A stretch of DNA of 64,000 nt from Epibacterium sp. Ofav1-8 (GTDB lineage Bacteria; Pseudomonadota; Alphaproteobacteria; Rhodobacterales; Rhodobacteraceae): contig NZ_JAKRFD010000009.1 of NCBI RefSeq assembly GCF_022348185.1, forward strand, positions 1 to 64,000. Reading direction: 5' to 3'. Both the position numbers and the translations under genes were made by a program. The notes under the pieces are model-generated. The model saw only the letters and a list, made by a program, of their open reading frames with translations, made no database searches and was not told the origin of the DNA. This document shows, piece by piece, positions 1 to 64,000 of the stretch; position 1 is the first letter of the stretch, and every line of letters starts with the position of its first letter.

Positions 1-160
1 CGGCCTCGGCATAGGCCGCATCGGTAAACCCCGCAGCCTCACCCGCGCCAGCCTCGATACAGCACTCAAACCCCAGCTTCTGAAGATCACGCGCCGACAA
101 TGGCGTCATCGCTACGCGCGACTCGCCAGTCGCCAACTCTCGCGGCGTTCCTATTCGCAC
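1..160 (-). CDS. pntA: NAD(P) transhydrogenase subunit alpha, N-terminal part (partial)
   Basis: The reverse strand reads from a GTG at 160 with a GGGAGG ribosome site 8 nt upstream. The 53 visible residues begin VRIGTPRELATGESRVAMTP and continue with LQKLGFECCIEAGAGEAAGF, the typical start of PntA, the NAD-binding subunit of the membrane proton-translocating transhydrogenase that makes NADPH from NADH. Alanine dehydrogenase shares this fold, but RVAMTP followed by LQKLG fits PntA better. The gene runs off the left edge. It is divergent from the F420 operon, whose npdG product links F420 to NADP, so a shared redox theme is possible but unproven. Confidence 0.8.
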   Translation of the reverse strand, partial: MRIGTPRELATGESRVAMTPLSARDLQKLGFECCIEAGAGEAAGFTDAAYAEA

Positions 161-350
161 TTTGATGTCCTCCCTTAGCGTGACAGCCCTCCTCCCAAAG
201 GATCGCCACGAGCAAGAGGGAGTATTTGATTGTTTTACTTAGTAGTCAATAAATTTCAGAAGATGATTTTTATATCTTTATTTATCAACTATATAACCAC
301 ATCAATCACATCAGTGTGTTTCATTTTTTGAGTTATAGCTAAAAAATTAT

Positions 351-364
351 TTGACAGCTGCCAC
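351..364 (+). promoter_or_regulatory. TTGACAnnTGCCA dyad overlapping a possible -35 of the cofG operon
   Basis: TTGACAGCTGCCAC lies 35 bp before the cofG start, at the end of an AT-rich block (about 230-350) that separates pntA from cofG. TTGACA could serve as a -35 box, with a weak ACAAT-like -10 near 373-377. The same TTGACAnnTGCCA string occurs at 7091-7103 before the TetR-family regulator gene. The dyad is imperfect and resembles a shortened RutR box. Inference: operator for the downstream RutR-like regulator. Confidence 0.45.
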
Positions 365-398
365 CCTGACCCACAATCCTTGAGGCAGGGAGGACACC

Positions 399-1541
399 AT
401 GAATACCCAATCGCTCAGCACAGGCACGACCTGGGCGGAGGCGGGAGATCTGCGCGCTTTGATGAGCCGCGCGGCCCAAATCCGTGATGCCCAATGGGGC
501 CGGACGATCACCTATTCGCGCAAGGCATTCGTGCCTCTGACCAACATGTGTCGCGACACCTGCGGCTATTGCACCTTCGTCAAACACCCGGACTCGCCGG
601 AGGCCAATATCATGACGCCAGAGGAGGTTCTGGCGACCGCGCAAAAGGGTGAACAGGAGGGCTGCAAAGAGCTGTTGTTCAGCCTCGGAGAAAAGCCGGA
701 ACTGCGCTATGCTAAGGCTCGTGCGGGGCTGGAACGGCTTGGGTACAGTCGCCTCACCGACTACCTGCGCGACATGTGCGAGCTGGTGCTGGAGGAAACC
801 ACGCTCCTGCCGCATGTGAATGCGGGTACGCTCACCGACGATGAAATCGACGTATTGCGCCCGGTCGCGGCCTCCATGGGGATGATGCTGGAAACCGTCA
901 GCCGTCGGCTGACCCGCCGGGGCCATCCGCATTATGCCTGCCCCGACAAGGTGCCAGTCCAGCGCTTGCGCACGCTGGAACGCGCAGGCGAGAAACAGGT
1001 GCCCTTCACTACGGGTCTGTTGATCGGGATTGGCGAGAGCTTTGCCGAGCGCATCGAGGCGCTGCACGCGATCAACGCAGCCCATGCCCGCCACGGCCAC
1101 ATCCAGGAAGTGATCATCCAGAATTTTCAGCGCAAACCCGATATCGAGATGGCGCAGCACCCGGAGCCCACATTAGAGGACATGCTGCGCACCATTGCAG
1201 CGGCGCGGATCATCCTGTCACCGGACATCAGCCTGCAAGCGCCCCCCAATCTCAGTGCGCGTCACATCGCCTATCTTGAGGCTGGCATCAACGATTGGGG
1301 CGGCATTTCGCCGGTCACCATCGACTTTATCAATCCACAACATGAATGGCCGGAAATCCGGTCGCTGGATCGGTCCTGCACAGAGGCCGGGTTTGAGCTG
1401 CGCGAACGGCTGACCGTCTATCCCCGCTACCTGACCACAGAGACCGATTTCATCAACCCCGCCGTCCTGCGCCGCGCCCATGGCATGGCAGGCACCAACG
1501 GGCTGGCCCGCGAACAACGGCATATGGGAGAGACCGCATGA
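399..1541 (+). CDS. cofG: 7,8-didemethyl-8-hydroxy-5-deazariboflavin (FO) synthase subunit 1
   Basis: Radical SAM enzyme that, with CofH, builds FO, the deazaflavin chromophore of coenzyme F420. The 380-residue protein carries the [4Fe-4S] motif CxxxCxxC as CRDTCGYC at about residues 51-58, preceded by FVPLTNM, which is typical of CofG. The start is set by GGCAGGGAGG at 383-392. It is the first gene of a tightly coupled operon; its stop overlaps the cofH start as ATGA. CofG and CofH are separate proteins here, as in archaea, and not fused as in actinobacterial FbiC. CofG resembles CofH, but the order and motif context settle which is which. Confidence 0.93.
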   Translation: MNTQSLSTGTTWAEAGDLRALMSRAAQIRDAQWGRTITYSRKAFVPLTNMCRDTCGYCTFVKHPDSPEANIMTPEEVLATAQKGEQEGCKELLFSLGEKPELRYAKARAGLERLGYSRLTDYLRDMCELVLEETTLLPHVNAGTLTDDEIDVLRPVAASMGMMLETVSRRLTRRGHPHYACPDKVPVQRLRTLERAGEKQVPFTTGLLIGIGESFAERIEALHAINAAHARHGHIQEVIIQNFQRKPDIEMAQHPEPTLEDMLRTIAAARIILSPDISLQAPPNLSARHIAYLEAGINDWGGISPVTIDFINPQHEWPEIRSLDRSCTEAGFELRERLTVYPRYLTTETDFINPAVLRRAHGMAGTNGLAREQRHMGETA

Positions 1542-2815
1542 CCATCCGGCAAACGATTGAATCCCCGACAACAGCAGTACACGCCCTGACCGATGGCGCC
1601 TCCGCCCCGATCCGGCAGATCCTCGACAAGGTCCTGAGCGGCGGCGAGGTTAGCGAAGCAGAAGGCGTCAGCCTCTTTAAAACCAGCGGTGCAGATGCGG
1701 AGGCCGTGTATCGCACCGCAAATGAGCTGCGTCGACGCACCAACGGCGATCATGTCTCCTTTGTGGTCAATCGCAATATCAACTTCACCAATATCTGCTA
1801 CATGGGCTGCCGGTTCTGCGGCTTTGCCAAGCGCAGCGAGGATGCGGGGGCCGAATGGCTCTCACCCGAGCAAGTGGTAGAGCGCGCGCAAGAAGCCTGG
1901 GATCGTGGCGGCACCGAGGTCTGCATTCAGGGCGGTCTGCACCCCAAGATGGAAGGCACCTATTACCGCGACATCGTGCGCGCCATCAAGGCGGCGCTGC
2001 CGGACATGCATATTCACGCCTTCTCCCCCTTCGAGATCTGGTATGGCGCGTCCAAGACCAAGATGTCCTATCACGACTTCCTCGCGGACCTGAAGGACGC
2101 GGGCCTTGGATCGATGCCCGGTACCGCCGCCGAAATCCTCGACACCGAAGTGCGCCTGCAACTGACCAAGAACAAGCTCAGCGCCGAGAAATGGGTGGAG
2201 ATCATCCGCGCCGCGCATGAGGTTGGCATCCCCACCACGGCAACCATCATGTACGGCCATATTGACGCGCCCGAACATTGGGCCGCGCATATCCGCCTGC
2301 TGCGCGACATCCAGAAAGACACCGGCGGCTTTACCGAACTGGTGCCGCTGTCCTTTGTCCACACCGAGTCGCCTCTGTGGTCGGAAAACCCCGACAAGGT
2401 CCGCCCCGGCCCCACCGCGCTGGAAGTCGATCTGATGCATGCGGTCTCGCGCATCATGCTGCACGGCTGGATCGACAATATTCAGGTCAGCTGGACCAAA
2501 CTCGGCGCGGCCCGTGCCCAGCAGATGCTGGCGCGTGGCGTCAACGACCTTGGCGGCACCTTGATGAATGAGAGCATCTCGCGCGCGGCAGGCTCCGATC
2601 ACGGGCAGGAAATCACCGCAAAGGAACTGGTCCAGATGATCCGCGCCGCTGGCCGGGTACCGGTGCGCCGCAACACCATCTACGAGCTGCGCGACATCTA
2701 TGACGATCACGACCCAGAGGATCTGGCCCCGTTGGTGGATCGTCGCGGGCGCAACCCGCTGGATTTCCTCCAGATGTTCCCAGAACGCAGCACGACGCTG
2801 GAGGCAGCGGAATGA
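1538..2815 (+). CDS. cofH: FO synthase subunit 2 (5-amino-6-(D-ribitylamino)uracil--L-tyrosine 4-hydroxyphenyl transferase)
   Basis: Radical SAM partner of CofG. In the family it joins a tyrosine-derived group to 5-amino-6-ribitylaminouracil, giving the CofG substrate. The 425-residue protein has CYMGCRFC (Cys87, Cys91, Cys94) preceded by NRNINFTNI, the usual CofH signature, followed by a TIM-barrel-like core with IQGGLHP and HAFSPFE. The start overlaps the cofG stop by 4 bp and the stop overlaps the cofD start in the same way, implying translational coupling. The related menaquinone enzymes MqnC and MqnE share the fold, but the adjacent cofG, cofD, cofC and cofE make CofH the clear choice. 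Confidence 0.93.
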   Translation: MTIRQTIESPTTAVHALTDGASAPIRQILDKVLSGGEVSEAEGVSLFKTSGADAEAVYRTANELRRRTNGDHVSFVVNRNINFTNICYMGCRFCGFAKRSEDAGAEWLSPEQVVERAQEAWDRGGTEVCIQGGLHPKMEGTYYRDIVRAIKAALPDMHIHAFSPFEIWYGASKTKMSYHDFLADLKDAGLGSMPGTAAEILDTEVRLQLTKNKLSAEKWVEIIRAAHEVGIPTTATIMYGHIDAPEHWAAHIRLLRDIQKDTGGFTELVPLSFVHTESPLWSENPDKVRPGPTALEVDLMHAVSRIMLHGWIDNIQVSWTKLGAARAQQMLARGVNDLGGTLMNESISRAAGSDHGQEITAKELVQMIRAAGRVPVRRNTIYELRDIYDDHDPEDLAPLVDRRGRNPLDFLQMFPERSTTLEAAE

Positions 2816-3780
2816 GCGACACATCCCAGACAAAGGTCACGCTCCTTGCGGGAGGCGTCGGCGGTGCAAAAATGGCCGAAGGGTTGGCCGCGCTACCGGA
2901 TGTGGCACTCAGCGTGATTGGAAATGTGGCGGACGACGACAGCTTTCACGGGCTGTGGGTCTCGCCCGACATTGATACGCTGACCTATAGCCTTGCCGAT
3001 GTGATCGACCGCCAGCAGGGCTGGGGTGTCGCTGATGAGGGCCACCGGGCGCTTGAGACCCTGAAAACCCTTGGCGCAGACACATGGATGTCGCTTGGGG
3101 ATCGGGACTTTGGCCTGCATATCTATCGCAGCCAGCGCCGCCTGAAGGGGGATCGCCCCAGCGACATCGCCCACGACGTCGCCCGCGCTTTTGGCGTCAG
3201 CGCAGAGATCCTGCTGCCCACGGATGACCAAGTACAAACCCGCGTACGTACTGATGCGGGCTGGCTCAGCTTTCAGGAGTATTTCGTTCGCGAACGCTGC
3301 GCGCCCGATGTGCGGGAGCTGGCCTTTGACGGCATCACGCAGGCAAAACCAACCCCAGAGGCGCTGGCCGCGATCAGCTCCGCCGATCTGATCGTCATTG
3401 CACCCTCAAACCCGCTTGTCAGTATCGCACCGATCCTTGGCATCCCCGGTATTGGCGAAGCGGTCCAATCCGCCCGCGCGCCCAAGGTCGCGGTCAGCCC
3501 CTTTATCGCGGGCAAGGTCGTCAAAGGCCCCGCCGACAGGATGATGGCCGCCCTTGGCGAACGGGCAGACGCGGTGGGGGTTGCCCAGCGCTACCGCGAT
3601 GTGGTGGACGCGCTGTTCATCGACCACGTCGATGCCGCCCTTGCACCAGAGATCCAAAGCATCGGCCCAACGCCGATCTGCTCTGCGATCCTGATGCGCG
3701 ATCTCAAAGATAAAACACGTATGGCGCGTGAAATCGTCGACTTCCATCACGACCACGCCCGCAAAGGAGCCGCCGCATGA
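2812..3780 (+). CDS. cofD: 2-phospho-L-lactate transferase (CofD/FbiA family)
   Basis: Transfers the phospholactyl-type group from its GDP-activated donor to FO, giving F420-0 or the dehydro or 3-phosphoglyceryl equivalent. The 322-residue protein opens with TLLAGGVGGAKMAEGLAAL, the CofD nucleotide-binding motif, and contains SLGDRDFGLHIYR and APSNPLVSIAPIL, both family hallmarks. Length is normal for the family (about 310-330). It has ATGA overlaps on both sides. The sequence does not show which donor (phospholactate, phosphoenolpyruvate or 3-phosphoglycerate) is used; other proteobacteria are known to make a 3-phosphoglycerate variant of F420. Confidence 0.93.
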   Translation: MSDTSQTKVTLLAGGVGGAKMAEGLAALPDVALSVIGNVADDDSFHGLWVSPDIDTLTYSLADVIDRQQGWGVADEGHRALETLKTLGADTWMSLGDRDFGLHIYRSQRRLKGDRPSDIAHDVARAFGVSAEILLPTDDQVQTRVRTDAGWLSFQEYFVRERCAPDVRELAFDGITQAKPTPEALAAISSADLIVIAPSNPLVSIAPILGIPGIGEAVQSARAPKVAVSPFIAGKVVKGPADRMMAALGERADAVGVAQRYRDVVDALFIDHVDAALAPEIQSIGPTPICSAILMRDLKDKTRMAREIVDFHHDHARKGAAA

Positions 3781-4430
3781 CGGCCCTCACACAAAAGCGG
3801 CTGGTGGTCATTCCGATGAAAGACCCCTCTCGCGCCAAGACCCGGCTCGGCGCGGCGCTGGATGCCAACGGGCGCGCGGGCATCGCTCTGGCGCTGTTTC
3901 GGGCAACGCTCAATCACCTGTCCGAGGCGCTTATGCTGCTGCCCCACGGCAGTGCCGACATCGCGGTGCTCACCTCAAGTCCGGTGATTTCCCGCATCGC
4001 CAGGTGCGCAGGTGTCGCCCTGATTGATGACGAGGGCCTCGACGGCCTGTCTCAGTCATTGGAGGTGGCCGCCGCATTGGGGGCACGTCAAGGCTATGAT
4101 GCAATCTGCATCCTGCCCGGTGACCTCGCCGCGCCCAAGGCTTGCGACCTTGCCCGCTTGCTGAGCCACGACCTCGCGCAAGGGCGCGCCGTGTTCTGCC
4201 CATCGGCGGATCTGGGCACCAATGCGCTCTTGGCCCCGCTGCCCTGCCCGTTTCGGTTTCAGTATGGCCCCAACTCCGTGGTGCATCACGGCCGCGCGGC
4301 AGAGCGGGCCGGGCTTTGGCCCGTTATCCTGCCGCTCGAGAGCCTGCGGATCGATGTCGACACCGTTGAGGACCTCGGCCACCTGCTCGCCCGCAACCCG
4401 GAAATCCTTGCGCAGGAGGCCACCCTATGA
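3777..4430 (+). CDS. cofC: 2-phospho-L-lactate guanylyltransferase (CofC/FbiD family)
   Basis: Activates the three-carbon phospho-acid with GTP to form the GDP-linked donor for CofD. The 217-residue protein starts VVIPMKDPSRAKTRLG, the nucleotidyltransferase signature of CofC, and has ILPGDLAAP (acidic metal site) and FQYGPNSVVHH typical of the family. Length is normal. It sits between cofD and cofE with ATGA overlaps on both sides. CofC is the enzyme that sets the side-chain type (phospholactate versus 3-phosphoglycerate) in characterised systems; the residues that decide this cannot be judged by eye here. Confidence 0.9.
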   Translation: MTALTQKRLVVIPMKDPSRAKTRLGAALDANGRAGIALALFRATLNHLSEALMLLPHGSADIAVLTSSPVISRIARCAGVALIDDEGLDGLSQSLEVAAALGARQGYDAICILPGDLAAPKACDLARLLSHDLAQGRAVFCPSADLGTNALLAPLPCPFRFQYGPNSVVHHGRAAERAGLWPVILPLESLRIDVDTVEDLGHLLARNPEILAQEATL

Positions 4431-5200
4431 GCCTGAGCGTCACCCTCACCGCCCTGCCCGGCGTGCCGGACATTCAAAACGGCGACAATCTGTCGGCCAT
4501 ATTCGCCGACTGCCTGAGCAACGCCGATCTTCCCTTACGGGATGGCGATATTCTCTGCGTGGCGCAGAAGGTCTTTTCCAAGGCCGAGGGCTGCATCATT
4601 CCGCTTGCCAGCGTGACGCCCTCGCCCGAGGCCCTTCGGTATGGCGAAGAGCTGAACAAAGACCCCCGCAAGGTCGAGGTGGTCCTGCGCGAAAGCACCC
4701 GCGTCGTGCGTTCGTTCAAACGTCCCGACCAGAACGAGGGGACGATGATCTGCGAACACCGGCTTGGGTTCATTTCGGCCAATGCGGCGGTGGATCAGTC
4801 CAATTTTGGCGAAGAAGACGCCGCCATGGTGCTGCCCAAAGACCCGGACGCAAGCTGCGCAAGGCTGCAACGCGATCTGGCGGAGCGCTTTGATGCCCGT
4901 ATCGGCGTGGTGATGACCGACACCTTCGGCAGGCCATGGCGGCTGGGTCAGGTCAATGTGGCGATCGGCCTTTCCAAGGTGCCCGCCACCATCCGCGAAC
5001 AGGGCAATCTGGACGCATGGGGCCGTCCGCTGGAGGTCACAGAACCGGCATTTGCCGATGAAATCGCCGCCGCAACCGGCCTCGTGGTGCGCAAGAACGG
5101 GCGCACCCCGGCTGTGCTGTTGCGCGGGCTCGACTGGCAGCCCGCCGACAGCCGCGGCGCCGACATACTCAGGAAAAAACAGGAGGATATGTTCAGATGA
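4427..5200 (+). CDS. cofE: Coenzyme F420-0:L-glutamate ligase
   Basis: Adds glutamate residues to F420-0 with GTP to make the finished polyglutamylated cofactor. The 257-residue protein matches stand-alone Cof[17 protein letters not shown] near the N-terminus, [17 protein letters not shown], then [20 protein letters not shown] and the ending [14 protein letters not shown]. It lacks the C-terminal nitroreductase-like domain of mycobacterial FbiB, so any dehydro-F420 reductase must be encoded elsewhere or the precursor is not a dehydro form. Both junctions are ATGA overlaps. Confidence 0.93.
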
Positions 5201-5865
5201 AGATCGCGATCATTGGCGGCACCGGGCCGCAAGGACAGGGTCTGGCACTGCGGTTTGCCCGCGCTGGGATTGAGGTCGCACTTGGCTCTCGCGACGCCGA
5301 ACGCAGTGCCGGGATCGCCGCCGAGCTGATGCAGAAACTGCCCGAAGGCGCTGCCGAAATCTCCGGCCTTGGCAATATCGAGGCGACGCAAGCCGCCGAT
5401 CAAATGGTGATCTGCGCCGTGCCTTGGTCAGCCCATAACGCAACGCTCACCACGCTCAAACCGCACCTCGCGGACAAGATCCTTGTCGATATCGTGGTGC
5501 CATTGGCCGAGGGCGACCCGAAAAAGGTCGATATGCCGCCAGAAGGCTCTGCCACCGAGGCCGCACAGGCCTTGCTGGGCGAGGAGATCCCGGTGGTGGG
5601 CGCGTTGCACAATGTCTCCGCCACCACGCTCAACAAACTCGATTGGGACATCAACTGCGACATCCTGATCTGCGGCAACAGCCTTCCCGCCCGCAAACAA
5701 GTGATGGAGCTGGTCGGCGCGCTGGATGTGCAGACCTACAACGCAGGTGATGCACAATCTGCCCGCTGCATCGAGGCGATCACCCCGATCCTGATCCGTC
5801 AGAATATCTCAAAGGCGGTGCCCTTCACCCATGCGGGCATCCGCATCTGCGCCCCCGATCACTAA
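5197..5865 (+). CDS. npdG: NADPH-dependent F420 reductase (Fno/NpdG family)
   Basis: Transfers hydride between NADP(H) and F420, supplying or draining F420H2. The 222-residue protein begins [20 protein letters not shown], the Rossmann NADP-binding loop of the family, followed by GSRDAERS, whose Arg fits 2'-phosphate recognition. A middle segment [14 protein letters not shown] matches Fno. It is the last gene of the ATGA-coupled block; the LLM oxidoreductase starts 41 bp later with its own ribosome site. Its presence makes the operon self-contained: cofactor synthesis, cofactor reduction and one cofactor user. Confidence 0.88.
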
Positions 5866-5906
5866 ACCCACACAGCATAAAAACCTATTCCAACACGGAG
5901 GAAGAC

Positions 5907-6947
5907 ATGGAATTCGGAATTTGTTTCAAAGGCTTCGTTGAACCTGACCGCGCCCGCGCCCTAGTGCGTCAGGCCGAGAATGCAGGCTTCACCTATTGCT
6001 GGTTCTACGACAGTCACATCCTGTGGCGCGAAAGCTTCGTGGCGATGGCGATGTGCATGGAGCACACGGAAAACATGCGCTTTGGCCCGCTGGTCACCAA
6101 TCCCAACTCGCGCGAATGGTCAGTCGCGGCCTCGCTGTTCGGCTCGCTCGCCAAACAGTCCGGCGGACGCTTCGACATTGGCCTTGGGCGCGGCGACAGC
6201 GCCGTGCGCGTGATGGGCAAGAAACCCTCGACGATCAAGCGGATGGAAGAGTTCACCCATGTGGTGAAATCCCTGATCCGCGGCGAAGAGGTACAATACG
6301 GCGAATGCCCGGAACCAGTAAAGTTCCCCTGGGCCAGCGGTTATGAGCTCCCTGTCTGGATTGGTGCCTATGGCCCCAAGGCGCTGGCCTCGGCTGGCAA
6401 GGTGGGCGACGGCGTGGTGCTGCAGATCGCAGAACCCAAGATCGTCAAATGGCTGGCGGATCAGGCCAAGGCCGGCGGCGAAGCGGAAGGCCGCGACATG
6501 TCGAGCTACCGCGTGATGGCGGCCGCGCCTGCGCACACCGGCCCGATCGAGGAAGGCATCGAGAAGACCAAGTGGTTCCCCGCCATGGTCGGCAACCACG
6601 TCGCTGACATCGTTGAGAAATACGGCACCGACGGCGATCACGTGCCGACCAGCCTGACCGACTACATCAAGAACCGCAAAGGCTACGACTATTCCAAGCA
6701 CGGTCAGAGCGATAACCCCTATCTGGACTTCATCACCGAAGACATCGTGAAGAGCTTCTGCGTACTGGGCACCCCGGACGAACATATTGCCAAGCTGCGC
6801 GATCTGGAGGCCGCCGGGACCACCCAGTTCAACATCTACCTCGACAGCGGCGATGAAGAGAAAATCATCGCCGATTACGGCGAAAAGATCATCCCGGTGT
6901 TCCAACAAGAAGCCGCCGCCAAAAAAGCTTCACTGGCCGCATCCTGA
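5907..6947 (+). CDS. F420-dependent LLM-class oxidoreductase (CPS_4043-like family)
   Basis: Luciferase-like TIM-barrel enzyme of 346 residues. It starts MEFGICFKGFVEPDRARALV and has FDIGLGRGDSAVR, the LLM glycine-rich phosphate-binding segment, then PVWIGAYGPKALASAGKVGDG. Overall it resembles the proteobacterial F420-dependent family named after Colwellia CPS_4043 (recalled from family descriptions, not searched). The substrate is unknown. An AGGAGGAA-type site (CGGAGGAAG at 5896-5904) precedes the ATG. It follows npdG in the F420 operon and precedes a strong terminator, so it is the likely purpose of the local F420. The RutR-like regulator next door hints at a link to pyrimidine or related nitrogen compounds. 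Confidence 0.85.
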   Translation: MEFGICFKGFVEPDRARALVRQAENAGFTYCWFYDSHILWRESFVAMAMCMEHTENMRFGPLVTNPNSREWSVAASLFGSLAKQSGGRFDIGLGRGDSAVRVMGKKPSTIKRMEEFTHVVKSLIRGEEVQYGECPEPVKFPWASGYELPVWIGAYGPKALASAGKVGDGVVLQIAEPKIVKWLADQAKAGGEAEGRDMSSYRVMAAAPAHTGPIEEGIEKTKWFPAMVGNHVADIVEKYGTDGDHVPTSLTDYIKNRKGYDYSKHGQSDNPYLDFITEDIVKSFCVLGTPDEHIAKLRDLEAAGTTQFNIYLDSGDEEKIIADYGEKIIPVFQQEAAAKKASLAAS

Positions 6948-6976
6948 CCTCACAACTCCCCGAGACAACTGGCCAG

Positions 6977-7008
6977 CAGGCGGGCACATGTTGCCCGCCT
7001 GTTTTTTT
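6977..7008 (+). terminator. Intrinsic terminator of the F420 operon
   Basis: A perfect 10-bp stem (CAGGCGGGCA / TGCCCGCCTG) with loop CATGT is followed directly by seven T residues (7002-7008), 30 bp after the LLM gene stop. This is a textbook Rho-independent terminator on the plus strand and separates the operon from the regulator gene. Confidence 0.93.
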
Positions 7009-7090
7009 GGCTCACGCAAATGTCACCCCGTTGGATTTCCAATCGCCCCCTTTTCCAACCCCGCTCGCCCGCAGGCGCTAGTCACGCGCT

Positions 7091-7104
7091 TTGACATGTG
7101 CCAA
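7091..7104 (+). promoter_or_regulatory. TTGACAnnTGCCAA dyad upstream of the RutR-like regulator gene
   Basis: TTGACATGTGCCAA is an almost perfect inverted repeat (TTGACA / TGCCAA, one mismatch around TG), 46 bp before the regulator ATG. It shares TTGACAnnTGCCA with 351-363 upstream of cofG. E. coli RutR binds TTGACCAnnTGGTCAA, which has the same outer and inner bases with one more base per arm. Inference: autoregulatory operator; TTGACA may also act as the -35 box. Confidence 0.5.
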
Positions 7105-7149
7105 TAGGTGCGCAACTTTATTTCAGCTTACAAATGGCGGATCCGTTAG

Positions 7150-7773
7150 ATGGCGCGCATGTCAGATGCAAAACCCAGAACCAAGATTCAGCGTCAAAAA
7201 ACCGAGCAAATCCTGACTGCGGCTCTGGAAGTTTTTGCCCTTCACGGGTCATCGGGCGCCTCCATCAACATGATCGCCAAAACGGCCGGGCTGACCACGC
7301 CCAACCTGCTCTATTATTTCGAGAGCAAGGACGCGATCCGCAAGGAACTCCTGTCGCGCACGCTGCAACTGTGGATGGCGCCGCTCAGCATGCTCAGCCC
7401 GCACGGCGATCCGGTGGAAGAAATCTGTCACTACATCCGCCGCAAGCTGGAGATTTCAAAGAACTTCCCCAAGGAGAGCAAGTTCTTTGCCAATGAGATC
7501 CTCAGTGGCCTGCCGCAATCCCGCAGCGAGATTTTCGGCCCGCTCAAGGAACTGTTCAACGCCAAGATCCAGGTCCTGGAGGGCTGGATGCAGGATCAGC
7601 GCATGGCCAGGGTTGATCCTCATCACCTGCTGTTTTCCATCTGGGCCACCACCCAGCACTATGCCGATTTCGACGTGCAGATCGAGGAAATCGCCCCGGC
7701 GAAGCTGCAAGAGAGATACGAGGAAGCCGAGGCCTTCCTGATCGATATGTACAAGAAGCTTCTCACACTCTGA
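7150..7773 (+). CDS. TetR/AcrR-family regulator, RutR-like
   Basis: DNA-binding repressor-type protein of 207 residues (198 if the ATG at 7159 is used). The N-terminal helix-turn-helix spans about residues 15-60, with ASINMIAKTAGLTTPNLLYY. The C-terminal half resembles RutR, the uracil- or thymine-responsive regulator of pyrimidine use: KESKFFANEILSG and LLFSIWATTQHYADFDVQI match the RutR ligand-domain pattern. It follows the F420 operon in the same direction but beyond a terminator, with a dyad in its own promoter that also occurs before cofG. The effector may be a pyrimidine or other ring compound; this is inferred only from family resemblance. Confidence 0.82.
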   Translation: MARMSDAKPRTKIQRQKTEQILTAALEVFALHGSSGASINMIAKTAGLTTPNLLYYFESKDAIRKELLSRTLQLWMAPLSMLSPHGDPVEEICHYIRRKLEISKNFPKESKFFANEILSGLPQSRSEIFGPLKELFNAKIQVLEGWMQDQRMARVDPHHLLFSIWATTQHYADFDVQIEEIAPAKLQERYEEAEAFLIDMYKKLLTL

Positions 7774-8223
7774 CCCCGCGCCGTGCGTCCCTCACGACAG
7801 CCGCGCCCGACGGTCGGGGCCCCGCGCCCCGCATCGCCCGAAACCCGAAAAGTGTAGCGCCGCGATTCGAAAGTGTATTTCCGCGCGCTCCAAAGGCCAG
7901 ACTGGGCCGGGATCGGGCAACAATCGGGCTGGATCTCGCGGATTATCACCACAAGTTCATTAAAATTTCTCGCAATTTCTCGCTAATATAAAGACAATTT
8001 TGACATTTGGTCTGATCGGCGGAAGTCTGCTGGGCATAGATCAATGGATCCCACGCTGCCGCTTCACGGGTGGGGACCTTCGCCGCAGGGCGGCGGGTGG
8101 CAGCTTGGGACCGATACCGGTTTTGTGGGGGACCGTGCGAGCAATTGTGCAGGGTACAATTGCGGCAGGCGTGCGCTTGTCGCGTGAGGCTGTGATGCCG
8201 GCAGTTTGCGGGGAGCAATCCCT
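7774..8223. other. 450-bp gene-free region before the polysaccharide synthase
   Basis: No convincing gene. An AT-rich patch at about 7950-8010 (TTAAAATTT, CTAATATAAAG, then TTGACA at 8000-8005) probably holds the promoter for the synthase gene. GC-rich, hairpin-prone sequence follows at 8060-8140, and a perfect inverted repeat lies at 8141-8163. A leader of roughly 180 nt is therefore likely. I see no match to a riboswitch I know. Confidence 0.5.
8141..8163. repeat. Perfect inverted repeat in the leader of the polysaccharide synthase gene
   Basis: GCAATTGT (8141-8148) and ACAATTGC (8156-8163) are perfect inverted copies around GCAGGGT, about 60 bp before the GTG start. It may be an operator for a dimeric regulator, such as the LuxR-type protein encoded at 15660-16319, or an RNA hairpin in the 5' leader. 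Confidence 0.5.
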
Positions 8224-11200
8224 GTGAACAGATTTGCATTCCACTACGAAAAGCTGACGGTCAGCTCCGAGACCGGCAAGGTCTTTGCCGACCCGAAACA
8301 GATACGCCGGCGGCGCCTGCTGCAAGCGGTGATCTTGCTTCTTGCCGTCGCGCTGGCCTGGCTCGCACTGTTTCTGAACGGCGCCCTGTCCTGGCAAACC
8401 GCGTTCCAGGATGTCAGTGCCTATTGGTCCCGAGAGGATCGTCGGGACCCACTGGAGACGTTTGACCGGACGCTGCCCCCGGATGTGCAGCTCGCATCTC
8501 TTGCAGCGGCACCGAAACGTGACACGCGTTGTGCCCCGACCGAGCAGCCCTATTTTGCCGCCATGGCGGATGCGGCAGCGCCGGTGGTCTTTGCCCATGT
8601 GCCCAGCACCTATGACTGGGCGCACCTGTCCCTGCCCGACAGCTGCGAACAGATCGGGGTCCTGGTACCGGACTGGCTGCGTATCGAAGCAGACGCCAAC
8701 GGCCCGGCTCTCACCCTCGAAAGCGCCGAAAGCCGCGTGATGGTGGAGGACTTCCGGGCGCAATCCGCCGCCACACCGGACCTGATGCCAACGGTCATGA
8801 TTGATCCCGGCCCGCGGAAAGAGGCCTTTTTCACCGCGTTGAGCACGCCGGGCACCGCCACGCGCATGGCGTCCGAGCTCGCCACGACGCTGACCCTGCT
8901 CTATGCGCAGGGGGCCTGCCTGAACATCCTTGACTTCAACGAAGCGGACCTGCCCCGGCTGCTGCCCTTCTTTGAAACGCTGGCAAACCGGTTTGACGCA
9001 GACGGTTTCACGGCCTGCCTGATCCTGAGCGGGACCGACGCCCTGTGGCGGACCCCGGAGGCCACAGATCTGTTCGACACCGTCATCCTGAAGCTCTTTC
9101 ACGAACCCTGGGTCGGTGCGGCACCTGCACCGCTGGCGCCTGATGCCTGGTTCGCGGACACGGCAAAAGCAGCCGCAGAGACACTCGGCAAGGACAAACT
9201 GGTGGTCGCGCTTGGCAGCTTTGCCGTTGAATGGACCTCCGGGGTGCCGATGCCGCGGACGATGCCATACGCAGAGGCCATGGACAGAATTGCGGCCACA
9301 GGCGCAAAGCTGCGCTACAGCGCGAAGGTCTCTGGCAGTCTCAGCTCCTTTCGGGATGCAAACGGGCGTCAGCACAAAATCTGGCTGCAGGACGCAGCAT
9401 CCATACAAAACCAGCTCGCCACGCTGACCGACCTGGGGATCGCCAGCACCGGCATCTGGTCGCTCGGCCAAGAAGACCCCGGCGTCTGGACGGTGTTGCG
9501 AAACCGCGGCAGCTCCGCCGATGAACTGAGCGCAGCGCTGGCGCTGGTGCAGCTGAAAAACTTTGTCCAATACTCCGGCGAAGGGGCGTTTCTGAAACTC
9601 AAGCAGCGGCTCTCTCCGGGCATTCGGCAAGTGCGTATCGATGACGAAACCGGGCGGGTGACAGCGCAGAGCTACGACCTGATGCCCCGCCCCTACGCGC
9701 TTGAACGCTATGGCAAACCCGAAGGCAAACAGGTGGCGTTGACCTTTGACGACGGCCCGCATCCTGAGTTTTCGCCACAGGTGCTTGATATCCTCGAGGC
9801 GGAATCCGTACCGGCAGCGTTCTTTGTCACCGGATCTGCGGTGATGGAAGCGCCGGATGTGCTGCGCCGCATCGTCGACGAGGGGCACGAGATCGGGGCG
9901 CACACGTTTTCGCACCCGCGAATGGACCAGATCTCGCGAACCCGTGTCGATCTGGAGTTCTCGCTGCTCGACAAAATCATTGCCGGTGCAGTCGGACGCA
10001 AGGCCATGCTCTATCGTGAACCGTTCCAGCGCAGCGGCGGCCCGATCAGCGCCGCCCGCGTCGCGTCACTGGAACCGGCCCTGGACCGGGGACTGGAAGT
10101 CGTGGGCATGGATATCGTCCCGCGCGACTGGGACGGCTGGAGCGCGCGCGAGATCGCGGATTTCGTCATCTCCGAAGTACAGAACGATCGCGGCAACATG
10201 ATCCTTCTGCATGACGGTGGCAAAGACCGTTCCGCAACGGTCAAGGCACTGCCGCTCATCATTGCCGGGCTGCGCGACGAGGGATACAGCTTTACCACGC
10301 TGGCGAACCTGGCAAACACCACACGCGCCGACATCATGCCGGTGGCCGAGGGTGGATATCAGACGCTTGACCGGGTGTCGTTTTCCATGGTCGCCTGGAT
10401 GCGCCATGCGGTCGTGACCGCCTTCTGGGTGGCGCTGGCCATCGGCATCACCCGGTCGCTGGCCGTGCTTGTCCTCTCGATCCTGAACTGGCGCGGGCGC
10501 CGTCCCGTCAGCCTCGTGGAACCGCGCGTTGCCGTCATCATCCCGGCCCACAACGAGGAAAAGGTGATCCGCACCTGTATCGAAAGCGTCCGCGCCAGCG
10601 ACTATCGCAATCTGGAGATCATCGTGGTGGATGACGGGTCTTCGGACAACACGCTGACAGAAGTGTTCCGCTTCAGCCACAAACAGGACGTGCGCCTGAT
10701 TTCCCAGCCCAATCAGGGCAAGTGGAGCGCATTGAACCGGGCCCTGCTGAACGTCGACGCCGAGATCGTGGTCTGCATCGATGCCGACACCCAGATCGAG
10801 CGCAGCGCGATCCGTCATCTGGTCAAACAGTTCAACGACCCGAAGGTCGGCGCGGTCGCGGGCAAGATCATGGCCGGCAACAAGGTCAATCTGCTGACCC
10901 GGCTGCAAGCGTTCGAATACGCCACCTCGCAAAATGTCGACCGCCGGGCCTTCGATCTGATCAATGGCATCCTCGTCGTGCCCGGTGCATTGGGCGCCTG
11001 GCGGCGCTCCGCGCTGCGCAAGGCCGGGCTGTTCAGCGACGCCACCATGACCGAAGACACCGACCTGACCATTCAGGTCAACCGGGCCGGATACCGCGTC
11101 GTCTACGAGCCCCGCGCCCGCGGCTACACCGAAGTCCCCGAGCGCATCGGCCAATTGCTCAAGCAGCGGCTGCGCTGGTCGTTTGGCATGTTCCAAAGCG

Positions 11201-11640
11201 CATGGAAGCACAAACGTGCCGTTTTCGAAGGCCGCATGGTCGGGCTGATCTCCATTCCCGACATGTTTATCTTCGGCTACCTCTTTCCGCTTCTGGCACC
11301 GATCGCTGATCTGTTTGTGCTGGTCCTGCTCTACAACATGGTGGCCGGTGGCTGGGGCGAGCTTGACACCACGCTTGCCGCCCAGCCCACGCATTACCTT
11401 TGGGCCTATCTCACCCTCCCGGCCCTCGAGATCCTGATCGCCGCATTTGCGCTGGCGCGAGACGAAGATGAGAGCCTCTGGTCCTTGCTGCTGTTCCCGA
11501 TCCATCGTGTGTTCTACCGTCCGCTGCTGTATTACTCGGTTATCCGGGCGATCCTGCGCGCGGTGACCGGGCGCCTTGCGAGCTGGGGAACACAGAAACG
11601 ACTGGGACGCGACTACAGCCTCGCGACGGGGGGCGCATGA
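8224..11640 (+). CDS. Trifunctional GH18-like / polysaccharide deacetylase / GT2 exopolysaccharide synthase
   Basis: Membrane protein of 1138 residues from a GTG at 8224 with CGGGGAG 8 nt upstream. A cytoplasmic N-tail is followed by one TM segment (about 38-58) and a GH18-chitinase-like domain (about 95-430) whose catalytic area reads NILDFNEADL and looks degenerate. A NodB deacetylase domain follows (LTFDDGPHPEF near 506-516, HTFSHP, REPF). After a second TM comes a GT2 domain: VIIPAHNEE near 770, VVDDGSSD, CIDADTQ, MTEDTD and QRLRWSFG near 980, the processive synthase motifs. C-terminal TM helices close the protein. The likely product is an extruded, partly deacetylated amino-sugar polymer. 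The stop overlaps the next gene as ATGA. Confidence 0.88.
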   Translation: MNRFAFHYEKLTVSSETGKVFADPKQIRRRRLLQAVILLLAVALAWLALFLNGALSWQTAFQDVSAYWSREDRRDPLETFDRTLPPDVQLASLAAAPKRDTRCAPTEQPYFAAMADAAAPVVFAHVPSTYDWAHLSLPDSCEQIGVLVPDWLRIEADANGPALTLESAESRVMVEDFRAQSAATPDLMPTVMIDPGPRKEAFFTALSTPGTATRMASELATTLTLLYAQGACLNILDFNEADLPRLLPFFETLANRFDADGFTACLILSGTDALWRTPEATDLFDTVILKLFHEPWVGAAPAPLAPDAWFADTAKAAAETLGKDKLVVALGSFAVEWTSGVPMPRTMPYAEAMDRIAATGAKLRYSAKVSGSLSSFRDANGRQHKIWLQDAASIQNQLATLTDLGIASTGIWSLGQEDPGVWTVLRNRGSSADELSAALALVQLKNFVQYSGEGAFLKLKQRLSPGIRQVRIDDETGRVTAQSYDLMPRPYALERYGKPEGKQVALTFDDGPHPEFSPQVLDILEAESVPAAFFVTGSAVMEAPDVLRRIVDEGHEIGAHTFSHPRMDQISRTRVDLEFSLLDKIIAGAVGRKAMLYREPFQRSGGPISAARVASLEPALDRGLEVVGMDIVPRDWDGWSAREIADFVISEVQNDRGNMILLHDGGKDRSATVKALPLIIAGLRDEGYSFTTLANLANTTRADIMPVAEGGYQTLDRVSFSMVAWMRHAVVTAFWVALAIGITRSLAVLVLSILNWRGRRPVSLVEPRVAVIIPAHNEEKVIRTCIESVRASDYRNLEIIVVDDGSSDNTLTEVFRFSHKQDVRLISQPNQGKWSALNRALLNVDAEIVVCIDADTQIERSAIRHLVKQFNDPKVGAVAGKIMAGNKVNLLTRLQAFEYATSQNVDRRAFDLINGILVVPGALGAWRRSALRKAGLFSDATMTEDTDLTIQVNRAGYRVVYEPRARGYTEVPERIGQLLKQRLRWSFGMFQSAWKHKRAVFEGRMVGLISIPDMFIFGYLFPLLAPIADLFVLVLLYNMVAGGWGELDTTLAAQPTHYLWAYLTLPALEILIAAFALARDEDESLWSLLLFPIHRVFYRPLLYYSVIRAILRAVTGRLASWGTQKRLGRDYSLATGGA

Positions 11641-14195
11641 AACGCCGGCACTTTTTGAAAACCGTGGCCGCCAGCGCTGGCCTGATGCCGATCCGGAGCC
11701 TCGCCTCCGATTTCCTCGGCGCCGTCGCCCCCCAGAGCTATCCGGTCATTTCGGGCATCGATTCCCGCACCGCTGTGCCGCAATTGATTGCGGTTCTGGA
11801 TGCGTTCTGGGAGCGCAACATCCCCGTCACATGCCTGGTGCACCCCTTTGACGAGACCGGCCGCGCCCTGGATGGCAACCATGCGCTGTCGCGTCTGCTG
11901 TCCGGCTATGTTCTGGGGGGCAGCGGTATCGAAATCGCGCCGTTCGTGCCGGACCTGGCAAGTCTGTCGCCGCATTTTCAGGCGCGCGCGGCCCACGACG
12001 CGCTGGCCGCGCTGATGCAGATGCTGCGCCCTGCAGAACAGGCCCGCTCCGCCCCGGTTCCGATCCAGACCATCGCCTGTCATGAGGCACCCCGCCCCGC
12101 CTCTCCGGAAGCGGTGCGGACGGCCGGCCTGATCAATGTGCTGGTCATTCCGGACCACAGCGCCCCCACGCGGTCCCAAACCTGGGACAATGGCGTCGTG
12201 CGGTTGTTCGGCGGCTTCCGCAGCCGGATTGACGCGCATCCTGCACCGCCCTTTGAAGAGGCCACCACACAGACCATCCACTATCTGTCGGCGCCGTCGT
12301 TTTCGCGCCTGCCGATGGCAGAGGTTATTCCCGCTGCGGCCAACTTCGCAGAGACGCTCGCGGATCAGGAACTCGAGGGGCGCTTTTCACTGCTGCCGCT
12401 TGCCGACCTGCAACTGCGTGACAATTACCAATTCCGCAGGCTGGTCAGCCTTCATATCCTCGAACCGCTGCCCGAAGAGACCACCGCCCAGGCGGGCTTT
12501 GCGGCTCTGACGGCGCGACTTGACGCGCTTGAAATACCCTTCACGGTGGGGCCGGATCGCGGTGACACCAAAGACAGTGTCGAAACCGGACTTTGGATAC
12601 CGCTGGAGCGCGGTGCCACCGATGAGGAAGCGCAGGAGGGATGGCCGCCGCCCCATCCGATCGAATTTCTCGCGTCCGACCACAGCACCGGCATCCGCAC
12701 CACCCGGCCCCTGACCACCGGCATCGCTGTCCGGTTCCCCACCGGACCAAACGCGGCAGCCGGCCTGGCTGCCGACGGCGCGCTCACTCTGCCCTTGCGG
12801 CGCCTTTCTACGCCTGTCAGCGCAGCCGGCGTGGCACAGGCCTTTGCTGGCATCCGAGATCTCTGCGTGCAGATTTCTCCGGCGCCCTTTGCCTCGGCCG
12901 TCGCCCTGCGCGAGTTGAGTGATAAACTGTCCGCCCTGAAGGCCGACACGGTCACGACGTTCCAATCCCTGCCGGAACGTGCGCGCCTGCTCGCGCCCAG
13001 GGGGCCGATCCCCACCCGACACCGACGGGTCGCCGCTGCGCAGCCGGGATTGCTGACCCGGCACCCTCGTGACACGGCGCCAACCCGCGAAGAGCTGCTG
13101 GAGGATGCGCAGGTCGCCTGGCGCTATATTGAACGGTTCACCCATCCCGAAACCGGTCTGTGCCCGGCGACGGTGAATTTCTCCCCCGGCGGCCGGCTGC
13201 ATGAAACCGTCACCATGTGGGACGTGGGCAGTCAGATAAATGCACTGGTCGCGGCAAAGCAGATCGGCCTGATCGACGCCAACCAGCATGACACGGCCAT
13301 TCGCCGCATTCTGCCCAATATCGTCGGACGCGTTTCACAGGATCGGCGCCTGCCGCAAGGCTGGATCCGGACCGATAGGCTAAAGTGGGGCAACAAGAAC
13401 TTCGACGGGTGCGACGCCGGTCGGCTCCTGGCAGCCTTGGACAATCTGCGCCGGCACAGCACCTTTGGCGATGAGCTAAAGGAACTGATCGCGAATTACG
13501 ACCTCGACAAGGTCATTTTCGACGGCGAGATCCACTCGGTCATCGACGGCACGCTCAAGTCGACGATCGTGTCCCATTGCGCCCACTACGCCGCCCTGGC
13601 GTTTCGGCGCTGGGGGCTGGAGGTGCGTTCACCCTATGAGGTCTTCGCCGGTCGATCCGCCACCGACGGCCAGATGGCGCTACTGGAAGCCGCCGCCAGA
13701 ATTGGCCCCTTTGGTGCGGAGCCATTGCTGCTCGAGGCCATGGAGCTCGGCATGTCGCCGGAAAGCGCCTATCTTGCTGATGTCCTGTTTTCGACACAGA
13801 TCGAGGAGTATCAGGACAGCGGCCGGTTGATCTGTGTATCAGAAGGCCCCATCGACCGCAGCCCGTGGTTTCTGTACCAGGGCCTGCAGCTGGACGCGCC
13901 GACGCGCACCTGGGCAATGGACACGGTCGGCCGCGAACCCGAGTACAGAACGCCCGAGTTCGCCAGATCCCACCTCGCCGTCAGCAGCAAAGCCGCCTAT
14001 CTGTGGTCGGCGTATCAGCCGCACGCCTATTCCGACCGGTTGCGCAACTTTGTACGTGCCACCGCAAAGACGGAGAACGGGTTTTCCTCCAGTATCTTTG
14101 TGGAAACAGGGCAAGCCACGAAGCAGTATTCCGACCTCAACACCAACAGCATCATACTCCAGGGGATCGCGCATCATTTGAACGCGTTGGGATGA
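11637..14195 (+). CDS. Tat-exported DUF3131 protein, exopolysaccharide-associated
   Basis: An 852-residue protein with the twin-arginine signal KRRHFLKTVAASAGL at its start, so it is probably exported folded. Residues about 35-170 resemble a NodB/DUF2334-like deacetylase fold without clear metal residues (IPVTCLVHPFDETGR). The C-terminal half, from about 480, is a DUF3131 domain: REELLEDAQVAWRYIERF, TMWDVGSQINALVAAKQIG, and later residues of an alpha/alpha-barrel glucoamylase-like fold. It is coupled to the upstream synthase by an ATGA overlap, so it likely trims, modifies or guides the polymer. The enzymatic activity is unknown. Confidence 0.8.
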   Translation: MKRRHFLKTVAASAGLMPIRSLASDFLGAVAPQSYPVISGIDSRTAVPQLIAVLDAFWERNIPVTCLVHPFDETGRALDGNHALSRLLSGYVLGGSGIEIAPFVPDLASLSPHFQARAAHDALAALMQMLRPAEQARSAPVPIQTIACHEAPRPASPEAVRTAGLINVLVIPDHSAPTRSQTWDNGVVRLFGGFRSRIDAHPAPPFEEATTQTIHYLSAPSFSRLPMAEVIPAAANFAETLADQELEGRFSLLPLADLQLRDNYQFRRLVSLHILEPLPEETTAQAGFAALTARLDALEIPFTVGPDRGDTKDSVETGLWIPLERGATDEEAQEGWPPPHPIEFLASDHSTGIRTTRPLTTGIAVRFPTGPNAAAGLAADGALTLPLRRLSTPVSAAGVAQAFAGIRDLCVQISPAPFASAVALRELSDKLSALKADTVTTFQSLPERARLLAPRGPIPTRHRRVAAAQPGLLTRHPRDTAPTREELLEDAQVAWRYIERFTHPETGLCPATVNFSPGGRLHETVTMWDVGSQINALVAAKQIGLIDANQHDTAIRRILPNIVGRVSQDRRLPQGWIRTDRLKWGNKNFDGCDAGRLLAALDNLRRHSTFGDELKELIANYDLDKVIFDGEIHSVIDGTLKSTIVSHCAHYAALAFRRWGLEVRSPYEVFAGRSATDGQMALLEAAARIGPFGAEPLLLEAMELGMSPESAYLADVLFSTQIEEYQDSGRLICVSEGPIDRSPWFLYQGLQLDAPTRTWAMDTVGREPEYRTPEFARSHLAVSSKAAYLWSAYQPHAYSDRLRNFVRATAKTENGFSSSIFVETGQATKQYSDLNTNSIILQGIAHHLNALG

Positions 14196-14239
14196 TCCCC
14201 GGGAGTGTCAGGCGGTTTTGATCCCCAGTCCAGAGCCAA

Positions 14240-14869
14240 TCAGAACGTCCGGCATCCGGTTGCTGAAATTTCACCAGCGAACACCGGATAGCCGGGGCGC
14301 GGGTTCAAGATCACGGGCTGAATCCCCGTGATGTGCCGCATGCAGGCATCAACAGAGGCTTCGTCATAGCCCCGCCCGCCCACATAGATGTCGATCCAGT
14401 CGTGCCCTTTGTGGCCACTGTGGCAGGGGCCCTCCTGGGGCCGAGGACCATCCCCGCACAGATCCTCCACAATGGCGTATTTACGCAGCCGCTCGATATA
14501 AAAGCGGGTTCCAGCGGGGTAATCCATGATGCTGCGCCCGCCCCTCTTGACGTGACCAACTGCAAGTGTGACGGGATCGTCATAGGTCCCCACCCCACCC
14601 GCGGACCGATGGATCACCGGACGCGCAATCTGGGCAGAGCCACGGGGGGTGTTGTCCCAGTAGCTGTAGCCGGTCAGAAACGCGTTCATGATTTGTTCTT
14701 GATGCGGTGCCACTGTCGCGCGGGTCAGGTTCGGCAAATCATCTTGCACGCTCAGGCGGGTGCTGACGCGATTGACAGAGTTGCCGTCAAAACTGCGCGT
14801 GCTCCCACACGCGGAAACGGAGGCCACCGCCAAGATGGCCATTACAGATTTAAAAATATCACTCGTCAT
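14240..14869 (-). CDS. Lipoprotein with a DPBB-like domain
   Basis: A 209-residue protein from an ATG at 14869 (AGGATGG upstream). A hydrophobic signal ends in the lipobox VSAC, so it is probably lipid-anchored. The mature part contains GGVGTYDDPVTLAV, DYPAGTRFYIERL, KYAIVEDLCGD and HDWIDIYVGGRG, an arrangement I know from secreted double-psi beta-barrel proteins of fungi (GTYxDPxT, PxGTRFY, YxIVEDxC, hDLWVGG). Two Asp and several Cys are placed as in that group. Function is unknown; cell-wall or polysaccharide binding is plausible. An in-frame ATG 19 codons upstream lacks the signal-peptide arrangement and was not used. It is convergent with the DUF3131 gene. Confidence 0.7.
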   Translation of the reverse strand: MTSDIFKSVMAILAVASVSACGSTRSFDGNSVNRVSTRLSVQDDLPNLTRATVAPHQEQIMNAFLTGYSYWDNTPRGSAQIARPVIHRSAGGVGTYDDPVTLAVGHVKRGGRSIMDYPAGTRFYIERLRKYAIVEDLCGDGPRPQEGPCHSGHKGHDWIDIYVGGRGYDEASVDACMRHITGIQPVILNPRPGYPVFAGEISATGCRTF

Positions 14870-15162
14870 TTCACCATCCTGCTCAGTAGGAACACTGTTC
14901 TGAGCATTCGTCATGCCCAGACCCATGTCCCGCAGATTGGGAAATATTGCTTAACAGAGTACTAAACTTAAAATTGTATAAAGTCCAAGTTTATTAAAAT
15001 TGAGACTATATGCACGCCAATTATCATCGCACAGGTTTCCATCGCAAGACAGCCCACCCCATTCAGTGAGTTCGTCGGGCAAAGAAATGAGACTGGCCAC
15101 AAGATAACGCTCTGAAAAACCGAGAGTACGCGCCGATATTTCAGGCGGGGTGAATCCGGGTC

Positions 15163-15663
15163 CTACGTCGGAAACCCGAAATCGAGCACGATCGCCCAAA
15201 TATCCCGATTGACCGCGTGCAGGCTTTCGATGGCGTGTTCGATTCCCGCAATGGCTGTATCGTCGACATCTTCCGTCTGGCCAATTTTCAGCTTGTCCTT
15301 GCGATCCGCGATCCGCATCAGGATGGTCCGGGTTGTGCCGGCATCCTTGTCGAACGAGTAGATGCAGTGGTTGTAGCGATTGCGTAGCGCGGATTGCCGC
15401 ATCATGTCGCGCGTCGCCGAAAGCACGCGCCGTCGCAACTCCGGATCAACATGCTCCAGTTTCACCAGGCGCTCCACCAGTTCGACCCGCGCGCGTGTCG
15501 TATTCAGGGTCAGGAACACCACCAGCGCGGTTTCCGTATCGGTTCCGATCAGCCCGGCGATCAGATGGATCAACACGCTCTCGGTATTGGTCCACGTGTA
15601 GTTGAGGCGCCCCACCTGCATCAGCAACTGCGAGAAATGGGGATCGCCCTCTTGTGGTGTCAT
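15163..15663 (-). CDS. Conserved-looking hypothetical protein coupled to the LuxR regulator
   Basis: I do not recognise this 166-residue protein. It is soluble, mostly helical by composition, with an amphipathic first half (FSQLLMQVGRLNYTWTNTES, then an Ile/Leu-rich stretch) and a basic middle (RRRVLSATRDMMRQSALRNR). There are no TM segments, signal peptide or metal motif. Its ATG overlaps the stop of the LuxR-type gene as ATGA, so the two are made together; it may be a partner or modulator of that regulator. The AT-rich 294 bp between this gene and the lipoprotein gene show no convincing gene. Confidence 0.6.
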   Translation of the reverse strand: MTPQEGDPHFSQLLMQVGRLNYTWTNTESVLIHLIAGLIGTDTETALVVFLTLNTTRARVELVERLVKLEHVDPELRRRVLSATRDMMRQSALRNRYNHCIYSFDKDAGTTRTILMRIADRKDKLKIGQTEDVDDTAIAGIEHAIESLHAVNRDIWAIVLDFGFPT

Positions 15664-16319
15664 ACCCCGCCCGAAGCACGGCTGAGAAAGACGCCGGCCG
15701 CCTCCGTCCGATTGCGCACACCAAGTTTCTTGATGATATGATGCATGTGCAGCTTGACCGTATGTTCAGAGAGATCGAGATCAACTGCGATCAGCTTGTT
15801 CTGTTTGCCACTTGCGACCAGCTCCAGGATTTCGCGCTCTCTTGGCGTCAGCCGGTTTGCCTTGCGGCTCGGCATCGAGAGCGTGGCGGCCGGGACAGCT
15901 TCTCCCTGTCGCGTCAGGAACACCTGCGGCACGCAGCATTGGCCCAGGAACAGCAGCCGCAGCATCGACGCCCAGCAATCATACTGCAGGTTCATCGGCA
16001 GAAAGCCGAAGCGACCGACATCATCGCGGGCCTGGATCTGATCCAGAAACCTCAGCGCCAGATCTTCATCGAGATAGGCCAGCGCCACACGTTCCGCCGG
16101 GCATCGCTCCAGGTTGTCCACCCCGCCGCTGTCCACGCCGGCAAACACTTCCTGCTCGATCAGCGCCAGCTTGATCGGACCGGGGTGTATCACCTCCAGC
16201 TCGTCTACGGCCTGCACGCGTATTATTTCAGTTCCGGGAAATTCCAATTTAATAAGCTCTTCGCATTTCGCGGACACGGTGAGCCCGTTGCCGACAATGG
16301 CAATACATACAGTATTCAT
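15660..16319 (-). CDS. LuxR-family transcriptional regulator
   Basis: A 219-residue protein from an ATG at 16319 with GGAGG 8 nt upstream; a longer in-frame start at 16382 lacks such a site. The C-terminus is a clear LuxR/FixJ helix-turn-helix: LTPREREILELVASGKQNKL, then LSEHTVKLHMHHIIKKLGVR. The N-terminal part is receiver-like in layout but lacks an obvious phospho-acceptor cluster, as in CsgD/VpsT-type biofilm regulators. It is divergent from the repeat-protein gene across a 624-bp AT-rich region, so it is the natural candidate to control the matrix genes on either side. The ligand or signal is unknown. Confidence 0.85.
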   Translation of the reverse strand: MNTVCIAIVGNGLTVSAKCEELIKLEFPGTEIIRVQAVDELEVIHPGPIKLALIEQEVFAGVDSGGVDNLERCPAERVALAYLDEDLALRFLDQIQARDDVGRFGFLPMNLQYDCWASMLRLLFLGQCCVPQVFLTRQGEAVPAATLSMPSRKANRLTPREREILELVASGKQNKLIAVDLDLSEHTVKLHMHHIIKKLGVRNRTEAAGVFLSRASGGV

Positions 16320-16943
16320 AATGGCAGCCTCCAAATCGCACTCAGACACATGGGTCATACTTCTGACCCTGGCTCCCAGCACATGCTCGGAGCCTCAACT
16401 CATTAAGCTATTCAGGCGATTTCCCTCACGTCACCATTAACATTTCATAAACCATTTGGGCAAGCTGAGATGTGTTAACTGACTGTTTAAACTCACCAAT
16501 CACAAAGCTAAGCTTATGATCTAGCGTCAAATTTACGAAAATTGAAATCTTGGCGATTTGACATTGTTTAATCTAAAAGCGAATCCCACCCGAGTTGACT
16601 TCTCGCAAAAGTTGCGTCTGGGTTTACAGAGAATCAATCCGACACCGCTCCGAAAGATATAGATCTTCGCCCGGAAAGAATCGCGTTTTTGCAAAAGTTC
16701 AATGCCTTGGCGGTCAATGCCGGCCCTGATCCTTCGGCTAGCTAGTTCGCTTTCCTGCTCTGCGTCAGTCTGATCCTGCACCCTCTTTCTGGGTGCTCGG
16801 CGCCGGTTCCCTCACATTATTCAGGCCGGACCGACAGGGAGGCCGGGGTTTGTTCCTCGCCTTTAATCAACCGCCCGGGAAATGGCCGCTTTACAGATGA
16901 CGCGCGGCAGGATCGGGCCTTCGACATAGAAGGAATTTCAATC
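16320..16943. other. 624-bp divergent regulatory region between the LuxR gene and the matrix-protein genes
   Basis: No convincing gene. The stretch at 16390-16620 is much more AT-rich than its surroundings (for instance TTAACATTTCATAAACC, GTGTTAACTGACTGTTTAAAC, TTTGACATTGTTTAATC) and should hold the promoters of both divergent units. A TTGACA at 16558-16563 could be a -35 for the rightward gene. The last 250 bp are GC-rich and probably form a long leader. The ribosome site AGAAGGA precedes the ATG at 16944. Confidence 0.6.
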
Positions 16944-18383
16944 ATGTCAGGTGGAAGACATCCCCATCACTTCTTCGCGCAACTCCAGGGTCAGGGCCAG
17001 CTTCAGGGCCAGGGTCAGGCCGAGCTGCAAGCGCAGGGTCAGGGCCAGGGTCAAGACCAGGGTCAGGGTCAGGGACAAGATCAGTCCCAGTCCAGTGAAA
17101 ACCTGAACCTGAACGGCAACGGGAACATGAACGGCAACCTGAGCCTCAACGGCAATGGCAATGCCAACGGAAACGCGAACGGTAACTGGAACACCAATAC
17201 CGACAGCGATACCAACACCAATGCCAACGCCAACGCCAATTCGGACAGCAACTCCAATACCAACACCGACACCAACAACAACACCAACAACTCCAACAGC
17301 AACCACAATACCAACACCAACACGAACGTGACCGTGGATGTTGGCGTTGGGCTGGAAGGCTACATGCCCGATGATGGTGATTTTGCGGATGTCGATGTGT
17401 CCGGCGGTGCCAGCGTCGGTGACGTGCTGATGGCACAAGGCGCGATGCACTATGACATCGGCGACGACATCAACGTCGAGCGCATCCTGAACAATTCGCT
17501 CAACGGTGCCGGCAACGATGTGGCAACCGTCAATGTGATGGGCAACCATCTCAGCGACAACGACACGCTGAACGACCCGGATGTCAGCAATGACAACGGC
17601 AACTTCAACAACAGCGGCAGCGCCAACGGCGGCAACGCCAATGCGGACGACGGCATCAACGCCGACGGCGGCAGCGGGTCTTCCGGCGGGGCAGCAGCTT
17701 CTGCTGGTGGTGAAGGCCTTGGTGCGGCCTTTGGTGGCTGGGCCGACGGTGGCAACACCAATGGCGGCTCTGGCGGCAACAACAACGGCTCCGCAACCAG
17801 CGGCGACGCAGGTGATGCGGGTTCGATCGCAGCCAGCATCGGTGCGGGCATCGGTGCAGCGCAAAGTGGTGCCAATGCCGGTGCAGCCGCAGCGGAAGGC
17901 GGATTTGACCTTGGTCTTCTGGACTTCCTTGAAGGCGGTGACGCAGCGGCGGCGATCGCAGCGGCGGGTTCCGCGGCCCAGGCGGGTGGCATCGGCATTG
18001 CCGGAGGCGCTTCTTCAGGTGCGATCGGTGGTGACGGCGGCCATGCAGGGGTTTCCGGCATGGGCGGCTTTGGCGGCGGCGCCTACAACGGCGGCACCTC
18101 GGTTGGTCCGACCAACTCGTCCTCGACCGGTGGCGCGGCTGGCAATGCATCCGGCGGTGACGGCGGTGCGGGCGGCAGCGGCGGCATGTGGGGCTCCCAC
18201 AACGGTGATGACGGCTTCGTCAACGGCACGTCCTCCGCGTCGGCAGATGCGATCCTCGACACCACGGCGTTCAATCAGTCGATCGCGATGGGCGCCAACG
18301 TGCTGGGCAACACAGTGGACATGACCACTGTGGGTCAGAACCTGACCTCGTCCTACTCGATGACCGGCGAAGACGACGCGTAA
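16944..18383 (+). CDS. Low-complexity Gln-Gly/Asn-X alternating-repeat protein, putative type I secreted matrix protein
   Basis: A 479-residue protein with no N-terminal signal peptide. Residues 13-50 alternate Gln with Gly (LQGQGQ repeats). From about 53 to 128 every second residue is Asn or Asp, the others being Gly, Ala, Thr or Ser. The region 129-215 is acidic and contains NHLSDNDTLND. The rest is Gly/Ala/Ser-rich, ending SMTGEDDA. Strict two-residue periodicity over about 115 residues suits a beta-strand with a polar ladder on one face, as in amyloids or beta-solenoids (inference). The next genes are a second repeat protein sharing the NHLSDxDT motif and a type I secretion ABC/HlyD pair, so export by that route is likely. 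Function is unknown. Confidence 0.78.
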   Translation: MSGGRHPHHFFAQLQGQGQLQGQGQAELQAQGQGQGQDQGQGQGQDQSQSSENLNLNGNGNMNGNLSLNGNGNANGNANGNWNTNTDSDTNTNANANANSDSNSNTNTDTNNNTNNSNSNHNTNTNTNVTVDVGVGLEGYMPDDGDFADVDVSGGASVGDVLMAQGAMHYDIGDDINVERILNNSLNGAGNDVATVNVMGNHLSDNDTLNDPDVSNDNGNFNNSGSANGGNANADDGINADGGSGSSGGAAASAGGEGLGAAFGGWADGGNTNGGSGGNNNGSATSGDAGDAGSIAASIGAGIGAAQSGANAGAAAAEGGFDLGLLDFLEGGDAAAAIAAAGSAAQAGGIGIAGGASSGAIGGDGGHAGVSGMGGFGGGAYNGGTSVGPTNSSSTGGAAGNASGGDGGAGGSGGMWGSHNGDDGFVNGTSSASADAILDTTAFNQSIAMGANVLGNTVDMTTVGQNLTSSYSMTGEDDA

Positions 18384-18418
18384 TCGTCCCCGGCGCGGTC
18401 CCGGACCGCAGAAAAAAC

Positions 18419-18445
18419 CGGCACGCGCGGGCCCCGCGCGTGCCG
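18419..18445. repeat. 27-nt perfect hairpin between the two matrix-protein genes
   Basis: CGGCACGCGCGGG and CCCGCGCGTGCCG are perfect inverted arms around a single C, 35 bp after the first matrix-gene stop. There is no T-run on the plus strand; instead six A residues precede the hairpin. It may stabilise the 3' end of the upstream mRNA or partly attenuate transcription, giving more of the first protein than of the second and the transporter. Confidence 0.65.
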
Positions 18446-18469
18446 ACTTAGTCGCCGAATTATCCGGCA

Positions 18470-20662
18470 GTGTATGGTATTGTTGCGATGTTACTCGACA
18501 AGGTCACAGAGACGATCGCATATTTCATCGGGCTCTTTCAGCTCGTGACGGAAACAGCGCGCGGACGGCTGGACTATGACAGCTTCAAGGCCGCCGAGAC
18601 GTCCAATGACCTTGATCCTCTGATTTCACACAGCACAAACCGGGACATCAATTTTTCGCCCGAAGGCCACGATCCCCTCGTCCACAATCCGCATGCTCAG
18701 CTGCACAAGGCGGCGGTGGCCACGGCGGTCTCCGCTGAGATCGGACTACCGCAGATCAAGGCCCCCATGATCCCGGACGCCCCCAACCTGCCCGGAGAGG
18801 CAATCGTCGCGGCCGGCCCCGCACCGATTTCCGGCCCGTTCGTGCTCGAGGTTCCGCCGCCCGGCGGCAGCATCCACTTCACCTGGCAGGAGAACCATCT
18901 TTCGGATCGTGACACCATCAACATCGACCCTGCCACCCAGGACGCCTGGAACACCGTCCAGACACAGCTGATGCAGGAGCTGAAAGCAAGCGCCGAAGCC
19001 CTCCAGATACTGGATCTCACGGATGGCTCGGCCTTTGCAGAGATGGACGTGTTCGAAATAGAAGCCCAGGTTGAAACCCTTGTTGCGCTCGCCGAGGCGC
19101 AGATCGAAACAGCGGATGGCGCCTCGATCCACCTTGCCACCGGAAGCGACACACAGATCGTGACCGTCAACGGGGTCGAGCATGAGGAGCTGCCAGTCTG
19201 GACAGAGCTGCTTCCGGATGTGCCCCAAGAAGATGACGACGAAGAGAGCGCGGCGACGACGACGGCCTCGGCCACGGCGGGCACCACGACAGCTTCTTCC
19301 TCCGCCACCCAGCCCGGCACGGCAATCGAAGGCTCGGGCGTTGTGGGGCTGCCCGAGGAAGATATCGCCACGACAACGCCGCTGGACACCGAAACGGACC
19401 CGGCCTCGCCTTCTGAGACGGCAACGGCCTCCTCTGCCGCACACACCGTGGTGACGGGCGGCAATGTTGCCATCAATGCGGCCTCCAGCGTCACCGGGGG
19501 CGTCGACGCGCCAGTCATTGCCGTGGCCGGGAGCGTTGCCAGCTTTGACATGATCAGTCAGGTCAACGTGCTGCTGGATGAGTCAGCCTCGCCCGGTGCA
19601 GAGAACCTCTTGCAGAACAGCGCCGCGTTCAGCGGCTCGCCCAGCCTGCCGGGCGCCCAGCCCGCGGCCCCCGCAACCGGCCCCGCAGGAGGCGGCCCCG
19701 CCCCCGGCATGGTTGCGGTTTCCACCATCGACGGTGACCTCATCAACTTCAGCTGGACGCGTCAGATCAACTCGGCAGTGGATGATGACGCCGTGCAGGT
19801 GACCACCTCCGCCACCGAAAGCTGGATCGATCTCGGCGGCAATATGCTGCTCAACACCAACGCGCTGTTCTCTCAGGCGATGGGGTTCGATCTGATCCTG
19901 GTGGGAGGCGACATGATCTCCCAATACATCGTACAGCAGACCAATATCGTTCTGGATTGGGACTACTTCGCCAGTGGCGCCCCCCAGGATGTGCTGCCGG
20001 GCGGGACCGGAGACGGGCTGTTCTCCACGGGCGGCACGACATCCGCTGCTTCGGACACCAGCACGGGCGGCAATGCCTTGATGAACTCGGCGTCGATCAC
20101 CCACACCGCGCTGGACACGTTCAGCGGGATGACGGCCACGTTCCAGTCGGTGCTGGACAGCTTTGGCGCGGGCGGGTCCGACATCTCGCCGCTGATCGGC
20201 AACAGCGCCCTGCAATCGCAGCCCGTGCTCAATGTGCTCTATATCAGCGGCGACCTTCTGGATGTGCATCTGCTCTCGCAACTGAACATCCTGTCGGATG
20301 GCGATCTGATCACGGGGAGCGCCGAGGACGGTCTCGGAACCACCATTCACTCCGGCCTCAATGCCGCGGTGAATGATGCGCATCTGATTGATGTGGGCAT
20401 GGCGTCCGAAGTCTTTGCAGGGGGCGAGGTCTATTCAGATGCCGTCCTCTATCAAGCCAACCTGATCGCAGAGGATCTGCCGCCCACGGACGTGTTTCTC
20501 GCACCCGACAGCATCGACGGGCTGGCCAGCGAAGCCGTCGCGTTTCTGTCTGACGATCTCAACACACAACCGAGCAATGCAGAGGACATAAGCGTCGGAG
20601 AGACCTCCATCGCGCAGGATGGACCGATCCATAGCGACGTGATGCAGACAATGCTCGCCTAA
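18470..20662 (+). CDS. Repeat protein with QxN(hydrophobic)xDxD units, putative type I secreted
   Basis: 730 residues from a GTG at 18470; an ATG at 18488 is an alternative, and neither has a clear ribosome site. There is no classical signal peptide. A Thr/Ala/Ser-rich spacer (about 255-325) divides it. Repeats of a GG-N-x3-N block followed by (V/I)xGG(D/E)...QxN-hydrophobic-xDxD occur as QVNVLLDES (364), QINSAVDDD (432), QTNIVLDWD (490), QLNILSDGD (604) and QANLIAED (662), with an early form WQENHLSDRDT (140) that matches the first matrix protein. The C-terminus is acidic then hydrophobic, as in many type I substrates. It lies 28 bp before the secretion ATPase gene. I do not recognise a named family. 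Confidence 0.75.
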   Translation: MYGIVAMLLDKVTETIAYFIGLFQLVTETARGRLDYDSFKAAETSNDLDPLISHSTNRDINFSPEGHDPLVHNPHAQLHKAAVATAVSAEIGLPQIKAPMIPDAPNLPGEAIVAAGPAPISGPFVLEVPPPGGSIHFTWQENHLSDRDTINIDPATQDAWNTVQTQLMQELKASAEALQILDLTDGSAFAEMDVFEIEAQVETLVALAEAQIETADGASIHLATGSDTQIVTVNGVEHEELPVWTELLPDVPQEDDDEESAATTTASATAGTTTASSSATQPGTAIEGSGVVGLPEEDIATTTPLDTETDPASPSETATASSAAHTVVTGGNVAINAASSVTGGVDAPVIAVAGSVASFDMISQVNVLLDESASPGAENLLQNSAAFSGSPSLPGAQPAAPATGPAGGGPAPGMVAVSTIDGDLINFSWTRQINSAVDDDAVQVTTSATESWIDLGGNMLLNTNALFSQAMGFDLILVGGDMISQYIVQQTNIVLDWDYFASGAPQDVLPGGTGDGLFSTGGTTSAASDTSTGGNALMNSASITHTALDTFSGMTATFQSVLDSFGAGGSDISPLIGNSALQSQPVLNVLYISGDLLDVHLLSQLNILSDGDLITGSAEDGLGTTIHSGLNAAVNDAHLIDVGMASEVFAGGEVYSDAVLYQANLIAEDLPPTDVFLAPDSIDGLASEAVAFLSDDLNTQPSNAEDISVGETSIAQDGPIHSDVMQTMLA

Positions 20663-20690
20663 TGACAGCAAGGGACTTACGGGGGGAAAA

Positions 20691-23471
20691 GTGAAGATTT
20701 TCAGAAACAGCGGCGCGGCCGAAGCGAAGGCCTGTGACTCGATGCCCGAAATGCGGGAGTGGCAGGCAAAAGCCACCTCGTCCCTTGTCCAGAGCGGTGG
20801 CAGGCCCGTCCCCGCAAGCGACACCTCCGCCCTGGCGCTGAACAGCTCGCCGGTCGCGCCGACCCCGCTCCCGCTGAAGCTTCGGGACACATGGAAGCTG
20901 GAAAATCCCCAGGGGCGCAAAGCCCCCGAGGACAACGCGAAAACCGCCCCCTGCCCGCCACCGGCAAAAGGCCCCGGCGCAATGCAGCCGCAGGCCGAGG
21001 CCCCACCTGCCGCCGCGGGCGACCCTGTGCCAGCGCCCCTGCGCGATCTGGCCGATTTGGCGCCTGCGGATCTGTCCGACCAAGCGCGAAACTGCGACAC
21101 GTCAACGGCCACACGCGATGACGATGCTCCGGATGTACCTGTCGATGCGCGCCCCGCGGCGCCCGCCCCAGACCCAAAGCCAGATCAATCTGCCACAGGC
21201 CCGGACACCGCTCCGCAGCATGCGCCCGAGCCTGTCGCCGGGACTGCCCCCAACTCCCCCGCTGAAGGTGCGCCCGCACCGGTGGAAACATCCCAGCACG
21301 AAACCGTCGCCCCCACGGACAAAACGGTGGACACAGCAGCGGGCTCGGCGCCTGGCACGGTGCCTTCCGACGCAAACCTCAGCGCGCCACCAGAGGGCGC
21401 GCCCCAGGTCGACCCAGCACCCGCACCCGGTACAACAGCACCAGAGCCGGAAACGACGGTCGCGGCCACGGAACAGGACACCGCGGCCACATCCGCCGCC
21501 CCGGACCCCGATACATCTGCGCCGGAAACAGCCCGGCGCGATGAAGAAGCCCGCCAGACCGAGGACGAAGCCCGCATGGACCCGATGGTCAAAGGGCTCG
21601 GCACGCCGCCGCTCGAAGCGCGCGCCAACGCGCGCTCCCCTGCGACCAAAGCCGGCGGACCGCAGCCCCCCGCTGGGGGTTCAGGCAACGGTGGCGGCGG
21701 CGGCGGTAACGGCGGCGCCCGGTTTCACCGACGGCTGGGTCCGCAGAATTTTGAAAAGAGCCTGCGGGAGGGCATGGTCGCCGTCCGCCGCAACATGGGC
21801 TTTGTGATGTTGATGACCTGTGCGACCAATATCCTTGTCCTGGCAATCCCCATCTACCTGTTCCAGATTTCGGACCGCGTGCTGACCAGCCGCTCCGTCG
21901 ACACGCTGATCATGCTGACACTGGTGATCGCCGCCGCAGTGGTCCTGCAATCGGTCTTTGATGCGGTCCGCCGCTTCATGCTGATGCGCACCGCGGTCGA
22001 GGTCGCCGCCAGATTGGGCGCTCCGATCCTGAGCGCGGCGGCGCATGCCTCCTTGCACAGTTCCGGCCGGGAATATCAGGCCCTTGGCGATTTGCAGCAG
22101 GTGCGCAGTTTCCTCACATCCGGCACCTTGATGGCCTTCCTCGACGTCCCCTTTGCGCCGCTTTTCATGCTGGCCATCTTTCTCGTGCATCCCCACCTGG
22201 GATTTATCGTGATCACGACCGCGGTCGTGCTTCTGGTGATCGCAGTGATCAACCAGAGGCTCACGGCAAAGCCCTTTGCGCAGGCCAACCAGGCCCAGTC
22301 ACGGGCCAACCTGCATCTCGATTCCATGACCCGCAACAGCCAGATCATCAATGCATTGGCGATGATCCCCGAAGCGGTCACCATATGGGGTCGGGACACA
22401 GCCGCTTCACTCACGGCTCAGGTCTGCGCGCAGGACCGCAATGTGATCTCCGCAACCTTCTCGCGCGGAGTGCGACTGCTGACCCAGGTGGGGATGCTCG
22501 GCTGGGGGGCCTATCTGGCCATTCAGGGCGAAATCACCGGCGGCATGGTGATCGCCGCTTCCATCATCGCCGGCCGCGCCCTGGCCCCGGTGGAGGGCGC
22601 CATCGAAGGCTGGAACGCCTTTCTGCTCTCCCGCTCGGCCTATGGGCGCATTGCCCAGCTGCTGACCCGGTCCGGCTTCCAGTTCGAGCGGCTCTGGCTG
22701 CCCCAGCCCGAAGGTCGGCTGGATGTGGAACGGCTGCTCTATGTGCCGGGCGGCACCAAGCAGGTGGTGCTGAACGCCATCAGCTTCTCGCTTGATCCCG
22801 GCGACACGCTGGCGGTGATCGGCAATTCGGGCGCCGGCAAGACGACCCTTGGCAAGATGCTTGTGGGGTCGATCCTGCCGACCTCCGGCAACGTGCGCCT
22901 CGACCTGATGGATCTGCGCAATTGGGACCCCCGCCAGCTGGGCGAAAACATCGGCTACCTGCCGCAGGATGTTCAACTGTTTCCCGGGTCGATCAAGGAC
23001 AACATCGCCCGGATGCGCCAGGATGCGACGGATGAGCAAATCCATCGGGCCGCGGTTCTGGCCGATGTGCACGACATGATCGCATCGCTGCCGCAGGGCT
23101 ATGAAACCATGGTGGCTGCGGATGGCTCCCCTCTGTCGGGGGGACAGAAACAGCGCATCGCGCTGGCCCGGGCCTTCTTTGGAGATCCGCGCCTCCTGGT
23201 TCTCGACGAGCCGAATTCCAATCTCGATGTGGCGGGCGACAAGGCCCTGGCCCGCGCCATCGAACACGCCAAACGCAACAAGATCACGGTGGTCGTCATC
23301 ACGCAGAAACCGACACTGCTGGGCACCGTCGACAAGATCATGCTTCTGTCCGGGGGCAACGTGGCCATGATCGGTGCCCGCGACACCGTCCTGAAGCAGC
23401 TGGCGGGCTTTCAACAAGGGCAGGCGCCCGGTCTCGACAACGGCGCCGCTCCCAACGGGGGACAACAGTGA
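20691..23471 (+). CDS. Type I secretion ABC transporter (PrtD-like) with a long disordered N-terminal extension
   Basis: 926 residues, against about 570-580 for PrtD-type proteins. Residues 1-343 are Pro/Ala/Thr/Asp-rich without TM segments and end in a Gly-Asn run. The membrane domain (about 360-640) opens with MGFVMLMTCATNILVLAIPI. The ATPase domain has Walker A GNSGAGKTT (711-719), signature LSGGQ (815-819) and Walker B with D839-E840. The usual H-loop His is Gln872 (ITQKP). The GTG start has GGGGGG upstream. It forms an inner-membrane export channel with the HlyD protein encoded next. No TolC-type outer-membrane gene is present nearby. The substrates are probably the two upstream repeat proteins. 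Confidence 0.88.
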   Translation: MKIFRNSGAAEAKACDSMPEMREWQAKATSSLVQSGGRPVPASDTSALALNSSPVAPTPLPLKLRDTWKLENPQGRKAPEDNAKTAPCPPPAKGPGAMQPQAEAPPAAAGDPVPAPLRDLADLAPADLSDQARNCDTSTATRDDDAPDVPVDARPAAPAPDPKPDQSATGPDTAPQHAPEPVAGTAPNSPAEGAPAPVETSQHETVAPTDKTVDTAAGSAPGTVPSDANLSAPPEGAPQVDPAPAPGTTAPEPETTVAATEQDTAATSAAPDPDTSAPETARRDEEARQTEDEARMDPMVKGLGTPPLEARANARSPATKAGGPQPPAGGSGNGGGGGGNGGARFHRRLGPQNFEKSLREGMVAVRRNMGFVMLMTCATNILVLAIPIYLFQISDRVLTSRSVDTLIMLTLVIAAAVVLQSVFDAVRRFMLMRTAVEVAARLGAPILSAAAHASLHSSGREYQALGDLQQVRSFLTSGTLMAFLDVPFAPLFMLAIFLVHPHLGFIVITTAVVLLVIAVINQRLTAKPFAQANQAQSRANLHLDSMTRNSQIINALAMIPEAVTIWGRDTAASLTAQVCAQDRNVISATFSRGVRLLTQVGMLGWGAYLAIQGEITGGMVIAASIIAGRALAPVEGAIEGWNAFLLSRSAYGRIAQLLTRSGFQFERLWLPQPEGRLDVERLLYVPGGTKQVVLNAISFSLDPGDTLAVIGNSGAGKTTLGKMLVGSILPTSGNVRLDLMDLRNWDPRQLGENIGYLPQDVQLFPGSIKDNIARMRQDATDEQIHRAAVLADVHDMIASLPQGYETMVAADGSPLSGGQKQRIALARAFFGDPRLLVLDEPNSNLDVAGDKALARAIEHAKRNKITVVVITQKPTLLGTVDKIMLLSGGNVAMIGARDTVLKQLAGFQQGQAPGLDNGAAPNGGQQ

Positions 23472-24805
23472 TGACTGACAGCGTCAACATTCAGGAATGG
23501 CATCACGAGGTTCCGCGCTCGATCCGCAAGCACGCCATCTTTGGCATTGCACTGTTCGTGACCGCATTCGGCGGGTTTGGTGCCTGGGCGTTCCGCGCCC
23601 CGCTGGCCGCCGCCGTCATCTCGCAGGGGTCGTTTGTCGCCACCGGTCGCAACAAGATCGTTCAGCACCTGGAGGGGGGCATCATCGCCGACATTCTGGT
23701 GTCGGAAGGGGATCGCGTGCAGAAGGGCGATGAACTGATCCAGCTGAACCAGACGGCGGCGCAGGCGGATCTTCGTGAGCTCGAATTGCGCCGTGCGCGC
23801 CTGGAAGCCGCCGAAGCCCGTGTCCGCGCCGAGTATCGCGCCGACCGCAATGTCAGTTTTCCGCCCAATCTCTTGCGGCTTGCGTCGGAAAACGCGGAGG
23901 TGACCGATCTGCTCGCCGACCAGCGCCTGACCTTCGATTCCGCGCGTCGGCTTCAGGAAAGTGAGCTTGCCATTCTGCACAACGGCATGGACTCGCTGGT
24001 GATCCGCAGCGAGGGCTATGCGGCACAGCTGAACGCCTATCGCGAACGCGCCATCAGCCTTGACGAGGAACTTGCGGACAAACAGGAGCTCCTCGACAGT
24101 GGTCTGATCCGGCGTCCTGAGTACAATTCGGTTCACCGCGCCGTGCTGGAAACCAACGGCCATATCGCGCGTCTCGAGGCGGAAATCGCCGAAATCGAGC
24201 GCGCCCGCCTGAAATTCGAGCTGGAGATCGACAAATTGCGTTCGGATCGGCGCCAGGATGCGCTGGACGAATTGCAGGCGATCCAGGCCGAGCTGGACTC
24301 GATCCGGGAGCAATCCCGCAAGGCACAGGATGTGCTGTCGCGCTCCACCGTAATCGCACCGGTAAGTGGCACGGTGGTCCGGATGTATTACCACAGTGCA
24401 GGCGGCGTGATCGAAAGCGGCAAGCCGATCGCGGAAATCCTGCCCGCTGATGCGCCCTTGCTGATCGAGGCGCTCATTCCCCGCACCGACATCGACAGTA
24501 TTACCCTCGGGCAAGCCACCACCATTCGGCTCTCGGCGCTGAACCAACGCACAACCCCGGTGCTGACGGGCCGGGTGCGGTACGTGTCTGCGGACTCGAT
24601 CACCGACACCTCCGATGGCACCTCCCGCGAGGTCTATGTCGCCCATATCGGCCTGCCCCCGGAAGAGTATGAACGGGCCAGCGCCTTTGTACCGGTGCCG
24701 GGGATGCCCGCGGAGGTCATGATCCAGACCGAGGAACGGACGTTCTTTGAGTATCTGATCAAACCTGTGCGGGACAGCATGTCCCGTGCCTTCCGCGAGC
24801 AATAA
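23471..24805 (+). CDS. HlyD-family type I secretion membrane-fusion protein
   Basis: Periplasmic adaptor of 444 residues that bridges the ABC exporter to an outer-membrane channel. There is one N-terminal TM segment (about 22-42: HAIFGIALFVTAFGGFGAWA). Next is the lipoyl/barrel-sandwich half GRNKIVQHLEGGIIADILV with VSEGDRVQKGDELIQL, a long coiled-coil hairpin (about 100-300), and the second lipoyl half VIAPVSGTVVRM. The end resembles PrtE. The ATG at 23471 overlaps the ABC stop by one base; a GTG one codon earlier is possible. Transcription likely ends at the hairpin just downstream. Confidence 0.9.
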   Translation: MTDSVNIQEWHHEVPRSIRKHAIFGIALFVTAFGGFGAWAFRAPLAAAVISQGSFVATGRNKIVQHLEGGIIADILVSEGDRVQKGDELIQLNQTAAQADLRELELRRARLEAAEARVRAEYRADRNVSFPPNLLRLASENAEVTDLLADQRLTFDSARRLQESELAILHNGMDSLVIRSEGYAAQLNAYRERAISLDEELADKQELLDSGLIRRPEYNSVHRAVLETNGHIARLEAEIAEIERARLKFELEIDKLRSDRRQDALDELQAIQAELDSIREQSRKAQDVLSRSTVIAPVSGTVVRMYYHSAGGVIESGKPIAEILPADAPLLIEALIPRTDIDSITLGQATTIRLSALNQRTTPVLTGRVRYVSADSITDTSDGTSREVYVAHIGLPPEEYERASAFVPVPGMPAEVMIQTEERTFFEYLIKPVRDSMSRAFREQ

Positions 24806-24809
24806 CAGC

Positions 24810-24833
24810 CCTGAGGGCGCCGGTGCCCTCAGG
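24810..24833 (+). terminator. Hairpin after the secretion operon
   Basis: CCTGAGGGC and GCCCTCAGG form a perfect 9-bp stem with a 6-nt loop, 4 bp after the HlyD gene stop. There is no T-tract, so it is either a weak terminator or an mRNA 3'-end protector. Confidence 0.6.
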
Positions 24834-24943
24834 CACATGAGCCGAATTATGCACCACAGGGCGCCCGCGCCGACATTCGCGTGACATCCCCTGCCGCCTG
24901 TATGATTGTCTGTCTTCAGGGACAGAAAACAAATAGGTGACAC

Positions 24944-26083
24944 ATGTCGATGAACCGGCGCCAATTCGGGGCACTGGCAACCGCTTTCGGGCTGGCAGGC
25001 TGCGGCGCAACCGTCGAAACGCAACCGGGTGGACCAAAACCGCTGCCCGATGATCTGCGCCCGGTCCGCAACGCGGACTATGCCAGATGGGTCGCTTCCT
25101 TTCAGGAGCGGGCGGCACGCCAGGGCTTTTCCCAGGACCTTCTGCGCACCGCGTTCAGGGGGACCGGCTACCTGCCGGGCGTGGTCAAACGCGACCGCAA
25201 CCAGACCGAATTCAAACGCACCCTCGAAGACTACCTGTCCATCGCCGTGTCGGAGGAACGGGTCAGCAAGGGGCGGGCCGCCTATGCCCGTCATCGCGGC
25301 ACCCTGCGCGCCATCGAGCAGCAATATGGCGTGGAAGCGCACATCATCACCGCCGTCTGGGGGCTTGAGAGCTTTTTCGGGGAACGCCGCGGTGATGTCC
25401 CCGTCATCTCCGCAACCTCCACCCTCGCCTACGATGGGCGCCGGGGGGCGTTTTTCGAACGCCAGTTGATCGCGGCCCTGAAAATTCTGCAAGCTGGGCA
25501 CGTGTCGGCCCGCAACCTGACCGGCAGCTGGGCGGGCGCCATGGGGCACACACAGTTCATTCCGACGTCCTTCCTCGCCTTTGCTGTCGATTTCACCGGC
25601 GACGGACGCCGCGACATCTGGTCCGAGGACCCCAGCGACGCGCTGGCCTCGACGGCGGCCTATCTCGCGCGCAACGGGTGGCAAAAGGGCCTGCCCTGGG
25701 GCGGCGAGGCCGGTCCGAGTGCGCCCACAGGCACCCGCATCCAGCCACAAGAGGGCGGCCCCAGCTTCTCCGTCACCGCCAATTTCCGCGCCCTGAAACG
25801 CTACAACAACTCTGATGCCTATGCGATCGGCGTGGGGCATCTTGCGGATCGCATTGCAGGAGGCCCGCCGCTCCGGGGCAGCTTCCCGCCGGATCAATAC
25901 GGGCTGACCAAGGATGACCGCATTGCCCTGCAAAGCAAGCTGACAGCCGCCGGGTTCGATACCGGAGGCACAGATGGCGTGATCGGCCCCAACACCCGAG
26001 ACGCGCTGCGTGCCTATCAGCAGCGCACCGGCATGCCGGTGACGGGCGACCCTTCGCCGGAACTTCTTCGACAGCTGCCCTGA
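24944..26083 (+). CDS. Lytic murein transglycosylase, MltB family, lipoprotein
   Basis: 379 residues. The N-terminus combines a twin-arginine motif (NRRQFGALATAFG) with lipobox LAGC, so it is probably a Tat-exported lipoprotein. The SLT_2 domain follows (about 40-300), with the catalytic Glu in VWGLESFFG and the conserved WAGAMGHTQFIPTSFL. A C-terminal peptidoglycan-binding domain (about 315-378) reads LQSKLTAAGFDTGGTDGVIG. It cleaves glycan strands to 1,6-anhydro ends. The start may be 24944 or 24950; AGGTGA lies just upstream. It is monocistronic, downstream of the secretion genes; a role in making room for secretion complexes is possible but unsupported. Confidence 0.9.
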   Translation: MSMNRRQFGALATAFGLAGCGATVETQPGGPKPLPDDLRPVRNADYARWVASFQERAARQGFSQDLLRTAFRGTGYLPGVVKRDRNQTEFKRTLEDYLSIAVSEERVSKGRAAYARHRGTLRAIEQQYGVEAHIITAVWGLESFFGERRGDVPVISATSTLAYDGRRGAFFERQLIAALKILQAGHVSARNLTGSWAGAMGHTQFIPTSFLAFAVDFTGDGRRDIWSEDPSDALASTAAYLARNGWQKGLPWGGEAGPSAPTGTRIQPQEGGPSFSVTANFRALKRYNNSDAYAIGVGHLADRIAGGPPLRGSFPPDQYGLTKDDRIALQSKLTAAGFDTGGTDGVIGPNTRDALRAYQQRTGMPVTGDPSPELLRQLP

Positions 26084-26171
26084 TCCGCTGTTCGGCTCCG
26101 GCATCGCGTCTGCCGCCACAACGGCAGGCGCCTTCTGACCAAGCCCGCCCCTGCGACACAGCGGGGTCGGG

Positions 26172-26948
26172 TTACTCTGCCTCCGCCGCGATGATGCGGC
26201 AGCCGGTGGCCGCGCATCTGTCGCGAATGTCGGCGCTGAGCGGGGCGTTGGTCACCACCACCTCATACTCCCAGACATGTCCCATTCTGCACGGCAGATC
26301 GCGTCCGAACTTGGCACTGTCGACCACAAGGATCCGCTCCCGCGCGCATTCGGTGATCGATTGTCGCGCCACGATTTCTGCCGCATTGTAATCCAGCACC
26401 TCGCCCCCCTCGGAGAGCCCCCCACAACTGAAGATCGCCTGCTCCATCCGGAAGCGGCTGAAAAACCCGGCACTCGCGGCCCCGATCAGGTCGAGATCCC
26501 GCAGGCGCACGGTGCCCCCAGCCAGTTCAACCACCGCACCCGGGGCATTTTGCAGCGCATGAACCGCGTGAATGCTGTTGGTCGCCACAAACAGGTTCTG
26601 GCGGATCGCCAGCATACGGGCGCATTGCTCGACCGTGGTTCCGGTGCCAAGCGCCACCCGGGCGCCGTCCTTGACCAGGTTCTTCACCGCCAGCGCAATC
26701 TGCTGCTTTTCCAGCCGCGAGGCACCGACCCGCGGCAGATAGGCGATGTTCTCCGATTGTTGGCGCAACCGCACCGCCCCGTTGCGACGCTGAACCAGCG
26801 CCGCGGCGTCAAGATCCCTCAAATCAGCGCGAATCGTCTGAACGGACACCCCGAGCTGCGCGGCGAGATCACGCGCCGACAGTTCTTGGTTTTCGGTGAG
26901 AAGGGCAATTATGCGATCCCGGCGGATGTTCAGATCATCCCGCTTCAT
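26172..26948 (-). CDS. DeoR/GlpR-family transcriptional regulator
   Basis: 258 residues. The N-terminal winged helix-turn-helix (about 8-60) has RRDRIIALLTENQELSARDL and VSVQTIRADLRDLDAAALVQR, the DeoR signature with RxDLxxLxxxGxxxRxxGG-like spacing. The C-terminal DeoRC sensor has VALGTGTTVEQCA, FVATNSIHAVHAL and DSAKFGRD. Family members sense sugar phosphates or related phospho-metabolites. It is divergent from the ABC importer and phosphatase operon, with TTCGAAAG sites in the shared region, so it most likely represses that operon. Confidence 0.88.
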   Translation of the reverse strand: MKRDDLNIRRDRIIALLTENQELSARDLAAQLGVSVQTIRADLRDLDAAALVQRRNGAVRLRQQSENIAYLPRVGASRLEKQQIALAVKNLVKDGARVALGTGTTVEQCARMLAIRQNLFVATNSIHAVHALQNAPGAVVELAGGTVRLRDLDLIGAASAGFFSRFRMEQAIFSCGGLSEGGEVLDYNAAEIVARQSITECARERILVVDSAKFGRDLPCRMGHVWEYEVVVTNAPLSADIRDRCAATGCRIIAAEAE

Positions 26949-26950
26949 TG

Positions 26951-26965
26951 GCTTTCCTTCGAAAG
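26951..26965. promoter_or_regulatory. TTCGAAAG operator candidate next to the DeoR gene
   Basis: GCTTTCCTTCGAAAG lies just upstream of the DeoR-family gene start. Its TTCGAAAG core is repeated at 27090-27097 before the ABC operon. Inverted CTTTC/GAAAG arms fit a DeoR-type operator. Inference. Confidence 0.45.
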
Positions 26966-27077
26966 TTTATTGACATCCATCGAATCTACTCACCCGAGGC
27001 TATGCTGCCAAGAAAAATTGCGAATATAAGGAATATTGTCACATTATGTTTGCATAGCTCCGAAATAAGGCACCCAC

Positions 27078-27097
27078 CGAAACATTTCGTTCGAAAG
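27078..27097. promoter_or_regulatory. CGAAACATTTCG palindrome plus TTCGAAAG before the ABC operon
   Basis: CGAAACATTTCG (27078-27089) is a perfect palindrome directly followed by TTCGAAAG, 20 bp before the solute-binding protein ATG. The second part repeats the element at 26958-26965. The pair brackets the AT-rich divergent promoter region and is the best candidate for DeoR-family repressor binding. Confidence 0.5.
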
Positions 27098-27117
27098 CCA
27101 CAACTTGGGGAACTGCA

Positions 27118-28086
27118 ATGAAATCCATCGTTACCGCCGCAGCCTTTGCCTGCTTTGCCTCCGCCAGCTTTGCCGACACCCTGACGCTCTACACATCCCA
27201 GCCCAATGCGGATGCGCAAAAGACCGTTGATGCCTTCATGGCCGCCAATCCCGGCACAGAAGTGGAATGGATCCGGGACGGGACAACCAAACTGATCGCC
27301 CGGCTGCGTGCTGAAATCGAAGCCGGCAACCCGCAACCCGACGTGCTTCTGATCGCCGATACCGTGACGCTGGAAGGCATGGCGCAGGAAGGCCTGCTGA
27401 CCGCCTATAAATCGCCGGAAGCAGATGCCTATGACCCCGCCCTGCACAGCGCCGAGGGATATTATCACTCCACCAAGCTGATCACGACGGGCATCGTCTA
27501 CAACACCGGTGCCGAAAAAGCGCCGGCCTCCTGGTCGGATCTTAACGACGCGGCCCTCAAGGGGCAGGTTGCCATGCCTTCGCCGCTCTACTCGGGTGCC
27601 GCGCTGATCCACCTGGCAACGCTGACCGGTGACGACAAGCTGGGCTGGGACTACTACAGCGATCTGGCCGAGAACGACGCCCGCGCCCAGGGTGGCAATG
27701 GCGGCACCTTCAAGGCAGTGGCCGCGGGTGAAAAACCCTACGGTGTGGTGGTGGATTTCCTCGCCATCCGCAACAAGGCCGAAGGCTCGCCGGTCGAATT
27801 CGTCTTTCCCGAAGAAGGCGTCTCCTATGTGACGGAGCCGGTGGCCATCATGTCCTCCGCCAAGAATGTCGAGGCCGCGCAGTCCTTTGTGGACTTCGTC
27901 CTGAGTGAAGCCGGCCAGGACCTGGTGCTGGACATGGGCTATATCCCAGCCCGGAACGATATGGGCGTACCGGCAGGCTTCCCCGCGCGCGACTCCATCA
28001 AGCTGATGGACTTCGACCCGGCAGAAGCGCTGAAGAACGCCGAAGCCAACAAAGAGAAATTCGCAGAGATCTTTGGCGTCAACTAA
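27118..28086 (+). CDS. ABC importer solute-binding protein (FbpA/AfuA-like)
   Basis: 322-residue periplasmic protein with a signal peptide cut near SFA/DTL. The mature start LTLYTSQPNADAQKTVDAF, followed by TEVEWIRDGTTKLIARL and PDVLLIADTVTLEGM, matches the group of binding proteins that includes iron(III), 2-aminoethylphosphonate and hexose-phosphate (AfuA) binders. The iron-binding Tyr pair of FbpA is not evident, and the three downstream phosphatase-like genes argue for a phosphorylated ligand. It is the first gene of a six-gene operon; the stop overlaps the permease ATG by one base. Confidence 0.85.
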   Translation: MKSIVTAAAFACFASASFADTLTLYTSQPNADAQKTVDAFMAANPGTEVEWIRDGTTKLIARLRAEIEAGNPQPDVLLIADTVTLEGMAQEGLLTAYKSPEADAYDPALHSAEGYYHSTKLITTGIVYNTGAEKAPASWSDLNDAALKGQVAMPSPLYSGAALIHLATLTGDDKLGWDYYSDLAENDARAQGGNGGTFKAVAAGEKPYGVVVDFLAIRNKAEGSPVEFVFPEEGVSYVTEPVAIMSSAKNVEAAQSFVDFVLSEAGQDLVLDMGYIPARNDMGVPAGFPARDSIKLMDFDPAEALKNAEANKEKFAEIFGVN

Positions 28087-29789
28087 TGCAGCCGAACAAG
28101 ACCCATGGAGGCAGCCGATCCGAGGATCGGCTGCTTTACGTCGCTCTGCTGATCGCCATCACGGTCACCCTCGCCCCGGTGCTGCGACTGTTTGCCGAAG
28201 GCATCACGGTGGACGGGCGTGCCAGCCTTGCACTCGTGTCCGAGATCTGGGCACGGGACAACACCCAGACGGCACTGCTCCATTCGCTGGTGACCGCGGG
28301 CCTCGGCACGTTGGTGTCGGTGGTCATCGGCAGCCTGTTTGCCTTTCTGGTGGCGCTTACGGACCTGCGGGCAAAGGCGACACTGGTGTTCTGCCTGATG
28401 ATCCCGATGATGATCCCGCCGCAGATCACCGCCCTGTCCTGGACCCAGATCGTGGGACCGTCCTCGGTTCTGCTCAAGACCTTGGGCATTGCGCCACCTC
28501 TGGGCGCACCGCAACCGCTCTACTCCCCTGCCGGAATCATCGCGCTGCTGGGCATCCAGCATACGTCGATCGTGTTCCTGACCCTGCGTGCCGGGCTGCG
28601 CTCCATTCCGCAGGAAGCCGTCGAGGCCGCCCGCATCAGCGGTGCGCGGGGGCTGCGCCTGTGGCGGCAGATCATCCTGCCCTTGTGCCTGCCCAGCCTT
28701 GCCGCAGGCACCGCGATTACATTCGTGACCGCGCTTGGCAATTTCGGCATTCCCGCGATGCTGGGCATTCCGGCCGGGTATTCCACCCTGCCCACACTGA
28801 TCTATCAGAAGCTTGCCGGCCTCGGCACATCTGTCCTGGCCGAGGTCGCCGCCCTGGCGATGCTGATCGGCCTTGTCGCGATCTGCGGTATCCTGCTGCA
28901 CCGGTTCTTCCGCTCGCGCCAGACCGTGCATCTGGTTGGGTCCGCCAGCCGGCCACTTGCCATTCCCCTGGGCCGCGCGCGGCTGCCGATCGAGGCGGCC
29001 CTATGGCTGTTTGTCTGCGCCATCCTGGTGCTGCCGATGTCGGGCCTGCTGGCGACCTCGCTGGTGCCTGCCTATGGCGTGCCGCTGAGCCTGGACACCC
29101 TGACGCTGTCCTCCTGGGGAGAAGTCCTGTTCCGCCAGCCGGTCACCTCCCGTGCCTTTGTCAATTCCTTTGCGCTGTCGCTTGGCGCGGCGCTTGTCCT
29201 GATGGCACTCTGCCTGCCGCTGGCCTGGATGATGGAGCGGCGCCCCTCGCGACTGGGGCGCTTCTTTGACAGTCTTGTCGACCTGCCCTACGCCCTGCCC
29301 GGTGTCGTGCTGGCGATCGCCATGATCCTTCTGTTGATCAAGCTCCCCTTCACCGAGGCCACACTCTACGGCACGATCTGGATCATTTTCCTTGCCTATC
29401 TGGCCCGGTTCATGACGGTGATGTTCCGCCCCATTCAGGCCAGTTTCCGCCAGCTTGACCCCGCGATGAACGAAGCGGCGCAATCGGTCGGCGCAACGCT
29501 CTGGCAGCGCCTGCGCTCCATCATCCTGCCCCTGTCCGCGCCCTCTGCGGCGGCAGGTGCAATCCTGCTCTTTCTCACCGCCTTCAATGAACTGACGGTT
29601 TCCGCGCTTCTGTGGTCTTCGGGAACCGAAACGCTGGGGGTGATGATCTTCAATCTCGATGACAGTGGCGAGACCGTCATGGCCTCGGCCCTCGCCATGA
29701 CAATTGTCCTGGTGGTGATGGTGTTGATGGGTGTTGTCCAGCTCGCCTCCCGCCGCCTGCCCAAAGGAGTCGTCCCATGGCAGACATAA
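28086..29789 (+). CDS. ABC importer permease, two fused membrane domains
   Basis: 567 residues with about twelve TM segments in two homologous halves, each with an EAA-type loop: EAVEAARISGARGLRLWRQI near 178 and NEAAQSVGATLWQRLRSIIL near 461. This is the layout of FbpB, AfuB and PhnU/PhnV-type permeases. It lies in the inner membrane between the binding protein and the ATPase gene, with a 13-bp overlap to the latter, so all three are translated together. Confidence 0.9.
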   Translation: MQPNKTHGGSRSEDRLLYVALLIAITVTLAPVLRLFAEGITVDGRASLALVSEIWARDNTQTALLHSLVTAGLGTLVSVVIGSLFAFLVALTDLRAKATLVFCLMIPMMIPPQITALSWTQIVGPSSVLLKTLGIAPPLGAPQPLYSPAGIIALLGIQHTSIVFLTLRAGLRSIPQEAVEAARISGARGLRLWRQIILPLCLPSLAAGTAITFVTALGNFGIPAMLGIPAGYSTLPTLIYQKLAGLGTSVLAEVAALAMLIGLVAICGILLHRFFRSRQTVHLVGSASRPLAIPLGRARLPIEAALWLFVCAILVLPMSGLLATSLVPAYGVPLSLDTLTLSSWGEVLFRQPVTSRAFVNSFALSLGAALVLMALCLPLAWMMERRPSRLGRFFDSLVDLPYALPGVVLAIAMILLLIKLPFTEATLYGTIWIIFLAYLARFMTVMFRPIQASFRQLDPAMNEAAQSVGATLWQRLRSIILPLSAPSAAAGAILLFLTAFNELTVSALLWSSGTETLGVMIFNLDDSGETVMASALAMTIVLVVMVLMGVVQLASRRLPKGVVPWQT

Positions 29790-30820
29790 CGCTGACCTCA
29801 GTCGAAAAACGCTTTGACGGTGTCCCGGCGCTCGCCTCGATCACCGCCTCGATCACGGATGGAGAGTTCGTCGCCCTGCTGGGGCCTTCGGGCTGTGGCA
29901 AGTCCACGTTGTTGCGGCTGCTGGCGGGGTTTGAGCATCCCGACGCAGGTGCGATCTCGATTGGCGCAACCGAGGTGTCCAATGCGCGGACCCATCATTC
30001 CCTGCCACCCGAAGCCCGCAACATCGGCTTTGTGTTCCAGTCCTACGCCCTCTGGCCCCATATGACCGTGCGGCGCAACGTCTCCTACCCTCTGGAGGTG
30101 CGCGGCGCGTCCAGAGCGGATCGCAACCGGGAGACCGATACAGCGCTTGCGGCCACCGGGTTGACGTCCTTTGGTGATCGCATGCCGGCGGAACTCTCCG
30201 GCGGTCAACGACAGCGGGTGGCGCTGGCCCGCTGCCTGGTTTCCGCCCCGGACGCGGTGCTGCTCGACGAGCCGTTGGCGAACCTCGATGTGGCGCTGCG
30301 GGCGTCGATGCAGGACGTGTTCTGCGACTTTCACCGCCGCACCGGCGCGACAATGGTCTACGTGACCCATGACCAGTCCGAGGCCATGGCCATGGCGGAT
30401 CGGATTGCCGTGATGTCCGACGGTCGCATAGCCCAGTTCGACACGCCCGAGGCGCTCTACAAGCGCCCGCGCAGCCGCTTTGTCGCAGGCTTTGTCGGCG
30501 AAGGCACGGTTCTGCCGATCGACGACATCGCGCACTCGGGCCCCCGGACCGAGGCGCATCTGCTCGGGGCGCGGGTGGCTGTCGAAACCGATACCGACCG
30601 GCCGAACCTGATCTGCCTGCGCCCGGAGAATATCACCCTCTCCGAAACAGGTGACCTGCGGTCCCGCGTGACCCGCAGCACCTACCTGGGCGGTCGCTAC
30701 CGGCTCAACCTGGAAACACCGGATGGCGCCCAGCTGCTCGCGGAAAGCCGCGAACGATATGCCGAAGGGGCGCAACTGGGGGTGTCACTGCGTAGCCCAT
30801 GGGCGTTTTCGGAGGCATAA
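29777..30820 (+). CDS. ABC importer ATP-binding protein
   Basis: 347 residues. Walker A is GPSGCGKST near 37, signature LSGGQRQRVALARCL, Walker B AVLLDEPLANLD, H-loop VTHDQSEAM. A C-terminal TOBE-like domain (about 240-345) is typical of the MalK/PotA/FbpC class. It energises import through the preceding permease. The stop is followed directly by the ATG of the metallo-hydrolase gene, whose GGAGG lies inside this reading frame. Confidence 0.92.
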   Translation: MADITLTSVEKRFDGVPALASITASITDGEFVALLGPSGCGKSTLLRLLAGFEHPDAGAISIGATEVSNARTHHSLPPEARNIGFVFQSYALWPHMTVRRNVSYPLEVRGASRADRNRETDTALAATGLTSFGDRMPAELSGGQRQRVALARCLVSAPDAVLLDEPLANLDVALRASMQDVFCDFHRRTGATMVYVTHDQSEAMAMADRIAVMSDGRIAQFDTPEALYKRPRSRFVAGFVGEGTVLPIDDIAHSGPRTEAHLLGARVAVETDTDRPNLICLRPENITLSETGDLRSRVTRSTYLGGRYRLNLETPDGAQLLAESRERYAEGAQLGVSLRSPWAFSEA

Positions 30821-31891
30821 ATGAACGAAGTCAAAGTCCTGTCGGGGATCGGCGACAAAGGCCCCGCCTGCATGCGATTGACGGTCGGGGGCAAGGTCTG
30901 GCTTCTGGATTGTGGGCACGGTCCGGAGGCCAACGCACATTTTGATCCGGCCTGGCTGGAGGGCGCGGATGCGGTCTTCATCACGCATGACCATATCGAT
31001 CACATCGGCGGTGCCGCCTACGCGGTCGAAGCCAACCTGCCGATCTACACCACGATGCAGACGGCCAAGGCGCTGCCGCCCGCCGCCGAAGTCCGCCCGT
31101 TGCCCGAACGGGGCGTGACCGAGATCGACGGCATCCGCCTGACCACCGGCCGCAACGGGCATGCGCTAGGTGGCGTCTGGATGCATTTCGATATTGGCGA
31201 TGGCCTGTTCTATTCTGGCGACTGGTCCGAGGAATCCCAATGGTTCGCCTTCGACATCCCGCCACCCGCCGCAACCGCGATACTGGATTGCTCCTATCAT
31301 CTGGACCCGATCACCCAGGCGGAGCGCTTTGCGGCGCTCGATGCGCTGATCGACCGCCTGCCCGGACAGATCCTGCTCCCGGTGCCCCCCTCCGGCCGCG
31401 CCGGTGAAATGGCCCTGCATCTGGTTGATCGCTTTGGTCTGGAGGCGGTGGTGCTGGACCCTGAATGCCGCACTGCCCTGCGTTCCGCGCTGGCCAGCGA
31501 TGGCCTCAGCCCGCGTGCACAGGCCATCGCTCCGCTGTTGCACGCAAGCGATCACGACTACGGGCGCTTCCTGATCTGCGACACTCCGAATGCGGATGGT
31601 GGCGCGGCCTGGGGATATGCCCGGGCCTGGCGCGAAAGCGGGCGCCTGGGACAGGATGCGCATGTGGTGTTTACCGGGCATATGACCGCACATGCGCGTG
31701 GCATCTGTTCGGTGCCCGGCGGGCACTTCCAACGGTGGAATGTACATCCGCCCTTTGGGGATCAGATCAAGATGCTCCAGCGCCTCAAGGCGAAACGCTT
31801 CGCCCCGGCCTTCTGCCCCCGCCCCGAAGAGTATCTGATCGAGGACGGTCTTGGAGCAGAGATTTTTATGCATGAAAGCATCGCGCTATGA
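30821..31891 (+). CDS. Metallo-beta-lactamase-fold hydrolase
   Basis: 356-residue cytoplasmic protein. The metal motif reads FITHDHIDHIGG (HxHxDH), followed by a later His in NGHALGG and Asp in FYSGDW. The C-terminal half has VFTGHMTAHARG, which recalls the beta-CASP-type nucleases and phosphodiesterases, though a full beta-CASP domain cannot be confirmed. Position in an importer operon with two phosphatases suggests it opens a cyclic or diester phosphate of the imported compound. The stop overlaps the next start as ATGA. Confidence 0.8.
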   Translation: MNEVKVLSGIGDKGPACMRLTVGGKVWLLDCGHGPEANAHFDPAWLEGADAVFITHDHIDHIGGAAYAVEANLPIYTTMQTAKALPPAAEVRPLPERGVTEIDGIRLTTGRNGHALGGVWMHFDIGDGLFYSGDWSEESQWFAFDIPPPAATAILDCSYHLDPITQAERFAALDALIDRLPGQILLPVPPSGRAGEMALHLVDRFGLEAVVLDPECRTALRSALASDGLSPRAQAIAPLLHASDHDYGRFLICDTPNADGGAAWGYARAWRESGRLGQDAHVVFTGHMTAHARGICSVPGGHFQRWNVHPPFGDQIKMLQRLKAKRFAPAFCPRPEEYLIEDGLGAEIFMHESIAL

Positions 31892-32436
31892 CCAACCGAC
31901 TGCCGCAGAGATCGCTCTGCCTGATCCGCCATGGAGAGACCAGCGCAAACCGGGACGGGATAATCGCCGGGCGTCTGGATGTCCCTCTGACAGACACCGG
32001 CCGGAGGCAGGCCCGCGATTTGCGTCTGGTGACCTGGGACACGCCGATTGCGGTGTTTTCCAGCCCGATGGCGCGCGCGCAGGAGACCTGCCGTCTGGGC
32101 TTCCCCGATCAGGCGTTTTTGGTGAACGCCGATCTGCGGGAACGCGACTGGGGCGTTTTTGAAGGGCGGCCGCTGTCCGAACAGCCGCCCCGAGACTCTC
32201 ATCCCCCACAAGGGGAACGCTGGCCGGACATGATCGACCGCGTTGCAACGGCGATCGCCACCTGCTGCGCCGAGGCCGGAGAGCGACTGCCCGTCATTGT
32301 CTGCCATTCCGGCGTCATCCGGGCCCTGCGCATTCTATCGGGCCAGGGTTCACACTCCCCCCGCCCCGCCAACGCCATCCCCATCCATTTCACATGGACC
32401 GGCACCGCCCATCAGGAGATCCAACATGCCAGCTGA
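31888..32436 (+). CDS. Histidine phosphatase family protein
   Basis: 182 residues. It begins with the phosphohistidine motif LIRHGETSANRDG; LRERDWGVFEGR supplies the catalytic acid region and VIVCHSGVIRAL the second His. This is the phosphoglycerate-mutase-like phosphatase (CobC/GpmB) fold. It overlaps the metallo-hydrolase stop by ATGA and the HAD phosphatase start by 11 bp. A role in dephosphorylating the imported ligand is inferred from context. Confidence 0.87.
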   Translation: MTNRLPQRSLCLIRHGETSANRDGIIAGRLDVPLTDTGRRQARDLRLVTWDTPIAVFSSPMARAQETCRLGFPDQAFLVNADLRERDWGVFEGRPLSEQPPRDSHPPQGERWPDMIDRVATAIATCCAEAGERLPVIVCHSGVIRALRILSGQGSHSPRPANAIPIHFTWTGTAHQEIQHAS

Positions 32437-32890
32437 CCCCGCAACCCCTTGTGTCGTTTTTGATGTGGACGGGACCCTTGCAACCTTTGATGCAGCGACC
32501 CTCGGCCCGCTGGTGCACGGTGACGTGAAGGACTGGGATCGCTTTCACGCGGCGATGGCAGATGCCAAGGTGATCGCACCTGTGGGACACCTCCTACGGC
32601 GCCTGAAACAGGCCGGAGAAACCATTGTGATCTGCTCCGGGCGGCCAGAGGGATGGTCGACCGAAACCGAAGGCTGGCTGACGCGAAACAACCTGGATTT
32701 CGACGCGATCTATCTACGGCCGGAGGCGCAAGATGCGGCCAGTGACCCGGAGGTAAAACGTCACCTGCTCGCCCGGATGCGCGCCGACGGGTATGAACCC
32801 TGGATCGTCATCGATGACCGCCGTTCGGTTGTCGACACCTGGCGCGAAGCAGGGCTGATCTGCCTGCAATGTGCGCCGGGCGAATTCTAG
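32426..32890 (+). CDS. HAD phosphatase resembling the 3'-phosphatase domain of T4 polynucleotide kinase
   Basis: 154 residues from an ATG at 32426 with CAGGAG 7 nt upstream, inside the end of the previous gene. HAD motif I is VVFDVDGTLA, motif II ICSGRPEG and motif IV IDDRRSVVDTWREAGL, followed by CLQCAPGEF. The sequence DDRxxVVdxWRxxGlxClQ and its ending closely follow the phosphatase half of phage T4 Pnkp, but no kinase domain is present. It may remove a terminal phosphate from a nucleotide or sugar phosphate. It is the last gene of the operon. Confidence 0.82.
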   Translation: MPADPATPCVVFDVDGTLATFDAATLGPLVHGDVKDWDRFHAAMADAKVIAPVGHLLRRLKQAGETIVICSGRPEGWSTETEGWLTRNNLDFDAIYLRPEAQDAASDPEVKRHLLARMRADGYEPWIVIDDRRSVVDTWREAGLICLQCAPGEF

Positions 32891-32919
32891 GATCGCAGCT
32901 CTGCCGGTCCGGAGGCATC

Positions 32920-32940
32920 GGCGGCGCGCACTGCGCCGCC
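32920..32940. terminator. Hairpin between convergent HAD phosphatase and metH genes
   Basis: GGCGGCGC and GCGCCGCC form a perfect 8-bp stem with loop GCACT between two convergent genes. There is no T-tract on either strand, so termination would be weak or Rho-assisted. Confidence 0.5.
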
Positions 32941-32948
32941 TGCCATTG

Positions 32949-35666
32949 CTATTCGGCAGCGATCCCGGCCGTGGCACTCGGTCGGTAGTTCAGCACAGGT
33001 GCGAGCCAGCGCTCGACCTCGGAGACCTCCATGCCCTTTCGATCCGCGTAGTCCACCACCTGATCGCGCTCGACCTTGGCGACGCCAAAGTAATAGGCGT
33101 CGGGATGCCCGATATAGAGGCCGGACACCGAAGAGCCCGGCCACATCGCCATGCTCTCGGTCAGCGTGACGCCGGTGCTCGCCTCCGCTTCCAGCAGTTC
33201 AAAGAGCCTGCGCTTTTCGGTGTGGTCAGGCTGGGCCGGGTAGCCCGGCGCCGGACGGATGCCATCATAGGGCTCGGCAATCAGCTCCTGCGGGCCGAAA
33301 CTCTCCTCCGGCGCGTACCCCCAGTGATCGCGCCGCACCTGCTGGTGCAGCATCTCGGCCATGGCCTCGGCAAACCGGTCGGCCAGCGCCTTGACCATGA
33401 TCGCGCCATAGTCGTCTCCCGCTTTCTCGAACCGCTCCGCAATGGCGATTTCCTCGGGGCCCGCCGTGACCACGAAGCCGCCAACCCAATCCGGCACCCC
33501 TTCTGGCGCTACAAAATCGCTCAGCGCCAGATTGGGGCTATCCTTGCGCTTGGAGGTCTGCTGACGCAGCGTGTGCAAGGTCGCTAGCGGAGCAGAGCGA
33601 TCCTTGTCCGCAAACAGCCGAATGTCATCTCCGATGGAATTTGCAGGCCAGAACCCGATGACGGCACGCGGCGCGAACCATTTTTCATCAATGATCCGGG
33701 CCAACATCTCCTGCGCATCGGCAAAGAGGCTGCGCGCCGCCTCGCCGTATTTCTCGTGATCCAGAATGCGCGGATAGACGCCTTTCAACTCCCAGGTCTG
33801 GAAAAACGGCGTCCAATCAATGAACCGCGCAATCTCTGCCAGATCCCATCCGTCGATCACCTTGGCACCGGTGAAACCGGGTTCGGTTGCGGTATAGCTG
33901 CCCCAGTCCACCTGAAACGCATTTGCGCGCGCCGCCGCCAGCGGCAACCTCTGCTTGGCCCGCTCGGCGCGCTCGTGCCGTTCGGCCACTTCGGAATACT
34001 CGGTGCGGATGCCCTCGATATAGGGCTGTTTCTGCGTCTTGCTCAGGAGCGCGGACACCACGCCCACCGCCCGGCTGGCGTCGGTGACATAGATCGCCTG
34101 GCTCTTGTTGTAGGCGGGCGCGATCTTCACCGCGGTATGCACCTTCGAGGTGGTCGCGCCACCAATCAGCAAGGGCACGTCGAAATCCTCGCGCTCCAAT
34201 TCGCTGGCCAGATGCACCATCTCATCCAGTGACGGGGTGATCAGACCGGACAGGCCGATGATGTCGACATCCTGTGCGCGTGCCTCTTCGAGGATCTTCT
34301 GCGGCGGGACCATCACGCCCAGGTCGATGATTTCGTAATTGTTGCAGGCCAGAACGACGCCGACGATGTTCTTGCCGATGTCGTGCACATCGCCCTTTAC
34401 CGTGGCCATCAGGACGCGCCCGGCGCTTTCGCGCTGACCCTCCTTCTCGGCCTCCATGTAGGGCAGCAGCACCGCGACCGCCTGCTTCATCACCCGCGCA
34501 GATTTCACCACCTGCGGCAGGAACATCTTGCCATCGCCGAACAGGTCGCCGACCACATTCATGCCCGCCATCAGCGGCCCCTCGATCACATCGAGCGGTT
34601 TGTCCGCCGCCAGTCGCGCCGCCTCGGTGTCCTCTTCGACAAACTCAGTGATCCCGTTGACCAGCGCATGCTCGAGCCGCTTTTCCACTGGCCACTCGCG
34701 CCACGCCAGATCGCGTTTTTTCTCTTCGCGTCCAGCGCCCCGATACCGTTCGGCAATATCCAGCAGGTTTTCGGTCGCAGTGGCGCCGTTCGCCGGAGCC
34801 CGGTTCAGAACCACATCCTCGCAGGCGTCGCGCAGCTCCGGGTCGATCTGATCGTAGACCGCCAACTGTCCGGCGTTGACGATCCCCATGTCCATACCGG
34901 CCATGATCGCGTGATACAGAAACACCGCATGCATCGCCTCGCGCACCGGTTCATTGCCGCGGAAGCTGAACGACAGGTTCGACACCCCACCAGAAACGTG
35001 ACAATGCGGCAGGTTCGCCCGGATCCAGCGTGTCGCCTCGATGAAATCGACGCCGTAGTTGTCATGCTCCTCGATCCCCGTCGCCACCGCGAACACATTG
35101 GGATCAAAGATGATGTCTTCGGGCGGAAAGCCGACCTCCTCGGTCAGGATCCGATAGGCGCGGGCACAGATCTCCGTCTTGCGCGCGAAAGTATCCGCCT
35201 GCCCGCTCTCGTCAAAGGCCATGACGACAACCGCCGCCCCATAGGCCAGACACAGGCCGGCGTGGTGGCGAAACGCCTCCTCGCCCTCCTTGAGGCTGAT
35301 GGAGTTCACCACCGATTTGCCCTGCACACATTGCAGGCCGGCCTCGATCACCTCCCATTTGGAGCTGTCGATCATCACCGGCACCCGGGCGATGTCCGGC
35401 TCTGCCGCAACAAGGTTGAGGAACTCCACCATCGCCTGTTTTGAATCGATCAGGCCCTCGTCCATGTTGACGTCGATGATCTGGGCGCCGTTCTCCACCT
35501 GGTCCCGCGCAACATCAAGCGCCGTGGCATAATCGCGGTTGGTGATCAGCTTGCGAAACTTGGCCGAGCCGGTGACATTTGTGCGTTCTCCCACATTCAC
35601 GAAGGGAATATCGCGTGTGAGAACAAAGGGTTCCAGCCCCGACAGGCGCAGCAGAGGTTCGGTCAT
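32949..35666 (-). CDS. metH: Methionine synthase, pterin-binding/cobalamin/activation part
   Basis: 905 residues that correspond to MetH without its homocysteine domain. In order: a pterin-binding domain ([18 protein letters not shown] at the start, [18 protein letters not shown]), cobalamin cap and Rossmann domain ([11 protein letters not shown], whose His ligates cobalt, then [13 protein letters not shown]), and the AdoMet activation domain ([12 protein letters not shown]). It transfers methyl from methyl-THF to cobalamin and on to homocysteine bound by the partner protein. The ATG overlaps the stop of the upstream homocysteine-domain gene by 4 bp, so the split enzyme is made from one message. 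Confidence 0.95.
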
Positions 35667-36721
35667 TGCGTGTCTCCCTTCACCGTGCGCGGGGGATATT
35701 TCGCCACATGGTCGGCAATGGCACGTATGTGGTCCGGCGTGGTGCCGCAGCAGCCGCCCGCCACGTTGATCAGCCCCTCGCGCGCAAAGACCTCGACCAG
35801 CGCGGCGGTCTCATCCGGGGTTTCGTCATATTGCCCAAAGGCATTGGGCAGGCCCGCATTCGGATAGGCACAGATGCGTGTCTCCGCGACACCGGAAAGC
35901 TCTGCCAGATGCGGGCGCATGGCATCCGCGCCGAGCGCGCAGTTCAGCCCCACCGTAAAGGGCCGCGCGTGCTGCACCGAATGCCAGAACGCGGTGGGCG
36001 TCTGCCCGGAGAGCGTGCGACCCGAGGCATCCGTGATGGTGCCGGAAATCATGATCGGCAGCCGTTTGCCCACCTTTGCAAAGCTCTCGAAGGCGGCAAA
36101 GATCGCCGCCTTGGCGTTGAGCGTATCAAAGATGGTCTCGATCAGGATGAGGTCCGATCCGCCTGCGATCAGCCCGTCGATCTGCTGGCCATAGGCCATG
36201 CGCAGGTCGTCGAAACTCACCGCGCGATAGCCGGGATCGTTGACATCCGGGCTGATCGACGCGGTGCGGTTGGTCGGCCCCACCGCCCCGGCGACATAGC
36301 GCGGTCGCCCGTCGATCGCCTCCGCCCGGTCCGCCGCGCGCCGCGCCACCTGCGCACCGGCCACATTGAGGTCGTGCACAGCACTTTCCAGCCCGTAATC
36401 CGCCTGCGCGATGGTGGTGGAGGAAAAAGTGTTGGTCTCCAGGATGTCGGCGCCAGCAAGGGCGAACTCCAGCTGGATGTCCTCCACCGCCTGTGGCTGG
36501 GTCAGCACCAGCAGGTCGTTATTGCCCTTTTGCGGATGATCCGAGGGATGATGACGGCACCCGGGCCCATGGATATGTCCGCCGCCGGTAAAATCCTCTT
36601 CGGTCATGTTCAGGGTCTGGATCATCGTCCCCATCGCGCCGTCCAGAATGAGTATTCTGTCGCGCGCGGCGGCGGCAATGGCTTTGAAACTGTCCGAGGT
36701 CGAGAGAGAAAAGTTGATCAT
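35663..36721 (-). CDS. Homocysteine S-methyltransferase domain protein (N-terminal part of split MetH)
   Basis: 352 residues from an ATG at 36721 with AGGA 5 nt upstream; an in-frame start at 36766 is less supported. It starts [14 protein letters not shown], and carries the zinc cysteines in GLNCALGAD and [11 protein letters not shown], the homocysteine-binding module of MetH. Alone it lacks pterin and cobalamin domains, which are encoded by the overlapping next gene. Some lineages keep this as a separate betaine-type methyltransferase, but the direct fusion-like order argues for a split methionine synthase. Confidence 0.92.
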
Positions 36722-36795
36722 ACCGGTCCTGTCATACTGCGCGCCCTTGGTACTGAAGACGCCCAACTCAAATCAACCTCATTATATTGCACACA

Positions 36796-36816
36796 AACAT
36801 GATCATTATTCATGTT
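36796..36816. promoter_or_regulatory. AACATGA-N7-TCATGTT dyad upstream of the split metH
   Basis: AACATGA (36796-36802) and TCATGTT (36810-36816) are perfect inverted copies in an AT-rich patch 75 bp before the homocysteine-domain gene. This is the probable promoter zone of the leftward unit. It could bind a dimeric regulator of methionine synthesis. I see no convincing SAM-II or SAH riboswitch in this leader. Confidence 0.4.
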
Positions 36817-36970
36817 CATGCTGTGTCTATGGGTTCCGGTGATTGGGTTGACAGTCGCCAAGCCCGCCGGATGCCGACGGTACAGCGGCGCAGGTCCAGC
36901 GGTCCTTGTCGCCAGCATCTGACAGGCTACAATAGCCATCCCAAACGCGGAACGAAGGTGGGAGCATTCA

Positions 36971-37402
36971 GTGACCAAGCATATGAACCTCGTGAAGCTC
37001 TCTGTTGGTTCCGAGAGCGTCGAGGACCTGATCGGCTGGCAAGCGATCTATGCCAAACGCTGGCAAGACGGGCTGCCGCGCCATGTGACCCGCATGTGGC
37101 CCAAACGGGAGCCCGAAATCCTGAACGGCGGGTCAATCTATTGGGTTATCAAAGGATTGGTCCAATGCCGCCAACGCATTCTGCGGATGGATGAAGTCTA
37201 TGGCGAGGACGAAATCCGACGGTGTGCGATCGTTCTTGAACCAGACATCCACCGGACACATACCGCGCCCAAACGCCCCTTTCAGGGCTGGCGCTATCTG
37301 AAACCCGAGGACACACCGGCAGACCTGCCCGAAGGGCGCGAAAGCGAAGAGCCGTTGCCTGCGGAACTCTCTCAGGCATTGGCTGAAATCGGTGTGGTTT
37401 GA
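36971..37402 (+). CDS. DUF1489 family protein
   Basis: 143 residues from a GTG at 36971 with GGGAG 6 nt upstream. The pattern NLVKLSVGSESVEDLIGWQ, then HVTRMWPKREPEILNGGSIY and LEPDIHRTHTAPKRPFQGWR is that of DUF1489, a short soluble protein family common in alphaproteobacteria with no assigned function. It is divergent from the split metH and convergent with hisG. The function is unknown. Confidence 0.9.
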   Translation: MTKHMNLVKLSVGSESVEDLIGWQAIYAKRWQDGLPRHVTRMWPKREPEILNGGSIYWVIKGLVQCRQRILRMDEVYGEDEIRRCAIVLEPDIHRTHTAPKRPFQGWRYLKPEDTPADLPEGRESEEPLPAELSQALAEIGVV

Positions 37403-37417
37403 CGCCGAAGAAAAATA

Positions 37418-37477
37418 GGGGCTTTGCCCCTCCTGGCCTGATGGCCAGTTCACCCCAGGATATTTCAAGTTAGAAGA
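37418..37477 (+). repeat. REP-like palindromic element, copy at the DUF1489/hisG junction
   Basis: GGGGCTTTGCCCC is followed by CCTGGCCTGATGGCCAG and then CCCCAGGATATTTCAAGTTAG, with GAAGAA directly after. The order (G-rich short hairpin, second hairpin, GATATTT-tail with a GAAGA end) is the same as in the copies inside xdhA and xdhB. An inverted partner lies at 37511-37551. Confidence 0.6.
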
Positions 37478-37484
37478 ACCAAAA

Positions 37485-37503
37485 GGCCGCGATCTCCGCG
37501 GCC
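37485..37503. terminator. Hairpin between convergent DUF1489 and hisG genes
   Basis: GGCCGCG and CGCGGCC form a perfect 7-bp stem with loop ATCTC. It is preceded by AAAA, which reads as a T-run for the leftward direction, and sits centrally between two inverted REP-like elements. It is a likely bidirectional transcript end. Confidence 0.55.
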
Positions 37504-37510
37504 CTTCCTC

Positions 37511-37551
37511 TTCTAACCCAAATATCCCGGAGCGCGAGGCAGAGCCTCGCA
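37511..37551 (-). repeat. Inverted REP-like element beside hisG
   Basis: Read on the minus strand, GCGAGGCTCTGCCTCGC is followed by CCGGGATATTTGGGTTAGAAG, an inverted counterpart of 37418-37477. The pair with the hairpin between them has the layout of a BIME (two REPs in opposite orientation) at a convergent gene junction. Confidence 0.55.
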
Positions 37552-37558
37552 TCAGCCA

Positions 37559-38251
37559 TTAGTTATCAATCTTAACCATTAGCGTCTTGAGCGCAGATTT
37601 TTCCTCAGACGTGCATTTCGCCATCCGGCTGCGCCACAGCGTTGCCTGGCTGCGCAGCACCAGGCCATCCGACAGGATTTTCAGGTGATTGGCGCGCAGG
37701 GTCTCTCCGGTCGAGGTGATATCGGCCACCATTTCGGCGGTCTCGTTTTTCACCGTGCCTTCGGTTGCGCCCTGACTGTCGATCAGCTGGTAATCCGCAA
37801 CGCCCGCATCCGCGAGGAACTCACGAATGAGACGGTGATATTTTGTTGCGATCCGCAATCTGTGGCCATGGGTACGTCGGAACGCGGCGGCAACGGCATC
37901 GAGATCTTCGAGCGTGTCCACGTCAATCCAGAACTGCGGCACCGCGAGGATCAGGTCGGCCTCGCCAAAGCCCATCGGCTCCAGCTCCTCCACCTGCTGC
38001 TCCCAACGCGGCAGTTTTTCATGTACCAAATCGGTGCCGGTCACGCCTAGGTGAATACGGCCCGCCGCCAGCTCACGCGGGATTTCACCCGCCGACAGCA
38101 GCACCAGATCCACGCCCTCGACGCCCTCGACCGCACCTGCGTATTCGCGATCAGATCCGGTACGCGACAGGGTGATGCCGCGTTTTGCAAACCAGTCGAA
38201 GGTCTTCTCCATCAGCCGCCCCTTGGACGGCACGCCCAGCTTGATGCTCAT
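37559..38251 (-). CDS. hisG: ATP phosphoribosyltransferase catalytic subunit, short form
   Basis: First enzyme of histidine synthesis: joins ATP and PRPP. At 230 residues it is the short HisG type, lacking the C-terminal regulatory domain and needing HisZ. It starts KLGVPSKGRLMEKTFDWF and has LVLLSAGEIPRELAAG, RIHLGVTGTDLV and the PRPP loop region DITSTGETLRANHL. It overlaps the hisZ stop by ATGA (38248-38251). Confidence 0.95.
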   Translation of the reverse strand: MSIKLGVPSKGRLMEKTFDWFAKRGITLSRTGSDREYAGAVEGVEGVDLVLLSAGEIPRELAAGRIHLGVTGTDLVHEKLPRWEQQVEELEPMGFGEADLILAVPQFWIDVDTLEDLDAVAAAFRRTHGHRLRIATKYHRLIREFLADAGVADYQLIDSQGATEGTVKNETAEMVADITSTGETLRANHLKILSDGLVLRSQATLWRSRMAKCTSEEKSALKTLMVKIDN

Positions 38252-39339
38252 GACTGTGCCTCCCCTTCGAGCGTCAGGATCAGGTCGGGGCGGATCACAC
38301 CGCCGACTGCGGGAATTTCATCCCCCTGCCCCAGATATCGCGTCAGCGCGTCATAACGCCCGCCCGTTGCGATGGGGGGCAGGTCCGGACGGCGTTCAGC
38401 GTAAAAGCCAAACACAAAGCCGTCGTAGTACTCCATAGAGGTGCGGCCATACGAGGCCTCGAAATCAAGCTGATCAATCGCGATCCCGCGCGCCTTCATC
38501 GCGGATGTGCGGGCCTCCAGTCGATCCAGGGCCGGCAGGATCGCCGGCAGATCGACCGCAATGTCGCGCATCTGTTCCAGCGCATAAGGCACCGTTTCCC
38601 GCACCGCGAGCAAGGCCTCCAGCGCTTCCATCTCATGTTCAGAGATCGGCGGCGCTGCCGCATCCGCCCGCAGGGTGTCTACCCGCGCATCAATCTCGGC
38701 AGCGCGGCGTTTGCCGATCTCCGGTGCGGTGCCGGTCAGCGGACCTGTGGTCGACAATAGTTTCTTGCGGCTCTCGGACATTGGGGTACGCCCGGCAAAG
38801 CGGTCCAAGAGCGCGCGGAACCGGCGCGGACGCCAGATATGCCGCCGCAGCGCCGCTTTGCGCACCTCCGTGGTGTTGAGCCCCTCGACCGCAGCCAGGA
38901 GGATCCCAATATCACCGGTTGCCACACGCAATTCCAATCCGCGCAATTGCAGTTGAAACAGCGCAAAGACCTCGGCATCCGCGTCCGCTGGGTCGGTGCG
39001 GTCAAAGACCTCATAGCCGACCTGCACAAATTCATTGGCCCGGTCCGGGTCGTGTTCCTGGCGACGAAACACCTGCCCCGCATAGGTATAGCGTGCAGGC
39101 TCCGCACCGCCCTTCATGTGCATCTGCACCATTGGCAAGGTGAAATCCGGGCGCAGCATCTGCTCGCCCCGCAGCGCATCTGAGGTCACGTAGGCGCGCG
39201 CACGGATATCCTCGCCATAGAGATCCAACAGGATATCAGCAGGTTGCAACAGCGGCGGGTCGACGACAACGCCGCCCGCAACCTCAAAGCGCTGACGCAA
39301 CAGCGCCGCGCGGGCTTCGATCTGGGAACGGTTGGGCAT
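38248..39339 (-). CDS. hisZ: ATP phosphoribosyltransferase regulatory subunit
   Basis: 363-residue class-II aaRS-like protein that activates short HisG and confers histidine feedback. It shows the HisRS-paralog pattern LLQPADILLDLYGEDI, MLRPDFTLPMVQMH and ARYTYAGQVFRRQEHD, and lacks tRNA-binding extensions. It lies between hisS (2-bp gap) and hisG (overlap), so paralogue and regulator are made in one transcript. Confidence 0.92.
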   Translation of the reverse strand: MPNRSQIEARAALLRQRFEVAGGVVVDPPLLQPADILLDLYGEDIRARAYVTSDALRGEQMLRPDFTLPMVQMHMKGGAEPARYTYAGQVFRRQEHDPDRANEFVQVGYEVFDRTDPADADAEVFALFQLQLRGLELRVATGDIGILLAAVEGLNTTEVRKAALRRHIWRPRRFRALLDRFAGRTPMSESRKKLLSTTGPLTGTAPEIGKRRAAEIDARVDTLRADAAAPPISEHEMEALEALLAVRETVPYALEQMRDIAVDLPAILPALDRLEARTSAMKARGIAIDQLDFEASYGRTSMEYYDGFVFGFYAERRPDLPPIATGGRYDALTRYLGQGDEIPAVGGVIRPDLILTLEGEAQS

Positions 39340-39341
39340 GT

Positions 39342-40856
39342 TCAGCCCTCCTGATCTTTGGCTTGGTTGGCGAGAATGTCACGCACCTTCGCGACCAACT
39401 CCGTGCGGGGCACTTCGAACTGGCTCGGGCGTTCTTTCCACTCTTCCAAGGTGGCGCTTTCAGCGATCTTGGCACCGAGGATCAGATCCTTGATCTGGAT
39501 CACACCGCGGTCCTTTTCATCGCCACCTTCGATCACAGCCACAGGCGAATGGCGTTTGTCCGCGTATTTCAACTGGTTGCCAAAGTTCTTGGGGTTGCCA
39601 AGATAGACCTCGGCGCGGATGCCCGCCTGACGCAGTTCGCCGACCATGGCCTGATAGTCGGCCATGCGGTCGCGGTCCATCACCGTCACCACCACCGGGC
39701 CGGTGGGGGTCGCGGCCAGGCGGCCCTTTTCGCGCAGCGCCGCCAGCAGACGGTCAACCCCGATGGACAGACCCACCGCAGGCACCTCTTGGCCAGTGAA
39801 GCGTTTCACCAGGCCATCATAGCGCCCACCGCCCGCAACCGAGCCGAATTGGCGCTTGCGGCCCTTCTCATCAAAGATTTCAAAGGTTAGCTCGGCCTCG
39901 AACACCGGACCGGTGTAATAGCCAAGACCGCGCACGATCGACGGGTCGATCAGGATGCGATCATCGCCATAGCCCGCAGCGGCAAAGAGCGCGCCCATCA
40001 GTTCCAGCTCGGCAACGCCCTCTTGGCCGACCTTGCTGTCGCCCACGGCGGCGCGCAGGTTCGTCATGGTCTCTGCCACGGTGTCGCCCTTGGACGTCAG
40101 GAACGCAAGCACAGGTTCTGCCTGCTGGTCCTCGAGCCCCACACCGTCGATATAAGCGCCGGAGGCATCCAGCCGCCCCTTGCCCAGCAGCTCGCGCACA
40201 CCGCTCTCGCCCACCTTGTCGAACTTGTCGATGGTGCGCAGGACGTCGTCGCGCTTGGGATCCTCCTCGGCAAGGCCCATCGCCTCCAGCACACCGTTCA
40301 GAACCTTGCGGTTGTTGACGCGCACCAGATAGTCGCCACGCGGAATGCCGACCTTTTCGAGCGTATCCGACAGCATCATGCAGATCTCTGCATCCGCCGC
40401 CATGGAGGCCGTGCCAACCGTATCCGCATCGCATTGATAGAACTGGCGATAGCGACCCGGGCCGGGTTTTTCATTGCGCCACACAGGCCCCATCGCAAAA
40501 CGACGATAGGGGTTGGGCAGATCGTTGCGATGCTGTGCGTAAACACGCGCCAAGGGGGCGGTCAGGTCATAGCGCAGCGCCATCCAGTCGCCCGGCTTGC
40601 CCTCGGGGTCGTTCTCGTCGGCCTCTTGCCACGCAAAAACGCCTGCGTTCGGGCGATCCACGTCGGGCAGGAACTTGCCCAGCGCCTCGACCGTTTCCAC
40701 GGCAGAGGATTCGAGCGCCTCGAAGCCGTAATGATGGTAAACCTCCGCAATGGTGGCCAGCATATGCGTGCGCTGGGTCACCTCTTCGCCGAAATAGTCA
40801 CGGAATCCTTTGGGCGTAATTGCCTTGGGACGGGGCTGTTTCTTGGCTTTGGCCAT
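39342..40856 (-). CDS. hisS: Histidine--tRNA ligase
   Basis: 504-residue class II synthetase that charges tRNA-His. Motifs: [15 protein letters not shown] at the N-terminus, [14 protein letters not shown], motif 2 [20 protein letters not shown], then [20 protein letters not shown] and [10 protein letters not shown]. The C-terminal anticodon-binding domain has [10 protein letters not shown]. Its co-transcription with hisZ-hisG couples histidine synthesis and charging genes. The divergent promoter shared with slyX lies in 40857-40998. Confidence 0.96.
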
Positions 40857-40998
40857 TGTGGCCTCCTTGCGGGTGGTTTCTCGCGCTTGCGTCTAGCCCA
40901 AGGGGCCTCAGTGAGCAAGGTGCGACGCCCTGCGCACGCCCCATGGACGCCTGCCCGCGCCCGCGTTACATCAGTCCGCAACACAGGAGGCATGCCCC

Positions 40999-41193
40999 AT
41001 GCAACATCTCGAAGAACAGATCGCCTATCTGACCCGCACCGTCGATGAGCTGAACGAGATCGTGACCAGCCAGCAGTCGGACATCGACCTCCTGAAGCGG
41101 CGCGTGCAGATGCTGATAGAGCGCGAGGCCCAGCGCGAGGCCGAAGGCACCGGCGGCGCGGTCTTTGGCGACGAACGCCCTCCGCACTACTAG
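40999..41193 (+). CDS. slyX: SlyX family protein
   Basis: 64 residues with a coiled-coil heptad pattern (LEEQIAYLTRTVDELNEIV, IDLLKRRVQMLIER) and the SlyX ending DERPPHY. AGGAGG lies 8 nt before the ATG. SlyX is a small soluble protein of unknown role, widespread in proteobacteria. It is monocistronic and divergent from hisS. Confidence 0.88.
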   Translation: MQHLEEQIAYLTRTVDELNEIVTSQQSDIDLLKRRVQMLIEREAQREAEGTGGAVFGDERPPHY

Positions 41194-41365
41194 GCGCCGC
41201 CACACGCATGCGATTGCCGGGTTCAGACGCGGGCGCATGTGGTCTGGCGGCTGTTCCGTCGTCACCTCACCCGCGATAGCGCTTGCGTCGATGCATAAAG
41301 TTTGGACAAGATTTTCTACAAATTCACCTGACTGCTGAAACGCGACGCGCAAGGAGACATGATCC

Positions 41366-41854
41366 ATGGTGCCACTTGTTAAAACTCTTCTGTCCCTCTC
41401 CCTCGTGGCGAGCCTGCCCGCTGCGGCATTTGCCGACCCAAAGCCGCGCAATGCACGTCCGGCGCCCGTTGATAAAGTCATCGGCGCCTACGCGGGCAAA
41501 ACCGATCTCTGGGAACAGGATTGCGGTGGGGGCATCTACTTCTCGCCCAACAATCAGGTCCGCGCCTGGTGCGCCGAAAACAGCGAAAACATGGCTGCCG
41601 GAACCTGGACGGTGAGCGCAGATGGCACCCTGTGCCAGAACCTGACCTGGTATTATCCCCAAGGCAACGCTGCGGGCAGTTCGGCAGCAGAACCCCTTTG
41701 CATTCAACACGTTGTGAATGGCTGGGGCGTCATGTACCGCAGCTGGCCGGGCTCTACCGAATGGTGGCCGGTGACCAGTGCGACCAGCACGCTGAAACGC
41801 GGTTATGTGTTCCAATCCGACGTCGACACGGCCAAGAACAAACTCGGCCTCTGA
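41366..41854 (+). CDS. Exported DUF995-like protein
   Basis: 162 residues with a Sec signal peptide (cut near AFA/DPK). The mature part has DKVIGAYAGKTDLW, GGGIYFSPNNQVRAWC, AAGTWTVSADGTLCQNL and GYVFQSD, a Cys- and Trp-rich small periplasmic domain resembling DUF995. There is an AAGGAG site about 10 nt before the ATG. The function is unknown; family members have been linked to exopolysaccharide or envelope traits, but nothing here shows that. Confidence 0.72.
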   Translation: MVPLVKTLLSLSLVASLPAAAFADPKPRNARPAPVDKVIGAYAGKTDLWEQDCGGGIYFSPNNQVRAWCAENSENMAAGTWTVSADGTLCQNLTWYYPQGNAAGSSAAEPLCIQHVVNGWGVMYRSWPGSTEWWPVTSATSTLKRGYVFQSDVDTAKNKLGL

Positions 41855-42202
41855 GGTCGAACGAACACAAGACCACGGGGGTGCGGTTGTCCGGGTCGGA
41901 GCCGCGCCCCTGTTTTGTTTGACCCGCAGCCTTGCCGGGTTCCAGGCCGGTTCAGGCTGATGCGGTAGGGGCGATGCTGAGGCGCCGCGCATCGTGACCT
42001 ATCATTACCTCCCGGTGGCTGCGGTGCCACGCCCCTGCATCGCGACGCGGCCTCCTGCGCAGGATTTAATTGATTCTTCGCCCGTTCGGACGCGCAAGGC
42101 CCGCGCAACAATTCAAGCACCAAACCCCGACCGTCGACGCATCACGAACAATCACGCGGCGGGCGCAAACAGGGCCGCACTTATCGGCTGGCTCGCGCGC
42201 GC
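41855..42202. other. 348-bp region between the DUF995 gene and dnaE
   Basis: Between convergent genes. The first part holds a terminator-like hairpin (41877-41917). The rest (about 41920-42200) is GC-rich with no gene, repeat or RNA motif that I can support. Confidence 0.5.
41877..41917 (+). terminator. Terminator after the DUF995 gene
   Basis: GGGGTGCGG pairs with CCGCGCCCC (one G-T pair) across a loop of about 14 nt and is followed by TGTTTTG. It lies 23 bp after the stop and is a plausible Rho-independent terminator. Confidence 0.6.
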
Positions 42203-45200
42203 TCAGATTTCCTCGACATCCATTACCCCCTCAAGGCTCTTGAGCGCGCCTTTGATCTGAGGGTTGATCGGGAACATCTGCCCCAGTTCCATCTCCACAT
42301 CGCCGGGCAGGTTCGGGTCTTGCAGATAGACGTAGATCTCGCCGGGACTGGCATTCTTGGCGGCTTTCTTGGCGTCTTCGAGCACGGTTGCCACGGTTGC
42401 CACCGCCGATGCGCTCTCCAGGTAGACGCGCAGGCTCGACCGCCCGGCATCGGCAATGGCGGAATCCACCGGCCCGGCAGAGCGCATCAACAGCTTGAGC
42501 TGGTCGCTCTCCATGGTGGCCTCTGCCGTGATCACCACCTTGGAGCCGGTTTCCAGAAATTCGCGACTTTTCTCCAATACGTCCGAGAAAATCGTAACCT
42601 CATAGGCCCCGGTGGTGTCGGAGAGCTGCGCAAAGGCAAAGCGGTTGCCGCGTGCGGATTTACGCTCCTGCCGGCCTGCCACGACGCCCGCCATCTTGGC
42701 CATGAAGGGGCCGCGCTCGGCCTTGGCCATGACCTCGTCCAGGGTCATCACGTCCTTGCGTTTCAGCGCTGGCATATAGTCATCCAGCGGGTGCCCCGTC
42801 AGATAAAAACCAACCGCCTTGAATTCCTCGCTCAGGCGTTCGGCGGGCAACCAATCGGGCACCCCCGCCATACGTGGTTCGGGCAGGTCATCGCCGGCCT
42901 CGCCAAACAGCGACACCTGGTTGGAGTTCTTCTGCTCCTGAATGGCGGCGGAATATTGCACCAGCCCCTCAAGGCTCTCGAACACACGGCGGCGGTTGCT
43001 GTCCAGCACGTCAAAGGCCCCGGCCCGTGCGAGCATCTCCAGCGGGCGCTTACCCACACGCTTCAGGTCGACGCGGCGGGCAAAGTCGTAGAGGGTGACA
43101 AACGGCTGATCGCCCCGCGCTGTCACGATCAGGTTCATGGCATCAACGCCCACATTCTTGAGCGCGCCCAGCGCGTAGATCAGCTCCCCATCAACCACGT
43201 CAAAGGTCGCAAGCGAGCGGTTGATGTCCGGCGCCACATACGGCAGCTGAAGCCCCTTCTTCACTTCCTCGAAATAGATCGCGAGCTTTTCCGTCAGATG
43301 GATGTCGCAGTTCATGACGCCCGCCATGAACTCCACCGGGTGGTTCGCCTTCAGCCACGCGGTTTGATAGGACACCACCGCATAGGCGGCCGCGTGGGAT
43401 TTGTTGAAACCGTAGTTGGCGAATTTCTCCAGAAGGTCAAAAACCTCCGAGGCCTTTTTCTTGTCGACGCCGTTCTCCGCCGCGCCTTTTTCAAATTTCG
43501 GGCGCTCGGCGTCCATCGCCTCCTTGATCTTCTTACCCATCGCACGGCGCAGCAGGTCCGCACCGCCAAGGCTGTAGCCCGCCATGACCTGCGCGATCTG
43601 CATCACCTGTTCCTGATAGACGATAATGCCTTGAGTTTCCTCAAGGATGTGGTCGATCAGCGGATGCACAGAGGTGATCTTGCGCTGGCCGTTCTTGACC
43701 TCGCAGTAGACCGGGATGTTTTCCATCGGGCCGGGACGATAAAGCGCCACCAGCGCCACGATGTCCTCGATACAGGTGGGTTTCATGCGCTTGAGCGCAT
43801 CCATCATGCCGGTGGATTCCACCTGGAACACCGCCACCGTCTTGGCCCGGGAATAAAGGTCGTAGGTGACCTTGTCGTCCAGCGGAATGGCGTTGATGTG
43901 GTTCTCGGCGCCCTCTGCGGGTTCATAGAGCTGCGCCCCTTCGGCATTCACATGCAGGGGCCGCCCCGATTTGAAAATCAGCTGCATGGCGTTCTGGATC
44001 ACCGTCAGCGTCTTCAGACCGAGAAAGTCGAATTTCACCAGACCGGCCTGTTCGACCCACTTCATGTTGAACTGGGTCGCCGGCATGTCCGAGCGCGGAT
44101 CCTGATAGAGCGGCACCAGCGCATCCAGCGGCCGGTCGCCGATCACCACCCCCGCCGCGTGGGTGGAGGCATTGCGCAACAGCCCCTCCACCTGCTGGCC
44201 ATAGGTCAGCAGTCGGTTCACCACCGGCTCGTTGCGCGCCTCCTCTGCCAGTCGCGGCTCGTCCTGCAAGGCCTTCTCGATCGAGACCGGCTTCACCCCC
44301 TCGACCGGGATCATCTTCGACAGCCGGTCCACCTGGCCAAAGGGCATCTGCAACACACGGCCGATGTCGCGCACCGCCGCCTTGGACAACAGCGCCCCAA
44401 AGGTGATGATCTGCCCGACCTTGTCGCGGCCGTATTTCTGCTGCACGTAACGGATCACCTCCTCGCGGCGGTCCATGCAGAAGTCGATGTCGAAGTCGGG
44501 CATCGAAACCCGTTCGGGGTTGAGGAAGCGCTCGAACAGCAAACTGTAGCGCAGCGGATCAAGGTCGGTAATGGTCAGCGCATAGGCCACCAATGAACCC
44601 GCACCAGACCCCCGCCCCGGTCCCACCGGAATGCCCTGTTCCTTGCCCCATTTGATAAAGTCCGCAACGATCAGGAAATAGCCGGGAAATCCCATGCCCT
44701 CGATGATGTTCAGTTCGAAATCGAGCCGTTCCTGGTATTTCTCCACCGGTACCGCATGGGGAATGACCGCCAGACGGTCCTTCAAGCCTTCATTGGCTTG
44801 CCGGCGCAGCTCGACCACCTCGTCATCTGCGAACTTCGGCAGGATGGGATCCCGGCGATAGGCCATGAAGGCGCAACGCTGGGCGATTTCCACGGTGTTC
44901 TCGATCGCCTCCGGCAGATCGGCAAACAGCGCGATCATCTCTTCCTGGCTCTTGAAATAATGCTGCGCAGTCAGGCGGCGGCGGGGTTCGGCCTGATCCA
45001 CATAGGCGCCTTCGGCGATGCAGATCAGCGCGTCATGCGCCTCATACATCTCGGTCTTGGGGAAATAGACGTCATTGGTCGCGACCAGCGGCAGATCCAT
45101 CGCATAGGCCATCTCCACATGGCCACGCTCGGTCAGGGTTTCCGCCTCGGGTTGCCCGTCCTCGCCGGGGTGGCGCTGCAACTCCACATAGAGGCGATCC

Positions 45201-45703
45201 GGGAACATGGTCTTGAGCCGCGCCATCAGGGCCTCGGCGGCGGGGCGTTGCCCCTGCTGAAGCAGCTTGCCCACCGGACCATCCGGCCCCCCCGTCAGAC
45301 AGATCAAGCCGCCGGAATTGATCTCCAGCTCCTCAAGCGACACCTGCGGCAGTTGCCCCCCCTTGTCCACATAGAGACAGGAGGACAGCTTCATCAGATG
45401 TTCATAGCCGGTCTCATTCTGAGCGAGCAGCACCACCGGCGCAGGTGACTTGGGTTTGTCGCCCGGCTCGCTCTTCTCGAAGGTCAGATCCACCTGGCAG
45501 CCGATGATCGGCTGGATGCCGGCGCCGGACAGCGTCACGGAAAATTCCAACGCCGCAAACATCGAATTGGTGTCCGTCACCGCGATGGCCGGCATCTGGT
45601 TGGCCTTGCACAGATCCGGCAGTTTTTTCAGCCGCACGGCCCCCTCCAGAAGAGAGTATTCGGTATGGGTGCGCAGGTGAATGAATCGAGGAGAAGCTGT
45701 CAT
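42203..45703 (-). CDS. dnaE: DNA polymerase III alpha subunit
   Basis: 1166-residue replicative polymerase. The N-terminal PHP domain starts FIHLRTHTEYSLLEGAVR with AIAVTDTNSMF. The polymerase palm has PDFDIDFCMDRREEVIRYV (two catalytic Asp) and LVKFDFLGLKTLTVIQ (third Asp). GRGSGAGSLVAYAL and FNKSHAAAYAVVSYQTAW mark the fingers. A C-terminal OB domain (FMAKMAGVVAGRQERKS) and tau-binding region follow. Length is normal for DnaE1. It appears monocistronic. Confidence 0.97.
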   Translation of the reverse strand: MTASPRFIHLRTHTEYSLLEGAVRLKKLPDLCKANQMPAIAVTDTNSMFAALEFSVTLSGAGIQPIIGCQVDLTFEKSEPGDKPKSPAPVVLLAQNETGYEHLMKLSSCLYVDKGGQLPQVSLEELEINSGGLICLTGGPDGPVGKLLQQGQRPAAEALMARLKTMFPDRLYVELQRHPGEDGQPEAETLTERGHVEMAYAMDLPLVATNDVYFPKTEMYEAHDALICIAEGAYVDQAEPRRRLTAQHYFKSQEEMIALFADLPEAIENTVEIAQRCAFMAYRRDPILPKFADDEVVELRRQANEGLKDRLAVIPHAVPVEKYQERLDFELNIIEGMGFPGYFLIVADFIKWGKEQGIPVGPGRGSGAGSLVAYALTITDLDPLRYSLLFERFLNPERVSMPDFDIDFCMDRREEVIRYVQQKYGRDKVGQIITFGALLSKAAVRDIGRVLQMPFGQVDRLSKMIPVEGVKPVSIEKALQDEPRLAEEARNEPVVNRLLTYGQQVEGLLRNASTHAAGVVIGDRPLDALVPLYQDPRSDMPATQFNMKWVEQAGLVKFDFLGLKTLTVIQNAMQLIFKSGRPLHVNAEGAQLYEPAEGAENHINAIPLDDKVTYDLYSRAKTVAVFQVESTGMMDALKRMKPTCIEDIVALVALYRPGPMENIPVYCEVKNGQRKITSVHPLIDHILEETQGIIVYQEQVMQIAQVMAGYSLGGADLLRRAMGKKIKEAMDAERPKFEKGAAENGVDKKKASEVFDLLEKFANYGFNKSHAAAYAVVSYQTAWLKANHPVEFMAGVMNCDIHLTEKLAIYFEEVKKGLQLPYVAPDINRSLATFDVVDGELIYALGALKNVGVDAMNLIVTARGDQPFVTLYDFARRVDLKRVGKRPLEMLARAGAFDVLDSNRRRVFESLEGLVQYSAAIQEQKNSNQVSLFGEAGDDLPEPRMAGVPDWLPAERLSEEFKAVGFYLTGHPLDDYMPALKRKDVMTLDEVMAKAERGPFMAKMAGVVAGRQERKSARGNRFAFAQLSDTTGAYEVTIFSDVLEKSREFLETGSKVVITAEATMESDQLKLLMRSAGPVDSAIADAGRSSLRVYLESASAVATVATVLEDAKKAAKNASPGEIYVYLQDPNLPGDVEMELGQMFPINPQIKGALKSLEGVMDVEEI

Positions 45704-46123
45704 GACCGGACCCTACCCCCGGGCGCCCGGCTGGAAAAGATCTGATCTGTGACGCCCGCCTCCGGTCAATGGCAAGATGCATGCCTGCAATCTCACCCCC
45801 CGGGCCAAGCCGCCTCGAACGCCCAAAAGACCAGCACTTATATTATGGATTTTTTTGAAACTCTTTAGCCTCAAACCGCGATTCACCGTAGCGCCGGGGG
45901 CGTAAAATTGTTACAAATCAGTCAGTAACTGCGCAATCTGTGCAATGCCGTGATCCTGTGGCGCACCACGCGCGGGGCGATGCCTGCGACCATAAGTCTT
46001 GCTTTGGCAGGCGGCGCCTCACAAGCTGAGTGCAACAACAGGACAATCATCCCGCGCGCTTTCTACGTCGCATCGAAGGTCGCGCAGCAGGGGACAACAG
46101 GGTACCGCGACGGGCTTTTCAAG
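45704..46123. other. 420-bp region between dnaE and xdhA
   Basis: Divergent promoter region. An AT-rich patch at 45835-45870 (TTATATTATGGATTTTTTTG) and another at 45900-45925 (GTAAAATTGTTACAAATCAG) are promoter-like. The reading frame of xdhA stays open back to 45950, but those 58 codons do not resemble XdhA and carry no ribosome site, so I treat them as leader. No riboswitch is recognised. Confidence 0.45.
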
Positions 46124-47554
46124 ATGACGATTACCTTTCATCTCAACGGTGAAGAGGTCTCGCTTCCAGAACCCCAGCCAACAACAACGCTCTTGGACTG
46201 GCTGCGCGAGGACCGTGGTCTCACCGGCACCAAGGAAGGCTGCAACGAGGGCGATTGCGGCGCGTGCACCGTGATGGTCACCGACCAAAGCGGTGCCAGA
46301 GCGCTGAACGCCTGCATCCTGTTCCTGCCGCAACTCCACGGCAAATCCATACGCACGGTCGAAGGGGTCGCCCATCCGGATGGCACCCTGCATCCGGTGC
46401 AACAGGCAATGGTCGATCTCCACGGCAGCCAATGCGGTTTTTGCACCCCGGGCTTCGTCATGTCGATGGTCACCGCCCATACCAACGGTGCCACCGATCA
46501 TGACGACCAGCTCGCCGGCAACCTCTGCCGCTGCACCGGCTATGCCCCGATCATCCGCGCCGCCGAAGCCGCCCAAAACTCCCCTGTGCCGGAGCATATC
46601 AGGCAGGAGTCATCCTTCATCTTCTCAGAAATATCTCGGGGGGAGGTCGCAGACCGGGGGGCAGAGTCCCCCTCCGACATCCCTGTGGCAGCGCCCCCTT
46701 CTACCTTGCGTCCCAGATCTTCGGATGAGCTGGCCGCGACCTATGCCGCCCGCCCCGATGCCACGCTGATCGCCGGGGCTACCGATGTCGGGCTTTGGGT
46801 CACCAAGCAATTGCGCGATCTGGATGATGTGATCTTCCTTGATGGCTGTACGGATCTGAAGGACATCACCGTCACAGAAACAGAGGTCCGCATCGGGGCA
46901 ATGGCGGATATGAACTGTGTCCGCGCCGCCCTTGAGCCGCTCCATGCCTCCTACGCCGAGATGATCCGCCGCTACGCCAGCCAGCAGGTCCGCGCCGCTG
47001 CGACCATCGGCGGCAATATCGCCAATGGCTCTCCCATCGGGGACAACCCGCCTGCCCTCATCGCATTGCGCGCCACATTGCACCTGCGCCACGCAGACAC
47101 CCGCCGTGCCATCCCGCTGCAGGACTTCTTTCTCGACTACGGCAAACAGGACCGCGCCCCGGGGGAGTTTGTCGAGGCCGTGAGCTTTGCGCGCCAACCC
47201 GACAGCCTTCGGATCTATAAACTCTCCAAACGCTTCGATCAGGATATATCTGCGGTGCTGGGCGCGTTCAATGTCACCGTGGTCAATGGCAGCGTGACCG
47301 CAGCCGCCATCGCCTTTGGCGGCATGGCAGGCATCCCGAAGCGCGCCACGCATGTGGAGGCCGCCCTGCTCGGCCAGCCGTGGACAGACGCAACGATCAA
47401 GGCCGCCAAAGCCGCCTTTGATCAGGATTTCACCCCCATGAGTGACATGCGTGCCTCCGCCGCCTATCGGCTGGACTGCGCCCGCAATATGCTCACGCGC
47501 TATTTCACAGATCTGAACGGCGCCTCTGAGCATGTGTTGGAGGTGGACCTATGA
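46124..47554 (+). CDS. xdhA: Xanthine dehydrogenase small subunit (2Fe-2S and FAD)
   Basis: 476 residues from the ATG at 46124, chosen because ITFHLNGEEV is the normal family start; the ribosome site is weak. The two 2Fe-2S sites are CNEGDCGAC and CGFCTPGFVMSM with CRCTGYAPI. The FAD domain has TLIAGATDVGLWVTK and AATIGGNIANGSPIGD. It carries electrons from the molybdenum centre in XdhB to NAD. Residues about 165-183, in the linker between the two domains, are encoded by a REP-like element (46616-46673) read in frame. It overlaps xdhB by ATGA. Confidence 0.93.
   Translation: MTITFHLNGEEVSLPEPQPTTTLLDWLREDRGLTGTKEGCNEGDCGACTVMVTDQSGARALNACILFLPQLHGKSIRTVEGVAHPDGTLHPVQQAMVDLHGSQCGFCTPGFVMSMVTAHTNGATDHDDQLAGNLCRCTGYAPIIRAAEAAQNSPVPEHIRQESSFIFSEISRGEVADRGAESPSDIPVAAPPSTLRPRSSDELAATYAARPDATLIAGATDVGLWVTKQLRDLDDVIFLDGCTDLKDITVTETEVRIGAMADMNCVRAALEPLHASYAEMIRRYASQQVRAAATIGGNIANGSPIGDNPPALIALRATLHLRHADTRRAIPLQDFFLDYGKQDRAPGEFVEAVSFARQPDSLRIYKLSKRFDQDISAVLGAFNVTVVNGSVTAAAIAFGGMAGIPKRATHVEAALLGQPWTDATIKAAKAAFDQDFTPMSDMRASAAYRLDCARNMLTRYFTDLNGASEHVLEVDL
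46616..46673 (-). repeat. REP-like element inside xdhA
   Basis: The reverse complement reads AGGGGGACTCTGCCCCCC, then GGTCTGCGACC, then TCCCCCCGAGATATTTCTGA with an AGAAGATGAA end. It is nearly identical over 57-58 nt to 48725-48782 in xdhB, but inverted. It lies in the interdomain linker and keeps the reading frame open. Confidence 0.85.
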
Positions 47555-49920
47555 GTGTTGCAAAACCCCTGCCCCATGATGCGGCAGCCCTGCATGTGAC
47601 GGGCCAGGCCCGCTATGTCGATGACATTCCGACACCCAAGGGCACGCTGCATCTGGCCTTTGGCCTTGCGCCGATTGCAAAGGGCACAATCACAGCAGTG
47701 GACCTCGCGGAAGTGCGCGCATCTCAAGGTGTTGTCGCGGTGCTGACAGCGGAAGATCTACCGTTCGACAATGACGTCTCACCCTCGGCCCATGACGAGC
47801 CGCTGTTGGCCAAGGGAGAGGTGCACTATCTGGGCCAGCCGGTGTTTCTGGTGGTCGCAACCTCCCATCGCGCCGCCCGCATTGCCGCACGCAAGGGCAA
47901 GGTAGAATACGCCGAAGAAGAGGCACTGCTGACCCTTGACGCAGCGCTCGCTGCCGACAGCCGCTTCGAGGAAGGCCCGCGCATTTATCAAAAAGGCGAC
48001 GCCCCTGCTGCCATCGCTTCGGCGACGCATGTGATCGAGGACACTTTCGAGATAGGCGGGCAGGAGCATTTCTACCTCGAAGGTCAGGCCGCGCTGGCGC
48101 TGCCACAGGAGGATGGCGGCATGATCGTCAACTCCTCCACCCAACACCCCACCGAAATCCAGCATAAGGTGGCCGAGGCCATTGGCCTGCCGATGCACGC
48201 GGTGCGCGTCGAGACCCGGCGTATGGGGGGTGGTTTTGGCGGCAAGGAAAGCCAGGGCAACGCGCTGGCCGTCGCCTGCGCCGTGGCCGCGCGCCTCACC
48301 GGCAAAGCCTGTAAGATGCGTTATGACCGCGACGATGACATGACCATCACCGGCAAGCGTCATGCGTTTCGGATTTCATATCGCGCGGGCTTTGATGCTG
48401 AGGGGCGCATTGAGGGCATCGCGTTCACGCATCTGGTCAACTGCGGCTGGGCGCAGGATCTGTCGCTGCCGGTGGCGGACCGTGCCATGCTGCATGCCGA
48501 CAACGCCTATGCGATCCCCGCGATCCGCATCGAGAGCCACCGTTTGAAAACCAACCTGCAAAGCGCCACCGCCTATCGCGGCTTTGGCGGCCCGCAAGGG
48601 ATGGTCGGGGTCGAACGGGTGATGGACCATGCGGCGCATGTTCTGGGGATTGACCCGGTCGAACTACGGATGCGCAATTACTATGACGCGCCTGATGCGG
48701 GAGGCGCTGCCACGGCCTCAATCAAAGGGGGCTCTGCCCCCCGGCCTGCGGCCTCCCCCCGAGATATTTCTGAGAAGATGAAAGACAACACCACGCCCTA
48801 TGGCATGCCGGTCACCGACTTTGAGCTGCACGAGATGACCACGCAGTTGCTGGAGAGTTCGGACTACGCGGCGCGACGGGCAAAGATCGCGGCCTGGAAT
48901 GCCAATAATGAGCGCCTGAAGCGTGGGATGGCGTTTTCACCGGTGAAGTTCGGGATTTCCTTCACCCTCACGCATCTCAATCAGGCGGGGGCTTTGGTGC
49001 ATGTCTACCAGGACGGCTCCATCCATCTCAACCATGGTGGTACCGAGATGGGTCAGGGATTGTTCCAGAAGGTCGCGCAGGTGGCGGCCGCGCGCTTTGG
49101 TGTCGATCAGGCGCGCGTAAAGATCACCGCGACCGATACCGCCAAGGTGCCCAATACGTCGGCCACGGCGGCCTCTTCGGGGTCGGATCTGAACGGCATG
49201 GCGGTGAAGGCCGCCTGCGACACCATTCGCGACCGCATGGCGGCGCATTTGGCAGAGGTGCATCAGCAACCGATCTCTGCGGTCGTGTTTGAGGGGGACA
49301 AGGTCAGGATCGGCTCTGAGGAGATCAGTTTCGAGGCGGCGGCGATGCTGTGTTACACGGGCCGCGTCAGCCTGTCGGCAACAGGATTTTACAAAACCCC
49401 CTCGCTGGAGTGGGACCGGATCAAGGGCGCGGGGCGGCCGTTTTTCTATTTTGCCTATGGGGCGGCGGTCACGGAGGTCGTCGTGGACAGGCTAACCGGT
49501 GAAAACCGCATCCTGCGCACGGATATTCTGCATGATGCGGGGGCGTCGCTGAACCCGGCGCTGGATATTGGTCAGGTGGAAGGCGCCTATGTGCAGGGCG
49601 CAGGTTGGCTCACCACCGAGGAACTGGTCTGGGACGACAAAGGGCGGCTCAGGACGCATGCGCCGTCGACCTACAAGATCCCGGCCTGCTCTGACCGGCC
49701 CGATGTGTTTAATGTGGCATTGTATGATGGGCAGAACCGCGAAGACACCATTTATCGCTCCAAGGCGGTGGGGGAGCCGCCTTTTATGCTGGGGATTTCC
49801 GCCTGGCTTGCGCTCTCGGATGCTATTGCGGCCTGTGGCGATGCCTATCCGCACCTGAATGCGCCGGCCACGGCGGAGGAGATCTGGCGTGCACTTGGGA
49901 CACAGCGCGATGGGGTTTGA
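47551..49920 (+). CDS. xdhB: Xanthine dehydrogenase large subunit (molybdopterin)
   Basis: 789 residues. It oxidises hypoxanthine and xanthine at the molybdenum cofactor. Signature segments: GGFGGKESQGNALAVACA, YRGFGGPQGM, GGTEMGQGLFQKVAQVAA and VGEPPFMLGI, whose Glu is the catalytic base of the family. Residues about 392-411 come from an in-frame REP-like element (48725-48782) placed in a surface loop between conserved blocks (NYYDAPD and TPYGMPV). Overlaps xdhA (ATGA) and xdhC. Confidence 0.94.
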   Translation: MSVAKPLPHDAAALHVTGQARYVDDIPTPKGTLHLAFGLAPIAKGTITAVDLAEVRASQGVVAVLTAEDLPFDNDVSPSAHDEPLLAKGEVHYLGQPVFLVVATSHRAARIAARKGKVEYAEEEALLTLDAALAADSRFEEGPRIYQKGDAPAAIASATHVIEDTFEIGGQEHFYLEGQAALALPQEDGGMIVNSSTQHPTEIQHKVAEAIGLPMHAVRVETRRMGGGFGGKESQGNALAVACAVAARLTGKACKMRYDRDDDMTITGKRHAFRISYRAGFDAEGRIEGIAFTHLVNCGWAQDLSLPVADRAMLHADNAYAIPAIRIESHRLKTNLQSATAYRGFGGPQGMVGVERVMDHAAHVLGIDPVELRMRNYYDAPDAGGAATASIKGGSAPRPAASPRDISEKMKDNTTPYGMPVTDFELHEMTTQLLESSDYAARRAKIAAWNANNERLKRGMAFSPVKFGISFTLTHLNQAGALVHVYQDGSIHLNHGGTEMGQGLFQKVAQVAAARFGVDQARVKITATDTAKVPNTSATAASSGSDLNGMAVKAACDTIRDRMAAHLAEVHQQPISAVVFEGDKVRIGSEEISFEAAAMLCYTGRVSLSATGFYKTPSLEWDRIKGAGRPFFYFAYGAAVTEVVVDRLTGENRILRTDILHDAGASLNPALDIGQVEGAYVQGAGWLTTEELVWDDKGRLRTHAPSTYKIPACSDRPDVFNVALYDGQNREDTIYRSKAVGEPPFMLGISAWLALSDAIAACGDAYPHLNAPATAEEIWRALGTQRDGV
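48725..48782 (+). repeat. REP-like element inside xdhB
   Basis: AGGGGGCTCTGCCCCCC, then GGCCTGCGGCC, then TCCCCCCGAGATATTTCTGA with an AGAAGATGAA end. It differs from the inverted copy in xdhA at only a few positions. It adds about 19-20 codons without breaking the frame. Confidence 0.87.
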
Positions 49921-50845
49921 TGTCGACGCCCTCAGGGCCGCCGTCGCGGCCCATGGCCGTGTCATCCGTGTTGTGGTGGCCGAGGTCAGAGGCTCTGCCC
50001 CGCGCGAGGTTGGGGCGGCGATGCTGGTCTGGAGCGGCGGGCAATCTAGCACCATCGGTGGTGGCGCGCTGGAGTTCGAGGCAGCAGAGGCCGCCCGGCG
50101 TCTGGACGTGCCCCGCAGGCTGTCAACGCATTCGCTCGGACCCGATCTGGGGCAGTGCTGTGGTGGGTCCGTGACCTTGCTGAACGAGGTCTACACGCAG
50201 GAAGATCTGGAGCGGCTTCAGGGCGATGTCATCGCTCGGCCGGTGCGCCCGGAGCCGCAACCCCTCGCGGTAACACGGATTCTGAACAATGCCCGCGCCC
50301 AGGGCCAGCGCCCCAAACCGCAGTTGATCGCAGGCTGGATGGTGGAACCCGTGGCCCGCGCGACGCAACCGCTGTGGATCTGGGGGGCCGGGCATGTGGG
50401 GCGCGCGCTGGTCGGGATGCTGGCGCCGCTGCCGGACTTCGACATCACCTGGGTTGATGTTCTGCGCTCAAAATACCCGGAAGAGATCCCGGCAGGCGTC
50501 ACCGCCCTGCCGGCCCGCGAACCGGATCGGTTGGTTCCGCACGCGCCCTCTGATGCCCATCATCTGATCCTGACCTATTCCCATCAGCTGGATCTGGCGC
50601 TATGCCATCGGCTCTTGGGGCATGGATTTGGCTTTGCCGGGGTGATCGGGTCCAAGACCAAATGGGCACGGTTCCGAAACCGGCTTGCCGCGCTGGGACA
50701 TGGGCCGGAGCAGATTGCGCGGCTCACCTGCCCGATCGGCCTGCCCGAACTGGGCAAACACCCGCAGGCCATCGCCATCGGCGTGGCCGCAGAACTCATG
50801 GCGCTCTCGCAGCGTTCGGATTTGAAAAAGGAGCATAGCGCGTGA
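49910..50845 (+). CDS. xdhC: Xanthine dehydrogenase accessory protein
   Basis: 311 residues from the ATG at 49910 (an in-frame GTG at 49889 has GGAGGAG 7 nt upstream and is an alternative). XdhC binds and sulfurates molybdenum cofactor and loads it into XdhB. Segments: EVRGSAPREVGAAMLVW, STIGGGALEFEAAEAARR, LGPDLGQCCGGSVTLL with the Cys pair, and the Rossmann part LWIWGAGHVGRALV. It overlaps xdhB by 11 bp and the ABC ATPase start by GTGA, linking enzyme maturation with purine uptake. Confidence 0.92.
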   Translation: MGFDVDALRAAVAAHGRVIRVVVAEVRGSAPREVGAAMLVWSGGQSSTIGGGALEFEAAEAARRLDVPRRLSTHSLGPDLGQCCGGSVTLLNEVYTQEDLERLQGDVIARPVRPEPQPLAVTRILNNARAQGQRPKPQLIAGWMVEPVARATQPLWIWGAGHVGRALVGMLAPLPDFDITWVDVLRSKYPEEIPAGVTALPAREPDRLVPHAPSDAHHLILTYSHQLDLALCHRLLGHGFGFAGVIGSKTKWARFRNRLAALGHGPEQIARLTCPIGLPELGKHPQAIAIGVAAELMALSQRSDLKKEHSA

Positions 50846-52362
50846 GCACGCCTCCCCTTCTGACCATCGAGGGCCTCACCAAGGCCTACCCTGGCGTGGT
50901 GGCCAATGACCATGTCTCCTTTACCATCGGCGAGGGCGAGGTGCATGCGCTCCTGGGTGAAAATGGCGCGGGCAAATCGACACTCGTCAAGATGATCTAT
51001 GGGCTTGTGAAGCCTGACAGTGGCCGGATGACCCTGCGCGGTGCGGCTTATGAGCCTGCCGAGCCCCGTCAGGCGCGCGCCGACGGCATCGCGATGGTGT
51101 TCCAGCATTTCTCGCTGTTTGACGCGCTGAATGTGGCGGAAAACATCGCGCTGGGGATGGAAAATCCACCCGCCCTGCGTGATCTGGCCGCCCGTATCCG
51201 CGAGGTTTCCGAGGCGTATGGCCTGCCGCTCGACCCGTTCCGCACCGTCGGTGATCTGTCGGCGGGCGAACGTCAGCGGGTGGAGATCATCCGCTGCCTG
51301 CTGCAAGATCCGAAGCTCCTGATTATGGACGAGCCCACATCGGTTCTGACGCCACAAGAGGTGGAGATCCTGTTCGAGACCCTGAAGAAGCTGAAGAGCG
51401 AGGGCACGTCGATCCTGTATATCTCTCACAAACTCGAAGAGATCCGCGCGCTTTGCGATCACGCGACCATCCTGCGATTGGGCAAAAACGTGGGCGAATG
51501 TGTGCCGCGCGACACCTCGGCCCGCGACATGGCGGAGCTGATGGTGGGTACCGCTCTCAAGACGCCCGAACGCGGCGCACGGGAGTTTGGCGATGTGGCC
51601 CTGGACATCTCGGGCCTGTCGGTGCCTGCGCCTTCGGCCTTTGGCACCACATTGAAGAACGTGCATCTGGCCGTTCGGCGGGGCGAGATCCTTGGTATCG
51701 GCGGTGTTGCGGGCAACGGTCAGGATGAACTTTTAGCGGTGATGTCGGGCGAGGTCACTTGCGCCCGCGATGCGGTGAAATTTGATGGCAAGCCGATTGG
51801 TCACATGGGGCCGACGGCACGCCGCGCGCTTGGCGTGCTGACCGCCCCGGAGGAACGTCTGGGCCACGCGGCCGCGCCTGATATGAGCCTGACGGAAAAT
51901 GCGCTTCTGACCGGATCGGTGCGCGAGGGGCTGGACAACAACGGCTTTCTCAAATGGGGCGCAACCAGGACCTTTGCCGAGAAGATCATCAAGGCGTTTG
52001 ATGTGCGCACTCCGGGGCCGGAGAATGCAGCGCGTTCTCTCTCTGGTGGCAATTTGCAGAAATTCGTCATTGGCCGCGAGGTGTTGCAACGCCCGGAAGT
52101 GCTGGTGGTGAACCAGCCCACATGGGGTGTGGATGCGGCGGCGGCGGCAGCGATCCGGCAGGCCTTGCTCGATCTGGCGGCAAATGGCGCGGCAGTGATC
52201 TGCATCAGTCAGGATCTCGATGAGCTGATGGAAATCTCCGACAATTTTGCCGCCCTCAACGAGGGGCGTCTGTCCGCCCCGCGCCCCACGGCGGAGCTGA
52301 CGGTGGATGAGATTGGCCTGATGATGGGCGGTGCCCATGGCATGGAAGTGGCGCATGTGTAG
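50842..52362 (+). CDS. Nucleoside/purine ABC importer ATPase (two-NBD, BMP type)
   Basis: 506 residues with two ATPase domains. The first has GENGAGKST, LSAGERQRVEI and LLIMDEPTSVLTPQE. The second has the degenerate loop GGVAGNGQDE and LSGGNLQKFVIGRE, as in RbsA/YufO-type proteins. It starts with GTG at 50842, overlapping the xdhC stop. It works with the two permeases and the BMP-type lipoprotein encoded downstream. Xdh genes in front suggest purine nucleosides or bases as substrate. Confidence 0.9.
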   Translation: MSTPPLLTIEGLTKAYPGVVANDHVSFTIGEGEVHALLGENGAGKSTLVKMIYGLVKPDSGRMTLRGAAYEPAEPRQARADGIAMVFQHFSLFDALNVAENIALGMENPPALRDLAARIREVSEAYGLPLDPFRTVGDLSAGERQRVEIIRCLLQDPKLLIMDEPTSVLTPQEVEILFETLKKLKSEGTSILYISHKLEEIRALCDHATILRLGKNVGECVPRDTSARDMAELMVGTALKTPERGAREFGDVALDISGLSVPAPSAFGTTLKNVHLAVRRGEILGIGGVAGNGQDELLAVMSGEVTCARDAVKFDGKPIGHMGPTARRALGVLTAPEERLGHAAAPDMSLTENALLTGSVREGLDNNGFLKWGATRTFAEKIIKAFDVRTPGPENAARSLSGGNLQKFVIGREVLQRPEVLVVNQPTWGVDAAAAAAIRQALLDLAANGAAVICISQDLDELMEISDNFAALNEGRLSAPRPTAELTVDEIGLMMGGAHGMEVAHV

Positions 52363-52396
52363 GATCCTCAGCACAAATGTCGGGGATGTGACGCTT

Positions 52397-52437
52397 GGGG
52401 CCGGAGCCTCCGGCGGGGATATTTGCAAGAAGATGAA
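52397..52437 (+). repeat. REP-like element between ABC ATPase and permease genes
   Basis: GGGGCCGGAGCCTCCGGC forms a hairpin followed by GGGGATATTTGCAAGAAGAT and GAA. The tail matches the copies in xdhA, xdhB and at 37418. It occupies the 117-bp gap between two genes of one operon. Confidence 0.75.
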
Positions 52438-52479
52438 GAGAACCGGACCACAAAGATCCGGCCAAGAGGGACAATAGGG

Positions 52480-53562
52480 ATGATCCGGCTAGAGAAACGA
52501 CCGCAGCCGTCGCGGGCGTGGTCAATGGCGACGCCACTGGTGGCGGTGCTGGCGACCATGGTGATGGGGGGGCTGTTGTTTGCCACCCTTGGCAAGAACC
52601 CGGTGGAGGCGATCCGCACCATTTTCTGGGAGCCGCTGTTTGGCGAGTTTGCGTTCTATTACCGCCCGCAGCTTTTGGTGAAAGGCGCGCCCTTGGTGCT
52701 GATTGCCATTGGCCTCAGCCTGGGCTTTCGTGCCGGGATCTGGAACATCGGCGCGGAAGGGCAATATATTATCGGCGCGCTCACTGGCGCAGGTGTGGGG
52801 CTGGCGTTCTACCCGACGGAGTCCTGGATCATCTTTCCACTGATGGTTCTGGCGGGCGCCTTTGGCGGCTGGGCCTGGGCGATGATCCCTGCGGTGCTGA
52901 AGACACGATTTGGCACCAATGAGATCTTGGTGTCCCTGATGCTGGTCTATGTGGCCGAACAGCTGCTGGCGTCCATGTCGCTGGGGTTGATGAAGAACCC
53001 GGAAGGATTTGGCTTTCCGGGCTCGCGCAACCTGCAACAATATGACAGTGCCCATAACGCCGAGCTGATCGCAGGGACCGGCATGCACTGGGGCGTGGTT
53101 GCGGCGCTGATTGCAGTGATCTTCTCTTATGTGCTGCTCAACCGGCATATGCTTGGCTATCATATCCGCCTGACCGGCGAGGCACCGCGGGCGGCGAAAT
53201 TCGCAGGGGTGAAACCCGCCCGGCTGATCCTGTTCTGTCTCGGGGCCTCTGGCGCACTGGCGGGGCTTGCGGGGATGTTTGAGGTCTCCGGTCCCTCCGG
53301 TCAGGTGTCGATCGATTTCAACGTGGGCTATGGGTTTACCGCGATTATCGTGGCCTTTCTGGGGCGCCTGCACCCGGTGGGCATTCTGCTGGCGGGCGCA
53401 TTGATGGCGTTGACCTACATTGGCGGTGACATCGCGCAGGGCAATCTGGGCCTGCCGTCCGCGGCCATTCAGGTGTTTCAGGGCATGCTCCTGTTCTTCC
53501 TGCTGGCGCTTGATCTGCTCACCAACTATCGCATTGCAATTGGCAAACCGGAGGTGGCGTGA
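52480..53562 (+). CDS. Nucleoside/purine ABC importer permease 1
   Basis: 360 residues from the ATG at 52480 (AGAGGG upstream). About nine TM segments; the conserved BPD_transp_2 region includes GFRAGIWNIGAEGQYIIGAL and TRFGTNEILVSLMLVYVAEQ, as in YufP-type permeases. It follows the ATPase gene after a REP-like element and overlaps the second permease by a TGATG junction. Confidence 0.9.
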   Translation: MIRLEKRPQPSRAWSMATPLVAVLATMVMGGLLFATLGKNPVEAIRTIFWEPLFGEFAFYYRPQLLVKGAPLVLIAIGLSLGFRAGIWNIGAEGQYIIGALTGAGVGLAFYPTESWIIFPLMVLAGAFGGWAWAMIPAVLKTRFGTNEILVSLMLVYVAEQLLASMSLGLMKNPEGFGFPGSRNLQQYDSAHNAELIAGTGMHWGVVAALIAVIFSYVLLNRHMLGYHIRLTGEAPRAAKFAGVKPARLILFCLGASGALAGLAGMFEVSGPSGQVSIDFNVGYGFTAIIVAFLGRLHPVGILLAGALMALTYIGGDIAQGNLGLPSAAIQVFQGMLLFFLLALDLLTNYRIAIGKPEVA

Positions 53563-54482
53563 TGGATCTGTCTGCTATCAACCCAGTCCTTCTGATCGCG
53601 TCTCTGATGGTGGCTGCAACGCCCTTGTTGCTGGCGGCAATCGGTGAGCTGGTGGTCGAGAAATCCGGCGTTCTGAACCTCGGGGTCGAGGGGATGATGA
53701 TCGTCGGGGCGATTGCGGGATTTGCCGCCGCCGTAGAGACAGGCTCACCCCTGTTGGGGTTTGTTGCCGCCGCCATCGCGGGGGCACTATTGTCGCTGCT
53801 GTTTGTGATCATGACCCAGGTGGCACTGGCCAACCAGGTCGCCTCGGGTCTGGCGCTGACGCTTTTTGGCTTGGGACTCTCGGCCCTGATGGGGCAGAAA
53901 TACGTGGGTGTGAAACCGCCGCAGATGGGGCGTATCGACATTCCGGTCCTGTCGGATCTGCCGGTGTTTGGGCGCATTCTCTTTGGTCATGATGTCGTGC
54001 TCTACTTCGGCATCGCGCTCACGGCTGCGGTCTGGGCGGTACTCAAATACTCCCGCGTCGGTCTGATCCTGCGCGCGGTGGGCGAAAACCACGATGCGGC
54101 GCATGCGCTGGGGTACAAAGTGGTCAAGATCCGCACGCTGGCGATCCTGTTCGGTGGCGCCTGTGCGGGGCTCGGTGGCGCCTACATCAGCCTGATCCGC
54201 GTACCGCAATGGACCGAGGGGATGACCGCCGGCATCGGCTGGATCGCCCTTGCGCTGGTGGTCTTTGCCAGCTGGAAGCCATGGCGGGCGCTTTTGGGTG
54301 CCTATCTTTTTGGCGGCGTCACCGTTGTGCAGCTTAATCTGCAGGCAGCGGGCGTTGCTATCCCGGTGGAATATCTGGCAATGTCGCCGTATCTGATCAC
54401 CATTCTGGTGCTCGTCATTCTATCCGCCGACAAGAGCAGCGCGCCTGCGTCGCTGGGCCGGAGCTTTCACGCGTCCCGCTGA
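53562..54482 (+). CDS. Nucleoside/purine ABC importer permease 2
   Basis: 306 residues from the ATG at 53562, with GGAGGTG 6 nt upstream (a GTG one codon earlier is possible). It shows the YufQ-type pattern LLLAAIGELVVEKSGVLNLG, VEGMMIVGAIAGFAAA and GENHDAAHALGYKVVKIRTL, with about eight TM segments. It pairs with permease 1. Confidence 0.9.
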   Translation: MDLSAINPVLLIASLMVAATPLLLAAIGELVVEKSGVLNLGVEGMMIVGAIAGFAAAVETGSPLLGFVAAAIAGALLSLLFVIMTQVALANQVASGLALTLFGLGLSALMGQKYVGVKPPQMGRIDIPVLSDLPVFGRILFGHDVVLYFGIALTAAVWAVLKYSRVGLILRAVGENHDAAHALGYKVVKIRTLAILFGGACAGLGGAYISLIRVPQWTEGMTAGIGWIALALVVFASWKPWRALLGAYLFGGVTVVQLNLQAAGVAIPVEYLAMSPYLITILVLVILSADKSSAPASLGRSFHASR

Positions 54483-54600
54483 ATTCGCAGGGCGCATCCC
54501 TGTTCGATACGCCATGCGCGTCGGACAAAAAACAAAGTCCAGCCTCGGGGTAAACCGGGGCGGATCGCAACACTGGAACCAATCAGGGGGAACCCATCAC

Positions 54601-55677
54601 ATGAAACTCACCAAACTTCTTGCCGGTGCTGCCGTTGCACTGGGACTGGCCGCCGGTGGCGCGCTGGCTCAGGACAAGACCAAAGTCGGCTTTGTCTATG
54701 TTGGCCCCGTCGGCGATGGCGGCTGGACCTATGAGCACGATCAGGGGCGCCTGGCGGTCGAAGAGGAATTCGGCGACAAGGTCGAAACCGTCTATGTGGA
54801 AAACGTCGCCGAAGGCCCCGATGCCGAGCGCGTGATCACCCAGATGGCGCTGCAGGGCGCGGATCTGATCTTCACCACCTCCTTTGGCTACATGGACCCG
54901 ACCATCAACGTCGCCAAGAAATTCCCGAATGTGAAGTTCGAGCACGCCACCGGCTACAAACGCGCCGAAAACGTCTCGACCTATTCGGCACGGTTCTACG
55001 AAGGCCGCGCGGTACAGGGCACCATCGCGGGCCATATGACCGAGAGCAATATTGTCGGCTACATCGGCTCCTATCCGATCCCCGAAGTGATCCGCGGCAT
55101 CAACTCCGCCTATATCCACGCCAAGAAGGTCAACCCCGACGTCCAGTTCAAGATCGTCTGGGCCTTCACCTGGTTCGACCCGGCGAAAGAAGCCGACGCT
55201 GCCAAGGTTCTGATCGAACAGGGTGCGGACGTGATCCTGCAGCACACCGATTCCACCGCACCGCAGGCCGCGGCGCAGGCGGCGGGCAATGTGGTCACCT
55301 TCGGTCAGGCGTCTGACATGGCGGAATATGCGCCCTTCCCGCGCGTATCCTCGATCATTGACGACTGGGCGCCCTACTACATCGCGCGTACCAAGGCCGT
55401 GATGGATGGCACCTGGACATCCGTGGACACCTGGGACGGCATCGGCCCGGGCATGGTTGGCATTGGCGAGATCACCGATGCGGTTCCGGCCGAAGTGAAA
55501 GCCGAGGCGCTGGCCCTGAAGGACGCGATGGCGTCTGGCGAATACCACGCGTTCACCGGCCCGCTGAACAAGCAGGACGGGTCTGAGTTCCTCGCCGAAG
55601 GCGAAATCGCAGACGATGGCACCCTTGCGGGTATGAACTTCTATGTCGAAGGTATCGAAGGCTCCATCCCCGAATAA
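54601..55677 (+). CDS. BMP-family nucleoside-binding protein of the ABC importer
   Basis: 358 residues from the ATG at 54601 with AGGGGGA upstream. It has a Sec signal peptide cut near ALA/QDK with no lipobox Cys, so it is a soluble periplasmic binder. The start KVGFVYVGPVGDGGWTYEHD matches the Bmp/PnrA (Med) fold; later IFTTSFGYMDPT and VIVQHTDST-like DVILQHTDSTAPQ are typical. It ends the xdh-purine uptake operon before a strong terminator. Confidence 0.92.
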   Translation: MKLTKLLAGAAVALGLAAGGALAQDKTKVGFVYVGPVGDGGWTYEHDQGRLAVEEEFGDKVETVYVENVAEGPDAERVITQMALQGADLIFTTSFGYMDPTINVAKKFPNVKFEHATGYKRAENVSTYSARFYEGRAVQGTIAGHMTESNIVGYIGSYPIPEVIRGINSAYIHAKKVNPDVQFKIVWAFTWFDPAKEADAAKVLIEQGADVILQHTDSTAPQAAAQAAGNVVTFGQASDMAEYAPFPRVSSIIDDWAPYYIARTKAVMDGTWTSVDTWDGIGPGMVGIGEITDAVPAEVKAEALALKDAMASGEYHAFTGPLNKQDGSEFLAEGEIADDGTLAGMNFYVEGIEGSIPE

Positions 55678-55697
55678 GGGACGCACGCTCCAATCGG

Positions 55698-55728
55698 AAA
55701 AGCCCCGCCAGTCTGGCGGGGCTTTTTT
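55698..55728. terminator. Bidirectional terminator between BMP and amino-acid ABC operons
   Basis: AAAAGCCCCGCCA and TGGCGGGGCTTTT form a perfect 13-bp stem with loop GTC, followed by TT on the plus strand and preceded by A residues, so it can terminate both convergent operons. Starts 21 bp after the BMP gene stop. Confidence 0.93.
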
Positions 55729-55802
55729 GTTGGGATCTGCCAGACTGGCATGAGGGCCATGCCAACGATGTCGAGGTCGGGTTCTCGACCGTCATAGGCG
55801 CG

Positions 55803-56537
55803 TCAGCCGCCAACACGTGCCAGAAACCGCTTCAGGCGCTCATCCTGAGGCGCATCAAAGATCTGCGCCGGGGGGCCCTGCTCCACGATCTTGCCGCCAT
55901 GCATGAACAGGATGCGATCAGCGATTTCGCGGGCAAACTGCATCTCGTGGGTCACGATGAGCATCGTCTGCTTTTGCTCCGCCACCCGGCGCATCAGGTC
56001 AAGCACCTCGCCCACCCATTCCGGGTCCAGCGCAGAGGTCGGCTCGTCAAACAGCATCAGTTCGGAATTGAGGGCCATGGCACGTCCGATGCCGACCCGT
56101 TGCTGCTGGCCACCGGACAAGGCCGCCGGATAGCTGTCGGCCTTGTCCGCCAACCCCGTCTCGGCGAGGATCGCCCGGGCGCGCTCTGCCGCCTCGGACC
56201 TGGGCAGGCGCTGCACGGTGACCAGCGCCTCCATGATGTTCTCGGCGGCGGTCTTGTTGGCAAACAGCGCATAGTTCTGAAACACAAAACCGGTCCGCCG
56301 CCGAAGCGCCAGAATATCGGCCTTGCGCGCCCGCGCCGCATCGACGCTCAGGTCTGCGATGGAAATCTGCCCCGCATCCGGCTGGTCGAGGAAGTTGAGA
56401 CAGCGCAGCAGCGTCGACTTGCCGGTGCCGGAGGGGCCGATGATCACCACCCGCTCGCCCGCAGCAATATCGAGGTCGATCTGGTCGAGCACCGGCGTGC
56501 CCCCGAATGTCTTGGTCAGTCCCTTGATCGAAATCAT
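55803..56537 (-). CDS. Amino-acid (cystine-type) ABC importer ATPase
   Basis: 244 residues from the ATG at 56537, which overlaps the permease stop as ATGA. Walker A GPSGTGKSTLLRCLNFLD, signature LSGGQQQRVGIGRAM and Walker B LMLFDEPTSALDPEWVGEV are of the polar amino-acid (GlnQ/TcyC) class. Third gene of the leftward operon. Confidence 0.9.
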   Translation of the reverse strand: MISIKGLTKTFGGTPVLDQIDLDIAAGERVVIIGPSGTGKSTLLRCLNFLDQPDAGQISIADLSVDAARARKADILALRRRTGFVFQNYALFANKTAAENIMEALVTVQRLPRSEAAERARAILAETGLADKADSYPAALSGGQQQRVGIGRAMALNSELMLFDEPTSALDPEWVGEVLDLMRRVAEQKQTMLIVTHEMQFAREIADRILFMHGGKIVEQGPPAQIFDAPQDERLKRFLARVGG

Positions 56538-57208
56538 CGCACAAACGCCTTGTTCAAACGGGTTTCCAGCCATTTCTGGCCTTGGCTCAGCGCCTCCACC
56601 ATGATCCAGTAGATCACCGCCACAACGAGGAAGGCCTCGAAATAGAGGAAACTGCCGGCGGCCTCTTTCTGCGCCGCACCCATCATTTCGGTCACGCCGA
56701 GGGTGAAGGCCAGCGAGGTCCCCTTCAGCATGTCGATGAAGTAATTCACCAAGGTGGGCGCTGCCACCCGGGCGGCCTGTGGCAGGATGATCCGCATCAT
56801 CAGCTGCCACTGGGTCATGCCGATGGACTGCGCCGCCTCCCACTGGCTGCGATCCACGCCGATGATGGCGGCCCGGATCGACTCTGCCATATAGGCCGAG
56901 AAATGCAGCGTCAGCCCGAGGATCGCCGCCGTCACCCCGTCGATGCGGGTGAGAACCGACAGTACCTGCGGCAAGCCGTAGTAGAACAGGAACAGCTGCA
57001 CCAGCAGCGGCGTGCCGCGGAAAAAGCTGATGAACAGCACCACCAGCCAGTCCAGCACCGGCACCCGCACCACGCGCTCGACCGCGAGCAGCGCCGCCAG
57101 CACCAGCGCACAGACCATGCCCGCCGCCGCCATGCCCAGCGTCAGCGGCACATAGCCGAGGATCACCGGCACCAGCCCCAGCATGTACTCAAAGTCGAGC
57201 GCCTGCAT
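56534..57208 (-). CDS. Amino-acid (cystine-type) ABC importer permease
   Basis: 224 residues with about five TM segments. The His/Glu/Gln/Arg-permease motif is present: FFRGTPLLVQLFLFYYGLP and EAAQSIGMTQWQLMMRIILP (EAA loop). It sits between the binding-protein gene (3-bp gap) and the ATPase gene (ATGA overlap). Confidence 0.9.
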   Translation of the reverse strand: MQALDFEYMLGLVPVILGYVPLTLGMAAAGMVCALVLAALLAVERVVRVPVLDWLVVLFISFFRGTPLLVQLFLFYYGLPQVLSVLTRIDGVTAAILGLTLHFSAYMAESIRAAIIGVDRSQWEAAQSIGMTQWQLMMRIILPQAARVAAPTLVNYFIDMLKGTSLAFTLGVTEMMGAAQKEAAGSFLYFEAFLVVAVIYWIMVEALSQGQKWLETRLNKAFVR

Positions 57209-57211
57209 CGG

Positions 57212-57982
57212 TTACTCCGCCGCGTTGGAGGTGATGTCGGTGCCGAACCACTTGACCGAGATCTCGGTCAGGGTGCCGTTCTCGCGCAGGGTGGTCAGGG
57301 CCGCATCGACCTGATCGCGCAACGCCCGCCCTTCGGCGTCATCGCGAAACGGCAGCGCATTGCGGATTTCGGAAAAGGGTTGCCCGGCGAGTTGCAGCGG
57401 CAACGGGCTTTCCTTGATCAATTGCGCCGAGGACACCCGGTCCATCACAAAGGCATCGACGCGGCCCAGCGCAGTATCCTGTTCGATATTGCTTTCGTAG
57501 GTCTTGATGTTGACCTCATCGGCGTAGGGCAGATCGTTCAGCAACTGCTCGAAGTTGGAGCCGAGGTTCACCGCCACGGTCTTGCCGCGCAGATCCTCGA
57601 CACCGGTGACATCCTGGTTGCCGTCGCGGGTCACGACCTGTGCCCCGTCAAAGACATAGGCCTGGGTGAAGGCGAATTTCGCCTCGCGCTCCGGCGTGAT
57701 GGTGATCTGGTTGGCGATGGTGTCGATCCGCCCCGCATCCAGAGCTCCGATCAGCCCGGAAAAGGACATGGTCTCAAATTCGATCTCGAGGCCCGCCTCT
57801 TCGCCCACGGCGTTCATCACATCGACCTCGAACCCTTGCAGCACGTCCTGACGGACAAAGGTGAAGGGGAAGTAACCACCGGACATGCCCACGGTGAGGG
57901 TGGTGTCCTCGGCCTGTGCAACAAGCGGCGTAACAGCAACCAGCCCGGCAAGCGCGGCCGCGCGGAATGTAAGGGTTTTCAT
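57212..57982 (-). CDS. Amino-acid (cystine-type) ABC importer binding protein
   Basis: 256 residues from the ATG at 57982 with AAGGAG 9 nt upstream. Signal peptide cut near AQA/EDT. The mature protein, TLTVGMSGGYFPFTF, GFEVDVMNAVGEEAGL, IDTIANQITITPEREAKF and the C-terminal ISVKWFGTDIT, follows the cystine-binding protein TcyJ/FliY closely, including NQ(V/I)TIT. Specificity for cystine is likely but not certain. First gene of the leftward operon. Confidence 0.88.
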   Translation of the reverse strand: MKTLTFRAAALAGLVAVTPLVAQAEDTTLTVGMSGGYFPFTFVRQDVLQGFEVDVMNAVGEEAGLEIEFETMSFSGLIGALDAGRIDTIANQITITPEREAKFAFTQAYVFDGAQVVTRDGNQDVTGVEDLRGKTVAVNLGSNFEQLLNDLPYADEVNIKTYESNIEQDTALGRVDAFVMDRVSSAQLIKESPLPLQLAGQPFSEIRNALPFRDDAEGRALRDQVDAALTTLRENGTLTEISVKWFGTDITSNAAE

Positions 57983-58282
57983 GGCAAGAGACTCCTTGGT
58001 GTCTGCGTTTGCTGCACAGGTGTCCATTTTTTGGGCGCTCCGCAAGAGCGGCTGGCATTCAGGAACCCGCATCCCGACCAGAGGACAAACGATAGGCCAC
58101 TGGGCCATGACAAGCGCTGTGCAGGAACTCTTTTCCGAATTCTGATGGCAGAGCGGGACAAATGTTCCCGCGCCCTCGGCCTTGCTGCCCGCTTTGCGGC
58201 ACCGGGCAAGGCGGCTATGCGCTGGACGCAACGCCGCCGCCGCCCATTGCATCCTCGGCCAAGGCCGCCTATACGCCGCCCA
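57983..58282. other. 300-bp divergent region between the cystine-type importer and queC
   Basis: It should hold promoters for both directions. I see no strong consensus boxes; GAACTCTTTTCCGAATTC near 58127-58144 is a short inverted-repeat-like patch. The right end leads into the preQ1 riboswitch candidate. Confidence 0.4.
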
Positions 58283-58318
58283 CACCGGTCGCAGCCTACC
58301 CGGTCAACAAAACAAGGA
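58283..58318 (+). ncRNA. Candidate preQ1-I riboswitch controlling queC
   Basis: ACCGG (58284-58288) pairs with CCGGT (58300-58304) around the 11-nt loop TCGCAGCCTAC. The tail CAACAAAACAAGGA follows and includes the queC ribosome site AAGGA (58314-58318). This is the compact preQ1-I layout: a 5-bp stem, a loop with CAGC and an ACC end, and an A-rich tail that folds back as a pseudoknot. It precedes queuosine-precursor genes, the classic site. preQ1 binding would hide AAGGA and lower translation. The aptamer conservation was judged by eye. Confidence 0.55.
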
Positions 58319-58326
58319 CTGAAAAC

Positions 58327-59028
58327 TTGAAAACACTTGTCATCTGCTCGGGCGGATTGGACTCCGTGTCCCTCGCCCATATGGCTGCCGCAACCCGGCA
58401 GCTCACCCGTCTGGTCTCCTTCGACTATGGCCAACGTCACCGCAAGGAACTGGACTACGCCCGCACCGCCGCGACGCGGCTTGGCGTGCCGTTTCACCTC
58501 ATCGACATGCGCCCCATCGGGGCGGCGCTGACCGGCTCCGCCCTGACCGAGGACATCGACGTGCCCGACGGCCACTATGCCGAAGAGACGATGAAGATCA
58601 CGGTGGTGCCCAATCGCAATGCCATCATGCTCTCGATCGCCTTTGGCATCGCGGCGGCAAACGGCGATGAGGCCGTCGCCACCGCCGTGCATGGCGGCGA
58701 CCACTTCATCTATCCCGACTGCCGCCCCGCGTTCACGCAGGCCTTTGATGCGATGCAGCAGGCGGCGCTGGACGGCTATGCCGACACCCGGCTCTGGACG
58801 CCGTTTGTGCACCGCTCCAAGGCCGATATCGTCACCGAGGGCGCCCTCCACGGCACCCCCTTTGCCGAGACCTGGTCCTGCTACAAGGGCGGCACACATC
58901 ATTGCGGGCGCTGCGGCACCTGCGTGGAACGGCGCGAGGCCTTTGATCTGGCCGGCGTCACCGATCCCACCACCTATGAGGACCCCGGTTTCTGGCGCGC
59001 GGCGATCGCCGCTAAGGAGGCTGGCTGA
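58327..59028 (+). CDS. queC: 7-cyano-7-deazaguanine (preQ0) synthase
   Basis: 233 residues from a TTG at 58327, 8 nt after AAGGA. It converts 7-carboxy-7-deazaguanine to preQ0 with ATP and ammonia. The PP-loop is VICSGGLDSVSLAHMA; the zinc site is CGRCGTCVERREAF with an earlier Cys in WSCYKGG. It starts a queC-queD-queE-queF cluster, its stop overlapping queD as TGATG, behind a candidate preQ1 riboswitch. Confidence 0.95.
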   Translation: MKTLVICSGGLDSVSLAHMAAATRQLTRLVSFDYGQRHRKELDYARTAATRLGVPFHLIDMRPIGAALTGSALTEDIDVPDGHYAEETMKITVVPNRNAIMLSIAFGIAAANGDEAVATAVHGGDHFIYPDCRPAFTQAFDAMQQAALDGYADTRLWTPFVHRSKADIVTEGALHGTPFAETWSCYKGGTHHCGRCGTCVERREAFDLAGVTDPTTYEDPGFWRAAIAAKEAG

Positions 59029-59393
59029 TGTTTCGGATCACCAAGGAGTTTCACTTCTCGGCCTCGCATCAGCTCTCTCACCTTCCCGACGATCACCAAT
59101 GTGCCAGGCTGCATGGGCACAATTACATCGTCGTGGTGGAACTGGCCGCCGAAGAGCTGAACCGCGACGGTTTTGTGCGGGATTATCACGAGTTGAAGCC
59201 GCTCAAGGATTATATTGACGGGACGTTTGACCATCGGCACCTGAACGATGTGCTGGAGGGACCGTCCACCGCCGAGAACATGGCGCGCCATTTCTACCGC
59301 TGGTGCCAGGCGCGCTGGCCCGAGGTGGCGGCGGTGCGGGTTTCCGAAACGCCAAAGACCTGGGCCGAATACCGCCCCCGGGTGCTGCCATGA
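59028..59393 (+). CDS. queD: 6-carboxy-5,6,7,8-tetrahydropterin synthase
   Basis: 121 residues. It makes 6-carboxytetrahydropterin from dihydroneopterin triphosphate. The zinc His residues are in FSASHQL and LHGHNY, and the acid in [20 protein letters not shown] near the end is typical. It lies between queC (1-base overlap) and queE (ATGA overlap). Confidence 0.94.
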
Positions 59394-60097
59394 CCCTGCG
59401 CATCGCCGAGATTTTTGGCCCCACCGTGCAGGGTGAAGGCATCCTGATCGGAGAGCCCACCGTGTTTGTGCGTGCCGGCGGCTGCGACTATCGCTGCGCC
59501 TGGTGTGACAGCCTGCATGCGGTGGACAGCGCCTATCGCGACACCTGGGCGCCGATGACGCCAGAGGCGATCATGGCTGAGGTCCGCCGCCTGTCCGGCG
59601 GCCAGCCCCTCACCGTGTCGATCTCCGGCGGCAACCCGGCCATTCAGGATTTTGCCCCGGTGATCGCCATCGGCCAGGAGGAAGGCTATCGCTTTGCACT
59701 GGAGACGCAGGGCTCCATCGCGCAGGACTGGTTCGCCGGGCTCGATACGCTGGTGCTCAGCCCCAAACCGCCTTCCAGTGGCCACAAAACCGACTGGCTG
59801 AAGTTCGACCGCTGCCTCGCGGCGGCGGAGCGAGCGGGGCAAACGGTGATGAAGATCGTGATCTTTGACAAGGCCGACCTCGCCTTTGCCCGCGCCGCCC
59901 ACGACCGGCATCCGCAGCTGCCGCTGTTCCTGCAACCCGGCAACCCCGAGGTGGACCCGCAAAGCCCCGTTGATCTTGATCAGACCACCGCCCGCCTGCG
60001 CTGGCTGATCGACGAAACCGTGGGCAAGGGTTGGCTCACCCCCCGTATCCTGCCGCAACTGCATGTCCTGATCTGGGGCAATCAGCGCGGCGTCTGA
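59390..60097 (+). CDS. queE: 7-carboxy-7-deazaguanine synthase
   Basis: 235-residue radical SAM enzyme that contracts the pterin ring to 7-carboxy-7-deazaguanine. It starts [14 protein letters not shown] and has CDYRCAWC (Cys32, Cys36, Cys39) with the standard QueE CxxxCxxC. The start overlaps the queD stop as ATGA; longer in-frame starts upstream lie inside queD and are not needed. Confidence 0.94.
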
Positions 60098-60114
60098 CCT
60101 TTGGAATTCCGACC

Positions 60115-60579
60115 ATGACCGACAGTATCTACAGCAATCTGAAACAGCTGGGCGGCGCGACCACCCTGCCCGCCTCTCCCGAAACTGCCGAGCTGGAGCG
60201 GGTGGCGAACCCGCAAGCCGACGTGACCTATAACGTGCGCTTCACCGCGCCCGAGTTCACCTCGCTCTGCCCGATGACCGGCCAGCCGGATTTTGCCCAT
60301 CTGGTGATCGACTATGTGCCGGGTGACTGGCTGGTGGAAAGCAAATCGTTGAAACTCTACCTCGGGGCGTTCCGCAACCACGGGGCCTTTCACGAGGATT
60401 GCACCGTCTCGATCGCCCGTCGCCTGGCGGATTTCCTGGCACCGAAGTGGCTGCGCATCGGGGGCTACTGGTATCCGCGCGGCGGCATCCCGATCGATGT
60501 CTTCTACCAGACCGGCCCGTGTCCCGAGGATGTCTGGATTCCCGATCAGGGCGTGCCGCCCTACCGCGGGCGGGGTTGA
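60115..60579 (+). CDS. queF: NADPH-dependent 7-cyano-7-deazaguanine reductase
   Basis: 154 residues, the short unimodular QueF. It reduces preQ0 to preQ1. Nucleophile Cys in [34 protein letters not shown] supplies the NADPH and substrate residues. The ATG at 60115 follows queE by 17 bp. With queC, queD and queE it completes the route from GTP products to preQ1. Confidence 0.95.
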
Positions 60580-60659
60580 AAGGCGGGCACACTTCGCCGC
60601 ATTCCCAACCGGCGCCGGGGCTGCTAGATCTTGGACCGCATCTATCTGGGAGAGGGCCA

Positions 60660-61061
60660 ATGCCACCCCCGACACAGGATCTGATCGTCTTTGATGCGGC
60701 CTGCATCATGTGTTCGGCCTTTGCGCGGTTCATGGCCCGCCATGACAGGGCAGCGCGGTTTCGTTTTGTCACCGCGCAATCCGGGACCGGGCAATCGCTC
60801 TATCTGGCGCATGGGCTTGATCCGCATGACTGGTCCACGAATATCGTAATCGTCGACGGTCGCGCCTTCACCAAACTTGCCGCCTTTTGCGCGGCGATGC
60901 GGGCCATCGGCTGGCCGTGGCGGGCCCTGGCTGTCCTGAAGCTGATCCCGACGCCCATCGGCAACTGGCTCTATGACCGGATCGCGGCAAATCGCTACGT
61001 GATCGGGCGGCGCAGCTGTCTGCTGCCCTCGGACGATCTCAGAGGGCGCATTCTTGAATAA
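60660..61061 (+). CDS. DCC-family thiol-disulfide oxidoreductase-like protein
   Basis: 133 residues from the ATG at 60660. It starts LIVFDAACIMCSAFARFM, the DUF393/DCC pattern with a CxxC (CIMC) in a thioredoxin-like fold. Later blocks VDGRAFTKLAAFCAAMRAIG and YDRIAANRYVIGRR are family-typical. No signal peptide. Its end overlaps the next start by 8 bp, so the two are translated together. The substrate is unknown. Confidence 0.85.
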   Translation: MPPPTQDLIVFDAACIMCSAFARFMARHDRAARFRFVTAQSGTGQSLYLAHGLDPHDWSTNIVIVDGRAFTKLAAFCAAMRAIGWPWRALAVLKLIPTPIGNWLYDRIAANRYVIGRRSCLLPSDDLRGRILE

Positions 61062-62757
61062 CCGGGTCCTGGTGCTGGGCGGATACGGGGTCTTTGGCGG
61101 CCGGCTCAGCGCCGCCCTGGCCCGCCAAGGCGGCATCGAGGTTCTGGTTGCCGGGCGCTCCTTACGCGATGCGGAGGCGCATTGCGCGGCACATGGCGGA
61201 ACGCCGATCTCGCTGGACCGCAGCAGCCGATCCCTTGCGACCGATGTTGCAGCGCTCCGGCCCCGGATCGTGATCGACACGGCGGGTCCCTTCCAGGCCT
61301 ACGGCGACGCGCCCTATGCGCTTGCACATGCAGCGCTGGCCTGCGGGGCCCACTACATCGACCTCTCGGACGACGCCCGCTTTTCCGCGGGTATCTCTGA
61401 GCTGGACGCCGACGCGCGCCGCAAAGGGTGTGTTGTCCTGTCCGGTGCCTCCAGCGTGCCCGGCCTGTCCTCCGCCGCAGTCAAAGACCTCGCCGCAGGC
61501 CTGACGCAGATCGACCGGATCGAAAGCACCATCCTGCCCGGCAACCGGGCGCCGCGTGGTCTTTCGGTGATCCACGCCATTCTGGCACAGGTTGGCCAGC
61601 CCATCCCGATCACACGGGGCGGCCTGCCTGCGCAGGTCACCGGCTGGAGCGGGACCCGTCGCGAAACGCTGTCGCTGCCAGGCCGCGCATCTTTGCACCG
61701 CTGGGCGGCCCATATGGGCGCGCCGGACCTGCAGCTGCTCCCGGGTTATTTCAATGCCCGCACAGTGCTGTTTCGCGCCGGGCTGGAGCTGCCGCTGCTG
61801 CATCACGGGCTGCGTATCTTGGGCCTGCCTGTCAGGATGGGCTGGATCAGATCCCTCGCCCCCCTCGCCCCAATGCTGCGGCGGTGCGCTCAGGCCTTTG
61901 AGACCTTCGGAAGTGATCGCGGCGGCATGAGTGTCGAGCTGCGCGGGCGCGCCACCTCTGGTCACTACGAAACGCGCCGGTGGACCTTGATCGCCGGTGC
62001 TGGCGACGGACCGGAGGTGCCCACGCTTGTGGCCCAGGCGCTCTGTCGCAGATTGCTCTGCCGCGATCGCCCCGCTGCCGATCTGCCCGCCGGTGCCCGT
62101 GCTTGCCTGTGCGAGGTCAGCCTCGCGGACATTCTGGCAGAGGCGCGGGGGCTTGATATTCAGACCGCCACGCGGACAACGCCGATCCAGCCCGTCTTTC
62201 GCACCGCGCTGGGGTCTGGCTTTGCGGCGCTGCCCGCTACGGTACAGGCATTGCATGACACCATCGACGCCAGTCGCTGGCAGGGAACAGCCACGGTGAC
62301 AACTGGCGCACATCCGTTGGCGCGGATCATCCGGCGCCTCATCGGCTTTCCCGCCGCCGGTCAGGATGTGCCGGTGCAGGTGGATGTGCTCCGGGAGGGG
62401 GCGCGCGAGATCTGGGTGCGGCGGTTCGGCCACAAGCGTTTCCGCTCAATCCTCGCGCCCTTTGGCACACCCGGCGATGGCACGGTCACCGAACGGTTCG
62501 GGCCGCTGTGCTTTGTCATCGCCCTGCGGCAGACGGCCGGTGGGCTGGCCTATCCGGTGACACGTGGCTGGTGTCTGGGCCTGCCCCTGCCGCGCCGCCT
62601 GCTGCCACGCAGTGACGCGGTGGAATATGCTGATCCCGCGGGGGCGTTCTGCTTTGACGTGGCGGTACGACTGCCGCTGATCGGGCTGATCGTGCGCTAT
62701 CGCGGGCGGCTCACGCCGACGACAGGGCCTCTGCCACCGCCAGATCCGCCATCCTGA
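61054..62757 (+). CDS. Saccharopine-dehydrogenase-like protein with C-terminal DUF4166
   Basis: 567 residues from a TTG at 61054 inside the DCC gene. The N-terminal Rossmann half starts RVLVLGGYGVFGGRLSAAL and has IDTAGPFQAYGDAPYALA and GASSVPGLSSAAVKDLAAG, as in saccharopine-reductase-like proteins that act on membrane or secondary metabolites. The C-terminal part (about 400-550) resembles DUF4166 (FPAAGQDVPVQVDVLREGAR, RFGPLCFVIAL). The substrate is unknown. The 3' end overlaps the convergent MYG1-type gene by 47 bp. Confidence 0.8.
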   Translation: MNNRVLVLGGYGVFGGRLSAALARQGGIEVLVAGRSLRDAEAHCAAHGGTPISLDRSSRSLATDVAALRPRIVIDTAGPFQAYGDAPYALAHAALACGAHYIDLSDDARFSAGISELDADARRKGCVVLSGASSVPGLSSAAVKDLAAGLTQIDRIESTILPGNRAPRGLSVIHAILAQVGQPIPITRGGLPAQVTGWSGTRRETLSLPGRASLHRWAAHMGAPDLQLLPGYFNARTVLFRAGLELPLLHHGLRILGLPVRMGWIRSLAPLAPMLRRCAQAFETFGSDRGGMSVELRGRATSGHYETRRWTLIAGAGDGPEVPTLVAQALCRRLLCRDRPAADLPAGARACLCEVSLADILAEARGLDIQTATRTTPIQPVFRTALGSGFAALPATVQALHDTIDASRWQGTATVTTGAHPLARIIRRLIGFPAAGQDVPVQVDVLREGAREIWVRRFGHKRFRSILAPFGTPGDGTVTERFGPLCFVIALRQTAGGLAYPVTRGWCLGLPLPRRLLPRSDAVEYADPAGAFCFDVAVRLPLIGLIVRYRGRLTPTTGPLPPPDPPS

Positions 62758-63637
62758 GGATCGCGTCGCGGCTCTCGGCCACGGCGATGAACCGCCCGTT
62801 GTGACAGAATTTCGCACCACTCACGCCGCTGGCAGCTTCCAGTGCCGCATCGGTGAGCCCGGCCCAGGCCGCGGGCAAATCGGCGCGATTGTCAAAGGTA
62901 TCGTCACCGGTCCGAATGGTGGTCAGCGTCCAGTCCGCCCCTCGCGGATGTACCACGAATAACAGATGCGAGGCCCCTGCCGCCTCGATCGCGGCGCGAA
63001 ACGGCATGCCCTGCGGCAGCTCCAGCACCCGGGACTCGCCCGCCTGCGTGATCGCCTCCAACACCTGCGCCTCTGCGCGCCGTTTCGCCGCCTTGCGCCG
63101 AATGCTCGCCTCGACAAAGGCCCGCGCCACGCCAAGCGCTGCGGCAAACGCCGTGTCATCCGCCTGCGGATCGGGATCGTCGAAGGAAGGCTTCAGCGTT
63201 TCCAGCAAAGACGGCAGCGTCAGATCCGCCAACGGGCCGGCCACCGACGGGTCCAGGGCGCCGTTGTCCATCAGATCCACCGGCAGGACAAAACCTGCAT
63301 CAAATGATGCGTGTATGGCGCCGATGTCCGCATCCGGCACCTGCAGCGCGCGCAGGTAGTCGGCACCAAAATGCTTCCAGATCAATCCGAACGAGCTGTA
63401 GGGTTGACCATCGTCGCGCAGCGGGGCGTCCTTCTGGTGATGGTCAAAGATACCGGCCTGCGGGTCGTAGGCCCGGCCGACATCATAAATCAGACGTCCC
63501 GGTGCCGGAGAGATCCACTCCGCGTCCCGACTGCGGTAGATTTGGGCGTCCGGATAGAGCCGGGTCAGAACCACGGAGGACAGCAACTCATCGGCATGAA
63601 AGCCGCCGGAATGGGTAACTAGTTGTGTGATTATCAT
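62711..63637 (-). CDS. MYG1 family protein
   Basis: 308 residues. It starts QLVTHSGGFHADELLSSVVL, the MYG1 motif, with metal-type residues in GFHADE, IYDVGRAYDP and IFDHHQKDA (DHH-like). MYG1 proteins are DHH-related; the eukaryotic member is a 3'-5' RNA exonuclease, while bacterial roles are unclear. It is monocistronic and convergent with, and overlapping, the preceding gene. Confidence 0.87.
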   Translation of the reverse strand: MIITQLVTHSGGFHADELLSSVVLTRLYPDAQIYRSRDAEWISPAPGRLIYDVGRAYDPQAGIFDHHQKDAPLRDDGQPYSSFGLIWKHFGADYLRALQVPDADIGAIHASFDAGFVLPVDLMDNGALDPSVAGPLADLTLPSLLETLKPSFDDPDPQADDTAFAAALGVARAFVEASIRRKAAKRRAEAQVLEAITQAGESRVLELPQGMPFRAAIEAAGASHLLFVVHPRGADWTLTTIRTGDDTFDNRADLPAAWAGLTDAALEAASGVSGAKFCHNGRFIAVAESRDAILRMADLAVAEALSSA

Positions 63638-63949
63638 GGGGCTCTCACTTGGGCTGGCCTCTGGCCTGCGGTCTACGTAACCAAGGAGTCGATCAGCCTC
63701 TGACCACTCCGAAAGGGCAGCGCGAAACCGGAACTGGCAGGCAGCAACCGGTCCGCATGATGGTCTTCATAAATCCATGGCCCCAAAACCGAAAGCAGAA
63801 ATACGCAGGCCCTGCACGCCCCGACAAAAGGGGGAAGTTCCGGAAAATCTTGACCTGACATTCCCCCGGGGAACGGGTCATAGTTGGCCCCGCTGTGTCG
63901 TCAAAGGGCGATGCTGCACATGATTTGACTCATTTGATTTGGAGACCAG
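63638..63949. other. 312-bp region between the MYG1-type gene and the right-edge gene
   Basis: No convincing gene on either strand. TTGACC at 63849-63854 and TTTGACTCATTTGATTTGGAG close to the next start are promoter-like, without a clear -10. Nothing else stands out. Confidence 0.4.
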
Positions 63950-64000
63950 ATGCAGAAGCTCGCCAGACGCGCTTTCCTGATTGGTGCGGGCGGAGCGGCA
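63950..64000 (+). CDS. Tat-exported protein, N-terminal part (partial)
   Basis: ATG at 63950 with GGAG 5 nt upstream. Only 17 codons are in the window: MQKLARRAFLIGAGGAA, a twin-arginine signal (ARRAFLIG). The rest lies beyond the right edge. Rhodobacterales molybdopterin-binding aldehyde/xanthine dehydrogenase-like proteins often begin in a similar way, but this fragment cannot decide the function. Confidence 0.6.
   Translation, partial: MQKLARRAFLIGAGGAA

Follow-up and report, generated by a model that had tools for sequence, protein, structure and literature searches.

A conserved six-gene module in alphaproteobacteria encodes candidate type I-secreted repeat proteins and carries a covarying leader hairpin

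Several bacterial matrix and surface systems combine secreted proteins with dedicated export or regulatory genes. In the curli/CsgD system, the regulator and structural operons diverge from a long intergenic region, and the fibre is accompanied by a polysaccharide. Fap systems use fap-type secretion genes. In Paracoccus denitrificans, the dipeptide-repeat type I adhesin BapA is needed for attachment (PMC5588039). On the polysaccharide side, the APS cluster of Sinorhizobium meliloti, a known cluster for an arabinose polymer, is organized as uxs1-uxe-apsS-apsH1-apsE-apsH2 and is accompanied by CuxR (PMC7902896).

Here we analyzed a stretch of 64,000 nucleotides from Epibacterium sp. Ofav1-8 (the window). 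The original prediction for this DNA had described positions 8224-24805 as a single island in which a polysaccharide synthase, its partner and type I-secreted repeat proteins would build a composite matrix. All the genes it named are present at the locus (Table 1), but the conserved unit is limited to the six genes D to I, while the A-B pair travels separately. D, E, F, G, H and I were found together in all 62 homologous loci having enough flank, in the same order as in the window in 60 of them. The Asn-X (F) and QxNxxxDxD (G) proteins thus co-occur with the exporter (H and I), as had been proposed, and D and E belong to the same set. Among 101 relatives, D and G were confined to the same 14 genomes and both were missing from the other 87. 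In a sample of 394 family genomes comprising nearly one genome per genus, D was detected in 35 (about 9%). The distribution of the module is patchy and includes plasmids, D being found in 8 Ensifer, 5 Paracoccus and 6 Sinorhizobium plasmid records. F, G and D matched no named family in the libraries searched, and no title or abstract listed in searches of the open-access literature described the six-gene set or the hairpin presented below.

Table 1. Positions of the features discussed (window coordinates)
Feature	Position	Strand	Description
A	8224-11640	+	GH18-like/deacetylase/GT2 synthase; outside the module
B	11637-14195	+	DUF3131 protein; outside the module, forms an independent two-gene unit with A
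Module D-I	15163-24805		six genes; D and E divergent from F, G, H and I
D	15163..15663	-	166 aa, putative HEPN-like helical protein, RN-x3-H motif
E	15660..16382	-	240 aa, LuxR/NarL-type regulator, GerE HTH, divergent N-terminal part
20-bp motif	16727..16746	-	conserved, E-F intergenic; candidate operator or promoter element
Outer stem	16873..16918	+	GCCCGG paired with UCGGGC, enclosing the F-leader hairpin
Hairpin	16880..16912	+	covarying RNA hairpin of the F leader, inner stem and loop of 13-14 nt
F	16944..18383	+	479 aa, candidate type I substrate
G	18470..20662	+	730 aa, candidate type I substrate
H	20691..23471	+	PrtD-type type I secretion ABC transporter
I	23468..24805	+	HlyD-family adaptor

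F consists of alternating xQ and then xN repeats, a Gly-rich middle and a conserved C-terminal block, and G is built from imperfect repeats of about 58 residues bearing G.N...N.A and Q.N...D.D motifs and ends in a conserved DVMQTMLA. Both window proteins are strongly acidic (acidic-to-basic ratios of 48:2 in F and 98:10 in G), lack cysteine, like most of their homologues, and show no Sec signal apparent by eye. The two proteins had been singled out as highly unusual, and their repeats exceed chance: in 70 of 74 homologues the alternating Gln/Asn run of F was above the highest value from 100 shuffles, and the Q-x-N-x3-D-x-D-type motif occurred a median of 4 times per G protein compared to 0.05 in shuffles. 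Neither protein matched a Pfam family up to E 1. F also matched a chain bearing circumsporozoite repeats (E 0.0055), a similarity that reflects Asn-repeat composition and was discarded. The AF2 model of G is beta-rich, with a mean pLDDT of only 56.6; its top structural match was FapC, although not significantly (Foldseek E 3.1), and comparison of this low-confidence model with the Greek-key beta-solenoid of FapC gave a Z of 3.9 and an rmsd of 3.6 over 84 residues. FapC was not among the PDB chains matched by profile search with G at E up to 10; homology of G to FapC is significant neither by sequence nor by structure. RTX nonapeptides (GGxGxDxUx) are absent from the window F and G; three or more of the looser GGxGxD words were present in 27 of 78 F homologues, as expected from a middle rich in Gly and Asp. 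None of the 78 F and 81 G proteins contained a (DA)6 run, and identity with BapA was rejected for lack of long Asp-Ala dipeptide repeats.

The dedicated type I ABC/HlyD exporter genes had been recognized correctly, H matching TIGR01842 (PrtD) over residues 364-904 with 697 bits (cut-off, 510) and I matching TIGR01843 (HlyD) with 382 bits (cut-off, 209). The N-terminal extension of H is Ala/Pro-rich and variable, its homologues ranging from 494 to 1001 aa. In 15 of 80 loci the module is flanked by a gene of the outer-membrane efflux family (PF02321, from a scan of one representative); the module of the window contains none.

The stop of E and the start of D share 4 bases. D perhaps belongs with the HEPN-like proteins. 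Of 72 D proteins, 71 carry an RN-x3-H motif, whereas L114 has Lys in place of Arg; RN-x3-H fits R-x4-6-H, the motif of the HEPN superfamily. In addition, the AF2 model of D (mean pLDDT, 81.8) matched the HEPN domain of sacsin with a Z of 7.6 and an rmsd of 3.0 over 106 residues, a score tied with unrelated helical bundles, and SO_3166 with a Z of 6.2, likewise among other helical bundles. Pfam matches of 14 members included no HEPN family, a PDB sequence search gave no HEPN protein, and only weak matches to PHROG families of unknown function were obtained (E 0.0026 and worse). E is a LuxR-type regulator, as had been proposed, with a GerE HTH (Pfam). Its score against the CsgD equivalog was 48 bits (cut-off, 250), and this likeness is confined to the HTH. 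We also compared E with W[FLM][ST]R, the conserved motif of VpsT-type c-di-GMP regulators. The window E has FLTR before the HTH and this stretch is not conserved in 73 aligned sequences, and VpsT-like c-di-GMP binding was rejected.

In the E-F intergenic region, the conserved 20-bp motif precedes F by about 200 nt in the window and mostly by 200 to 340 nt in other loci. The hairpin lies about 60 nt before F, its stem starting mostly 49 to 63 nt before those F starts that look correctly called. To analyze the hairpin, we assembled 47 sequences, from the window and 46 homologous loci, with the leader present, a position-weight score of 12 or more and at most 90% identity to one already kept; the covariation alignment has 46 rows, L047 being dropped for its shorter loop. 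As the weight matrix spans the 5' stem strand and the loop and not most of the 3' strand, pairing was not directly selected. We found that 94.6% of the cells were paired, that all six pairs had changed on both sides and that covariation reached 0.580, compared to 0.319 in shuffled alignments. G-U pairs occupied 24 cells, and the loop is conserved and asymmetric. The outer stem comprised at least 5 bp in 48 of 58 elements, against a mean of 19.6 and a maximum of 30 with swapped partners. Matches to the hairpin model were almost restricted to the module, 58 of 59 lying in F leaders, while 17 of the 73 loci whose record includes the leader gave no match. Folding energy alone is not unusual for the window hairpin (z -0.74). 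Against Rfam 15, positions 14000-26500 had no match at gathering, and positions 16300-17000 had none even at E up to 1. We take the F-leader hairpin to be a new structured RNA that covaries strongly and is unmatched in Rfam.

We then considered which polysaccharide accompanies the module. The genome of the window carries an APS-like cluster on a separate contig (G000:C32:285176-290117; L156 6176-11117), with uxs, uxe, GT2 and GH26 in this order and 57-58% identity to the cluster of T. mobilis. The T. mobilis GT2 is itself about 55% identical to an S. meliloti protein in the order AraC-uxs-uxe-GT-DUF995-GH26-DUF995. An APS-like GT2 gene was found in the module flank of 12 of 80 loci, on either side and in several lineages, and also in Rhizobium rhizogenes (L115). 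Across the 394 family genomes, module and cluster were shared by 14 genomes where 3.0 were expected (P 6e-8), mostly unlinked. Within the genus of the window, the APS-like synthase (12 matches at E < 1e-200, with 17 weak-match genomes left out) was present in 9 of 10 genomes with the module and 0 of 8 others (P 4e-4). The association is not obligate, since many genomes have one without the other: in the family sample, 21 of 35 module genomes lack the synthase and 20 of 34 synthase genomes lack the module. Among plasmid records (which do not cover the chromosomes), the APS GT2 was in no Ensifer or Paracoccus record at E 1e-60. The predicted protein-polysaccharide matrix gains indirect support from the association with the APS-like cluster, while the neighboring synthase probably was the wrong sugar partner. 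We also looked for the 20-bp motif upstream of uxs in 10 APS loci (9 of them not module-linked, including 2 in genomes that lack the module). The best occurrence (L161, on the other strand) scored 10.4 against 9.9 for the 95th centile of shuffles. As no motif upstream of uxs was convincing, common control by E is unsupported, and a shared E operator at F and the APS-like cluster was rejected. The APS-like cluster, the leader hairpin and the HEPN-like motif of D are all absent from the original prediction.

On balance, we consider it probable that D to I form an extracellular-matrix module. H and I would export F and G, together with an outer-membrane factor whose gene lies nearby in some species and presumably elsewhere in others. 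Outside the cell, F and G may assemble via their Gln/Asn-lined beta repeats into an amyloid-like scaffold working with a polysaccharide, often the product of the APS-like cluster. E would be the dedicated switch at the divergent promoter region. The F mRNA is predicted to have a long leader in which the conserved hairpin sits near the start codon. D, co-encoded with E, would be the likeliest reader of this hairpin, adding a post-transcriptional gate. More tentatively, and at rather long odds, the module could be an RNA-gated functional amyloid, in which a dedicated HEPN-type D, binding or cutting RNA, reads the new and widespread leader RNA and controls the translation of type I-secreted Gln/Asn-ladder fibres that join an arabinose-containing polysaccharide.

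The first of the alternatives is the proposed single island, in which the partner of F and G in the assembly is a deacetylated amino-sugar polymer made by A and B; we judge it very unlikely. The two genes had been described accurately. A is trifunctional, with deacetylase and GT2 domains (Pfam) and an N terminus assigned to the GH18 type because it resembles SleL, YaaH and chitinase chains, and B matches DUF3131 at E 5e-76. A-B adjoins the module in the window, and A is most similar to PgaC/IcaA among NCBIfam models, but the score of 190 bits is far under the curated cut-off of 422. The genes at 8224-14926 were not found in the inspected module flanks of 13 other relatives, nor in those of 80 homologous loci; the one exception, a weak A match of 24 bits, is the GT2 gene of an APS-like cluster in L036. 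In both other genomes with pair and module among the 101 relatives, A-B is on a different contig. With matches at E up to 1e-60, the 394 family genomes gave 4 shared genomes for 2.4 expected (P 0.28). The 11 family genomes with the strongest DUF3131 gave an overlap of 3 against 1.0 expected (P 0.065), and 3 of the 6 relatives with a full-length DUF3131 have the module (P 0.03). This last signal vanishes within the genus, where A-B is in 3 of 10 module genomes and 3 of 8 others (P 1). On neighborhood and co-occurrence we reject the pair as part of the module, and a deacetylated amino-sugar polymer as its sugar is not supported, the synthase pair having no significant association across genera. 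A toxin-antitoxin or defence pair D-E, standing beside the exporter by chance, is more improbable still. HEPN proteins are common in such systems, and the patchy, partly plasmid-borne distribution would suit one. Against this, PADLOC returned nothing for D up to E 0.1 and, for E, matched CARF-type models in the HTH only; a defence system was dismissed, as nothing beyond an HTH had matched. D occurred only alongside the module in the 101 relatives (14/14 with it, 0/87 without).

The other two readings are somewhat more likely, although we still regard each as unlikely. F and G might be type I-secreted surface adhesins or a coat rather than fibres, and the link to the APS-like cluster a shared surface lifestyle. 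They would then be of the same broad kind as established type I adhesins such as BapA (PMC5588039), and the APS-like synthase is missing from more than half of the family-sample genomes that carry the module. But F and G have no (DA)6 runs, the window proteins no RTX nonapeptides, and APS-like genes adjoin the module on either side in several lineages, which is more than lifestyle alone would predict. Alternatively, the hairpin might act as DNA, an inverted repeat to which E or some other dimeric regulator binds, with D unrelated. It lies within a divergent region presumably controlled by E, inverted repeats can be operators, and we infer the transcription of the F leader. The G-U pairs, the conserved and asymmetric loop, the distance of mostly 49 to 63 nt to F starts that look correctly called and the co-varying outer stem all argue instead for RNA.

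If the extracellular-matrix reading is correct, a matrix-protein system is defined in roseobacters, Paracoccus and rhizobia, that is, in marine and soil alphaproteobacteria, and the arabinose polysaccharide would gain a candidate protein partner. On the RNA-gated reading, the module would also represent an amyloid-like matrix route distinct from curli and Fap, and a HEPN protein would serve matrix gene control and not defence.

The divergent E/F arrangement resembles that of curli, but the export route differs and E is CsgD-like in the HTH only. FapC of Pseudomonas, like G, has imperfect repeats of similar size with conserved Asn/Gln residues (PMC12392863); unlike in Fap, the module has type I exporter genes, and FapC and G share no sequence match. 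CabABC of Vibrio vulnificus and Rap of Rhizobium leguminosarum also involve type I exporters for biofilm-matrix proteins, and an interaction of RapD with the biofilm exopolysaccharide has been reported. A cadherin-like (Ra/CHDL) domain is common to the Rap proteins, whereas no Pfam domain was found in F or G, and the CabABC and Rap abstracts mention no counterparts of E, D or the leader hairpin. BapA of the BapA/BapBCD system resembles F and G as a low-complexity, very acidic type I substrate (candidate in F and G), but it is 2,211 aa long, contains 891 Asp-Ala repeats and is served by an exporter that includes an outer-membrane protein of its own (PMC5588039), while F and G lack even (DA)6. 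P. denitrificans seems to hold both BapA and the module, since the module locus (L089) has no (DA)10 ORF. Finally, genomes with the module share with the S. meliloti APS cluster a homologous epimerase-epimerase-GT2-GH26 order (PMC7902896). APS-type genes often occur without the module, as the GT2 is present in 77 Sinorhizobium plasmid records and D in 6, while at module-linked loci the APS-like cluster lies next to D or I.

G-like proteins were found in 14 of 101 genomes (that of the window and 100 relatives). The six genes D to I, in which D and E diverge from F-G-H-I and which we call the module, were found again in the 15- to 20-kb neighborhoods of the other 13, where BLAST missed F in two loci (L025 and L031) and one contig (L027) stops before H. 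A, B, and C did not recur in these neighborhoods, which speaks against the original prediction that the polysaccharide genes A and B form one island with the module. Scanning an alignment of G against 84,980 species genomes gave 140 related stretches, the best 80 of which were kept as loci. These came mostly from Rhodobacterales and also from Rhizobium rhizogenes, Oricola, a Geminicoccaceae bin, and a Hyphomicrobiales bin. As predicted from the window, both repeat proteins and the exporter co-occurred: all 62 loci with enough flank on both sides held the full six-gene set, 60 of them in identical order and strands. The exceptions were L092, where I was called as an over-long open reading frame (ORF), and the R. 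rhizogenes locus L115, with D downstream of I. Among the 101 genomes, D was confined to the 14 with G and was found in every one of them; the remaining 87 lacked it. It was also found in 35 of 394 genomes from 393 genera of the family and in 33 plasmid records (Sulfitobacter, Paracoccus, Ensifer, Sinorhizobium, and others), and G was found in only 2 of 385 evenly sampled genomes of the class, the window's own and one from another family.

Features of the window and the arabinose-polymer (APS)-like cluster of the same genome
Feature	Position	Strand	Description
A	8224-11640	+	deacetylase and GT2 domains (domain scan)
B	11637-14195	+	DUF3131 (domain scan)
C	14240-14926	-	228 aa; lipobox-like start by eye
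D	15163-15663	-	start overlaps stop of E by four bases
E	15660-16382	-	LuxR-type HTH (domain scan)
Leader hairpin	16880-16912		covarying RNA element in leader of F
F	16944-18383	+	candidate type I substrate
G	18470-20662	+	candidate type I substrate
H	20691-23471	+	PrtD-type ABC protein; score above curated cutoff
I	23468-24805	+	HlyD; score above curated cutoff
J	24944-26083	+	lytic transglycosylase
uxs-uxe-GT2-GH26 (APS-like)	G000:C32:285176-290117 (L156 6176-11117)		unlinked to module

Domain scans (Pfam and NCBIfam) gave no useful match for D, F, or G. The domain scan found no family for C, which was not seen beside the module in other loci, and similarity to GH18 proteins, among them SleL and YaaH, is seen at the N terminus of A. 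In H, the PrtD domain follows an N-terminal extension of some 360 aa rich in Ala and Pro (20691-21780), and total length differs widely among H homologues.

Both F and G are strongly acidic (acidic to basic residues, 48:2 and 98:10) and lack cysteine. The acidic bias also holds in their homologues, whose pooled ratios are 6604:652 for F and 8199:1637 for G, unlike those of D, E, H, and I. Complete homologues were cysteine free in 70 of 74 cases for F and 50 of 78 for G, and I homologues likewise often lacked cysteine (47/75). In the N-terminal stretch of F, every second residue is Gln and, later, Asn; the longest such alternating run had a median of 18 and, in 70 of 74 proteins, was longer than any run in 100 shuffles, and an NQ-x-I-x2-GAN-type pattern in the C-terminal block was retained in 64 of 74. 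G has imperfect repeats in which conserved Q motifs (at 364, 432, 490, 604, and 662, spaced by about 58 residues or double that) alternate with G-x-N-x3-N-x-A motifs. Its C terminus is also conserved, with a final LA in 55 of 78 proteins, most commonly as DVMQTMLA. No Sec signal was apparent in F or G on inspection by eye, the window's F and G held no RTX nonapeptides, and (DA)6 runs were absent from 78 F and 81 G proteins. Structure prediction gave a beta-rich, low-confidence model for G; a search against PDB sequences gave no convincing relative, and the only structural leads, FapC amyloids, were not significant (Foldseek E of 3.1; Z of 3.9 over 84 residues). Distinct from the repeats, G proteins retain a predicted helical N terminus (18470-18610; D..TE.IAHFIG.F....E..R.R..Y), possibly a recognition or anchoring element.

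A motif search over 72 E-F intergenic regions returned two conserved blocks, a 20-bp motif and the hairpin. In 71 of 72 regions the 20-bp motif is on the minus strand; it lies mostly 200 to 340 nt upstream of F, and its score exceeded the 95th centile of shuffles (10.4) in 63 of 72 (window, 18.8), the motif having been trained on these same regions. A DnaA-box-like word, TGTGGATAA, also occurs in 10 of the 72 regions versus 0.3 in shuffles. The hairpin stem starts mostly 49 to 63 nt ahead of those F starts judged correctly called. Across 46 aligned sequences, its six inner pairs are kept in 94.6% of cells (24 of them as G-U), all six show two-sided changes, and covariation is 0.580 versus 0.319 when shuffled and is abolished by sliding the pair partners; the outermost of the six is broken in 14 sequences. 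An outer stem of at least 5 bp is present in 48 of 58 elements, versus a mean of 19.6 and a maximum of 30 with swapped 3' flanks. A covariance model run over 94 sources (1.8 Mb) gave 59 matches up to an E of 1. Fifty-eight of these lie ahead of F, a few just inside over-long F ORF calls, and the other is in L159 (E of 0.79). The 58, of which 46 had served to build the model, comprise 56 of the 73 homologous loci holding the leader, the window, and a plasmid locus (L135). The remaining 17 loci had no model match; several fit a looser pattern, which also fits 18% of shuffles. When the best 150 candidates per genome were scored in 27 whole genomes, the best match fell at the module in eight of nine module genomes, the ninth (G004) having none at an E of 0.1, and weak matches only (E of 0.04 to 0.06) came from two genomes among the 18 that lack the module and from a second site in the window's own genome. 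Rfam held no match to the hairpin. Folded alone, the window sequence takes a nested two-stem form of not unusual energy (z of -0.74); three other leaders gave z of -2.2, -2.6, and -1.2.

AF2 predicts a helical core for D with confidence (mean pLDDT, 81.8), and 71 of 72 D proteins carry RN-x3-H or RH-x3-H, the signature of the HEPN superfamily; the remaining one has Lys in place of Arg. Sequence searches of Pfam and the PDB found no relatives of D, and its structural matches include HEPN chains (sacsin, Z of 7.6; SO_3166, Z of 6.2) tied with unrelated bundles. In L089, L092, and L095, all Paracoccus, D has RHRYNH for RN and the hairpin was undetected, a suggestive coincidence, though limited to three related genomes. 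Because D keeps to the module and the leader of F is the module's conserved RNA, the economical guess would be that D acts on the hairpin.

The original prediction had A-B as the module's sugar partner, which the genome counts do not favor. Full-length B occurs in 6 of 101 genomes, always adjoined by A (four further genomes, with partial, distant matches, are outside this count), and the module is present in three of the six (P = 0.03). Within the window's genus, however, B occurs in 3 of 10 module genomes versus 3 of 8 others (P = 1). In both other shared genomes, A-B and the module lie on different contigs. In the 394 family genomes, B (E up to 1e-60) was found in 27, and 4 of these also had D versus 2.4 expected (P = 0.28); the 11 strongest gave 3 versus 1.0 expected (P = 0.065). 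A-B thus stands as a separate unit, associated with the module weakly at most. A recurrent neighbor of the module is instead a set that encodes two NAD-dependent epimerases together with a GT2 (about 650 aa) and a GH26 protein, lying directly behind D in some lineages, as on a Sulfitobacter plasmid, and on the I side in others. Pfam confirmed the GH26, GT2-type, and epimerase domains in the Tritonibacter mobilis copy, whose GT2 is about 55% identical to a Sinorhizobium meliloti protein encoded in the order AraC-uxs-uxe-GT-DUF995-GH26-DUF995; the names uxs and uxe follow from synteny with this S. meliloti order. The GT2 and GH26 families appear in the module flanks of at least 12 and 13 of 80 loci, lower bounds because the flanks reach no farther than about 6 kb past the module.

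This APS-like cluster also co-occurs with the module, mostly unlinked to it. Strong GT2 matches occur in 12 of 101 genomes (17 weak matches excluded), 10 of them with the module (P = 3e-9), linked in 3 (G004, G006, and G016) and unlinked in 7. The window's genus has the GT2 in 9 of 10 module genomes versus none of the 8 without the module (P = 4e-4); G014, among the latter, is only 67% complete. In the family sample, 34 genomes have it, 14 with D versus 3.0 expected (P = 6e-8); the two lie within about 4 kb in G649 and G749, and in the other 12 they are on separate contigs or distant from each other. Phylogenetic relatedness was taken into account in these tests only by drawing roughly one genome from each genus and by the contrast inside the window's genus. 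A fixed partnership is opposed by the 21 of 35 module genomes of the family sample without the synthase and by the plasmid records of Ensifer and Paracoccus that carry D, for which no such GT2 is present among plasmid records.

We propose that E would switch the divergent operons, as its HTH and position suggest, and that a long-leader transcript would span F-G-H-I, its translation or stability perhaps tuned by the conserved pairing of the hairpin. F and G would be exported by H-I, to judge from operon, composition, and C termini, and could build an extracellular Gln/Asn-lined beta scaffold. This scaffold may act with APS, in line with the co-occurrence, or with another polysaccharide.

As observations on the flanks, an outer-membrane efflux-type protein occurs in 15 of 80 loci (L045 2964-4334, L071 3183-5093, and similar) and a roughly 636-aa AAA/Sel1 protein directly behind D in four (L048, L066, L071, and L085), one representative of each having been scanned. 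In P. denitrificans (L089), whose D has the RHRYNH variant, the module exporter seems to be a second type I exporter in addition to the published bapBCD. Pfam, NCBIfam, PHROGs, and PADLOC held no named family for F, G, or D at useful scores, and no description of the six-gene set was found among the titles and abstracts listed by searches of open-access literature. Type I-secreted matrix proteins are already known from CabABC, the Rap proteins, and BapA (PMC5588039), and the module would share this general kind with them. Since F, G, D, and the leader RNA are unmatched and the set is absent from those titles and abstracts, the module would join a known kind of system under a control layer that is possibly new.
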